This document shows, piece after piece, positions 1 through 64,000 of a stretch of 64,000 nucleotides of DNA. Each line of letters starts with the position of its first letter. The stretch's first letter is position 1. Source of the DNA: Daphnia pulex (taxonomy: Eukaryota; Arthropoda; Branchiopoda; Diplostraca; Daphniidae); assembly GCF_021134715.1 (NCBI RefSeq), contig NC_060021.1, forward strand, positions 1,116,001-1,180,000, read 5' to 3'. A program made the position numbers and the translations under genes. The notes under the pieces were generated by a model that was given only the letters and a program-made list of their open reading frames with translations, did no database searches and had not been told where the DNA came from.

Positions 1-1497
1 ATTGGCAATAGATGCGGATCGTTTGTGGCTTAGGCCATATAACTAAGACGGGATGGTTACAAGAAAAGGAGCGTGGCGTCCCATGTGGTATCTTTCTTTC
101 TTTTTCTTCAGGGATAATATAATTCTTAAGCTTTTGCACGTTGCCCATTAACTGAGTTCGGAAATCAAATTCAATTCCTTTCAATTTGATCAACGTATTG
201 GTGGAATTTATCCAATGCTCAATTTTAAATGACTGATTCAACGATTTTCCCTCATCTAAATCGCAATAGTCCAGGACCCCAGTAACATGTTGTGATATGA
301 CGGCCAAATGGATATCAAGAAATAAAGAGCAATTAAAGATGCGAGCCAATAACTGGTCCTGCCCAATTAGATCAGCAAATCCGAGATCGGCTATGCTGTA
401 CTTTTCTTCGAGTAAAAAGAATAGCATGTTGCTGTTCTCATTTGAGTATCTGGAGTTGGATGTTAAGAGCGCAGGTGAATAATCTAGAGGGTCACTGAGT
501 GACGACGTATCAAGTACGGAAGCGATAATTTCTTCCGGGGAAGTCTCTACAGATGCATCAACTTTTAAGCGCATAGGTTCGTAATCAGCTGGGGTATTCC
601 AAGATTTAAGAGATTCTGCAATTTCGTTCAATACTGCCAGTAAAGTAGGAAGCGGGAGAGGGGAATCAGCCATGGCCATCGCATTCTTCCAAACTAGGTT
701 AAAGGACAATGTAACCATCCAGCCTTGTGTTACAGTCTCCAGCTCTTGCACACAGCCAACATAAATGGCAGTCAAGTGAAACTTATGACTTTCGCCCAAT
801 TCACAATCAAAGCCCATAGATTTACTGCCTAACTGAACTTTTAACATTCCGCCAGTATGGCCACCTTCAATTGGGATTTGCAAAATCATACTTGCAAACA
901 TGCCTGAATAACCAAAACATAATAAAAAAAATACAAAGAGTTTGAATGTTTTATGAATGTCAGTCCCAAAATAGTAAAGTGATTGTATACCTGGCTCTCT
1001 CTTCAAAACACAGGCAGGCTTCATACAACCACCAGGTGGAATGAATGAAAGTTTGTCTAAATGGGCTTCAATAGCTAAAATGCCTGGATTAATTCCTAGA
1101 TGACACATAGCTGTTGCTGCCAATGATGAAATCCCATTTTGAAGGAAATTTTCAGGAAAAAAATTTACTGACTGGGCATCGATTTCCCTAATTTGGGTAT
1201 CAATCGTGGGATTGGTACCGCCTTCAATGCTGAGTTCTACTTCTGTGTCACTTTTCAAACGTTCAATATCCTGCAATAAACAACTTTTCTGTTTTCATTT
1301 AACTGTTCCTTAATCAGAGCAATAACTGAATATACCATCAAAGAAATCGGCACTGGAATGACTCCCACTTCATTGACACTAAGAGATTGAAGTACATCTT
1401 CATCCAAAGGGCGGCTAAAGGCAAAATCAAATGTGGATGCTTTCTTCCCATTCAGCTTCAGAGCTTCAGCTAAGCGTCCTTTATCCACCAAACTCAT
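1..1497 (-). CDS. 2OG-Fe(II) oxygenase-like protein, copy 1 (3' end beyond window)
   Basis: Three exons are read on the minus strand: 1336-1497 (start MSLVDKGRLAEALKL), 991-1270 and 1-903, the last running off the window. The introns have normal GT/AG ends and the phases join. About 448 residues are visible. The protein aligns block by block with the full gene at 54979-59105 (VPISL/VPFSV, DIERLKS/DVEKLKS, LVIWP near the edge), so the two are paralogs. The region after residue 100 has the layout of a prolyl-4-hydroxylase-type 2OG-Fe(II) dioxygenase core. The expected iron and cosubstrate residues are missing: the HxD site reads P139-A-C141, the distal His is Q200 and the 2OG-binding Arg is M210. 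It is therefore probably not an active oxygenase. The family call rests on remembered family patterns; the paralogy is directly visible. The substrate is unknown. Confidence 0.75.
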
Positions 1498-2627
1498 TTT
1501 GAATCAGATACTACTTAAAAAACAACATGTTACACACTGCAGTATTGCACCCACACCATTTTGGTTTGATATTTAAAATGAGCTTTAAGTTAAGGAATAT
1601 TTTAAGGGAAGGAAAGATCTTAGAAATGAGAAAAGTAATTACCTTTTTTTAATGAAGAGAAAACATTTCAATCTATAATGAAAGCCCAGTTTGTGCTTCC
1701 TTGAGTAATTCAATAAATATTTAATTCAATACTGTGCTGACTGCTGAACACTATCTTAATGAATGGGCTAATGCTGACACTATCTGAAAGGAAATATGTA
1801 ACAGGAAAACTTGGATTTCGGTTTTCACTTTACAAGTTTACAATTTTAAGATTAAATTTGTTAATTTGGGTTGAAAATCTCAGGACTCAGTCCACTAAGC
1901 AGTAAGCACTGACCAGCAAAAGCAGCAATCCGCCATTCAAGCCTTCTATTTCTACCACTTACCGCTGTGGGCCTGTGGCGCACTGGCGCTGCATAAGGCT
2001 ACATACTACATTAAGCCTAATCTAATTAGACTTTAAGGATAGACAATTCCAGCGATTACTTTCACCCCAAGAGAATTCTTGTGGTTTGCAAAAAAAAAAC
2101 GCGCTCCTAATGGCGATCTGGTGAATTCACTAAAAGATTCAAATCATGGAAGTAAAAATATTCTGACTTGAAAAAAATAAAATCTGCGTAACTTCTTTTC
2201 GTACCAGGCTTCGTACCGTGGTTACAAAATTCCGTTTTCGTATCGTGAATCGTGAATACTCTTTTTCCACGAAGAAGTGGGGGGTGAACTCAAATTTTTT
2301 TTAATAATCGGGACCAAGGTGTCTGGGGTCACCCCAGTGGGGTGAAATAAACCCAACCACTAACTACGATCAGGGTACCTTTGTATTTGACTAAAATTAC
2401 TTTATAAAATGAAAACAATAAATCACAAATTTTTCTAGGTTGGCTGATTTAATGAAATTATAAGGCGAAAATCTCGTTTTAATTAATAAATGACATTGAA
2501 ATTCAGATTAAAATACTTAAGCGAATTTCCCGTGGATTACATTATAGGAATCCAGCGTAGTTTAAATTAGCAACATAAACATTATAGTACGATACGCACA
2601 ACTTCCACAAGCTACTCCACTAAGTGC
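1498..2627. other. Intergenic, no gene seen
   Basis: AT-rich spacer between the start of oxygenase-like copy 1 and the end of the zinc-finger gene. It must hold the copy 1 promoter, but I see no clear TATA box. A short GGGGTCACCCC palindrome lies near 2327-2338 with GTGGGGTG just after it. I see no coding exon or recognisable repeat. Confidence 0.5.
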
Positions 2628-4255
2628 TCATTGGTTAAGATTCAGGAAATCATTCAACCGTCTTGATATAAAAACTTTTGGCCAAATATGGGGATCCTCG
2701 CTAGGGGAATGCCGGACACGAATCGGTTGTTGTGACTGAGATTCGGCGTTGATTGACGACTCCTTTGATGATTGTTTGGTAGAATCTGAACCATTTGATT
2801 TAACGCGAGTGCTGTCACTTGGTTTCTGTTAAATTCCCAGATTTTTAAAAATTATTTCGTCTCCGATAAAACATATATTGAAAATTGAGACATTACCCCT
2901 TTGGTTTGATTATCCGAGTGTACCTGGTTTTTATGGTATGTCATTGCAACCCTCGTTCTGAATTTCTAGGGAAAATAAAATACTTATTAAAAAGGTGAAA
3001 AAAAAACACAAACGAAACAAGAAACCAAGACACTAACCACATGACAATTGTCGCAGGAATAAGCAGGATTATCAAAATGTGCTGCAATATGTTTTCTCAT
3101 AGACGTCGTTGTCGTAAATCCCTGCAAAGTTATCAGAAATCAGCATATCAGTAATATATCTTTAAATACTCGAAAGCTATAATTTGCAATTAGAAGCTAT
3201 TTGCAATGAATTCCATACCGTTTTGCACACGGGACAAATGTGCAGAGGTTTTTTAACTGTAGAGACGCTTACATTAAGGTAGTCAAAATTCAAACTCTCT
3301 GTTCTTTTCTCAATCTGGGGCTTTCCAATTTGAAGCCGTGGCTTTTTAACCATGCTTTTGCAACCCCATTTTTCAAACGTGGTACTATTTTGAGTCGTTT
3401 CATCGTTAAAAGATTTGCTAGGATCGACTAAACCAACCGTCTTCTGAACAATCTGAAGAAAAAAAAAGGACGTAATTAGTAATCTCGCTTTAAACTCTTA
3501 AATCGAATTTGAATATACTACGTTTACATCCGATGCTGCTGCAATACTTTTCCTGATGATGCCTATTTTAGGGCAAAGGGAAGAATTATCACCCAAATGA
3601 AATTCCCTTCTGTGATTGAAGACAGTCTGCTTTTCTTTAAAATTCTGAAAAGAAAATTAATTAATTAATAAGGAAATTTGAAGTTATTTTTGTCTAAAAG
3701 GTCATAAATAATGACATTGCAACACAAGTTATTTAGGCTGCTGTTTAGCTTAGAAATCCAGATAGCTAGATGTGGTAATTTGTTATTTATACCTAGCTTT
3801 CAACATCTTTAATTGCACTGAAGTTGAAAGCAACAAAATATACACTTTTTTGCATGGAATACCACAATAATTTAGATGATACATAGGTTATTCTTGAAAC
3901 AAGACTTGAAAGATAGCAAAAAATGGTCTTACCGAGAAATTTTCTGGCATATGCTTTAGTAACACAGATTTTTGAGAAAACACCTGTTAAAAATAACAGG
4001 GGAATAAATAAATACAGTATATAACGAAATCCAACACAATTGCCATATTACTCTGCCTTCTTTTTCACGATGCTCCTCTTCAGTGTGCATAACCTTGTGA
4101 GTAATTAGACTTTCTTGTTTTTGAAAAATCTAAACATCAAAGTAACAAAACATTATTCTAGTTCACTTCATACGAATATAAAGCATGTATATAAAAAGAT
4201 GTAGTACTTTCTCACAGCAACAAGGATTTCCATTATTGATACCAGTTTCAGACAT
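2628..4255 (-). CDS. Two-finger C2H2 zinc-finger protein
   Basis: Eight exons join in frame to 294 residues: 4208-4255, 4052-4129, 3933-3983, 3522-3644, 3219-3452, 3038-3121, 2897-2965 and 2628-2825. The start is ATG at 4255 (MSETGINNGNP) and the stop is TGA at 2628. Two adjacent canonical C2H2 fingers are visible: C173-C176-H189-H193 and C201-C204-H217-H222. Finger 1 is cut by an intron after CPVCKT and finger 2 after CDNCHV. The N-terminal 170 residues are basic and low in recognisable motifs; a Cys cluster (residues 12-14) and a later HxxxH look like a decayed finger. The C-terminal tail is rich in Ser and Gln. Two fingers suit nucleic-acid or protein binding. I cannot name an ortholog. 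It is preceded at about 630 bp by the end of the esterase gene on the same strand. Confidence 0.75.
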
Positions 4256-4883
4256 CCTTAAAAGTTAACTCTTGTTCCTTTACTTCCAGTAGTGGGTTAT
4301 TCAAACCGTAGCTAAAAGAGGATATTAATCCCCACTAGAAGAAATAATGACGAACTTTAAGAGCTAAAATCAATATAACTTGATAATAAAAATACACGTG
4401 GTTGAAGTTCAAAATTAATTCAGTCTCGCGCAGTCGACAGAGCGACAGAGCTCACGAAGTTGTGTTGGTTCTGTTGATTTTCGACGTTGCCGGATCAAAA
4501 CTATATTTCAACTGGAAGGGGAAAAAACGGATGTGAATATGTCATCGATATTTCTTTCTTCCGCAAACAATTTAATTTAATTTAATGTATTAAAAACAAT
4601 ACAATTTCCGTAAGATTAATTAACAGATGGTGAATGGCATCAGTGTCTATGTTCGTATATCGAAAAGATTTTGTTTTGCATCCACGAACTTAATCGTTTT
4701 CGGTTTCTAAATGACAGTAGGAATAATGGCTCTGAAAGCGCTCACCAATATTGATTGACACTGAACAAGATCTTTTTTTCGTTCTGTATTGGTGCATTAT
4801 CATATGTTGGGTATAGGGGTATGCGATTTCTTTATTACTGGAAAGATGTTCGCTACATTTGAAAGTGTTTAATTGCAAGGCTT
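4256..4883. other. Intergenic: zinc-finger gene promoter region and esterase 3' end
   Basis: About 630 bp between two minus-strand genes. It contains the 5' region of the zinc-finger gene and the 3' region of the esterase. No further exon or repeat was recognised. Confidence 0.45.
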
Positions 4884-7603
4884 TTATCGTATGCAGACAT
4901 CGGCATCATCTCCCGTGCATCGACAGGGAATGTATCCGTTTCTAGCGTCGTCAGCAGCAACAGTGTACGTTTTCGTGTAATCAATCTTCGACTCCCAGAC
5001 ACAGTCGATATCCATGTAGGCTTCATTTTCCCGGCTGTATGGTAAAAATTTCGGAAGGCCGGGTAATAACTTGACGCCCTCAGGGGTAGGATTTCTAGTT
5101 TCATTGTAGTAAAAAAAAGTTGTTAATTAATCATTTGACAGTTTTGGCATGGAAACGTCCAAGTTACTAACCCGTGAATGGCGAAATTCGTCCAAACTTG
5201 GATCATCTTCAAAGACAAATCTTTTTCTCGTTCGTCCAAAAACGGTGGGTCAGACGGGAAGGGATAAATGAACAAGTAAATCATTTCGTCGGCGTGACAG
5301 ACTCCTGCGTGCACATCGTATGATATTTAATGATTTATAACATGCTCCAAGATATTTAAGCGCAAATCGGTTACCATGAGGAATGGGTGGATAGTTGCCA
5401 GCAAACAGGTAAATGTACAGACTGTTTCTTCCCTCGTAGTTGAAGGCGTACCAATAAGAATCAGGGTTGTGCAAAGAGTTGAGACGAACTGTTTCGTAAC
5501 CGGCTGATTTCAGAAACAGAACACCCAACATCTAATTTTTTTTAAATAATTTAAAATGAACATAATTAGATGATTAAAATTGTTTTATGTAGTGAATAAA
5601 ATGAAAGCTGACGGCATACATCCGTAAGGCCAGGAGTCATGGAAGTAAAATCCGTCATGTCAGCATCAGCCAGGTACTTGTCGACTAAGGCATCGGCCAA
5701 GACACCAGTATCATCGCGGATATCTGTAAAGAAAAATACGTTTTATTTGTAGCCTAAATATTTGTTACAAGTCTAAATTTTCAGGGACTACTGCGTTTAA
5801 AAATACTTTTAAATCTCTTTAAAATGAACGTGCAAAAATAATATGGATACAAGAATCTTACGGAGTGCCTTCAAAATGTTGGGAACGAGGTCGACTTCCA
5901 AAAATGTTCCATTGACGGTCATGTTGTTCGGTTCCAAATAGTCCTTCCAAGCGTCTTCAAATTTCAAAAAAATTTAGATAAAATTAAATAAAAATTTCGA
6001 TTCAATCATCTAAATTCGTATAGACAATTTTTAATTTTTTAACAATTTATTTACAGGCTAGCACCAAGACTCCTTCGTGTTTATTAGCGCCAAACCTATG
6101 AGAAATGTTCATATTAAGTCTTGGATCGATTACACACGCAATGTAAATTCAATTACAAGACTGGAACAACCGAGTAGTCTCCAGATTCAAACTGCAGTCT
6201 CGGCTCGATTTCAAGTATCCGTTGGGCTCCGGCTATTTGAATAACGGGATTTGAAGCGCCGAATCCCATGCCTCCATTTTTCAGATCTTCTTTCTGTTGG
6301 AATTAAAAAAATTCAAATATTTTAATTTGAATGAATTGCAAAAAGCAGTTAAAAATTTCTTACGCGAAATTCTCCGTAGGCGTCGGTAAGGTTTTGAGCG
6401 TCTAGGGTCCGAACGCAATTCAGTAAGGCATCGTAAGGCTCGAGAGGACATCCGGCGATTTCTGCCACTCTGGTGGAAGCTTTTTTCCCTCGTCCGTCAC
6501 GATCGACGGCCCACTCGGCCAAGACGGAACCGCTCTCTCCGATGGCACGATGAAAGAGACCTTGAGCTTGTTTGGCCAGCAACAGAATAGACACGCTGGC
6601 GCTGCCGGCACTTTCTCCGGCGATCGTCACCAGGTCCTTGTTGCCGCCGAAATATTTGATGTGTTTCTGAACCCAGCGAAGGGATTCGATCTGGTCGAAA
6701 ATGCCGGCATTGCCCGGCACTTCGTCGGTATCGAAGGACAGGAAACCTGTCGACACAAGTGAATAATGTTTGAATAATTAGAAACATTTATTATTGATAC
6801 TGTATGTTATGCAACTGACCTAGAGGGCCCAAACGGTATTGGATGACGACCAAGACGACGTCTTCTTCCATGAATCTACCGGGCAGATATTCGACGGCTT
6901 GACCCGATCTAAAAGAGCCGCCATGAATCCAGACGATAACGGGTAGGAGCTCAGTTGAATTTGTATCATCAGTAGTTAACTAATTTCCCCAAAAAAAATG
7001 TTGCGTCAGAATTATTTTTGGTTTTGAATGAGTTGTTTCACTTACAGATGGGGTGTAAATGCTGAGCGAAAGGCAGTCCTCTTGCCCTAGAGGCAAATGT
7101 TGGGTGCAACCTGCATTGTTGAAAACGGCTTGCTGGATCTCATCCATCGGATAAGGTTTTTTCGGTACGGGTGGCTAAAAACAATTCAAACATTTCAAAA
7201 TAGATTCTTTTGAAAAATAAGGCGTAGCTAATCTTTAAAAAAATTTCAATTAATCTGAATAGTCCTAAACCGCAATCAATGACCAAAATTTACTTTGAAT
7301 CCATTTGGTTCTAAATTCTTAATTATGGCATCGTATAATAATAAGAAATCTCACTAGAAAGCGCGTTTCCGGGGTGGGCATCTCGGCGTAGTAGACACTG
7401 CGGAAGCCGTAGAACGTCCGGTTGGTGTAGACGGAGGATTCCCCCGTGCCGTTGAGAACACCGTAGCCCGGGACCGTCCAAGTCACATTTCTGGCTTCCG
7501 GCCGATCTGGTAATTCCGTTGGAGGTGTGATTTGACAAGAAACACCGACCAATATAAACGAGGCCAGCGACAAAGCTGCGACGAACAACAACGGACGTCT
7601 CAT
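4884..7603 (-). CDS. Secreted carboxylesterase (alpha/beta hydrolase)
   Basis: Eleven exons join in frame to 588 residues: 7355-7603, 7046-7174, 6820-6949, 6364-6746, 6157-6293, 6055-6095, 5862-5954, 5620-5723, 5375-5531, 5172-5304 and 4884-5094. The N-terminus is a signal peptide ([20 protein letters not shown]). Type-B carboxylesterase landmarks are all present: [12 protein letters not shown], the oxyanion-hole HGG at 135-137, the nucleophile elbow GESAG with Ser215, the acid Glu350 in FGANKHEGV, and the catalytic His478 in GVCHADE. An AIHGNPTPEG block follows near the C-terminus. The triad is intact, so an active secreted serine ester hydrolase is expected. Arthropod members act on xenobiotic esters, lipids or juvenile hormone; the sequence does not tell which. 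The short Cys-containing tail after the hydrolase core ([12 protein letters not shown]) is unusual. Exon 3 uses an acceptor at 6950; an alternative one at 6981 would put a stop in frame. Confidence 0.9.
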
Positions 7604-9303
7604 ATTGGTGGTACGACTACGCCCTGGAAAGAAAAAGCAAACTGCAAAGGCCTGGACTCAACCAGTCGCCTTTATGGCTTTGGATTTATCGAAACGCAAT
7701 CGGACTGGGTTTTTATTTTTTCTTTACAAACCATTTTTGGTTAGGTAAACCCCTCAACGGTCCCCCGCCGATCTAAACAACAAATTTTTTAGTCAAAAGT
7801 TGGGCCCAGACACTCCAGTCTATATCAGGTTGGCTGCTGATTAAACAATCAATCAGACGTGGTCCGATTATCAAAGCTGAAAACAAATAAGAATAACTTG
7901 CGATAGATATCAAAGCAACAACAGCACCACTGGGCGCTGGCTATTTTTTAATTCGTGTCAAATTAAATTGATGAAAATAAGAAGCCAAAACAGTCAGTAT
8001 GATTGTTTCAGGTTTCACTAATTTAAATTATTCAATACATTTTTTATTGCGTTGACATAATTTGTTTTTAAAAGGCCCAGCCCAATCCCAGTCGAATTTG
8101 CAGTGTCAAAGAAAAAATAAACCCTCAAACAAATTTGTATTGCAAATTAAAAGTACATCTTGAAATTATACCTACCAGACTCCCGATGATAAAATGGCGC
8201 CTTTTGGCTCATTAATTTTTTTATTATTATCGATATCAAATAAAAATTGGATGGTTTAGGGTGTCTATATTCCTACAGTACGTCAGAAGGCAGGATAACA
8301 TCAGTCTATGTATATTCTACACAGACACCAACCAGTCAGCGTTCGAAATGAGATAAGCAATCGGCTGCTATTTGAATAACATCCAAACTGTCAAAAAACA
8401 ACTGATCCCAGTGATCCGCATCAGACAGGGGAAACGTACATGTTTGTTTGGCTTGTTTTCATGTCAGACTGCGACGACTGTTTGTTGAATTTGTAAGAAC
8501 CGCATAACAACAAGTTCTGTCCTATAATTGTCTGTCGAGACATTTTCCAAACTGACGTTTCCGCAAATTTATTAAGCCTGAAATAATTAAATAGGAATAG
8601 TCAGCTGGTACCAGACATTTTGATTCGCGATGACGGAGGCTTCAGTTATACACCAATCTTCAATTCGTTTTAGTCCACCTTCTTTTGACCTTGCGCGCTT
8701 GAAATCGATAATAAAGTGTAAAAGATAAGGCTCTCCACAGATTATCCTAAATACACGTGACGAGTTCGATTCCCAAATCGCCTGGATGCGCGTAAACATG
8801 ACCCCAAATTCTCACTTCGACTTTTCAATATTCAACTCAATCGAATTACGTAAGGAAAACACAAACTGCGCAACAACAAGCAAAATGTGTTGGTAATTTT
8901 ACATTTTAATAACTTTGAGAGATACTTCTGTAATCGAGCACAGATAAATAAATAAAGCCAATAAGAAAAGCCGTTCAAGTATTATGAAAATAAATTTTTT
9001 TTTAAATTTCAGTAAAATTCGTTTAAAGCACCTTTTTTTTTTAAGATAAAAAAAATGTGATGGCTAGTTTATTTTTGTTATTTGAAGCTTCTCTTATTAA
9101 ATAAACAAAAGATAGGAGAAATGAAAATGATAAGTGATAGCACTCGTGCACTGACGATATGATCCTGCGGCTATAATATCGAAACGTTGACAAAATAATA
9201 ACAACAAATAACCTGGATGACACCCGATTTTCAGTTACATGAGAACGGCATAATTTTAATACATTCCCGTTTTGAAAAGAACCATTTAAATTGAAAATGA
9301 GGT
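7604..9303. other. Intergenic, esterase promoter side; no gene seen
   Basis: About 1.7 kb upstream of the esterase. A weak CATAAAGG on the minus strand near 7668-7676 is a possible TATA-like element about 70 bp before the esterase ATG. A GTTCGATTCCC string near 8763 resembles a tRNA B box but lacks a pairing T stem. Nothing else was recognised. Confidence 0.4.
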
Positions 9304-9836
9304 CTAATAACGAGGAGGTGCCGTTGTCGGAGGTCCCTCTTGGTCAATAAAGTTTTCTAGTTGCAATTTGCTTGGAGTGTTTAAAGTTTTCAAATATTTT
9401 CGAATTTGATTGTTTACCCACAAAGTTGTGAGGCACAAAACCAAACAAGTCTGATCTGCATTCGTTCAACAAATGAGATATTTCAATGAACCCCTAACTG
9501 AGTAGATAAAAAAATGCCAAGCAGAGAAAAGAGTTGCAGTCGTCCGCCTAGCTGCTGGAATAATCGTACTCCGTAACGATTTCTAATCAACGCCACAAAA
9601 TAGTTCAAAAGGAAGAATAGAAATACATTTGTCCTACCTTTAAGCCTGGGCGATACGGTGACCAGGCATCGACAAGTGCTCCATCCATCCGCAGAGAAGT
9701 CGAATCCTAAGAGAGGGATCGGAAAAAGGGGTTCTTCGTGAATACATGGGTGTACACGAGGACAGATGAGATTTAAAGAAAGGGAAGAACTTGACCGACA
9801 TCGGTAGTTTCTCCCATAACAGGGGATGCTGTTTAT
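9304..9836 (-). CDS. Possible small single-pass membrane protein, 5' end not found
   Basis: Four consecutive minus-strand pieces look like phase-0 exons: 9796-9836 (HPLLWEKLPMS), 9638-9706 (23 codons; MDGALVDAWSPYRPGLK, flanked by CTCTCTTAG and GTAGGA), a piece starting at 9582 (KSLRSTIIPAARR), and a last exon ending LENFIDQEGPPTTAPPRY with TAG at 9304. Joined, they give a positive patch, one hydrophobic stretch (FSAWHFFIYS then TCLVLCLTTLWV) and a proline-rich tail, the plan of a small one-pass membrane protein. The weak points are the third intron, only about 48 bp in this model, and the lack of a convincing first exon with ATG. I do not recognise a family. It may be a real gene with a wrong model, or chance splice signals. 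Confidence 0.35.
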
Positions 9837-12800
9837 CTAAATAAAAAATAAAAATATGGTTACGAAAAATATTTAGACAACAACAAAGTGAGGAAAAGTT
9901 GAAAACGAGACAGTTCTTAATAAACCCTAGTTGTTAGTAAATGGGAAAATTTAAGGTTTCCATGTAATACATAATTAAAATATCTAGGAGATCACACGAA
10001 TACAAGAAACACAAATCATTACCAAAGCGGTGAGACTGGGATTGTTGCTGATGAAACATCATTACCAGCACAAGCAAAATACTTGCATATCTTGTGGTTA
10101 TGATGGTTGGCCTATGGCCTCAAATCTGCAGAAAGAAAAAGGTTATACAGTAAAATCAAACTGCCATGCATCAACAGGGGGCCGGGACTTACATCATCAT
10201 GCTTACACCATGCTTCCACTGTGATAAATGCTAGTCAGGAACTAATAACACAGACATTTCCCTTCACAGACACGACGACCACATTTTTGTAATTTTACTT
10301 ATTGATTCGTACAGTCGTCAGTTTTTCAAAAATAAATTATCGTTGCGGTTTCTTTGTAATCTTCGTCTCTTTTTCAAAAACTTGGAAACAAAAACGCAAG
10401 CACAAGCAGACGACACCTTTTTCCTAATTAGTTTAAGATATCGATTATCGATAGAATTGTAATCAAATTTGCACGAAACCCGCAGATTATTATTTTTAGA
10501 CCGCAACCACCTAAAATTTTAGTGGAAGTAGACTATTGAGATTGTGTGATTTACAAAAAATGGTTCAGCTTTATTCAACCAGCGATGAAATATAAAATAA
10601 ATTTTTTTTTTTTGAACAGCGTGGAACATTAGTCCGTATATGGAATAGATAATTTTTAAAAGGCGTTCTTATTAAAAATCTCGCAGTAGCTTCGCCGTAA
10701 AAGTATATATGGTAATGACACAAAAAAAACAAGAAAAATAAGAGGATCCCTTAAAAGGCTAATCTAATCTGTCGCGTGAATCGGACCAAATTGCTTGACG
10801 TCGGACTTCAATTAAAGCGTCATAACGGGCGACTGAGATGGCTGGGCTAATATTTTCACAAGTTTGCCGTGGAACCAGTTATGTGACTAAGAATATAGTG
10901 TTAAAGCCATTACCGGTAGAACAATTTTAAAAATAAAAATCATTTTTTGTTCAATTTTGAACTTTTTCTTGATGTTGTCCAAACAACATTTGAAGGTTTT
11001 TTTTTCAGCGACTTTAATAGACTGTGGCTGTGTTAGGACGGACCTCAAATGGATATTATTGGGCGTGCCAATCTATAATTGGATAGAAGATGCACGCAGG
11101 TATACATAAAATAAAACGTCTTATCTGCAAGTCTAGAAAATAAAATAAAACTTTTCCCATCGAGGTGAAATCAATTTGAGTCGTGTCTCCAAAATGTACG
11201 CGTCGTCGCATGTTATTATCAATGAACGACAGCGTCTAGAACTCAGACGATCTAAAAAAAAAATGAATATCTTATCATTAAAAAACAAAAAGTCTCAGGT
11301 ACGTCACGGAAGAAGTCAAATTTGTTTTGACAGCGTTTATTTTACCGTGAGATGATTATATCACGATTTTTCTGATCCCGTGAAACATTAAAAACAATCG
11401 CATCTTTTTTTAAATATCCCTCTGCTGGCCGCCATCTACAAGCAACGATTTGAACTCAACGTCTCAAAAATTCTTCTCTGCTCATTAAAACAGCTACCTG
11501 CGCTGCTTTAGCAAAATACCCGAAGGGCTGTTAGCCTGTAACTGTTAGTGATTTTTTTCCATAAATAAAAATTTAATATGACCTATCTCCTACTGCAATT
11601 AGGATGACTATGATTTCATTGAGAATAAATTCAAACCTGTTTATGGATTCGCTTCTACTTTTTTTATAGTTGTAAGGCAACCTCGATTCTTAGAGCAGAG
11701 AAGCAAAAATAAATAAAAAAGTCAAGCAAGTTTATAAATCTATAAATCATTACAATTTGGACTTTTTCGGCCGTCACTGTGTGACCCATACGCGGTGCAC
11801 TATTGTGTGTGGCGACTTGGATAACTCTGCTCATGCTTTTATTTTAGCATTACTATTCGATGACCCTGCTTTCGCCTACCTTAAGCCTTTAACATTAAAA
11901 GACATTTTATTTTATTTTTGCTTCGATGACCAATTAGCGCTATAGATGGCTATAGTTGTAAAGATTATCTGGTGAGACTATCGACAACTAATCCATCCTA
12001 TTCCAGCCCAAAAGAAAAACGTGATTAGAAAACCCTTCGGGTAAAATTGTGTCAAAAATTAAGTAAAAAAACCAAATTAAATTAATTAAACAGGTATATG
12101 AATAAAAAATAGTTTAATTTCAACAAAAACAAAAAGATGAGTTGATGATTAATTCAGTCCTAAGCTGATGAGTCTCATATAATGTGGACTCAATTATGCG
12201 CAAGTGATGCGCAACAGATTTGCGTGACGGAATTATTATAGTTCATCACTGAAATCCAATTTTAATATTTCCGCTGCCTTTTTTAAAATCACATCCCCAA
12301 CGATCCTCGGTATATCTAAATTCCAATTTAACGAAAGTTGACAGCCTGAACTGGCAGCAGCCTGGCAGCCTTCAAATTGTCCCTGGCACATAGCCCAGCA
12401 TAATATAAAACATGTAAAATAAAATAAAAAAAAAGATGGAGTGAAATGTAACATTAATTACCGATGAATTGTAAAATAGATTTTCGAGCCGGATTAGACA
12501 GCCGACATGTAGAAGGTGCCGGGGTAGCTAAGTGCCAACACGATGATTGGCCTCCTGATAAAAACGGGAATGAAAAGACACACGAAAGTGATGGAGAGAA
12601 AAATATAAAAATAAGGTAGCCGGGCCAGTTAAGTATATAGGAGGAGTCGACATATTTAAAATACAAAAAAAGTTGTCAGTCTGCTTCTGCTGGCCTCTGA
12701 TAAAAACTTTAATGCTATACAGAGGAGAGCTCTGATCACTTAGGCCACTTAAAAAGCCAAAAGGAAGGCGCGCGCTCAGCTTCTTATATATTTTGCCCAG

Positions 12801-14498
12801 CTAGAGCTAGCTAGAAGAGATGCTATCGATGATAAGCTGCGGCGGCCAGCAGCCGTTCACATTTTTCTTTCTCAGCTTTTTACACAAAGGAGCTGATTGA
12901 TCGTTTGATTTCCATTAAAAGCAGATATATATATAATGTATTATACAATGGCGATGGCTGCCACCGCGCGTAAAAGCATTGCTGCTGCCATTGGAACGTG
13001 TTGGCGGAGAAATCAGATGTTGTTGGACGGGAAGAGTGCCGAACCAGATAACGATGGAACCTCTTTTCTTTATTCTTTATTCTTAGTATATAGCGATGCT
13101 ATTACAGTGTGTGTAACGAAATCAGTTGCTGTTGTAGTAAAAGTCTTCATTTGAGATTATCTTTATTCTATTTCTTTTTCTTTCTCTACTTTAAAAAGTC
13201 TTGATAGATATTTGGGGATGGCCTGGAGGGGAGGTTTATCACGATAATCACCATATTCAATTTAGATTTTTATTTTAAATAAAAAAAGGCGCGACCTGCT
13301 GAATGTGGGAGATGGGAATCTGTTGATTCTTTCTGCTGGGGCGTTGATGATGGAGAACGGATAGAGTCATCATCTTGGCTTCAAATATTCTAAGCCAAGC
13401 CACCACACTAATAGAGCCAAAAGGCTAATATTTCCACCTCTTATTAGAGGCCTAGTCATCAGATGAAAAGGTATGCTAATCAAATAATCTGACAAAAATA
13501 AACCTTTTTCTATCCGGAAACTCTATCGCTTCATCTCTCAAAGCAGCAGCTCAATTTAGTCCTCTCTGCTGTCATATTTCTTTCTATATCTTACAGTTTC
13601 TACCTTTTTGCCAAAAAGGTTAATTAGCAGGTGAGAGGGGGGTAAGGATAGTAGAAGCGGCTTATAACGCCTCCCTTCATATCCTAGCAGCTAAAAAGCC
13701 AAGAAGATGAAATGACGAGGCCTATCTTTCTGAACAATCTCTTGAGCTTCCTACTGGACTTGGTATGTGCGCGTTGGGCTGCTGCTGCTGCTGCTGGACG
13801 ATCGTTAGCGCAGATTATATATTAAAATATATAGCTTACTGTCGACTCTCTCTCTCTCTCGGCTTGATGTCTTTTCAATTCGACTCTCCCATCAGCAATC
13901 TAAGCCAAAAAGTTGCCTGTCGTCAAGTCAAATTGTTTTTTAAAAAATTCCGGAACTAAATAATTTTTATTGTCAGTTTTGACCTCATTTTATTTATTGA
14001 CATGTGGGAAAATAGGATCAAATATGTCAAAAGTAAGTCGATATGGGGCTGGAATTCCTGTCCAATCATCTGATCAAGAAAGGTGTCCGTCGACAAACTA
14101 TTCCGTCGATGCAAATGCTGATGTGTACACGGTCGAAAAACCACATAACATAACACAACTAGCCTCAGCAGCTTATATCCTATACAAACACCAAAGTGTC
14201 AATCCTCTTTCACAGATGAACGCGTATCCGGGACCATATTAAGCTATTACGGAATATAAGGAATGCCACAACTTAACGTCAATAGATCCCCCCAAAAAAA
14301 AACTGTCCAGGTATACGTAAATCAAAATGGGGTCTAAAGTAACTAGATAACCGATGGACCAAAGTGTAATAATCACCCACCGAAAATTTCTAAAACATCA
14401 GCTAATAACGCAGTATATATACATAGGTTCTTATGTACTATCCTTCCCGTGTCGAGTGTAGTACATAATCCTGTCAAAAGTGATGAGCCTACTACTAT
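9837..14498. other. Long non-coding stretch, no gene supported
   Basis: AT-rich DNA with homopolymers and a GCTGCTGCTGCTG run near 13780-13795. Several open frames of 60-90 codons occur, including 13970-14242 on the plus strand, but none has splice logic, a recognisable domain or a partner exon. It may contain downstream regulatory DNA for Rx. Confidence 0.4.
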
Positions 14499-15033
14499 GG
14501 GGCTGTCCATATATTACGTAACGCAATTTTTCACCTTTTTGGACCCCCCCTCCCCCCCTTGTCACGGATCGTAACAAAAAAACAGACACCCCCCCTTCTA
14601 ATTACGTAACAAAAAACAAACCCCCCCCCCCCCAGTGAATTTAAAAATACAAAATACAAAATTTTCTTGATTAAAGCCATGTATTTGATGTTACATGGTA
14701 CAAACTCTTAGATAGGCTCAATAAAGAAGATGAAGGCGATAGCGGAGTAGGCTATCAAACTGAACGAACGAAAAACTTAATTTTCTTCCTCCCAGACACC
14801 CGTGTGTTTATTCGTGGGAAACAAAAAACTAAACAGACGAACCATTTTAGTTACATTTTAGCGTGGGAAATCGATATTTTTGCCACTGTTTTAACTTTTT
14901 TTAATTGAAAAAAATTTTCGGCATTGCTACGTAACGTTTTCAAAACTCCCCCCCTCCCCCCTGTAACATTTCGTAACACTTTTTGCAACCCCCTCCCCCC
15001 CCTCATCGCGTTACGTAATATATGGACAGCCCC
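14499..15033. mobile_element. MITE with 26-bp perfect terminal inverted repeats
   Basis: The left end at 14499 begins GGGGCTGTCCATATATTACG and its exact inverse ends at 15033. The match is perfect for 26 bp and then decays. The flanks are TAT on both sides (14496-14498 and 15034-15036), fitting a 3-bp target duplication. Runs of C and G (CCCCCCCTCCCCCCC type) next to TTACGTAAC strings recur inside both ends. The 535-bp element has no transposase; open frames across it are chance. It is a non-autonomous DNA transposon. The 3-bp duplication and G-rich termini recall PIF/Harbinger elements, but TAT is not the usual TWA target, so I leave the superfamily open. Confidence 0.85.
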
Positions 15034-16777
15034 TATATACCCTGTGCCTGGAATTCTCACCAGCAACAACAACAAGAGCCCCAAACAGTTCAACCAAAGT
15101 GACAAGATCACAAAAGAAGATCACAGCCTATATAGTAGCCATCCCCATCCCCCTATACACACACACATCAAGAATAGATATAGAAAGGAGAGAAAGAAGA
15201 GGGAGCTATATAGTCTCAAAACATGCTGCTGTACAAAACGCTAAGCCGCTTTTCTTCTTTTCAAATTTTTGTGCTGTGGACATTTTATATATATACATTT
15301 GTCAGCCCCCCTTCATCCAGCGCGCGCGTTCCACCCCAAGTGAGAAAAAATAAAAAATGAGCTAATTGGGGTTCCTATTTATTCTTTATTCCCTCCGGCT
15401 GCGCCTGTTGTTATTTTATTTTATTTCTTTTTATTCATCCGCTTCCGGAAAAATAAAAAAAGTTATTTTATTTTTTTGGGGGAATAACTGGTATTATAGG
15501 AATCAGATATCATGATGTAATAATAGATGATGATGGGCGGAGAATAGTTACAATCGATATCACGTGATCGATATTGTACATATTCAAATGGCGTTTTAGC
15601 AGATATATAGACTGGCTGACTGGCGGAAGGGTTTTATTTGATGAGCGGACAGACGCCAGGAAGACATGAATTATATACTAGACTGCTGGTTATATATTTC
15701 TATATACAACAGACGACATGTGTACGTTATATTTGCTCATCATCCATCGTTGATTCGTTTTCGGGAGCCCGGAAGGAAGTACATTCGAAATTATATCGGC
15801 GTCCGTCAATTTCTAACAAGCGCAACGCGATGTTGAGCGATGCAACTGATGAGTTGATGACGTTTAATACATTTACAATTATTCAGCGCTGCGCTGGGCG
15901 TAATTATAAAGCGACTGTACACACACAGAGACGGACCTTATCTTCTTATATTTCTCCGAAATATAAGTCGCCCAATCCTTAATGAAAACCCTGGGGGGAT
16001 CACAGCTCACAAAGAATCGGACAAATAACGTCTGTACAGTGTAGCAGCAAAGAGCTGTTGATCAATTAGAGCCAAGCTAATAATAATAAGAGTTGCATCA
16101 TCAGTTCAAGAGAAATAAAACGACCGTTAGTATACAGCAGCAGACAAGGGAACTATATCATTTCATCATTGCAATTAAGCCAAGAAGATATGCTTTCTTA
16201 TAATTAATGAAACTATAATATCTAGGCTACTCTTATTCCGTCTTATTTGAAAAATAAAAATTGAACAACAGTTTAGAATTTACGGATATGATTTCAGGTT
16301 TATTGAAACTCTCGGTGGTTGGAATGATGTCGATATCATTATATTTACACGAATGTACGGTTATGCAAGAGAAATGATTTCCGGCGAAAAAACTATTATG
16401 ATATATAGGGGGGGGGAGCATATTATAATGTATACGTTCATTTCAAAGAATTACGCAAGCGATTTAGTGTTCAACAATCAGAAAAATTGCACATGAATAT
16501 TATTTATAGAATTTCTATTTAGACCGTACTGTTTTTATTATAACACGGAGGATATCATCACGACTGCGAAAAAATGTTATATAATTAAACAGAAAATTAA
16601 ACCAAAATCAGAATACACAAATTACACACGGAATGGACATAATATACGTGGGCATATAGAAATCAAACGTTTCAAATGATTTCGGCTGACGATTATTTGT
16701 GGAAATAATAATTTTTAAAAAATCAGCCGGGATTGAATTTAAAATAAAATAAAAATTAATTAGATTTAAAAGTTAAA
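15034..16777. other. Rx 3' flank, no gene seen
   Basis: AT-rich DNA directly downstream of the Rx stop codon, including its 3' UTR. I looked for a separate exon encoding an OAR motif (SLRxKAKEH type) on the minus strand and did not find one. A (G)9 run lies near 16410. Confidence 0.4.
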
Positions 16778-19700
16778 CTAAAGCGGTTTGGAATCACCGC
16801 GACGGAATCGCGAGGTTGGAGTGGCAACGATGTCGGGCGAGTCGCGGGAGTTGATGGTCAGTGAGCCGCTGGACGGTGGCGACGGTGTGGCCGTCGGTCG
16901 GTGCTGGACTCCGTGATGGGCCGGCTGAGACTGGACTTGGCCCATCAGAGGCGTTGTGGCCATCATGCTGGGCATGAGGTAAGACGCCGCCGGCGGATAG
17001 GCCGAAGCGGCCGCTGCCGCCGCCGCCGCCTGGTGGTAGGCCATGGCCGCCCCGGAAGTCAACGACAGCCAATGGTCCAGGTGGGCCGGCAGTCCGGCGG
17101 CGGCCGCCGCAGCCGCCGCCACCACCGCCGACCCCCCGCCGTTGTTGTTGTTGTTGTTGTAGCGCGGAGTAGTTGCAGCAGCCGCCGGAATCATGGCCGA
17201 GAATTCCTGCTGGAATTTGCGCAGCTGTTGCGACGCTTCCATCTTCTCCTGGCGACGCCATTTGGCCCGCCGATTTTGAAACCAGACCTTCAAATTCAAA
17301 TCATCAAATCAAAATATTCAATTTCAAATTTCCCGGCTACTTTTTTCTTATCTTATCAATGGCTATAAACTAAGTCGAACATAAGGGGACCGCTGATTGA
17401 TTCGAACTTGGCGCCATGATTGCCAATAGTTTTGAATGGCCGCCAACCCCCCCAGAAAATAAAAAAAAATGAATACAACTTGACTCTTGTACTATTTAAC
17501 ACACTTATATCCGGTATATAACGAAGCAAACTCTTGGGTGGGGCCGGGAATGATGGGATAATGGGAGCAATCAAACGCCCATTGAGCAAGTGCTGGCTTG
17601 ACAGATGGCCGTCGCTTTTTTCTTCCCCCGTACCATTTATAGAGCCAAACTTCTTTTTATACAGAAAACATTAGGGAACAACTTTTTTTGATTTTTTCTT
17701 TTTATCTTTTTCTTCTATTTTTCTGGAGTGTTGAAGGAGGGTATGTATAGTTGCCATAGCTCCCAATTGCGTCCAATTGGCCACTACCAACCAACCGAGA
17801 CCCTTTTTTAGACGATTTCATTATTAGTTTTCGAAGTCTTTTGAAAAGAGAAAAATAATAATAATAAGTACGAAATTGGGTGAAAATCGAGCAGATGATT
17901 ATTGCGCCATCTGGGCTCTTTTCAACGATTGTATTACGTGACGCTAAATTTCATTCTTTTTTTTTCCCTTGTTGTTCGTCCCCACAATTGAAATGATTGA
18001 ATTTGTATGTCTCTTTTGTTGTATTAAACATTTCCTCTGATTTTATTCCCTGGCGTTTGAGAAAGAAATTTAGAAATTCAAAGAATATCTATTTCTACAT
18101 CCTCATGATTCATTCATGTATAAAAATGGTTAAGATGTTGGAAAAAAATTAATTTGCATTTTGACTATAGATGCCTGATATTATATCATATCCAGGCATC
18201 TCGAGTGTATAATCATCTCTCTAAATCGTATCATACCGTCAATTGAAAAACTGTATCGTCTGAGCGGGCTAAATAAATAATAAATCGTCTTTTGTGATTG
18301 AGCCGATCGGAAACTATATAGGCCTACTACACCATTCTCAAATAGAAAAAAAAATCGGAACTCTATTATATTTTAAAGAGGGTGAAATCAACGGTTTAGA
18401 TGTTATTACATGACATATCGTCAGACTATATAGATGGCGCAAATAAAAGGGATCAAAAGGGATATCTCTATATCTACTACAAAACTGCATCTGATGGTCT
18501 ACACACGTTTATATACATGTATATAGTCCCAGCACATCTGATACCGGAGAGCTGTGATTGAGATGAATAGACTACGCGTATAAATACAAAAACCCTCCCT
18601 TCACCCTCCTTAACATTCCCCCCCTCTCTACCGACGCTGCTGGAGCGTGTGTTATTATATAACATACAGCACAGACACAGTCGCCGATCTCTATTGAATA
18701 TGCTGTGCTGATCGTTGACTTGCGCTCGATATATACACACACACAATCGCCGCTGTGTATATTTTATAGACACACACACACAATTCTAGACTAAATAAAT
18801 GTATACACATCGGACTCTCTTTTATCCCCCCTATAGACTTCTGTTTGGAACAGCTTTTATATTTTCTCTCTTTTTCTTTCATCATTTTTCCCTTCGTCGT
18901 CGTTCGATCTTTCTATTTTGATCAAATGTATCGGGCCTCGATTGTTATTAGAGTTTGAATGCGTGCCGTGTGTTATCGGACCACTTAGCCTCGGCTCTAG
19001 ACGGTCGATTAGCCTAATAACTCGTTTGAGCTAGGGCGGGGCCTTATATTCGTTGGCTGTGCTGCTGGCGACATCATCCCATACACACACAGATGATGCT
19101 GCAACATGCAATGGGGGGGGAGCAAACACAAAGGAAAAGCTTTGCTTTTCTTTCTTCTTCTTCTTCTTCTTTGGTTTTTCAACCCAATTTTTACAAAATA
19201 TAATGAGCCCTTGATTCTTTTTAACTTTTAGAAATTCGTTAACTTTGCGCTGATTAATAATAATGTCGTCTACAATTTGGACTGGGCCCGCGCCATCGTT
19301 GAGTCTCATCAAAGAAAATGCGACACAAACGACATCAAAAAGTTGGATGGGCAGGCGCAGAGCAGCATTGAATAAACGAACAGCATTGCGCCCAGCAGCG
19401 CTGCTGCTGCTGGAAATGAAAGCGGAAATTTCCTTTTTCGTGTCCCCGATTTGAGCTCGACAAAATGTATACAACAAGAAAAGAATCTACTAGATCTCGT
19501 CTAAATAACGCAGTTAAATGTTACATGTTATTACAGACAAGAGAGGCCGGGAATAGACGAAGTCAAATCGGATTTCTCTTTTCTCGGCCATTTTGATTGA
19601 TGCTGTTAGATAGAATAGATGCACATATAGCACAGGTCCCCCATTTATTATTTATTCCGGGACCGGATATGAGTTCTAGACACTGTTATCCAGCATATAG

Positions 19701-21252
19701 CAAACCCTCCGTGTACGGATGGATGGACCCAATAAGAGAAAAAAATGAACGAAAATATAACGAAACGAGTGTGCTGGCCTATAAGACAAAAGTGTTGTCG
19801 CACTTGACGTGATTGCGTGTGTACACCAGTCACCAAGGGCCAAATAAAACTAAAAATAGGCAACTCCATTTCATATAATAATACGCCTAATAATAAATAA
19901 TCCAGCCGGTCTATGTATAGTCTAAACTTTGTTGCTGGATTATTATTTATAGTCGAAACATTTTGTAAACTTATTCTAGCTTTTGTCTAGGACATTTAAT
20001 GATTGGACTCTCTCTAATAAGTAGACCCGAATAAATGTATAAGGGAAAAGCGACTTATATGTAACTCTGCGTGTAAAAGGGGGGAATGAAAACAAGATCC
20101 AAAAAGACTTAACAGATGAGCAATTAAAAAGCGGGAAAACCAAATCCGATTTTCGCCGCAGCTAATAAAGTTGAACCGCGTATTCAACTACAAATAATCA
20201 TATCCCGACTTGTGTACATAAGAACTTGAAACCACAAACTTTCCTTTGAAATAATTACCCGCGTGTAGATTTTAAATGTGTAGTAAAACCAGACTTAATT
20301 ATAGGCCCGCGCTTTTATAATTAATTTGAATTTTAATGAAAAATGTAACTCACTTGAACTCGGACTTCCGGCAGATTGACTTTCATGGCCAGCTCCTCGC
20401 GACTGTAGACGTCCGGGTAGTGGGATTTCTCAAAGGCCCGTTCCAGCTCGTGCAGCTGGAACGTCGTGAACGTCGTCCGGTTGCGACGGTGTTTCTTGCT
20501 GTTGCCGCCGCCGCTGCTTCCAGCCCCACCGCCACCTCCTCCGCCGGATCCTTCGCCGCCGTTCATCCCTCCGCCCTTGACGGAAGGCTCATCTTCATCG
20601 CTGCTCAACTCGCCGGCCCGCTGATGACCCAGCAGCGACTCCTGATGCTGGACGTCCGTCTCATGTGGCTGATTGAAGTGATGGTGGTGGTGGTGGTGGT
20701 GATGGGCCTCGGACATTTCACGGAAGAGTTTGGCCTGGTGTCTAGCCCCCGGCCCGTCTTTTTCTGAATTTTAAGAAATCAATTAAATGTAATTCAATTG
20801 AAAATGAATTGAAATTTACCTTTGGGGTGTTGATTGTTGAGTCCCAGAATGGCCTCGATCGTGTACAAATGGCTGACGTGATGATTGAGACTCAATTTGT
20901 TGCCGGTGGAAGTGGCCGGGACTTCGTGTTGATGCTGGGCCGGGACGGCCAGCAGGGCTGGCTTGGCCGGCGACAGGGAATCGGCCACTGTCAGCGGAGG
21001 ATTGACGGGTACTACCGTCGACAGAGCGGCCACCATATCGACGTGTGAGCGACGCTGTTGAGGCCCTTCGTCGGCCGATCCATTCGTCTCGATGTCGACG
21101 CTGCTGCTGTGACTCCGGCAGCTGTCGGCCGACGACCCACTCCTGCTGTTGAGACTCCCGCTACTCTCGTTGCTATTACTATCGTCCAGCATCGAAGTAG
21201 ATCGCCTCTTATTATTCTCCACCGCCTGCTGTGGTTGTTGTTCCGTCATCAT
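16778..21252 (-). CDS. Rx: Retinal homeobox transcription factor (Rx/Rax)
   Basis: Three exons join in frame to 450 residues: 20820-21252, 20354-20763 and 16778-17287. The first ATG is at 21252 (MMTEQQPQQ). An octapeptide (YTIEAILGL, 130-138) is followed by a PRD-class homeodomain at about 236-295: [20 protein letters not shown], then [20 protein letters not shown], then [17 protein letters not shown]. These residues, including Gln50, are diagnostic of Rx. The homeodomain is split after residue 46 by a 3.07-kb intron. Low-complexity tracts include nine His and long Gly runs in exon 2, and poly-Asn and poly-Ala in exon 3. Rx acts in the nucleus in anterior brain and eye patterning in animals. 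The protein ends [11 protein letters not shown] with no visible OAR motif, although Rx orthologs commonly have one. It points away from homeobrain, about 20 kb off. Confidence 0.95.
17288..20353 (-). other. Large Rx intron inside the homeodomain
   Basis: This 3.07-kb intron has donor GTGAGT at 20348-20353 and acceptor TTGAAG at 17288-17293. It interrupts the homeodomain codons between RVQ and VWFQ. It is far longer than the 50-100 bp introns of the flanking genes, so it may hold regulatory DNA. I see CA/TG and TA dinucleotide runs (about 18735-18782) and a TTC repeat near 19150-19170, but no exon. Confidence 0.7.
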
Positions 21253-24200
21253 CTCAACGAATTTCAAATTTCGCGGGTTATTCAAATTTCAAAAAATAAT
21301 AATTTCACACACTCGGCGCCAAACACGAACGAATATAGTCAAAAAATGATGGGCGAACTGTATAATAGGCTTATGGGATAACACTTGATGAAGTTGTTTG
21401 GGAAGAAATCAAACGATCGACGATCGGATGTGACGAGCGTCCAGACTGTTTGATAGTCGCGGTCGTGACTGATTTCCAGTATGTGTGAGCAACAGCAGCA
21501 GCCGAGAGAGAGAAAGAGTCAGCCGCCGTCTATGGGGGAAACGATGTGTGCTCGCGGGTGTACATCAGAGAGCCTGCGGCCCGTTTGGCGGAGAAAAAAG
21601 GAGGGGTATATGTAAGATGGGAAGGGGGGAAAAGAAGAAAAAGAAATCTCATAACATCATCATGCTATATACTATAACGCTCTCTAAGCTGTGTATATGT
21701 ATGTGTATATAAGCTAGATAGGGGAGGTCGGGAGAAAAGTGGGCGGGGTTTGCCTGGGTGGAGCCAGCATGCAGGGCTCCGGCGTCAATCCTGCGGGCTA
21801 TTAGCCTCCCCAACGCCGCAGACCAATGGCAGAGACCCAACTCGGAGGATGACTGGGCGGAGCTTAGCTATAGTTCAGATAGATTCAGATTGCGCCCGGC
21901 ATTATTAGGACAACACGTTATTGCTGGACAATAATATACGCATTGTATATAATAAAATAGCGAATAAATTAATAGATGAAAAGATGATTCGCAAATTGTT
22001 GATAAGGAAAATAAGTTTTGTGAATTTCTTTTTTATATAAAATCTGATGCCGGGTGATCGAACGAAAACATTCAGCGCCGATGGGTGGCAGATCTAGCTA
22101 GAAGAGGAGAGGGAGGTAGCTGATCGCCTGATCTTATATAATAAGCAGACGGAGAAAGAGGAGAGAGAAGAGGAGTAGGCCAAGTGGAGGGAAATTGTCA
22201 ATTTCATCGGGCGTCCCTCAAACGAGTTCATTTGGCTCCGTCGGCGTGTTTTTATTTATATAATAATATAGGAGAGAGCTAGAAAGGGTGGCCAACCACC
22301 CACCCACCACCCACAAAGGTGAATCTAACATTCATCCGCAGATAGATACAGCAGCCAGCAGTCTATATATATAAGGCTTGTCTATATAAATCTCTGATTG
22401 AGTTTGCTATGCCTCCCTCCCCTTCTTCCTTATTCAACTCCCCCCACCCAGTCCCCGTCCAAACTCTTGGATAACTTCGTTACTCCTCATCAGCGCGATG
22501 CAGCACCGGTTAAAAGGGGAGCAAAAAAATAGAAATTATTGATGGAAAAATCAGAGCGAAAAAATAAGCTACTGACGATTAGAGTCTGTCGATAATGATC
22601 GCAACCTCATCATCGTTTTCCCGCCTTCATTTGAATTGCCTATTAATGCGAGGAGAGCAGGAAGACGACCATCATAATTACACATCCAGCATCCAGCTCT
22701 ATAGCGATATGACTCTTTGAACCGAATCTGATCTATTTATTATTGAGCGGGAAGTTTGAAATCTAAACAAAAAGGCAATCGATATTTGCGTTTATTGGCT
22801 GATGTCGACGACGTATGGGATGCGCGTTCTGGTTTGATTTGATTTCTCTTTGGCTGTAGATGTTAATAATATCATCATCCAACATCATCAAACGTTTGGC
22901 CGCTGGCGTTTTCTCTGCTGCTGCAGCCGATTCAATCAGGAAAGAAGAAGAAGAAGCCAATGGCGCTGCTGCTGATGTTATGGCCATATCAACTTGATCT
23001 AGAAATCAGGTCGTCGCCATCAGCAGTCGTCGTCGTCTCTCTCCATCCGATTCAATCAATCTGCGTTTCTCTTAGCCGGAATTTCGGCTCTTAACAGCCG
23101 CGGCCAAGTCGAATGGAAAAACAGCAAATCAGCCGATAATATAACAGCAGCAAAGTGGAGCGGATAGATAGGCTATATAGCAGCCCTGGCGTTGATTTAT
23201 AAATAGCGATTCGATTGACAATATATTGAAAATGCCACCTAGTTAAAACGCCGCGCTAAAAGCTTCTTCCGCTCAAGCTCCGTTCCGCCGAGATTATAAA
23301 ATTGGAGATTTATCGCATTCAAGAATAACTCAGCTCCCAGCAGTGCCCTCGACAACTGTATCTATAATCGAGTCGAACTCTATAAATTTAATTTGATGAG
23401 ACTATATTTTCCCAATTAATCCGATAGTACACATTTTAATTCAAAATTTCATACAAAAAATAATTTTGGGAATTTGAATTTCGCGCCTTTTTTTCAAATT
23501 TCAAATTTTCGGCATTTCACAAGTGAATTTCAATTCAATCCGTTCACCATCATTCTCTGCCTATTCATAATCAATCGATATATAATGGGCCTTCATACAC
23601 AAATCTCGCGGAAAGTGTGAGACGGGCGGTTTTGGGTGCTGGGTGGGGGCCGGCAACGTGAACGCGGCGGCGCTGGTATATACAATAACGTCGCCGATGA
23701 TGCGCCGTGATCGAATCACGGTCCCGCCATCCGATCAAAAGAACTCTATTGTATATATTTTCCTTCGTCACACAGCAAAGGGAAAAAATATAATAATAAA
23801 TAGACAACATTATTAAATAAGGCACCCCCCCCCTTGCTGGGCTATATCGCTTGATGGCGTTTTCTTTTATACATAGCCGTGGGCGTCTGTATATAAATAG
23901 TATATGGCCACGGCCCTATTTTTTTCATACATCTAAATACACAGCATCTAAATGTTGTTTCGTATATAGATCTATAATAGCATGTAGAATATATAGTGAG
24001 CCACACAGTGTGGAGGATCAAAGACATCAAGAGAAAATAGACGATATCAACGATATATGATTGCGTTACAGACAATAACGCGGGTCTGAGCGCGCGTCAA
24101 ACGCCAATCTCTAACGTGCGAGGAGTTTGTCATCGCTCGTCTAATAATAGACCAAACCAACTGCTTTTAGATATTATTCTCCATCTAGACTATCAACCAC

Positions 24201-27200
24201 GCGCTGATTTACTCTAGCTTATATCTTCTTTTTAGATTACATCGAAAAATATATCTTTTTTTGACAGTTGATTCCATTTCTGATCGCCAGGCCCTTTGTG
24301 CTTTGTCTTCGGGCAATCAATAAAAGACATCAACGCGATTTATAATAATAGTTCGTAGAGTTTATCACGTGCCTCTGCCTCCCAGCCACACTACACACTA
24401 CTAATTATATATAATCTAGTATTTAGGCTTATATTAATTTATATCGGCTTATTAGAGCAGCACTAATAGGCCTTGTCTACCGAAATCATTGAACAACATT
24501 TTTATTGTTTTTTGGTGGCCATTTCAAATTTAAATTTGGATGACAGTTTGTTATATATTATTTCTATGTGCAAGCGGATTGATTGGCGCGACGTCGTTCA
24601 CGCTAATGGCGCCACGCGCTTTCCTCCCAATTTCGGGCGTGGTTTTCTGCATATCTTTTTCCCATGTGAGAGCGGAGGAGAACGAGGTGTACACACAGAC
24701 GACAGCAGCAGCTTTTTCTCTTCAAATAAACTGAGACTCTAAGTCGGAATTAATTGCCAACTTGCCAGTTTCGCTCGCTCTTTCTCGTATCCCTGCTGCA
24801 CAGCACACCCCGTGACAGGGCGGGAAAAAAGGAGGGAGCACCCGCCCGCCCGCCCGACTTATTTATAAATCCGCTTATATAGCGTCGGGTTCCTGGCTGC
24901 ACTCGTCTGTATTATATATTATTACTATTACTACTATATACCCCTGTGCTGCCCGTATATGTACATACCAGTCTATACCACTCCTCCTTTGTAGGCCTAC
25001 TATATAGACATGTGTTTGCTTGTGTGTTTGTATAGATAGCGCGTTCAGCGCAGTTTAGATTTGTTATATATATTAGAAATAAGATGTAATGCGCAATGAC
25101 GGGCGGGGCCCCGATCAAGATTATTGGCCCGCACTAATTGAGGTTGAGGCTATAGCTCCTATATGTACATCTATTATAAGCGTCGACGTCGGATTTATAT
25201 TGCCCGGCGGCGGCGAAGAACGACGACGAGCAACCCCGCCAGCATCAGGATTGAGCTCAAACACACAGCCCAAGTCGCTTTTCCCCTTATATATTAGTAT
25301 AGCCTATACGCCGGGCGTCTAAATTGATCATTTTCTCACATAGTACACAGCACGTTCTTAAAGATTTCCTTTCACTTATATTAGTCGTCGCTTTTGGCTG
25401 GCTGCTAGCATCAGCAAGAAGTTGTGTAAGCTTATTAAGAGCAGAGCCGAGTGACACACAACTAGCGTCGACATCCATCAGACTCTCGACTCTCACTGCT
25501 CCCGAACGAAAATGACGGACGACGTCATCACATCATCGTTTCGTAATGCTGTGGGCTCTTGCTGATGGCGAATCAAAAAGCCGGCGGGGGGGATGGCCTG
25601 CTGGAACTAATTATAGGTATAAAATATTAGGTTGTTGATCAATGCTCGCTTGATTCTATTAGCCAGCGCTAATCATTAATAAATAGGCTCGAGCTAATAG
25701 CTCCTTCTGCTGGCGGCCCTGGCCGTCGCCAGTCATTTATCCTGCGCTAATAACTTGCACAAACTTGTAGACACAAACAATTTCTCACGAATGTGTGACT
25801 GTGGCAGCAACATCTCAGCAGGGCGTGGGGGTTGCATTAGTTTATGTTGAACCGACGACTTTTACCTTTGAATATGAACGGAAAATTGGTGCAGTGACTA
25901 ATGAACGACTGTGCCAATTAGCATTAATAGGCCTTTCCAGGTATTTATATTAATCGTCCAATTTTCACACTCTGTGAATATATTAAGGTCATCACAGCCA
26001 TTCCCAAATTATTTTTTTTTCCAAAGAAATTTCTTCTGCCTGAGCAGAGATTCCATCGAATTATAATCTAAAATGGTTAAGTAGAAAAGTGCGTATTTTT
26101 CAACGTTAACACTTCTAGATACAAATCTCTATATTTTCCATATGTGTACAGGCTGAGTATATAATCATATAAGGGCCGCAGCAGGGGTGCTGGAAAAGGA
26201 AAACCCAGGGAAAAGAGAGAGGGAATTGAATATAGTAAGCGTTATTATTAAGCTGCTGTCAACGTGTCCGTCCGATTAGGCACGGTGACAGATCCACCTG
26301 TACTCCTTCTCACGCGGCCAGCAGGGCCAGCAGCAACAAACTCTCTCTCCACTTTTCTACATGTGTGATGCAGGTCGGCAGCATACAATTCTCGTTATTC
26401 TTTCTCATTACACCAATATAATAATCTATATCTTATATTTCGATCAGATATATTCTATTATATAAGTACAGTTAGCCAGAGGGGGGGTCAGAAAAACGGC
26501 CTATAAAGGGCGTGACATTTGTCAGAGACCTTTCTGATACATCCAACTGTGACTATTATAGAGTTTGATTGCTGGATCGAATGGATATTATATACATCAG
26601 CTCTAATCAATAGGCAATGTAAGGGTCTTTCGTTGACATTGATGTGCTATTAGGCTTGTAATATAACAGCATATCCTGATATATGTAATTCCTCGGCTGT
26701 CAGCATCCAGCAGCGATGAGATATCCATGGATGTATCGGCGATTTGATGCCAGCAGCTGCTGTCATCAGTTGCGCCTACATATAAGTGGCGACATTTTAT
26801 TTCTCTATTTTTCTCTGTTGCTGCTGGCCGAACACACGTTAGATCGTTTTGCAAGACCGCAGATGTCCGTGCTGGCCGGCCCGGAGGATCAAAACACGAC
26901 ACGTACACAACAACAGTATAGTATCCGTCTCTTTTGTGGTGATTTGGACATCAATTTAATACCTCGTCGTCCGCTGATGCCAAGTGATGGCCGGCAGCAT
27001 CTGCTGATTCGTTTCTTTCATTCTTCGTTCACGATCGGATATGATGGGATCTATGCTCGATTTCTCCTTACATCTTTCGTTTGATGCAATAAGAGGAGCG
27101 GACAGTGTAGACGTGATGGATGAATGTGTCATCTTTCAGTCTTATTATAAGCGAAGAAATAGGAAAGGAATCAAGATCTCTCATCACGCAGCGTTTGATA

Positions 27201-30200
27201 TTTACTGCGTTGCGTAACGCAGATGATTGGGTGGATCTCTCAATATTATTTCTTCTCCTTTTTGATCATTTCCGAGTACATAAATGGATCACATTATTTT
27301 TTTAAAAATCTGATTTGTAGGCCTACCGAATTTTTAAAAAATTGATTCGTCATAGCGTAAAAAAATAGAATTGGAGATGATCGATTCAAGATTATTACCG
27401 GGAAATTTGATTCTTTTCCGGTTCAAATTATCTACTCCAGTAACAGCCAATCAGCACATACGCAGCGCTCAATAATATCAAGTGCCAAACGGTCATTACC
27501 ATTCCGATCTTCTCTTTCATGTTATTTGTGTGTGTGTTTTTTTTCGCCATTTGGCTATTTGTATAAATCTGACATTTACAGAGGCTTACCCCAGTAAATA
27601 GCAGCGCTTGATCTCCCCCCGAAAAAAGGCCTATTCTTTTATATTATACTCGACGACAAAAAAAAAGAAAGAAAAGAAAGAGGCCTATAAGGCTATAACC
27701 ATTCATGAAAAAGTGAACATCAGCAGCAGCAGCCAAACAAAATCTGAAAAATGAAACTTTGAAAAAGAAATGACAAAAAGTTCAATGGCGATATTTTTTA
27801 TTTTATTTTTTAGTATGACAATACAATGGGTCGTGTGTTGCAGATTTTCCGCAAGGAACTGCTGCTGCACAGCAGCTGAAAAAAAAGAGAAAACAGTCAA
27901 ACTATACTAAACAAATCAAAACAAAGATTTATTTGTTTGCCAGGCCAAAGTAGAACAATCAAATTTTGTGTATATACACTGTTGAGATTATGCCATTTAT
28001 CTCGATGGGATATCTCACCTGCTTCTCGGATGACCTTTATATATTGTCCATAACCAGCAGTATATAGCTTGCTGCTCCATTCAAGTTTCTATAGTAAAAT
28101 AGCCACCGATTATAGCTACTGCTGTGTCAAGGGTTATAAATTCGCAAACATAAACTCAAACTTTTGCGCTTCTTCTTCTTTCTCCAGTACAGAAAACAAC
28201 AAATCCCTAAGCGATCATCTTTCTATCTGTCCCATACAAGAAGATGTATACAGTCTACATATACACACTGTATACAATCGACAATCAAAAAGAATATAAA
28301 GATACAGAAAAGACGAAGAATGATAATGGGCCAGCAGCCCTCAAATGGAGCGGATTAGCATTCAAACTGCAGCACACAGTAGAGGCTTCTTTTCACTACC
28401 GTGTTCGCGTATATAAAAGATGTTTTTATAGATGTGTATACAGAAGATATGGGATGCTAAACTGTATACAAATTGTTGTTTTTTTCTTTCCTTTTTTCCT
28501 GCCCATTCATTTCATTGTGTCTATACTCTCGGCTCTCGTCTGTGATGGATAACTTGTGCATATACTCCGATTCCCATTCACAGGAGCTATAGGCTAGGCT
28601 ATATACCGGTTTCCAATACAATGGGACGGGCGGTGCGATCTCTCTACGCTCCATATATCTCATATATATATAGTGATGTACAGGAGGGTCTTGTCTAGCG
28701 CTTTTGTTCTTGGCGGCTTCTTCTTGTATATATTTACTGATGTACAAGAAATGAATGAATGAATTGTGTATATTATATTATAGGCCTATATGGCGATGGG
28801 AACACGGGGTAGGCTACAAACACACGCCTGGAAACACACAATTCTCTTCATTCTATTTTTTAAATGAATAGACACCTCACAAAAGGAAATGCAAGGGAAA
28901 TTAAAGGGGCTATATGGTGATGATGAACCGTTTAGATCTTTTACCATCGATAAAAACACATTGCGGTCAATTTACAGATTATGTTGCCAACTACATTTGT
29001 AGCAGAGATTATTTATTTTTTGGGGTGGACCGGTGGAGGAAGTATTTAGACTGGAAGGACAAAAGTGTCTAGGAGAAAAAATTTAATTATAGGAAGATGC
29101 TAAAGCACATTTATACTTCAATTTGTATTTAACTAAAGTTCCGATGGACATCGCGGAAAAGTTGGTTTAAATTCACAGATTTAAAAAAAAAGTTGATTTG
29201 CGATATTTTATTGGTAGACACCCCACCCTAAAAATCAGTGTCAAAATGCGACATATGTAGATATAGAATGGGGGCACACCCGTTGGCCCATTATAATACT
29301 CCATGGCAATCGAATTAATTAAAACGGTTTTTCAGCAACTTTCCACGATTATTCCCCCCACTCAATTATTGATCCCTTCATCACTCGATATCTTCTAAAA
29401 ACTCGAAAAAGAGGAGAAGAAAAAATCCCTTGTGAAATCAGATTTAAAAAATAATAAGGGGGCACTTATACAGCACTATTAAACCCTCCAAATACTATGC
29501 GAGTAAATTGCAAATGGGAAATCTACTAGAGGGAAACTTACTACTAATCCCAGACGACCGTTTAAACAGACTTTAACATCCCTGGCGAAATATCTATAGT
29601 TGCCACGCTGTTGAATAACAAACGTCAAAGTTTTGAACTTTGAATTTCCCGCGCGTCCTGCTGCCGGTCGCAATTGCCGGCGCATTGAAATTGGCTAAAC
29701 GGTTACAAGGAAAACGATGACGAGTTGAACTAGCACATCATAAAAGCCAAGTGCTGCATGTCTTATCCAAGTAATAAACTAGATTTGATTGCTGCGCTGG
29801 TGATGGCGCCAAACAGTTTTCATTGGCGGCTGATTGGCGACTATTCAAGCCCAGCACAGGGCCAGCTAGTCGAGTAGTAGAGCCTTTTGCTAAGGGCATC
29901 GAGGGAATTTCTGATTGACAAATTTTCACCAAATAAACCCAGAGAGGATTGACTGTAGAGTCAATCAGGGCGCGAAATTCAAACGAGCCCATTCACATTA
30001 TTCAAATGTCCATATTATTCAAACCCGTTTATATATTTATTTATTTAGATTGATAACATTCAGCGCGGGAATAATATTATAAGTAAAGGACGGCTAAGTT
30101 TGATGGCAGTCTCGGCAGATGACAGCACATCAGCCAGCAGTTTGCCAAATGAACCGGCATCCATCCACTTGATTCGAATGATGGAAAGGGGATGAGGGTG

Positions 30201-33200
30201 AATAAGAAGCAGCAGGAGAACCTTCATAAGTTGTTGAGACTGAGCAAATCAATTAGGAAACAATTTCGAAACTCGGAAGGGTTGGCCGAAGAGGTTGAAA
30301 GAGGCCCAGCAGCACTAAACGGGACATACAGAGGCACGAAACAGCATTAGTCATCTATAATATCTAGAAAGGCCGGCCCCTTTTGCTCCTGTTGGATCAT
30401 CAATTGCACTGCTGCCTTTCCGCAAACACAGCAGTCCGGCGAACTTTCGGCACTCGGACGGCCGTCACAGCATCCGGCCGTCATGATGAACGCCCGAGCA
30501 TAGTCAATCAAAACATCAACAGCCTCTATTTAAAGTCACTAACGTTTATAACTAGATGGGGCATTCGGTACTCACTCAATTGCTCATTATGCCAGGCGTG
30601 ATCTATTAGGGGGAGGATCCAGCTGTGTGTGTGTCTACATTATTCCGGATGGACGCCTCTACTCCTTCGCCCCACACCGACTCTCCGTTTGAGATTCCAA
30701 GTGCTCCTGTGCTCGCACTTGTGCCTCGCCGTTATTTAACGGCCTGATTTCCAATCAAATAAGCCAATCCTTTTCGACATCTAGCTTATAGTCAAGAGAG
30801 CAGCAGAGAGTCAGACGTATTAACACGTTGAAATTGAGGTGCCCACTCAACTTGTCTCCAGATTGACTCTCTCTTTCGTCTAGCTCGTCTAGCTCGGCTA
30901 TCCAAACATCACAAGGATTTTGTAATAGCCCCCCGCCAATATCTAATATAACCCAGCCAAATAGCACGCGGGTGATAGGGAAATATCGACATATTATATC
31001 CATTGAGGGATTTGTAGGAGCCCAGCACTATATAGCCTAGACTTTTTCTATCTGCTGCATATATTAATCAAGACATCTTATCTATCATCAAAGCCGAATA
31101 TGAAAAGCAACCGAGCGGTTTATACAAGACAGCATGCGAGAGATGGCTGGTTTTGTATATTAGATGGGAAATTGACAGCCACAGCCACAGCCACAGTGTT
31201 GACACATTGGATTCAAATTCAAATATAATATTCAAGTGCTTTGCTGTTGCTGGTAGCAGTCGACTAACTGTCGAATATGATGGAAGTCACTGCTACTTTA
31301 TTATATGGCTTTGTGCTGCTGCTGTGTGTACAGTCTATAAATAAATATATCACAAGATGGCTTTGATATGTGATGGACGGATGAGAGCTGGCGGGGGCTA
31401 TGTAATATATTATACTGCGGGCTATATCTCTCTCAAGCAAGGGGTTAGAGATGAGATGTGTATTTGTGTTATATATCGATACGGAGATGTCAACCGAGTT
31501 TGTTATTCTTATTCAAATATCTCAAAGGTTTTGGCGATGAGGAGAGGGGGGATCTAATAAATAATACCGCGCCCAGCTTTCTATATATATATTGAGGTTT
31601 GTTTGATCTCGATTCAATATAGACATTTTCCCGCCACCTTTAGCCTTAGACATATATTCAACACAGGCGAATAAAGAGGCCGGGTATCTGTGCATCTGCG
31701 CTCAATCTCAAACACATTTGATTTTACGCACCCACGGACCTATTAAATCAACCGGAACCCAAATAAGCGAAATATCAGGTCAATATATAAACCCCGGCGC
31801 TCTATACTATATGCAACTTGCTGGGCGCGATGGTTAATATTACGACCCACTTTTCACCCCTTTTATAACTATATAGGGGGGAGGGGGGATCATCCAAGTC
31901 TGAAAAGGGGTGACTGAGTAATACATCAGACGAGCTGGGGGGTTTATTATATTTCTTTATTTCTCTATGTTATAAGCGCTTTGACTTGTATTACGACTAT
32001 ATAGCTGCTAGATTTTTAATAAACGACCAGCAGTGGCTGTGCCACTTGTCTTTTGCGTGTATACCCAAGTGCCCAGCATCAGGAGCTCACACAGCAATGA
32101 ACATCTCATCAAGAGCGCAGCCATCGTACACAAGTCTTTCCACCATCATCATCCGATCGGAATGACGTGCATTTTCATCAAAGAGCTCGTCGTAGATGAG
32201 CCAAAAAAAGTCCCTGAGCAACGCTCGTGATTGGCCATCACGTCTAGAGTTTTGAGGGAGCGTTCAAGCATCAGCTCAGATATAAAAACCCAATCATGGC
32301 GCCTGCGTTTATTATACAGAGTTCGATGATGACCGATTGTCCAGAGAATTCCAAATCTGCGCGCGGATCAAAATAATAAGCTGTTGCAAATATTTATACA
32401 TAGAAAAACGCACCATTTTATATATGTACAGCTGCTGTTTTTAAATAAAACAATAGCCCAGCAGCTTGTTATTATATATCTATATTTATAAAAGTGGTCT
32501 CATTATAAAACAGCGGACAACCCGGACATATAATAACGGGTCGGATATTACACGCAGAGTTTTGATTGCCAGTCATTGTGTCCGAGCTAGATGAGGGAGA
32601 AGGAAAAAAAAGGGAAAAAGGATTGTCGTTCCACAAATTGCCACCTAACGATCCAATAAGTCTAATAGTTGGTCAAATAATAAATTCGACAGTCGCCTAG
32701 GAGACCCATCAGGTTTTAAGGAGAACATTGTATACAAAAGAACGCACTGGTCATATAATATAAATAACCTGAATTGTATATTGATGATTGGCATGGGCGA
32801 AGCCAATGGCCAGCACTCGATTGTGCTGGGCAGTTAATGAAAAATACCTCGGGCAGCAGCAGAGGTCAAAATGTCTATATCAAATCACCGGGCGTTGATT
32901 GGTCATCTTTCTATACACAACCAGCAGCACACACTGTGTGTGTATATTAATAGACTTCCTTTCACACCTTGTTGATTTCTGAGCCCCAACGAAGGGTCTC
33001 AGCACACACAGCGTTCACCTTTGGTCAACTCATCAAGGTACCTCTTTATGTGAGTGCTGTGCTGATGCCGGGGCTTTCTTATTTCTTATTATGGTCGTCC
33101 GGCAATTTCAAATTCCATTTCCTGTCGTACCGTATACATATGAAAGGCATCCATCGCGGGTTCAAACGGTCGTGATGGTGATGCAGTTTTCTCAATCTAT

Positions 33201-33925
33201 TCTATTCCTTACACATCAGCCTAAATCGTGTAGTATTTAATACCGTAACGATATAATAACGGGGTCCGCATCAGCTAAATATTTGTGATGGAACATTCCA
33301 GCGGTTTACTCCGCCGTGTCAAATGTGAAAGAGTGCAAATGACACCAGCACCACCGTTATATTATAGGCTATCTGACATGGCAAATAACATGTTGTTTTC
33401 CATCATAACATCAGCCAACAACCGTTGCTTTATCTCCAATGGTGCTGTGCGTTGATGGGTAGTAGTTTGCTACTTAGTCCACAAACTAAATAGCGGTGAG
33501 AGAAATCCGTGTCGGAAGGATTAAAAATATACATCCATGGGCCTGTACACAGGCCGGAGAAAAAAGAGGAAAAACGAGTTAGAATATTATACCGGGTCTT
33601 GGTGCTAGTGATGGCTTATTGTGTACATCAATCGGCTAGATATATATACGCGATTCTCTGATGCTGCCTGTGAATGAAATGAAATGAATATAAAAAAAGC
33701 TGGGGGCTTCTATCTTTGCATGCGGATGAATCGGCAGATCCGGGGGGTTAATCCGCGCGGGCCCTATAACAAAAACGGTGGCGAAAAAGAGAATAAAGAA
33801 AATAATAAGAATAAAGAATATAAGAAAGAAAGAATAAAAAGGAAAAAGAAGGGAAGTGTTATTTGCCTTGACAATACAATGGATATGAAAATCTACTCTT
33901 TTACTTGGACGGTTTAGACCGCACT
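21253..33925. other. Rx-hbn intergenic DNA, part 1; no gene seen
   Basis: About 12.7 kb of AT-rich sequence upstream of Rx, dense in TATA/ATAT steps, simple repeats and short TAAT-type words. Notable simple tracts are a CCCGCC run near 24841-24856 and an ACAGCC run at 31177-31196. No open frame here has a recognisable domain or matching splice partners. Its position between two divergent developmental genes suggests cis-regulatory DNA, but that is inference. Confidence 0.5.
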
Positions 33926-34085
33926 GCCGACAGGGGCGGGAAATTCAATTTTATAAATTGAAAAAATAGAAAAAGAAAAATCCTGAAGGAGGCGGAGAGC
34001 TAAGGGTGTTGAACTGTTTCCAATTTTGGCGGGTAATTTGGGTAATTTAAAAAAAAAGGGAAGGTGTTGGGAATGGTAACTGCAC
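33926..34085. repeat. Dispersed repeat, copy A (longest)
   Basis: It contains TCCTGAAGGAGGCGGAGAGC, then GGGTGTTGAACTGTTTCCAA, TTTTGGCGGGTAATTT and AAAGGGAAGGTGTTGG. Parts of the same string recur at 35640-35695 (3' part) and 36282-36400 (5' part). All three lie on the plus strand within 2.5 kb and flank the small secreted gene. The family and mechanism are unknown. Confidence 0.65.
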
Positions 34086-34371
34086 ACCGCAATGCACTGC
34101 AAATAAAAATATATTTTTTCATATTTTTTCATACTTTTTATTTTTTCATATTTTTTTCATATTTTTCATTAAAAATATTGAGCAGCCACTCAATTTATAA
34201 ATACAAATGTAAATACAATTTAAAAAAAAAAAAACTAAAAGTGTGTTGATGTATAAGTCAATCATGAGAATAGCCTCCTTATCTCTGCTGCAAATCATTG
34301 ATTATATATTGAAAGAAATAAAAGTATAAAGTATACAGTAAAACAGATTAATATAAGACTGTCAGCACTGA

Positions 34372-34900
34372 TTATTCGACGCCGGCGGTGAGGATCGGCC
34401 CGACTGCAATAGTGGGCTCACCTTTGTTGACCTCGTCGACTTCCGCACGATAAGCAACACTGAGTTGCTGAAGAGCTTCCATAAAGGCCTTAGAGTTCTT
34501 ATTCTTCAACCATACGCCAAAAGCTAGGAATTCTTCGGTTGGGATCATGTCGGCCATTTTTCTCACTGCAATGCAAAATAATTTAAAAGTCTCAGCACTC
34601 TATTAAATAGTAACTCATCGTGGGAAATTGATTCGAATACAACAAATCATTCAAACTTTATTATCAAATCTGATTTTACCTTTTTCCGCTACGGCTGCGG
34701 CTGCGGCTGCTGATGGCTCTGATGGTGCGGCCGTTGCGAGGACGCCGACCAGGACGACCAACGCCAAGATGCTCAATACCTATTATACAAAAGATGCATC
34801 AGGTGACATTTACAAAATGATTGAAACTATTATTATTATTACAGCAGAAACAATTTGAAAATGAAATCATTGTCAAACTTTGATATACCTTGAAACTCAT
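34372..34900 (-). CDS. Small secreted protein, unknown family
   Basis: Three exons join to 101 residues: 34889-34900 (only MSFK), 34680-34779 and 34372-34565. Phases fit and all junctions are GT/AG. The first 22 residues (MSFKVLSILALVVLVGVLAT) form a classic signal peptide, followed by an Ala-rich segment (PSEPSAAAAAVAEK). The rest is an acidic, helix-prone domain (IPTEEFLAFGVWLKNKNSKA, MEALQQLSVAYRAEVDE) ending TAGVE. It has no cysteines and no motif I recognise. A TATA box lies 86 bp upstream of the ATG. It is the only gene I can support between Rx and hbn, and repeats surround it. Secretion is well supported by the N-terminus; the function is not known. Confidence 0.85.
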
Positions 34901-34985
34901 GATGAGAGATTTGCAGCGAGTGATGTCAACTGTTGAAAGAAACCAGCAGAACAATCTATGTGACATGAACTGGCGATTGCAGCGG

Positions 34986-34993
34986 CTTTTATA
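34986..34993 (-). promoter_or_regulatory. TATA box of the small secreted protein gene
   Basis: TATAAAAG on the minus strand, 86 bp before the ATG at 34900. This leaves room for a start site about 30 bp downstream and a short 5' UTR. Confidence 0.7.
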
Positions 34994-35639
34994 GTGTGGC
35001 TCAACTATTATATAGCACTGTGAAATGGCGCGTTTTAAAATGCTGGCCAATCGCTACTTGACAACGACGACATACACGTTTCAATATGAGCTCTTTGGTT
35101 TCATATTGTTGCTCGTACTCCTCGACCTGTATGTAATGTATATAGTACTCCTGTCAAATCAAAATAGTTGGAACGTGACTTTTAGAATTCAGCTTATTTG
35201 TAATATGCTTTTATTTTATTTACTTTCAGTCTTCACTAACATTAAACGCCGGATGAATCTAGTAGAAACCAGTTGAAACCAAATCAATCCCGAAAAACCC
35301 AAAGTGAACCGTGTAATCGGATGTCTCGCTCTTGGTGGCCAATTGTTGGAATTGAATTGCCAAAACAAAATCGAATAAAGTCACGTTCGAGATATTCGAT
35401 GTGGGCTCGTTTGATTCGCAATGCATACGTGTACTTGCGCAGTTTTGTTAAGAGAAAAAAAAGAGATGGTTAAATAAGATTAATTAAATAGCAAGGCTAG
35501 GATATTATCTCATCGTTGGTTTTCTCACAGTATAGCCTAGTTCAGTCCCCAACAATAAACCCACATCATCTTTCATTAAACAAAATGGTTATACAATTTG
35601 ATTGCATCCTAATCAAGATGTTCTCAATTTTCTCCAGCC

Positions 35640-35695
35640 TGAAGAACGGGTAAAATTGGCGGGGGTAATTTTAAAAAGGGAAGGTATGGTTACTT
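35640..35695. repeat. Dispersed repeat, copy B (3' part)
   Basis: AATTGGCGGGGGTAATTTT followed by AAAAAGGGAAGGTATGG matches the 3' half of copy A at 33926-34085. It ends about 60 bp before the LTR. Confidence 0.55.
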
Positions 35696-35755
35696 CACTT
35701 GTAGTCACGCTCTTACTTCATTGGCTGCCTACTGGGCCTTAATTCGACCGTCTAG

Positions 35756-36070
35756 TGTTGCCGAGTGAACGACAACCGTCGACTATCGTCAGGGGCTAAG
35801 CGTAAGACTGACGGACACAACGTCAGATCGTGACCAGCAAGTTGAAATACCAGGGTTTGATGGGTTACGATCTTTATGAGATAGACGTCCTTTATAGCAA
35901 CAGGGCGTCTAACAGATCGGGAGGTGAGTTTAGAAGTGAGATTTATATATTGAATCATAGATTATTATTGAACCGTATATTATCATTGAAGATCGTATAT
36001 TGATGAAGAGCATTCATTGCATTCAAGACACACAGATTTATATACACAATTACAGTGGAAGTATTACACA
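35756..36070 (+). mobile_element. LTR of a retrotransposon
   Basis: A 315-bp segment starts TGTTGCCGAG and ends GTATTACACA, that is, TG...CA as in LTRs. Two bases later a sequence starting TGG matches the 3' half of a tRNA in reverse, the expected position for a primer-binding site. Internal sequence then continues only to about 36280, where another repeat begins. I found no second LTR and no gag or pol frame, so this is a truncated 5' end. The superfamily is not decidable from what I see. Confidence 0.6.
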
Positions 36071-36072
36071 AT

Positions 36073-36150
36073 TGGGGGGACTAGGAATCGAACACGGGTC
36101 TTTTTGATGCGAAGCGAAGATGATGACCGATGCTCGTTGAGTGCACATCT
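36073..36150 (-). other. tRNA-complementary primer-binding site / tRNA-derived stretch
   Basis: On the minus strand GACCCGTGTTCGATTCCTAG leads into TCCCCCCA. This looks like a T arm and acceptor end finishing in CCA, which eukaryotic tRNA genes do not encode. Further upstream CTTCGCTTCGCATC resembles an anticodon arm such as tRNA-Ala(CGC). The T stem does not pair well, so it is not a working tRNA gene. The best reading is an unusually long primer-binding site next to the LTR; a reverse-transcribed tRNA (SINE-like) is the alternative. Confidence 0.5.
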
Positions 36151-36281
36151 CGATCTGAATTGAATCGAGTCAGGATGGACGACCTCTATAATCGACGACG
36201 CCTATGACCTTGCGCATCTCCTGGCGTAGGTCCCAATTCACAACATTGAAGAGCATATTCTGCCCGATATGACATTTCATA

Positions 36282-36400
36282 CAGGCGGAATTGAATTGAA
36301 TTTTGAAGAAAGAAATTTTTTAAAAAATCCTGAAGTAAAAGGCGGAAAGCTAAAAGGGTGTTGAACTGTTCCAATTTGGCGGGTAATTTAAAATTCAATT
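36282..36400. repeat. Dispersed repeat, copy C (5' part)
   Basis: AAAAAATCCTGAAG, GGCGGAAAGCTAAAA and GGGTGTTGAACTGTTCC followed by AATTTGGCGGGTAATTT match the 5' and middle parts of copy A at 33926-34085. The GGGAAGG tail of copy A is missing. Confidence 0.6.
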
Positions 36401-39400
36401 GCCGTCATTTTTGTTTTCAAAATTTCTTTTTTTAAATGTTTCATTTGATTACCGAGTTTATTGAATTGTCCCCTCGCCATAATAAAGCCCACAGCGCAAT
36501 AATAATTCTCAAATGTTATAGCGAAATAAGAGCTCGACTGCTGTTGACGAACACAGAAAATGCTGTAGAGTCCGATGCTGGGATCGACACGCGCCCGGCA
36601 GGGGATCTGCTGTATAGCCACCAAACACGGACGGACAAAGACTTGTGTCTCCCTCATCTCACATATATAATATAGGCGATTTGCTGCTGCTCTATAGACT
36701 TGTAAAGTTCATTCAAAAGAACGGAATACAAACCAACTATATCTATAATCCCCCCCCCATCACCCAACGCCCTACATACTCCTTGACGAAGAGAGTAGAG
36801 TATAGCTCTGCTGATGGTCTAAACGCTTCATGTTCACTCTCTCTCCGCCCTCTTTAGCTCCCTGCCCGGCTTGTTATATACATTATAACACGCCATCTAA
36901 TATTTCGCGCGCGCTCACACACATAGGGCGTCATCATCTTTTTTTAGATCTTATGGGTGCTGATGTACATAACAGCAGAGTCTCTTTTTTATTTGATATT
37001 AATCCCGCGCGACTATATGTGTAGTTGATGATGGGCTGGGCGCGTCCAATCTCCTCGACTGGTTGATCTGATGATGGCCCCGTTTTGGAATAAAGAAGAG
37101 AGTCTCTTTTCAATCGCTGTGGTGATTGCTGCTGCTGCTGTGCCCGTTGCCGCAACAATCCGGAAATGTACAAGAGGGAAAAGAATTAAGCGCGAGATGA
37201 AACTGTGCTGGCCCCATTCATCTGATTTCTCTGGCTTCGAGTATAATAGTTTGAAGCCAATAGGCTACTTTTGCCCGGCAACGGCATTTATAACACAGAA
37301 AAAAAAAACCAAGGACATTGTGTGTTGGATATCGAACGATTGGCTCTTTTTATAAATAATACGTGGGGGTTATTATCAGGGAATTGAATGACTGCACATG
37401 TATTATTATAATAATGGCAATAAGCTATATTTCGGGGCTATTTGGCTATATTCTATTTTATACACAATAACTGTCAGCTAGTTATTTTATTAGAAACTAA
37501 CAACATTTCAATCAAACTCAAACTACAGAAACATTTCTACATGAAATCCGGTGCGGAATTGAATTACAACACTCGGTGAATCAAAAGAAACAAATTAATA
37601 AAGTCAAACGTTTTCACTTCGTCTCTTGCTGGCCTAGACTTCATTAACAATTTGACTACACGCCAATATGAATGGGCTCCCCCGCGATGAGTTGATAGCA
37701 TTTCGTCGACGTCTATATAATTGATGCACTGCTGCCGCCTTCTAATAGACGCGCCGAATTGGGACGACCATGGTGATGTGCTGCGCCGCTGCGCTATTTG
37801 CAGCTTGGCGTCTAACTCTGTCAAACGGCCCATTTCCGTCGGATTCGCCTCGCCCATCCATTCGAAATGAATGGCAATGATTGAAATAGCCAAACCGTAT
37901 ATCTGAATTCGATGCTGCGCAATCTCTCTCTAGCTAAACACACATGGCACACAGATTGCTAGATAGGCTTTATAAGATAGATATTAGCGTCTACTATATA
38001 GCCTGTCTGATAATAAATACGGACCAAATGACGTGAAACTCTCTCGTCGTCGTCCGGACGAACGGAAGTTGAAGTTGACAGCCAGGAGCTGCTGCTGGGA
38101 GCGAGGGTTGAGCTCACACATCTCCCATCAGCCTCTCGATTTTCACTCAGCCGTAATGCACAGCAGCAGCAGCAGAGAAGACATCAAGGGGTATTAGATT
38201 AGACATCCTCAGAGTAGAGAGATAAATAAAGAGAGAGTGGACTGGGCTGGACTAGGCTGGCCAGCACCGAGAGTAGATAGATAGGAAATAAGACTGTCAA
38301 AGTGGCAAAAGGTTGACTGCCCTTGACAGGATAATGACCAGATCATCCGCATACATACAGCCTCTCTTATAATATAACCAACGAAATAAATCTGAAGAGT
38401 TTTATACTTACTCGTGTTTAGCTGCCCGTAAAAGTAGAAATGTGGGCCAATCAGATATACCTACAATGTATCGCGTATACGTATTAGGGTATGTGTCCAG
38501 CAGCTGCAATTGCTTATAGGATAGATTTTCATACCTTTCCAGGCAAGAGAGCCAGAACAAGAAGAAGCAGCAACTAGCTATTGATATATTTGTATGTACA
38601 TGTACATTGCTGTATGTATACATTTTATTTCAATAGGATTCCTTTGCAAATTAGATTTATCGCTTGTTTCTCTTCTGGAAAACCGTGGAGCAACAGTTTT
38701 CCAGGGATCTGGTATACCACGACTCATTGTTTTTTCGTTTGAACTCTGGGACGTGTGCAGCAACATTTTCTTTCTATCCTACAACATGGATCGCTGGGCT
38801 CTCCCCCTCTACATATCCAATTGGAGAGATTTGGACCATCGTCCATCTCCCCAATTGCATTTGGGGCTATATCCGTCCGGCAGCACCTGCACAGCAGCAG
38901 CGTAGAGAGTCCCCAGTGCAGCTCCTTTGGTTTTTTCCCAGCAGCAGAAAACAATAGCAGAGAAAATATCTTTCCTTTGTGCTATATAGATGGGGGATAC
39001 GTTAGCTCTTGGTCCGTTTTCACTGGAACTCTAACTTTTGATCCTTATTAATTTTGCGCCTCGCCGGGCCAATTAACCTAAGGCCTACATGTTCGCCAGC
39101 ACGTCACATCGCTAATGTTTAGCTAGATAGCTATACTACATACCAGGTCCAATCTATAGTGCAATTAAAGTAGACAAATAAAATAAGGAGATATATAATC
39201 AATGAAGAAAAGAAAATGATTGGAAGCAATCAACATAAATGAATGCCCAAATAACGCGGGCGGGTTATAGAAAATTGTAGACTCATCCCAATTCCCATAC
39301 AGAAAATTGTATATATCTATAGAATCAACCCGTTTATATAAGAACGTTTATATGCCATTATAAAATCATCTGCGATCTCTATGCTGACGTCTTGTTCGTG

Positions 39401-40921
39401 GAAGGGCACGGGCTATATGTAATAGCCTACGGTCTTATTATATAGTAGAGATAGTACATCCAAATGCGAATTAAGGTGAGAACTCTCTGGAGGAACGACT
39501 TAAACGTCCAGCCAACAATATAAATATAAGATAGCTATGCTGGACTACTACAATAAGCTTATATAAATGTGTATAGCTACCTACTATATGGCAGTCTCAG
39601 TTGTTCGCCTATATTTCTTTTTCGACATGAAATCGTCGCTGTGTTTTTTTGTTTTCTTCCTAGAAAGGTTCTGATAATAGGTTTCACCGGAAGAATACTC
39701 GAAAATTGCCTATAGTTTTCGAGAGCCCATCGACAAAATCAGATAGTTTAAGCTAATTGGCGGGGTGGAAGACGAACAACGCAATTTTCAGTTTTTTCCA
39801 TCTTCTATAGAGACGTTTATTTTTTCTGTTGAAATCTAACATATAAAAGTTATATAACAACACAAATGTTTTCTTAAAAAATGTATTATTTATAGCTATT
39901 CGTTATGTAATAGGGTATAATGGCTTTTTAAAATGTTGAAATCGACAAGACGGTCGAGATAGTACGAATTACAAAACTGGGCTTACATTATTAGATAACG
40001 AAGACAAGAAAATGTCATTCTAATTAGCTACAATGAAAAGGACATTAATATAAAAAGGGTGACGATATTATCGAGGAGCGAATCGATCAAGCGCATCACT
40101 AATTCATTATAGCAATTACAACACGACGCCGAATAAAAACTATAATAAATGTGGCGCAGGCTTGTAAAGAAAAAACAAAAGACGTACAGCAAATTAATAA
40201 TAAGAATATCCATCCATCCCCAATTCGATCATAAATAGAAACATCTGTTTTTATATTTTCTCAATGACAGCGAGATAAAAAGCCAAAAAAAAAGGGGAAG
40301 ACTATATTATTGATGAGAGAACAAAAGGGGGCTAGTGCATTAGTAAACGTGTCGTGTAATTAGTACAGGTGTGTAATTAGCGCGTCAATGAATGAAGCCA
40401 CTCAGAAAAGAAGAATATAGGTTCCACAATAAATACATATATAGGCAGCAGAAGCCTATAGGATTAAATATCGGCCGAATATAATTCCCTTGGCGGCCCT
40501 GCCCATCAGTCCATCACCCGGGCTCTCTCTCTCCATTCTCCACCCGTTTCCGCACAAATAAAAAAAAAAATATAATGAGCCATTGCCAATAAATATATCT
40601 AAAGACTAGCTCTTTTGGTCCAGTGCAAGGTCAGCAGCAGCAGCCGGAATCTCTCTCTTTTTTTTAATCCGATTTGAAATTGGGTTTTCTGCATAAAAAT
40701 CAAAATAGGCTTATAAAAGAGCTGGTACATTTTTTATTTTAAATTTCCTTCAAACCTAAATGGGGCGAAAGAGGGAGAGAGAGAGAGAAGGGGGCTAATC
40801 AAGACTTGATTGGCAGTTGGGCAAGTGTCAAGAGGGGGAGGAGCTGCTGGAGATCGGTGGGGGTTGCAAAGTGTGTGTAGGAGGGCGAAAGTGCTGCTGG
40901 TCGGGTGTGGCACGGCCACCG
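36401..40921. other. Rx-hbn intergenic DNA, part 2; no gene seen
   Basis: About 4.5 kb upstream of homeobrain. It is AT-rich with GCTGCTGCTG/GCAGCAGCAG runs (about 37127-37140 and 38160-38175) and GAGA runs near 40770. No supported exon. It is a candidate regulatory region for homeobrain by position only. Confidence 0.45.
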
Positions 40922-40928
40922 TATAAAG
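40922..40928 (+). promoter_or_regulatory. Probable TATA box of homeobrain
   Basis: TATAAAG in the context CACCGTATAAAGACGG, 241 bp upstream of the homeobrain ATG. It lies in a locally more GC-rich block than the surrounding DNA. An AGCGTTAGTTTC string about 30 bp downstream could hold the start site. Confidence 0.5.
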
Positions 40929-41162
40929 ACGGGCCAGCAACCGCTAAACAGCGTTAGTTTCTCCCCAACCATCAGCAAGTTGACACACGTACATAGTCTC
41001 TCACCCATCCAGCTGGAACAGCATCGACAATTCAAATCGGTTTTTACAATCCATCAAATTCCGGCGGGAAGACTAAATAATTCAAACACAAAAAACAAAA
41101 TTATTCGAGTGCGATTTTCAGTTTAGTGAAATATAAAATTAAATCAAATCCAAACGTCATCC

Positions 41163-44100
41163 ATGATGAGCAGCCTGACGGAACAACATCCGACCGGATC
41201 GTCGGTGATGACGTCTGGCAACAAGTCGCGGGTCTACACGATCGACGACATCCTGGGCCGTCGTTCCAACAACGTCGAGCCCAGCATCGTCCCCGCCAAA
41301 TTGATCGGTATGTTTTTTTTATTTTTTTATTTTTTGGAATTCCCCCATCGGAAAATTATGTAAGAGTTTGCTAAATAATTGGCGGTTTAAAAACCCCCAA
41401 AGAAAAAAAAGAAAACGCCCTACGCATTCCGATTTTGTCATTTTATTTTATGACATTTTTTATTTTGTTTTATTATTTAGACCAGCAAGTCAATTCTTCG
41501 AAATCCAGCGACGACGACGAATCTCTAGTCATGGACGAGGAGGAGGACGACACCATTTTCCGCTCAAAGGTAAAAATAATAAAACATAATTATCTAAATA
41601 AGACGTAGGATAATCGAATGGACCTTGGAATAATGTACGGAATGTAATTTAGTAATCCGAATTGGCCAGATATGTTAGCCAGAAATAATAAATTAGACAT
41701 GACCTTGTCTTTGCAGATTATAAATATGAGCACACATCCCTCAAGACCATAGATTATAAGCCAGCTGATATGCTGATTAACTTAATTAATTTTTTTTTCG
41801 ATTATTTTATTTTATTTTTGTTTTCCAGCTGAGAGATGGTTCGCTGGACGAGATCGACTTGTCCGTCTCGTCGGCCGAGAAGCCGGGCAGCCGCAAAGTG
41901 CGCCGAACGCGGACGACGTTCACGACCTTCCAGCTGCACCAATTGGAACGGGCCTTCGAGAAGACCCAGTATCCGGACGTCTTCACTCGCGAGGAATTGG
42001 CCATGCGTCTCGATCTCAGCGAAGCTCGAGTTCAGGTAGAAAAATCAAACCAACTTTTCACGTCATCATCATTTACATCTGATTACAGATCAAATGATTT
42101 TTCAGTGATTTTTCAGTGATTTTTAAAATTGCCGTTTTGATTATTTGCTGGGCCGTGGATCGATCATTTACTTCAAAATGATGATCTAAATAACATCCCA
42201 TCTCATTTCTCGGCGGGTCTAATATCATTTCGATCGCCCTAATTGTCATGCAAATTCACTACGGATGTAATAATACGGCGCATTGTACATATTCACAAGT
42301 GTCTAGGGGGGTATATAGAGCGCTCCCTATTACATGTATTATCGTCGTCTAGCTATATCGTTACGCTTCTTATTCGCCAGGGTGTGTGACTGTGTGTGTG
42401 TGGGAATATACACATATCCAGCCCCACCCACACGGGTTTTAGGGGGCTGCTGTGAATCATATACATCTACTCTAGTTACCATAAAAGGAGGGGGGGATTA
42501 TCATCGGTTCACGGGTGGATAGATGTTGAATGGTGACTTGATATCAATTAGCACCCAATTGCTTTTTATATATACTATATATATATCTATCCCTCTCTTT
42601 TATGTACTATTATATATTCCCCTCTCTCCGTGAACAGCCTCTCGGTCGCATTTGACTGTATAGAATTTCTCTCCCCCCGTTTAGATATTCTCGAGTGGTA
42701 GAGATGATGAGGAGCTGATGACTGAACTGGGAGAGGAAAAAAAGAAATCCGAGTTGTTCAGCATAGGGAACTATCAGCCACTCGAGAGTTGACAAAAGGC
42801 TAAAAATCTCCGAGAGACTAGACGACGACCGGATTAGAAAAAAAGTAGCCCAAAAAAAGAATTGATATTAAATTCTTTTTGAATCTTTAATCACTTTTTT
42901 TCACCCTCTCTACTACTACACACAACAACGTTTTGTGTGTTGCCAGTTTGTTTGATTGTCTTCCTGCCTTGCACACAAGAACAAGTTGAGATCCTATATA
43001 CAGTCGAGTTAGTTAGTGGTACGGGCCTCCCTCGGCAAAGCCGTTAACAATCGAAACTCTGATTAGCCTACACACAGAGCAGAAAGTGGGTGGAGTAGTT
43101 GAGAGGAAAGTGGATGGATTTAGAATTTGAAATGTCGAAGACGTCCGGAGTGGATAGAGACGAAAAGGACTGGCGGTTGTTTACCACAGCCGATGATGAG
43201 CGGCAAATTAGCCGCCATTATATATTTCTATAATATGTAGCTACTGTCTAAAGATGGTGGGAATTTTTTATCCGGAAGACCGTGACCGCGGGCGGATGTA
43301 TAGTCCTTTTATTTCGTCCATCTTAAAAACTTCAAAGGGACCATCTTAGATATAATAGATTCCATCCTTTTTTTGATTTATATTGTCTGTTAGGAGTTTC
43401 TTTGATAATCCTTTTGCTCCTAGATATTTGTCCCACTACTCTTTTGTCGTATGCAAATTCATTGAAAATTTTTAATTTAATTTTTAAACTAAACATTTTT
43501 ATTTTATTTTTTGGCTTGTATAGGTTTGGTTCCAAAACCGACGGGCCAAGTGGCGCAAGAAGGAGAAGACCATCGGCGGTGACTCGCCCACTTTTAGCGC
43601 ATCTCATTTACTCGATCGGCTCTCAAGTAAGTTCATTACATTTCAATTTAATAACAATAATAGAACATTTTTATTAACTGATTTATTTTTAAAAATCACC
43701 AGGTTTGGCTGATGGAGATCTCCAACACGCCGGAACACGGGCCGGCCAGCACGACATGTGGAGTCAGATCGGACAACAACAACAACAACAATCGCAACAA
43801 CAACAGCAACACCACCACTCGGTCAATCCTTTCCTGACGATGCGCTTGCCGCACGGCAATTTATTTCCTTACTCCGGCGGAATTGCCGGCCATCCGGCCT
43901 ATGCTTCCGCCCATCCGGCCGCTCTGGCCGCCCACCACGCAGCCGCCGCTGCCGCCTGGAACAATTTGAAGCAGAGCGGAAGCCCATCGTCAGTGGCTGC
44001 CGCCGTGGCCGCCGCATCAGCCGCAGCCGCCGGATTCCAGCCGCGCTACTGGCTCCACCCCCACTGGCCGGCAGCAGCCCATGCCGGCGTATTCGATCCG

Positions 44101-44430
44101 CTGGCCCTGGCGGCTCACCCGGAAGCCGGATCGTCACCTCCGCAACATCCGGACTACACTTCCTTCATGCTGCAGTCGCACCAGCAGCTCCAGCACCACC
44201 ACCACCACCACCTGCAGATGGGCCAGAACGCGTCGCACGACTCCCGCTCGCCGGCCAGCAGCCCGGCTTCGTCCCTGCCGGCCGGCGATTCGCCCACGCC
44301 CGAGCTGGACAACAGCAGCAGCAGCAGCCACAACAGCAAATCGCCCAGCGTCGTCGGCGACAAGACCATCCTCGACTTACGGGTGAAAATCGCCGGAGCC
44401 AAGGGCTCCCCCTCGTTGGTGTCGGAATGA
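41163..44430 (+). CDS. hbn: Homeobrain PRD-class homeobox transcription factor
   Basis: Five exons join in frame to 423 residues: 41163-41307, 41481-41569, 41829-42035, 43524-43626 and 43703-44430. An octapeptide (YTIDDILG, 25-32) and an acidic stretch ([14 protein letters not shown]) precede a homeodomain at 102-161: [71 protein letters not shown] and LDLSEARVQ mark homeobrain rather than Rx or otp; residue 50 is Gln. A 1.49-kb intron splits the homeodomain after residue 46, the same position as in Rx. The last exon is rich in poly-Gln, poly-Ala and poly-His. The end, [21 protein letters not shown], resembles the first half of an OAR motif (ADLRLKAK) but then diverges. In arthropods hbn is expressed in the anterior brain. 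ATG 41163 is followed by a second in-frame ATG. Confidence 0.95.
42036..43523 (+). other. Large homeobrain intron inside the homeodomain
   Basis: A 1,488-bp intron between RVQ and VWFQ codons. It contains ATATAT tracts near 42570-42590 and TG runs near 42385-42400. No exon was seen. Its size against the other hbn introns (134 bp at most about 260 bp) makes it a candidate for regulatory content. Confidence 0.7.
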
Positions 44431-47400
44431 ATTTCATTCAAATTTCATTCAAAATCGAAATCTTACGTCATCTGTGAAAGCTGTTGGCTTTCATTCATTT
44501 TGTCCCCACCTGTTTTCATATTCAATTTACCTCCCAATTTGTTTTTAAAACACGTCACCAGTTTGACACCACATCGTACATATTATTATTATTATCATCA
44601 CCTATCAAATATCGTGTCGTCATTCCAAATTTCCAACCCAATTGGATGTTGTCTGTATAAAAATGGAATCCATTTATAGAATCGATGAGAACAAAAAAAA
44701 AATTGTAATTTTTAGGATTTGACTGGATAACTACACACATATTATATTATCTATTTACGTACTCATTACTAACAAAAATGATTGAAAAATTTTTTTCTCT
44801 TTCGGATAAAACGATCTTATTCTTCGTCGTGAACTCTCACCCTGTTTTTATTTGTTGTAATGTTTTACGTGTTGATTAAATTAAAGAGCGAACCTTATCA
44901 AAATGTACACGCAGAATTCTATCTTAAATTTACCTTGACGTGAAATAATACTATGCCATCCGATATCGTCTAAATGAGGGACTAAAACGAGCTCGGCTGT
45001 CTAAATTTGTATGACGTGTCAACACACGTACGGCCGGTATATTTCCATGAGCTACCAGTCATTTGAATCTGATCAACAAAGAACCTTAGATGGCGGGAGC
45101 TTCTTTCTCGTTTGGGCATAGCGAGCGAGTGTATAGGATTAGTGTTCATAACATGCCAGTCTCTCCCCATTGACAATATCATGGCCAATGTTATACATCC
45201 TATCGACCGAAAAACGTTTCACTCTATTTGAACTGCAAATAATATAAAGGGGCCAGCTGAAAAGCCATTCCACCCCCTCATCCTTTTGTCGTTGTTGACG
45301 GCCTGCTGCCCGTCTATCTCTTTGCATATTATATGCCTCACATCTCTCCATGTCAATCAAATCAATGGGCAATCAAAACCGCGGGGTAATTAAAGTCGGA
45401 TCGCAGCACAGAGCAACGGCAGCTATATATTTAATAAAGGTCTTGAGCGTATTTTTCTTTGAACGTATTACTCAGTAAGGTCCCTCGCCGATGTCTCTCA
45501 CCATCTGTATAGCAAACGTTTCCAGTCATTTGAATTTCGAAGAAACTACCGGTCTGATGGCCAAATAAATGCGCGGGGTCATTGACAGTTTTCCACGAAA
45601 ATAATAATAAAAAACCAAAATCTTTTCATCGGAAATGAAAATGGGAACACACACCGCCAAACGGTTCATTTGTTCGACACAAAAAAACATGAATATATCC
45701 GGCAAATGATACATGTTGTGTGCTGTAGGCCCTCGACCATTTGAGTTCACATGAACTGAACTGGTGTTTAGCCCCACTGGGCTGCCGCAAAAGAAGCCAA
45801 GACAATCAAGAAGACTATATCGACAGCCAACAGCAGCAGCAGGCAGCATACAAAAAAAGAATGAATGAATGAATGAAAAAAAATGAAATGAAATTCAGAC
45901 AATTAGATGAATAAAATATCCAAAAAAAGGATCTCGTCGACAACAACTCGCCAGGAGGCCCCCCTTTTTTACCCTCAACCTCTCAGCTTATTTTGTACAC
46001 TGTATACAGATGTATCTGTCAACTAACAACCTATACACTAGTAAACAATCTATACAGATACAGATCGTCAATTTTTTAAAAAGAGCCCGATGTTGGGCTG
46101 ATGGGGAAATAAAAATAAAGAGACTCGATGGCGCATCAATCGCCCCCCACACACGCACACACTCATGACACAGTCAGTGCACATAAGCAGTTGCTGCGAG
46201 AGTTAAAAGGCCCAGCGGGAGTCCCATCGCATTGATCTCCTATAATACTTGTACACGGGTAAATGGCTGGATATAGAAACATAATGGAGCTATTGGCGTA
46301 CACATTTTCACGATTCACTCGCCCTATATATTCTTCAACAGCTCTATTTATACCACCAGCAATTCGACGTTGGAGAGCGAGTCCACCGCCCGTCGTGCTA
46401 TTTAGTCTACTTTTATATTGTGTGTAGATTCCAATTGGAATAAACGTGATGACACTCACGAGTTTTTTCGCTTTTGTCAAATGCGATGGGAGTCTGCTAT
46501 AGCTCCTATAGCTGTATAGCTGCTGGTTGTTTCATTTCGCGCTGATTTGTCCGCCAAATCGAAACATTCTCAATAGAAATTGGACGGGGCGCATCAGCTA
46601 CATAATAGCCGTGTGTGTGTTTGGTTCGTTTGACATAAATCTCTCCTGTGCATGTTGAAATTATTGATTACCCGAGAGAATAATAAAAAGAGGGCGCGCG
46701 ATAGGGGAGGTTTTGGCAAGGGGGGAGACGATGTTTTTCCGAGCAATTTCACACACAACCACTGGATGTTTGTGTGCTATTAGTTTGCTGAGTGATCGTC
46801 GACAATGAAAAGGAGAGAAAATAATAAAATACAAAGTCGCCTGCAAATCTCAATTGTGGCTAAACATCAACTCTAAAAATTCAACATTTCAAATAACCGA
46901 AATTTCGGTATATTAGCGCAGCTGCTCACCAGATAATTTTCAATTTTAGAAGAGCAAAAAGGGAAAATCCAACCAACGAAACCGCAAAACTGTCGCTAAA
47001 GATTGAAACTATAATTATAGCTATAATATCAAATGACCAAGTTGCTATCTCGTTATATATATCCATCATCATCCCTGTGATGTGTTTCACGAAATTGATT
47101 CGGTCGACTCTCGTCAATGTCGGAAACATAATCAGGGGGCTCTTGTGTGTTACAGTAGTCCTTCTTCAATCTCTTTTTGAATGGATCAAAGGCACAACAG
47201 TAAAACGGGAGGGGGGTAAACAAGGGCGCCCAGCTCGCACACGGCAAACACGCATATAGAGCACATATACGCACGCAAGTCGCGGGGCATATATAGCTAG
47301 TAGTACCATTCGCATTACGGCCGGAATCTAGACGAGATGATGGCATACACAAAACGTTGAATAAATATACCCTTTTATAGATGTTGCGTATAGTCTAACT

Positions 47401-49334
47401 TGGCAAAGATACATAGACAGTCTCTCCGCCTCAAATTGTAATTGACAGCAGCGTCGTTCTTATTCGTTTCTTCTGCTGTGTATATAACTTTCTTTATCCT
47501 ACTTCCACTTCATCTCCATCCGGCTGTGTATTTGAAAAGGGCGCAACGGGGGCGAAGTAAAGAGGGACTCTACATATTATGTGCGTGTCTAATATGTCTG
47601 GCTATAAGCTCAAACGAAAATAGTCGAATGTCTACAGCACAAGAAAGGGGGGAGCGCCAAAAGGTAGAGCATGTTCTTATACTATAGAATGAAAATATCT
47701 AATAATATAACTGATAAATAGAAGAGAGAGAATGGCTCTTTGATTTTCCTATTCTGTCGTCATCACATCAAGCAGAGGAGAGAGAGAGGAAGCTGCTGAT
47801 GGAGAAGCCAAGCAAATTGGCCAGCAAAGACAAATATTGGTGACTCAATGCCGACCGGATATTGGTTACCATGTCCAATACATTGGCTAGCTAATTCAGG
47901 GCTAGGGACGAGCCCCGCAAGCACAGAAAAACATTTCCTCTTTCTTATATTCCTTTTTCCTTTCAACCCTTATATCCATTCATTTGTTTATTCGACAGTC
48001 ACCCACGCCATTCTGTCACCAATTTTCTTTCCTTTATCCTATGATATTTATTCTTCAATTTATATAAACCAATATAACTCGTTTCGATTGGCGATTGATT
48101 TTCTTGACTTTATTCTTCATTTATTTCCATCCACCTTTCTGTTGTTCGTTTGATTTCCTTTTATTTTTTTAATATTGACGTCGATCGTTCCCCCACTACC
48201 CACTTCAGCATATATAGAAGAGAAAGCAATCAAACCAATCACTTTTATAGTATATTTACTAAGTATTGACACAAGCCCTTGGCGGAAGCCCGGAAGAGAA
48301 AGAAAGAGAGTTCCTCCCTCGCTTTTTTTCACTCGAGGCAGCAGCAGCAACCTTCCTCCCCCCCCCCCTTTTTTTAAACATAAAATGATCAAATAATAAA
48401 AAAATAAAAGGAGATAGAGAGAGAAAGAGCGAGAAAGAGCAAACATTTGGAGAGAACCTCCTTTATATATAGGCCTGTGGCCTTATATACCTTAATAACC
48501 TATCTAACCCCAGCAGGATCCGAACGTGATTGAATCGGTTCGCTCGATTGACCGACAACGTGTTCCCCCGGCTACCTATTCAATTGGAATAATCATCCGC
48601 GTATACACATACAGGCCTATATATTCTATTCCGTCCTTCTCGTGGTCCTTCTCTCTCTTGATGGAAAAACAAGATGCAATTGTATTGAATGGCCTCTCTG
48701 CATAGATGACTGCCTTGAAAGCGAAACAAAAATACACCGGACAACATTAGAGGACATGCGCAAACGATAAATATCAAACATAATATAAATTATAGGACAT
48801 CATCAATTAATTTGACTGCCGAACAAGATATAGCGCGTTCGTTTTATTTTATAAAATAACCAAGGGAAAACAAATGTCAATCTCAAAACAGTTTATAGAT
48901 AAATCATTGATTCTAAGATATCCTACGTCATAGATACCAACAATTGGAGCTGCCAACAGGTTTCACAGGGAAGTCATAGTTGAACAACCGGATTTTCTAG
49001 CTTTCGCATCCCACAAACCTATTTATTCTGTAAACAATCGAGTTACAAAAATTAAAAAACAAAAAAACAACAACAAATAATACATTATATCAGTACAAGG
49101 AGACTAGCTGCGAAGTGATTAAAATAACTTGCCTATCTCAGAACGCGACGACGCTAATATAAGTAAATTTTTCCAAGACCTTCTTCAAAATTAGTTTGAA
49201 TTCCGACAGAAAATAGAAATACAATTTTCCCCCCAGCCCGGTCTACATAATTCAATTTGATTAATAAAAAAAAGTGAAGGAAACTATTTGACCCAGATGG
49301 AAACTCACTAGAGATTTCACTGGCACAGATAGGC
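44431..49334. other. Homeobrain 3' flank to C1q gene; no gene seen
   Basis: About 4.9 kb including the hbn 3' UTR. An ATGA/GAAT tandem repeat lies at about 45859-45877 and a C-rich run followed by a T run at about 48357-48376. Open frames across it show no domain or splice structure. No orthopedia homeodomain was found here. Confidence 0.45.
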
Positions 49335-49343
49335 TATATAAAG
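49335..49343 (+). promoter_or_regulatory. TATA box of the fibrinogen-like/C1q gene
   Basis: TATATAAAG, 58 bp before the ATG at 49401, a spacing that fits a short 5' UTR. Confidence 0.65.
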
Positions 49344-49400
49344 TTATGAAGATGTCCACCAAAGTGCACAGTTCCAGGCCGAGATCAGAGAGACGCCACC

Positions 49401-51339
49401 ATGGAACTTCTTCTTACGTTAGTGATGGCATCAGTGCTGATGACGACGAACGCCCTAAGTGTGGAAGTGGATCAAGTGCGACAACTACAAGAAAACTACG
49501 TGAGTCTTTCATTTTTCCTATTAAATCCGGATTCAAATCAGATAAAATTCAAATTTGTCAAAATTTAATAAAAAAAATAGGAAATTTTGGCTGGCAAATT
49601 CCATCAACTGGAGACGAAATTCCAGGAACAAGAATCGACACTCAGGATTTTTGAAAAACAGATCCAGGATAATTTGAACAAGAATTCTGAGCATCCACCA
49701 CTCAGCCAAAACGCTCTGCCACGGACTTGTCAGGCGGCCAGAGCAGCCAATTCTTTTCTAACATCCGGGTTGTACTGGATCGACCCGGACGGATCAGCAA
49801 CTGGAGATGAACCCATTCGCGTCTACTGTAACATGAACACAGGTGAGTCGCATAGAATAACCAACAGTTGTAAAATATATTCAGCTTATCCAATGTCTTA
49901 TTTTGCTGGAATTTTCTCACTGGTCTTGAATTTATCCACCGCGATTCAAAGGTTCGACGGAAGTATTACACGACAGCGAATCGCCAATGGATTCCGGCCA
50001 CTGCGCTAGTCCCGGTTGTTATTTTCGTCACATTAACTACAAAGCGTCTTCAAGACAAATGGCAGCGTTAGCCGAACTCTCCGTCCAGTGCTCGCAGTCC
50101 ATCAAGGTAAGCTATACTGAAGACAATTTGCCATTAAGTTGTATAGGAATAATGTCCAGCAGTCCATCAACCGGTTCTTCGAGTTGGTGATTTCTTGTAA
50201 TGCTTTATGTTATTCCATATAAAGTGACTGATATATATGTGGCCTGGTTTGATGTGTTACAGTACGATTGTATCTCCTCACCTTTGGAGCGCAACGGCAT
50301 TTCTTACGCTTGGTGGAACGACCGGAATGGAAATCCCCAATATTTCTGGTCCGGCAGCAATTCCAGAGTTCACGTCTGCCAGTGCGGCATCGAGCAAACG
50401 TGTTTCGAAAACGACGTTCGCTGCAACTGCGACTCCAACGCTAAACTTCAACTAGTTGATCAAGGCATGAATTTTTTAAATCAAAGCCAATTCAATGATT
50501 GAAGTGCTGCAACATTAAAAACGTTACCAATTTTATATTCACAGGGGTTATTACTAGAAAGAAATTGTTACCAATAACACGCTTGAATTTCGGAGGCACC
50601 CACCGGGCTAACTCGACTGGCATGCACACTCTAGGAAGATTCGAGTGTGACGGCCGTTTGTCATCCGCTTTGAATAAAGGTTTCCCGACCTCGTGTGCGG
50701 ATTTGTGGCGTAACGGGTTCGTCGCTAACGGACTCTACTCGATTAAAGGCAGCAAACAGGTGGAGAAAGTCTATTGCGACTTCAATAAGTTGCCCAGCGA
50801 ACCAGGTAACAATGAAACTCATTATCTTTATACCTTTGCTTCTCCCTTCTAATGAAAATCACGATGATTAATACCACGTATTTTGATTTGAAGATTTTCA
50901 AACGTGGATCGGATACGAAGATGTGAAATCGCATCCAGTCTTTTTCCAGGTGCAAAAGGATGCAGATGTATTGCCACATAATAGCACGATTCCCTTTGAA
51001 ATAGAACTACTGAATGTTGGCAGTGCGATGGATATTTCCTCGGGTGTTTTCACAGTGCCCCGCTCAGGACGCTATTTCTTCACGTTGTGGGGAATTAAGG
51101 ATGAAGCCGCTAAAGGGACAGAATTATCATTGCAACTGAATGGGGTTCAGATCGCTCAAACTTCGAGTTCTTATGGCGGTTCGTACTCTACATATTCCCT
51201 CCAGACGACTTTGAATTTGCAAGGGGCTGATCAAATCTCTTCATCCCTCACAAGTGCAGCGATCCACAAAAAATCCGTTTCTACGTATTCCACATTTTTT
51301 AGTGGATGGTTGTTAGAGGAAGACATTTTTAAGAACTGA
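49401..51339 (+). CDS. Secreted coiled-coil / fibrinogen-like / C1q protein
   Basis: Six exons join in frame to 474 residues: 49401-49499, 49581-49842, 49952-50106, 50263-50464, 50545-50805 and 50894-51339. The ATG sits in a strong CGCCACCATGG context. In order: a signal peptide (MELLLTLVMASVLMTTNALS), a short heptad-like helix (about 34-68), a fibrinogen/collagen-C-propeptide-like block with GLYWIDPDG and RVYCNMNTG (about 82-121), a CASPR/neurexin-IV-like block with FWSGSNSRVHVCQCG and CNCD (about 173-250), a second YCDF-type block (about 270-325), and a C-terminal C1q-type beta domain with SGVFTVPRSGRYFFTLWG (about 335-470). C1q domains normally trimerise, so an extracellular lectin-like or recognition role is plausible, but the ligand is unknown. 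The intron after exon 4 starts with GC rather than GT. Confidence 0.85.
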
Positions 51340-52386
51340 TCGAAATGCATGGTTGAGATATTATGTACTTTAAGAAACGTTACAGCAAGAAGAAAAATTC
51401 GTATTTGTTTATTCTCCAATCAAATTGGTGTCAGTCAAATTTTGTAAATATACTATACACGTACTACATCTTTTCTTTTAAACAGTGACTCAAAGAATGA
51501 TGTAGAGTGGTTTGCATTTAACTATTAACGAAAATAGTAAGTTCATCAACAGGAAACTAGGAATTTCAGAAATTTACCGCCAGGTTCTCTATAGTACCGA
51601 GAGCTCATCGGGGGTTCGTTAAGTGCTCTAGAGCACTTAAAGCGCTAACGGATAATCATGCTAATGTATTTTTTATTTAGCGCGTCAATAAGCAAAAATT
51701 GTTTGGCGCAAGCGGAACAACCATTAATCCCGCTAAAGATCGGTTAGATTTTTTGAATAGAAATTTTTCGTTCAATTTACGCTCACGCCGGGTAATTTTT
51801 CCTTTTGTAGTGAACCTGACGTGGTAGATTGAAAGATTCATAAGCGTGATTAGCCTATTCGATATTCCCGTTGACGCCGACGTCCATGGGAGAGTGAGAA
51901 ACGCCGCTCAATACACTCGATGGGATCGCTTAATTCTCCCACCGCTAGATGTCAGCATAGCTTGACAAAATAGTTTGAAAATATAGCGCGAAAAAAATAG
52001 CTAGGTGCTGGGTTGAGGTTGAGATTGAGGGTTGATGTTGAGGGTTGAGGTGCTGGTTTGAGGTGCTACACATGGCACTAGAAACGTGCCATATTTAGCT
52101 AAGACGTTTCTTAGATTTTTATATATTTTTGTTTGTATGCCCCATGTTCCATTACTCCGAATTTGGAGAATAAATATGAATAAGAATAATAATGATATGC
52201 CTAGTTAAATTTTAAGAAAGTGAAATTTTGAGAATAATAAATTATCTTTCAAGGTCGCATACTGCTGTGTTTTGACGGATATAAGTACCGTCCTGAGAGG
52301 GATGAATTCCCTTCGGCTTACGACATCTGATACTGATCGAGGTGATTATTATCCATACCTTTCTCCTTATTCTGAACATTAGTCCC
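51340..52386. other. Intergenic with palindrome and short tandem repeat
   Basis: About 1 kb between two plus-strand genes. A perfect 22-bp palindrome lies at 51619-51640 and a GGTTGAG-type degenerate tandem run at about 52012-52065. No exon was seen. Confidence 0.6.
51619..51640. repeat. 22-bp perfect palindrome
   Basis: TTAAGTGCTCT followed directly by its reverse complement, with no spacer. Just beyond it AGCGCT is another 6-bp palindrome. Function unknown; it could be a fold-back remnant or a symmetric binding site. Confidence 0.8.
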
Positions 52387-52395
52387 TATAAAAAA
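52387..52395 (+). promoter_or_regulatory. TATA box of the LRR gene
   Basis: TATAAAAAA, 139 bp upstream of the chosen ATG at 52526. An in-frame ATG at 52409 lies only about 20 bp from it and would fall upstream of a start site about 30 bp away. This is why I start the protein at 52526. Confidence 0.5.
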
Positions 52396-52525
52396 TCAAC
52401 AACTATTGATGACATTTTTCAACGTAGTATATCAGTATGTTAGCAACCTTCGAACTGCATTTATCGGACTATACAGCTGCTGTAAACTTCACTTTTCCCT
52501 TGGTTTTTCCGTGCTGTTTAAAACA

Positions 52526-54145
52526 ATGCCTAAAAAGTGTGAAATTGAATCCCTTGTTAAACTGTGTTTAAGCTGCATTAAAGAAACTATTGAAAATAGT
52601 AAGTTTGCCGTTAATTTACCATCAATTCAGAAGGATGACAAGGAGATTTTAGTCAGCTTAGAAACGAACAAGCCACTTCATCAATTAATACGTATGTCAA
52701 TCACGCAAACCCTTTTTCAAAATTTATTTTCCCTAATTGTGAAGTTTTCTAAATTCATATTTAAAAAATGTGTTCAGCCGTTACGCTCTCGGAAGAAATC
52801 GTTGCGCTTTTCACCAGAAGCCGAAAACTAACCGATGCAAAAATCCTCGAACATCTCATCTCTCCGCGCATCCAAAAGTTATATTTTCCTGTTTACTCTG
52901 ATGATTACTTAGTTTTTTTCCCCAAGCTTGGAAATCTGGTAATATTGAACCTAAAAAACTCTAGAGTGGGAAACAATTGGTTAAAATACATTGGGGCTTA
53001 TTGTTTCAATTTAAGGTACGTCAGCAGCTTATCTTAATTATTTTTATAATTATTTCTTTTTTAAATAGAAGAGATTATCAATCATGTTTGACAATTGCAG
53101 GTCGCTGAATTTAGAAAATTGTATAGACGTGACCGATACTGGAATTCAATGGCTGTGTCGTGGCACCGAATATCCAGAGATGCAAAAAGAAAGCCCTAGA
53201 CTATGCAAGACCCTACAGAGATTAAGTATTTTATACACTAGTGTTACAGAAAGAGGAATTCAAATTGCTCTCAAACATTTGTTGTCCTTGAGAGTCCTTC
53301 CAAATTATTTTACTATTGAAGCATTGGTGGAATTGGCTCAAAGGGCCATACATTCAAAGCGACTCGGCTATTACAACGATAGGTTCTGTACATCAATACT
53401 GTATACCCCACGTTATAACTTGTTTAGAAGTGATAGGCTTCGACTTGCACTCTCTTTGTGCCATTCACTAACCCGTGTCGGAATTCACGTGATCAAAGGA
53501 TTGAAAGATAGTGATCTCTTATGCTTCAAAGTGTGTATTAATCTACAAGGACTAAAAATGTTGAAGTGCCTCCCATTTTTTCCAAATGAAACTGAAATCA
53601 CTTTTGATGGTGGCGTGGCCCCACTTCTTGAAGCATTTGGAAAATCGTTGGAGACTCTAAGCTTGGAGTATTTCGATTCAGCCCCTATTTCAACCATAGC
53701 CGAGTTTTGTCCTAATTTGACTTGGCTGCACATCAACAACGTAACGGGCAACGAAAGAGATCTTGGGTGTATCAAAGAGAAAGTGCCTATGTTTAAGGAT
53801 CTTAAGTTTCTTTTTTGTCATGACGATATCCAAACCGACATTCTTCTTCTACTGTTATCTTCGCCTTCACTTCAACACATATCCATTTCTGATTGTGATA
53901 CGCTCAGTGATGAGGTTTTACAGAAGGCCGCCATCAATTATTACGGGTTTCAGAACCTCCAGAAGTTGCAGCTATCTCACTGCAATTCGGTGTCGGGACG
54001 TGGTATTGAAGCTTTACTGGTGGATAGCAATCCAATAGAAAATATCAGTTTTTTTGGTTGTAAAAATTTGGGGTCCGCAAACAATTGCAAATGGTCTAAG
54101 TTGATTGTTAAAAACAATTGGAACTTGAAATGTTTCGTTTATTAA
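52526..54145 (+). CDS. Leucine-rich repeat protein (AMN1/F-box-LRR type)
   Basis: Three exons join in frame to 482 residues: 52526-52691, 52778-53015 and 53101-54145. The start MPKKCEIESLVKL is preceded by AAACA. LRR units of the cysteine-containing kind are clear: LVILNLKNSRV, LRSLNLENCIDVTDTGIQWL, LQHISISDCDTLSDEVLQ and LQKLQLSHCNSVSGRGIEAL. These match the repeats of AMN1 and FBXL proteins, which act as substrate-recognition scaffolds in ubiquitin ligases. I do not see a clear F-box in the N-terminal 60 residues, so it may be an F-box-less relative or have a diverged one. There is no signal peptide or membrane segment with this start. An alternative start at 52409 would add 39 residues. 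The 3' end faces the oxygenase-like gene on the other strand. Confidence 0.8.
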
Positions 54146-54978
54146 TGAGCGCTACTAATTCCACTGACAATAATATACGTGTCTACCTGATGTTCATAAT
54201 CTGATTCGTAACAATTTACTGTTTGCCGTGCAACCTTGAGTATAATCTAGCTAATAAAATACTGTTGGAAAATAATCGATGAGAGTTCATTCATTTTTAT
54301 CGAAATTATCTTTAATTGCGTTTGTTGCTGTCAACATTAACTTCCTCTCTACTTACCGCTACTTACACAGTCTCTCTTGAAATATCCACCGAATCGAAAA
54401 GATAACTTGAGGTTAATTTGCTAATGAAGTTTTAACACGTGTTATTTCAACACAGAGCGCAAGTAAATAGTGATAGTTTACTGCAGTCTCAATTGGCGTT
54501 TTGATAATAGAAAAATATAAATGCTCTCTAAATGAGGCTATATATAAAAGCGCTAGCATTACTGACATCGCCTTATTATGTATGGTATTGGTTTCTTTTG
54601 TCTATGTCATGGTGTCAATTGGCTCAAACCTCAAAACTTACCCAAGTGGGAGCACTGGGAGCTATAGTCATATCTACTACTATTCACAAATGGCCTAAAA
54701 CGGTTCGATGGAATCAAGGAATATGAGAAACATGCATGTGTATATGGCTTTTATCGGTATGGATAGATATATCATAGATTTATTTCAGATTTAAAACATT
54801 TCAAGAGATCACAGTTCACAGCCAAATTAAATTTCCAGTTCTCGACAATTGCACTTTTGGATTTGTTGCTCAGCAACAGAAAAGGTTCTAAAAATTATTC
54901 GAAACATTATAGCAAAGAACCATCAGCTAAGTACAGAGGGGGGAAAATCTTATTGGCGGCTCCAGTTTCCAAGTTAGA
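54146..54978. other. Convergent intergenic region, no gene seen
   Basis: The spacer between the 3' ends of the LRR gene (plus) and the oxygenase-like copy 2 (minus). AATAAAA at about 54254-54260 may be the LRR gene's polyadenylation signal. A 64-codon hydrophobic frame near 54532 has no support. Confidence 0.5.
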
Positions 54979-57900
54979 TTAATCAGAAATAACGATGATT
55001 TCTGGTTCGTTTCCATCACTCTTCATGGCCGAGCATAAAACATTCTCCACGTTATGATGCATGTCCGACAACCTTTTTGACAGATCGCTCTCCGTGGATT
55101 TACTTTCAAAATTATGGCGTAGAGAAAGCATTTCAGATAATTCTTGTTGCACAATTTGAAATCGCTTCATCTTCATCTGATACATGTCTTGTGTTTTCAC
55201 GATCTCGCAGAAGGCACTCCTGGCTGACCCCATCGCCTGGACTTTTAAGCTACACCACCCGTTCTTCAAGCACACCTTAGTTAATTCATCTGCAAAACTG
55301 CGCGCGTGAAAAATACTGGCCAAACTGTGATAAGTCATTCTCTCCTCCGAAGAGCGGAGAAAAACTTCCACCTCGGGATACTGCGGCAACTGGGCGCAAG
55401 GTTGCCCAAACGAGAAAACGGGCTCTTCGATAGTTTTCAAGTAGTCGATATGCCGATCCAAGAAAACATAAAATGTGGCCAGACTGGGAGGAGATGTGCA
55501 GGCCAGCGGCCAAACGCTGCTACAGGAGACGATTTTTTTCACCAATAGATTTTCTTCGTTCAATGGGACGCTGGTGCATATCTTCTGGCAAAATGTTTCC
55601 AACGACACGTCGTCCCCGAGCCAGAAAAGACATTTGGCAATTTTCACGACAAGTTTTATAGTAGGCGCCAGTAGTGAAATTACATCTTCTCCGACAAATT
55701 GACGGTTCAGGTCCCTGTACACAGTAAAGCACGAAGAAACAATCTTCAAACAGGGCTGGGTCACTGAATCTATCTTGTAAAGATCGAGAATTAGTTGACA
55801 TAATCTCTTTGTAGACATTTTTGAAAACAAGTGGGAAAAACCAATGGAAACATTTTGCCGGTTGTTATCGTAAAGATTCTTTTCCATCTTGATAAATGTT
55901 TTCAAGAAAACAGTGATGTTAACTTGAAGCGGGTCAGTACTAGAACTAGGCGTAGCAAAAGACCTCTCCCGATCCAGTAGCAGGCAGAATCCATTAATCC
56001 AGGTTGTGATCAAAGCAGTGCGTGCTTCACGAATTAGTTCGCAATGTTGATTATGCAGCTCTAGCTGTGACAGATTTTCCAGAAAATCGATCCTCTTCGT
56101 AAAATCCAATTTCTCGAGTTCGCCTGATGGTGGGATTTGCTGAGTCCCAAGATTTTCTTCACTGGGTGTAATGAGTTGATTGAACATACACATCACAGAT
56201 AAAATCTGAGCCTCAATCAGGCTGGTGAGCATCGACTTTCCTAAATCGGATGAAGTGGCCAAATCCCAAAATTCGCCAGACAACAAGAGCACATCAATCA
56301 GGCCGTTTTCTTGAGCTGGTCGCTCTGAAGTGTTTGGACCAAGGCTGCAGATCTTTTTCATGAGAATTTGGATCAATTCCGGATCGCCGAGTTGAAAGAA
56401 GCTGCTCACAACCGCTACGATGACATGCTTGATGGGCCCAGGTGCGTGCAGATTGCACGAAGGTAGAGCACGGAACAATTCCTGATAGAGGTGCATGCAG
56501 GAAGGTACTCCTCCAAATCTGATCCGCCTCCGAAGGTCAACAACCAAACGGCACTGTTCGTAAGGATCCAGATGAGGGAAAAGTGTTGCGAAACCAACGA
56601 TTCGTTGAGCACTGGCAGTTTTCGGATCTGCTTCACAGTCGACAACGAAATTGGCGTACGAATCAATATCCTTTTGTCCGAGGCTAGCAATAAAGGACGC
56701 GTCGAGTTTAGGAAGGATGAAGGCAACACGATCCATAATTTGGAATGCACCGTCTGAACAGCAGCGATCCCTGAGGTAGCCAGCAAGGTTAACGATAAAT
56801 TCCATCTGATTCGACAGTCGAATCGGAGATATCATTTTCAACACCAAACGTGAACAAGCGGCCCATCCTAGAGAACAAGAAAATTATCATCAGAGGCTGT
56901 TTAAATTAGAATATGAAAATGCTTATTCGTACCACCAACTCGACACTCGAATTCGGCTATTAATTGAGCCACCCCATTGCTGCGAATCCCTTCGTAACAA
57001 AGGCTTTGGGATTCTCCGCATAGCTCTGCATTTCGGAAATCCGTACTCATAAGTTCCAGTAACTGAAGTCCTTCTTGTCGGGCTCGAAGAAAGACGCAAA
57101 GATGCAAAAGACGACAGGTGCGCTCACCTGGAGCGCAGGTAGAATCCATAAATACCGCCAGCGGATCCTCGCAGCAAAAGGAAATAATTCGACGTAGAGT
57201 TTCTATCGTCTTTTCGTGACTCGCGGTATGCAGCTGGCGTTCCATTCGATCCAATAAGTCGTCAAACGCATAGAGGCATTTGATGCGAAATGACTGATGT
57301 CTCGGCCATATCACAAGAACTGGTTGCTTCTGATAACAATGCGGAACACGGTCGCCATTTTCATTTCCTTCTTCTTGGTTAGCGATGTGGCATCTCGATT
57401 TCAGCTGGAAATTGCTTACGATCTGGTTAGTGTCAACTAGAATTCTTTTAAACGGCAATAACGTATTGCTAGAACTGATCCAATGCTCCATCTGGACTGC
57501 GCCGATACACGTTTCTTCTCTTGATGAGTCGGTCGACATCTCCGGCTGACTCATGATGGCCAAGTGAACGTCAAGAAAGTTACCGCACAACAAGAGCCGG
57601 GAAAGAAAAACATCGTGCCCTCTCAAACCAAAAAAGCTGAGGTCCGTCAATGGATACTCGTTCTCTAATAGAAATGCGAGCATATCCACTTTCGGGTGCA
57701 ACTTGTTGGTATTTCTTGGATTTTCTACGCAGTCACGAACATCAATGCCTGGGGGGGAAATAATAATTTTGGTTTTAAGCCACATAATTTATAATTCAAA
57801 TTTTGTTATAGTACTTGATGAATATTCCAGGTACGTCTGATAATAACGATCAATATTGGCTATTTTCAAGTCGAAATGTAACTGGCGGGAGACATCGTGG

Positions 57901-59105
57901 GTCAAAACCATAGGCGAAGGTTGCAAAACTGCTTCAACTTCTATAGAATAATAAATTAGTATTAAATATGATATAATCACCAGTGTACAGTAACAGATAT
58001 CTCCTACCCTGCAAGTTGAACGCATCCGCGTTACAACTGATCGGCTGGGTAACTTCGGTTCCAGTCTCATAAACGGTAGGTATTTCCGGACAGTCAGAGT
58101 TTGGCCTTTGCGTAACTTGACTAAAATGTGTGAACCAGGGGTTGATCGAAGCTCGAATTTCAGTTAACAATTGAAGAACGTCTGGGATGACGAGCGGTGA
58201 TAACGTCTGCGGTATTTTTGTAACATAAAACGCATTTTTCCAGACAAAGTTTATCACCAAAGTCGCTCTCCATCCAGATGTGATGGGTTCTAATTCGTGC
58301 TTACAACTGGAACGGAAAGCCGTCAAAAAGTGACAGTGGTCACTACCTTTTTCAAATTCAAAATATTTGGCAGTTGAGCCATGATCGATCTTTAATCGCC
58401 CACCAAGGTATCCATTTTGAACAGGAAGTTGAAGAATCATTACAGCACATATTCCTGAATTAAAACAAAGAAAAGTTACAGAAAAATTGTTTATCAAATT
58501 TGGTTATTCGATATTTAATTAGTGTAAGTCTATTTATTACCTTGCTCTAACTCTAATTCACAAAGATGTTTGTAGTGCCCCCCTGAATCATAAAGCATTA
58601 ATTTGTCAATGCAGACTTCCAAATTGTCACTGTCAAGATTCTCAACAAGCCAGCCAAGTTGCAGGTGGTACAATGCTTGCACAGAAATGTCAGCAAGAGT
58701 TGTGTGGATAAAGTTTGTCGGGTGTAGTGCTGATATTTTAGAGCCATCAATTTGCCATGCATTTTTTACATTCGAGTCCACAACAACATTCAGTCCCTTG
58801 CCATGAGGTGCAGGCTCAGAGATACTCTTGAGTTTTTCAACATCCTTTGAATAACATTATTAAAAATAAAAAATAGATTAGTACGTTATTTGTGCAACTG
58901 CATACATTCATGAGACATAATAATTATGATACAAAATACAATAACTAACCTCCACAGAAAAAGGCACTTGGAGATTTCCTAATCCTTGAATTTCAAAGGC
59001 ATGTAAAACTTCTCCATTCAATTGCTGTCCCCATGCGAATTTACCAAAATCTGAATCTTGATTTTTCAGCTGCAATGCCGTGATGAGACGGTTTCGGTCG
59101 ACCAT
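54979..59105 (-). CDS. 2OG-Fe(II) oxygenase-like protein, copy 2 (full length)
   Basis: Six exons join in frame to 1,245 residues: 58950-59105, 58541-58844, 58008-58454, 57815-57940, 56933-57748 and 54979-56867. The start is MVDRNRLITALQLKNQDSDF. Residues about 75-230 carry the prolyl-4-hydroxylase-type dioxygenase layout: NAWQIDGSKIS, LMLYDSGGHY, VMILQLP, GGRLKIDHG and HELEPITSGWRATLVINF. The distal iron ligand H206 and the 2OG-binding R216 are kept, but the HxD site reads H145-L-C147, so the acidic ligand is replaced by Cys. The remaining 1,000 residues are helical with no domain I recognise. It is paralogous to the truncated gene at the left edge but has extra introns around NLQG-EVEAV and SIDVRD. 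It may be an inactive or altered oxygenase used as a binding protein. The substrate is unknown. Confidence 0.8.
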
Positions 59106-59856
59106 GTTACAACTGATTACTGCGACAAAACATTGAATAGGTTAAAAAATGTAGTTAATAAAAATCATAGACAATTAGCCCATAAAACTTGACTATAAAA
59201 CGAATAAATATCACTACCTACGTGTATCCAAACGAAGTGGCAAGAATGTACACTAGACGACACTAGATTACTGGAAGATTTTTTTGCATTTGTTTCTTCG
59301 GTAATTCTCATTAATTTGTGAAAATAATTTCCATAATTACTGAAAAAGAAAGAAACGTAGACTGCAGACCTACAGAGTACAGCTCCCACTGTTGTGTTGT
59401 GTCTACTGTGAGTACTGTCTATTCAAATCAGACAGTTCAGACGGAGTATAACCGGGAGTTCCTAAATTGCGATTGTGCCAAAGCTCGAATGCGCGCGCAC
59501 ACTCTCAATAAATAACGTGCGCGTCTAATACACTCATTGGCGCGCAATTCAAAAATGCGCGATACAAAAAGGCTCGCAGTTTTCTTAAAATTGTAAATTT
59601 GATAAGTAATTCTTCTCTATAATAGCTCAGGCTTGCTCAGGTTATTTTGTAGCGCATCGTTGGAATTACGAAATCTGTACCAGAGCAGGGGTATGGAGAG
59701 AGTCTCTCCATTGCGTGAATTTGCTCCATTGGAATCATGCGAAACTAATCAGTAGGCCTAGTTGTTGTTGGTAGCCTAATATGTATCATTAACGGTAACA
59801 GTGGATTTACAGCAGTGTTACATCGACTTATTGGATATTAAGGACTCTACTTATGA
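59106..59856. other. Intergenic: oxygenase-like copy 2 promoter region
   Basis: About 750 bp between the copy 2 start codon and the end of the alpha-1,4-glycosyltransferase gene. GCGCGC words cluster at about 59490-59545. No exon or TATA box was recognised. Confidence 0.4.
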
Positions 59857-61192
59857 TTAAAATGTTTCGGGAGCGATGGAGAAGATTTCGGGACAATTGT
59901 GCCTGACCAGCCGGACGTATTCCTGCGTCGAATTCTTGTAGGCCGTTTCGTTGAAACTCAGTTTGTTCCAAATGTGGACGCCGACGACTTGATTGGTGAT
60001 CCAACTTGGCGCCCCAGTTTCATTGGCCGGCCTTTGGTTGAAAAACGATTGCCAATTGCTCCAGTGGATGGGAGAAAACGTCGAGGTCGGCAGGGCACCA
60101 AACCCTCGGCAACTGACGTAATTAATCGCATTGAAATTCTCTTCTCCGCAATAGGTTTTCATGACCCGCATTAACAAATCAGGTCCGTTGTGCGTCCATG
60201 CATTTTTACTGCAACGCAGCAACAAATGAATTTTTGAATTTTTGAAAGGGTGTAACTGGGAAATGATCTAATTATTCTTTTTCTAAATGGATATACTTGT
60301 AATTGGAGGGGAAGTCGTTGACGGCCAGTTGCATAATGGGATGTCCGTAGTCGGCGTGAATGACACTGCTTCCGAATTCGCTGCCCGACTCGGCGGCCAA
60401 AAAGTTGCGGTAAAAAGTGACGGGCCGGACCAGGATGACATCTAGATCGAAGTAATAGCCGCCGTACTTGTTCAGGGTTAGGAAGCGCAGGCCGTCGCTC
60501 AGGTGGGAGACGTGGTAGGGCCCTGTCCGCCAGTCGGTGCAGTGGAACCATTTCTCCATCGACGTGCCGGCCATGTACTCGGCCAAATCGGCAACGATGA
60601 ACTCAACATTTTTGTATTTCGATTTCAACTTTTCGAGCGTTTTGGCCAGCACTTTGTTTTTGTTTCTGATTTGCTTCTGATGGCCGTCTTCGTCCACCAT
60701 GAAAAGGACGTTGACAGTCAGATTGGGATTGTGAAAAGCCAGCGACTCGACGGCGCAGGCCTGGCGGATGTTCAAACCGCCACTGTCGGACGTTTCGATG
60801 AAAAAGGCGTTTGGCCCGTCGCTCTTCAACCGGTTTAAATGACGAGGAGACGGACACGACGTGCAATTGGGTCGGCCGCAAATGTCTTCCGGTCGATGGG
60901 CAGACAAAAGGCAACAGGTCCTTCGATCGATCGGCTGATGGTCGGCATCAGATTTCGTCTGAATAGGCCTATTCAGTATTCGATGTTGCCGATGATGAAC
61001 GAACCGGTCCGTCAGCCAGACGGACACGACTTTCCGGTTCAACGCAATAATCGAAAAGGCGCAGTAGATGAGGACACAGCCGATGACCAGCAGGTGACCC
61101 ATCAGGCGGAAACGTCGGCACAAGGAACTCAGCGACGACATCCAAATTTTCCAGAAAATACAAACAACGGCTGATTCGGACAATGGCGACAT
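59857..61192 (-). CDS. Alpha-1,4-glycosyltransferase (A4GALT/Gb3-synthase family, GT32)
   Basis: Two exons join in frame to 415 residues: 60297-61192 and 59857-60208. The first in-frame ATG is at 61192 (MSPLSESAVV). One membrane anchor (about 31-51, MGHLLVIGCVLIYCAFSIIA) near the N-terminus gives a type II Golgi topology. The sugar-transferase core shows FFIETSD, ACAVESLAFHNP, HLSDGLRFLTLNKYGGYYFD and the metal-binding DxD at 249-251 (DLD). The alpha-1,4-transferase C-terminal block has NGPDLLMRV, FSPIHW and VVGVHIWNK. Members transfer galactose or N-acetylglucosamine/galactosamine in alpha-1,4 linkage to glycolipids; arthropod members act on arthro-series glycolipids. The acceptor cannot be read from sequence. 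An upstream in-frame TTG at 61219 is not a usual start. Confidence 0.88.
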
Positions 61193-61271
61193 GTAACGGT
61201 TCAACGCCAAAATTTCCAATCAAATACTATTGTCACTATAATATAAAGGGAATGAAATGCTGAAAGATCTA

Positions 61272-61546
61272 CAGTCATCCGTGAAAGTTTCTTGAACAGG
61301 CAAATGGCTCTCTGCGTTTTAAGTTTAATTTGACGGAAGGGATACTACGGTGCCTACCGTACCCCCGATATTTTACGCCCTTTTCTCTTTTTCTTTATAT
61401 TCCTCCCTTCCTTCACCTACGAAAGAAAAAGAGAAAAAGTTGCAAAATACTGGGGGTACGGTAGGCACCGTAGTATCCCTTCCGTCAAATTAAACTTAAA
61501 ACATAGAGAGCCATTTGCCTTTTCAAGAGACTTTCACGGATGACTG
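61272..61546. mobile_element. Fold-back MITE, Tc1/mariner-like ends
   Basis: A 275-bp element whose two arms, about 110 bp each, are nearly perfect inverses around a short centre at about 61385-61430. The ends read CAGTCATCCGTGAAAGT and its inverse, with TA on both sides (61270-61271 and 61547-61548), the target and duplication typical of Tc1/mariner. Shared arm strings include TTTAATTTGACGGAAGGGAT and GTAGGCACCGTAG. No transposase. Transcribed, it would make a long hairpin. Confidence 0.85.
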
Positions 61547-61650
61547 TATATATGTATGGTGTTAAAAAAATTCAAGAACTCTACATCAAGTGCCCATAGA
61601 CTGATATTGTGTAAATATTATATGTATATGTAACGCGCGCGGCATATAAC

Positions 61651-61735
61651 CAGTCACGTTTGTTAATTTCTTGAGCAGGCAAATTGCTCTATGTGTTTTT
61701 ATATTAAATTGACGGAAGGTATACTAAAAAGCACA
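61651..61735 (+). mobile_element. Degenerate half copy of the fold-back MITE
   Basis: CAGTCACG, TTTCTTGAGCAGGCAAATTG, CTCTATGTGTTTTTATATTA and AATTGACGGAAGGTATACTA match the left arm of the element at 61272 with about a quarter of sites changed. The match starts at the CAGTCA end and stops without an opposite arm. It is an older, truncated insertion about 100 bp from the intact one. Confidence 0.7.
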
Positions 61736-62650
61736 AATGGAAAACCAAAATTTTGGTTTAAACTTCAGTTTTTTCCAACCCTTTATTTAACAGTGTTTTG
61801 TAAAACCCCAAAAGCGCAAACAGTATTTTATTAGCATTGATATTCTTACCTTTATTCAAGACCGAAGCCATCAGAATACTGTTAACTAATAATAATGTGA
61901 GTTGTAGCCCAATTCGATTCGATTCATGTACAGATTGCGTCATTGCACAGGTGTGGGGTGGAGTCAAAAGATCAGCTGGTTATAGTTCTTTATTATAACG
62001 TGTTGCTATGTAATTGGCTCAACAAATTTAATACCGTTTCTATTGGGAAAAGTAATAGCATGGGCTATGTGGGGGACATGCTGTATCAGAGAAATAGAAA
62101 TAGTTTGCATTGCAATTTTTCAAGCGTGAATGATGATATCATGATTTCCACAGAATATCCAATGTGACCCTTTCCAGAAGTGGCAACTCAAATAACAGAG
62201 CAGATCACCTTTCTAAATATAATCTTGGTTTCTTTTTCAGATCACGTCGTAAAAACAACAGAATTATTGGCATTTTACTTCTTCTAAACATATTATTATA
62301 TTGCTGCGCTTTACAAAAATTAAAAGTCACGTCAAAAAAATTTGCTGTTATACGCGTTCTGTTTATGCTTCTCGAATTTCTGGCAGAAATCATTATGCGT
62401 GATATTTTTGAAAAATAATTTTTTGGTCGAATAATCAACCTAGTCATAGTTGACTTGACAGCAGGCATTTAACAGCTTTTTAACTAATTATTCATTTTTC
62501 TCAATTTAATGAAAAAATATTTTCGTTATTGTCAATATATACGAGTGGAATGAATTGATTGCGAAAAAAATTTAAATTGAAGCGCTTCAAAAATGACCAT
62601 CCTTTTTTATTCCGTTTATATAAATTCAATCAAGAAAAAAAGAATAGAAA
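61736..62650. other. Non-coding, no gene supported
   Basis: AT-rich. A minus-strand frame ending near 61850 with a good GTAAGAA donor and a hydrophobic N-terminus has no partner exon. I see nothing else. Confidence 0.4.
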
Positions 62651-62866
62651 AGACTTTACGTAATTGTACAGGCCATTGAAAAAGTATTTCGACCTTATTC
62701 GTGTGGCAGTCAATTTAAAATCAGTTGTAGAAAACCCACCCGAAAAAAAGAATAACAAGACGCTGATCGATACGGCGACGGCGGCGGCGATGACGGCAGC
62801 CAGGTGGATCGAAGCTGAGATAAAAGAGCGTAGGCGTCTGAGATAGACTTGAACCCCTGACCCCAT
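62651..62866 (-). CDS. Possible first exon of a type II membrane protein
   Basis: From ATG 62866 the minus strand encodes a basic N-terminus (MGSGVQVYLRRLRSF), a strong membrane helix (LAAVIAAAVAVSISVLLFFF) and a luminal-type stretch ending FNGLYNY, followed by a good donor TAC|GTAAAG. The codons in the helix are GC-rich (GCC, GTC, ATC), unlike the surrounding AT-rich DNA, which favours real coding. This plan matches the anchor exon of a Golgi glycosyltransferase, and glycosyltransferase genes lie on both sides. I could not find an acceptor that joins it in frame to the next gene downstream on this strand, which has its own anchor. It could be an orphan exon of a decayed copy. Confidence 0.4.
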
Positions 62867-63097
62867 GCAGGATGTAAAAAAATCAAATAATGAACAACAA
62901 TTATTACCGGATAAAGCAAGTCTATATTTTGCTACATGACAAATGATTACTATATATTCTAGTGTAAGTTAAAATTAAGCGCCGAATTATTGTTGCTAAT
63001 ATATTAGGCCAATGTATGTCTACGATTTTTCATCGTTAGGCCTATTTCCAATTTAAGGGAATTAATCTTATCTTTTCATTGTCTTGTGTTTCACAGA

Positions 63098-64000
63098 CTA
63101 AGTGAAATGAAAGACAATGGGGGCAGAGAAGTCGAATATTTTTTCTATGGTTCCATCCGATTTAGTCCAGACGCACTGGGTCTTGTTCCGATAAAAATCG
63201 TCGACGGCCGAGTGGGTGGCGAATTGATTGTTGGTTGGCCACCCGACGAAGTCTCGTAAATGACACGACCAGGGAACGGTATTCACATCCCAATAATAGA
63301 TACTTGAGCAAAAAATAAAATAAATAATGTAGTTATATACAAGAAAATTGAATAGTCATTTTAGGGATTGATGTATATAAAATAAAAACCTGGGTTGGCC
63401 TATGGAATATCGCATCTTGACACCGGCTTTTTCCGGGCACAATCCTGTTAGGAAGATACTACTTTTAGGCATAGGTTCGAATGACGGGATCAAAGGAGTG
63501 GTCTGACTGGCAGCCAATAATGGGATAATTGCACTTCCGTGCATGAAATAGGGATTGGGATCGCCAACTGAGAAGTAATTGGGATAGTTCCTCCACGGAT
63601 ACTCTTCGAACGTCGTGTACATCCTGTTGGGGGTAAAGTCCGTCCAGTAGTCGTATATGTGGCCGTAGCCGAATACACTGTTGCTCGATTGATAGTTGGA
63701 GCGGACGAAATGAACAAGATTGTGCACGTTGACGTAGACGCCGTCGTCCACTTTGAAAACGAGGTCGACCTTGGCGCATTTCTGCCGAACCCAGTTGAGC
63801 ACGGCGATGCTTTTCAGCGTCGAATTGCGGTACGAATCTTCCATTTCGATTTGGACGATGTCCCCGTGTCTCTGACTCTCTTCTTCGATTCGCTTTTGAA
63901 TCGAATCGTCTTGAGTCATCTGACCGAGAAAGAAACCGAATCTGGCCATGCCCAGCAGATTTTTTTCCAGGACACTTTTGAGGTGAATCAGCCACGTTTC
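63098..64000 (-). CDS. Beta-1,3-galactosyltransferase family (GT31) protein, N-terminus beyond window
   Basis: Two exons are visible: 63390-64000 (open at the window edge) and 63098-63302. They join in frame across an 87-bp intron. The visible 5' end ETWLIHLKSVLEKNLLGMAR is followed by FGFFLG, EESQRHGDIVQIEMEDSYRN, LKSIAVLNWVRQKC, FKVDDGVYVNVHNLV and YCFxHG-like NPYFMHGSAIIP. These are the GT31 motifs, with VDD as the metal-binding DxD equivalent. After the join come HLRDFVGW, TQCVWTKSDG and the end SAPIVFHFT. The family puts galactose or N-acetylglucosamine in beta-1,3 linkage onto glycans in the Golgi. The missing N-terminus should hold the membrane anchor. Confidence 0.85.

Follow-up and report, generated by a model that had tools for sequence, protein, structure and literature searches.

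Iron-site loss in two paralogous genes from a large family of probable pseudo-oxygenases

Introduction

Non-catalytic oxygenase barrels are already known. CRTAP, the second barrel of OGFOD1 and the N-terminal domain of vaccinia C16 are 2OG-oxygenase-like proteins in which the barrel has been kept for binding. In the superfamily as a whole two histidines are needed to hold the iron; halogenase relatives dispense with the acidic ligand but not with the proximal histidine. CRTAP, OGFOD1 and C16 represent single proteins or domains, whereas the family described here, with a minimum of 38 places in a single genome, has mostly lost the site.

The two genes considered here (copies 1 and 2) lie in a window of 64,000 nucleotides of Daphnia pulex DNA (C5:1116001-1180000; genome size 133 Mb). 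The predicted fold of the N-terminal domain, as modelled for copy 1, is shared with the HIF prolyl hydroxylases (PHD2/EGLN) and with Pseudomonas P4H, at approximately 7-17% identity in structural alignments and with the iron ligands lost from the copies. In sequence, the copies resemble long bacterial 2OG-Fe(II) oxygenases (PF13640; for example WP_100923131.1 from Thiodictyon and WP_331748791.1 from Streptomyces), with which they share a block N-terminal to the barrel as well as the barrel with its GG.L and C.HE..P..SG.R blocks; the likeness is weaker downstream, in the LEH.Y....L.F..LKG.D and LVLWPR blocks. The H-x-D motif, the distal histidine and the arginine are near-invariant in the bacterial proteins, whereas the window copies lack the motif. 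The copies also have a longer C-terminal half than the bacterial proteins, without a significant match there.

Gene models

Models of both genes were built from the DNA, that of copy 1 being finished with the left flank of the window (L005). Copy 2 (54979-59105, minus strand) consists of six exons with GT/AG splice sites and an open frame of 1,245 codons. Exon 1 (58950-59105, start codon at 59105) was delimited by its open frame, its GT/AG boundaries and its match to exon 1 of copy 1. Exon 2 (58541-58844) encodes the first half of the oxygenase domain and carries the former HxD motif, and exon 3 (58008-58454) encodes the second half of the barrel. These are followed by exon 4 (57815-57940), by exon 5 (56933-57748), which encodes a middle region whose LxxExxYxxxxLxFxxLxGxD and LVIWPR blocks resemble those of the bacterial oxygenases, and by exon 6 (54979-56867), which encodes a C-terminal region of unknown fold that ends in EPEIIVISD and is not significantly matched by the bacterial profile.

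Copy 1 is also on the minus strand and runs past the left edge of the window. Completed with the flank, it has four exons with GT/AG splice sites and 1,337 codons: exon 1 (1336-1497, start codon at 1497), exon 2 (991-1270), which carries the former HxD motif, exon 3 (1-903 up to the window edge, continuing leftwards at L005:8635-9000) and exon 4 (2,303 bases at L005:6259-8561, left of the window).

The two proteins are 31% identical over 1,106 columns (BLASTP, E 8e-155) and are thus homologous along much of their length. An earlier sequence-only reading of the window, which had proposed two homologous genes of the same orientation, one at the left edge and the other at 54979-59105, was borne out in this respect, and all of the residues that it quoted were present under the same numbers in the spliced models. 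No internal repeat was listed in self-comparisons of the C-terminal halves. The comparison of copy 1 with copy 2 contained an out-of-register match (residues 622-809 of copy 1 to 913-1102 of copy 2, E 5e-12), by which a repeat in the C-terminal half is only suggested.

The window also contains homeodomain exons (PF00046) at 16781-17308 (minus strand, just under the cut-off), 20336-20770 (minus) and 41790-42116 (plus), which we take to be Rx-like and homeobrain-like and hence to belong to the known Rx-Hbn-Otp cluster. A carboxylesterase frame (PF00135) was found at 6352-6777 (minus), a C1q-domain frame (PF00386) at 50887-51336 (plus) and an LRR-like frame, just under the cut-off, at 53069-54142 (plus). 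Glycosyltransferase frames lie to the right of copy 2 at 60275-61219 (minus, PF04488) and 63359-64000 (minus, PF01762).

Bacterial relatives and predicted fold

A tblastn search with the barrel of L037, a paralogue on C11 (824k), gave 22 plasmid records with a best E of 9e-10; in 17 of the 20 that were listed, the matching stretch is annotated as 2OG-Fe(II) oxygenase. Five of these bacterial proteins were taken in full (753-802 residues) and all five scored above the PF13640 cut-off. Their alignment (A2) was scanned against bacterial and archaeal genomes, yielding 361 relatives; 80 of them were examined, and together with the initial five they make up the 85 bacterial proteins used below. The 85-protein profile matched copy 2 with 87.5 bits (residues 35-235), L037 with 106.8 bits (residues 5-440, exons joined end to end) and copy 1 with 49.1 bits, followed by a second match of 16.1 bits at residues 298-460. 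The stretch behind the barrel of copy 2 gave 2.6 bits, which is not significant alone. No further significant C-terminal match to this profile was found in copy 1 (past 460), copy 2 (past 235) or L037. The earlier description of about 1,000 residues of unknown architecture therefore needs trimming at its near end, where the first part is recognizable in copy 1, and stands further on.

Pfam scans of single exons and of the spliced N-terminal domains of both copies, covering all but about 120 residues of copy 1 to the left of the window edge, gave no oxygenase or PF13640 match above the cut-off. The same held for an oxygenase match in five paralogues; PF13640 appeared only with the bacterial relatives. 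Sequence searches of the PDB with L037 and with profile A1 returned no oxygenase, viral contigs searched with profiles A1 and A2 contained no relative, and neither did genome contigs searched with A1. No NCBIfam name was obtained above the cut-off for the three bacterial members scanned. Clustering of the frames that flank the 80 bacterial loci brought out no neighbour gene that was convincingly conserved, the clusters being read as shadow frames.

The structure predicted for copy 1 is in favour of a P4H/PHD-like barrel. A fold search with Foldseek led to P4H/PHD oxygenases, followed by cupins, vicilins and other beta folds with E above 0.001; among the matches listed the PHDs tied with other P4H-type oxygenases, the likeness being one of fold alone. 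Confidence was low at the former HxD stretch (pLDDT < 50 for residues 95-129 of the model, including a 28-residue intron read-through). The fold matches included PDB entries with P3H1/CRTAP (the matched chain may be P3H1), OGFOD1 (with a bacterial model as the query) and C16. Separate genes in the genome that match PF13640 (L001-L003) are presumably PHD-like. The double-stranded beta-helix of the 2OG-Fe(II) type that had been proposed for these genes is thus supported by the predicted model, the fold search and the bacterial profile. The barrel homology indicates that copies 1 and 2 are related by descent to the long bacterial-type 2OG-Fe(II) oxygenases.

Register and residues of the iron site

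L037 has a complete site, reading G-G-Y-A-P-I-H-C-D-N-E-K-E-P-G and then C-E-H-E and G-W-R. The corresponding motif stretches of copy 2 (G-G-H-Y-K-H-L-C-E-L-E-L-E-Q-G) and copy 1 (G-G-C-M-K-P-A-C-V-L-K-R-E-P-G) are equal to it in length and align without gaps. The H-x-D columns therefore correspond to Leu146-Cys147-Glu148 in copy 2 (codons at 58557-58565, minus strand) and to Ala140-Cys141-Val142 in copy 1 (1007-1015, minus), and the register taken from the profile alignments to the 85 bacterial proteins agrees.

In this register the copy 2 site reads L-C-E...H206...R216: the proximal histidine is replaced by Leu146, Glu148 occupies the acid column, and the distal iron ligand His206 (58297-58299, minus) and the 2-oxoglutarate-binding Arg216 (58267-58269, minus) are kept. 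The copy 1 site reads A-C-V...Q200...M210 and has lost all four residues, with Gln200 (746-748, minus) in the distal-histidine column and Met210 (716-718, minus) in the arginine column. The H-x-D(E) and distal-histidine triad is accordingly incomplete in both copies, in agreement with the earlier proposal that both copies have lost iron ligands; its placing of the distal histidine and arginine columns also holds. No other HxD was found at the ligand columns; where copy 1 has H124-L-D126, the two bacterial proteins aligned with it have E-L-Y or D-F-Y. Among the bacterial relatives the histidine, the aspartate and the distal histidine are each present in 85 of 85 and the arginine in 84 of 85. 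The middle residue of the motif is cysteine in both copies, in L037 (H-C-D), in L014 (H-C-E) and in L039 (H-C-H), and the bacterial motif is H-R-D in 83 proteins and H-Q-D in two.

The family and its tree

A search with residues 1-617 of copy 2, merged by place (E up to 1e-3), gave at least 38 family places, genes and fragments together: 14 on C5, ten on C10, four on C11, two each on C4, C8 and C12, and one each on C1, C2, C3 and C7. The window pair is not special, being two of these. Thirty of the 38 places were aligned; six were left out because of uncertain splicing (L031, L038, L042, L043, L046 and L047) and two as fragments (L136 and L137). The proximal histidine is present in four of the 30 and the distal histidine in 19. 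The acid column holds glutamate in 13, aspartate in five and another residue in 12 (spread over V, F, S, K, C, N, H, Y and G), and the arginine column holds arginine in nine and lysine in 14. All four site residues occur only in L037; the other 29 have at least one replaced, in most cases the H-x-D itself. No HxD was seen by eye at the motif of the eight omitted places where it was readable. Altered but non-empty sites were observed in L039 (C12:1921k; H-C-H...H...R) and L014 (C5:1754k; H-C-E...N...W). A three-histidine site is found in some other iron enzymes.

A tree was calculated from 27 rows from the genome (three near-duplicates left out) and 13 bacterial rows. The genome rows fall on one side and the bacterial rows on the other with support 100/100. 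Copies 1, 2 and 3 (the last described below) group weakly (80/18) and the group dissolves when the motif columns are omitted, so that the view of copies 1 and 2 as sisters is not upheld. On the tree without motif columns the minimum numbers of label changes, which are approximate in view of the long branches, were three for the proximal histidine, four for the aspartate, seven for the distal histidine and four for the arginine. These changes make it probable that the iron site was lost in steps and on more than one occasion.

The tandem members L021, L022 and L023 (C5:1297920-1319573) differ by one change between L021 and L022 and by none between L022 and L023 over 517 codons; by this near-identity the array is very recent or homogenized. 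The intron between the barrel halves is absent from L024, L025 and L028, which were read as intronless.

Constraint and decay

Copy 3 (C5:1210914-1215053; L053, L007 and L027) lies approximately 31 kb to the right of the window, and its exons are 96-99% identical to those of copy 2. Its exon 5 contains a one-base frameshift; copy 3 may be a recent duplicate that is possibly decaying, or the frameshift may be an assembly error. Copies 2 and 3 differ by 33 synonymous and 41 non-synonymous changes (dS 0.042, dN 0.014, omega 0.34, Fisher p 1e-5). The last exon, exon 6, which encodes the C-terminal region, is constrained between them (omega 0.24, p 9e-5), and the N-terminal part alone gave omega 0.48 (p 0.11, not significant).

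In the C10 clade, in which the site reads T-F-D/E...C/Y...K, three of the four pairs compared gave low omega values over the barrel half (0.25, p 0.0009; 0.21, p 0.0001; 0.32, p 0.005). The remaining pair gave 0.45 (p 0.14); all pairs are drawn from four genes and are hence non-independent. The low values indicate purifying selection on the barrel in at least one ligand-less clade. Four pairs of the C5 clade showed no significant constraint in the barrel half, where the changes are too few to decide. Over the whole stretch, omega ranged from 0.37 to 0.65 in the other differing pairs.

Some family members are decaying, as is seen from the frameshift in copy 3 and from the fragments L136, L137 and L138. 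The fragment at L136 (C8:3730401-3731700) adjoins what appears to be a frame of a copia-type retroelement. L138 (C5:1338801-1340600) is an exon 1-2 fragment beside a separate frame, presumably of a neprilysin-type peptidase, and three weak family matches (E 0.19-0.21) lie to its right, extending to C5:1360146.

It might be supposed from these remnants, and from the omega values of 0.55-0.65 in some pairs, that copies 1 and 2 have themselves lost the iron site on the way to becoming pseudogenes. This is rather unlikely, since both have GT/AG splice sites and frames that stay open throughout (1,337 and 1,245 codons), copies 2 and 3 differ under significant constraint, and constraint is also seen on the barrel of a clade without the motif.

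Discussion

Copies 1 and 2, and with them most of the family, are probably non-catalytic pseudo-oxygenases kept for binding. The suggestion in the sequence-only reading of a pseudo-oxygenase adapted for another job is supported as the likeliest account: site residues are lost, the frames of both copies are open and there is constraint in some members. Hydroxylation by either copy is unlikely to judge from the aligned residues, because copy 2 lacks the proximal histidine and copy 1 lacks every ligand as well as the arginine. Only one of the aligned members has a complete active site, and most members are for this reason probably non-enzymatic.

An altered but live site was also considered, in which Glu148, His206 and perhaps Cys147 of copy 2 would bind a metal or 2-oxoglutarate, the protein acting as a different enzyme or as a 2-oxoglutarate sensor. 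The distal histidine (19 of 30) and a basic residue in the arginine column (23 of 30) are indeed retained far more often than the histidine of HxD. A live site is nevertheless improbable in view of the change of the proximal histidine of copy 2 to leucine, the absence of all four residues from copy 1 and the variability of the acid column across the family. Partial metal binding by copy 2 through Glu148 and His206 is conceivable.

The sequence-only reading had taken H145-x-C147 of copy 2 and P139-x-C141 of copy 1 as the ligand motif, with the proximal histidine kept in copy 2 and a cysteine that had replaced the acid in both copies before the duplication. His145 and His206 are both present in copy 2, but this register is very improbable: the bacterial proteins and L037 place H-x-D one residue further on, at 146-148, His145 falls outside the motif and its equivalent in copy 3 is arginine, and Cys147 is the x of HxD, as in the intact H-C-D of L037. 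In the acid column copy 2 has glutamate and copy 1 valine, and therefore no shared Cys-for-Asp change is seen. Another fold with a chance likeness to oxygenases, as might be suspected from the lack of Pfam matches for the scanned stretches of the copies and of an oxygenase in the PDB sequence searches, can be dismissed almost entirely given the score of copy 2 against the bacterial profile, five of whose proteins are PF13640-positive, and the P4H/PHD oxygenases returned by the fold search.

For the reading as non-catalytic binders we envisage the following course. The family would have descended from a long 2OG-Fe(II) oxygenase with an N-terminal P4H/PHD-like barrel and a long C-terminal region, a form that appears to be still intact in bacteria and in L037. 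One or more site residues have been replaced in all but one of the aligned members, the window genes retaining open frames and a recognizable barrel. Copies 1 and 2 would neither bind iron nor hydroxylate; from the loss of the site together with the constraint we infer a present role in binding for the barrel and the C-terminal region. The likeliest such role is that of a scaffold, the alternative being that of a decoy or of a protein competing with the intact paralogue for its target. Scaffold and decoy roles are guesses, and that of a competitor is a guess that we regard as somewhat doubtful. With His206 and Arg216 in place, the old pocket of copy 2 may still accommodate 2-oxoglutarate or some other acid.

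More tentatively, and as a possibility that we would not yet favour, one active oxygenase may have expanded to at least 38 loci with piecemeal and repeated loss of the site and with purifying selection on some of the products, giving a lineage-specific repertoire of pseudo-oxygenase binders or decoys with a few altered-site members (L039 and L014). Such a repertoire would be comparable to pseudokinase expansions. None of the titles and abstract openings found concerned the family of copies 1 and 2, and the scale seems new, with one complete site among 38 places (30 of them aligned) in one genome.

If most members are non-catalytic, the annotation 'oxygenase' would mislead for the majority of those aligned. 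The genome would then hold a graded series of barrels, from L037, where the site is complete, by way of the partial sites of L014, L039, L040 and copy 2 to copy 1, where nothing of it is left, and such a series would allow one to test why an oxygenase barrel persists after its chemistry has ended.
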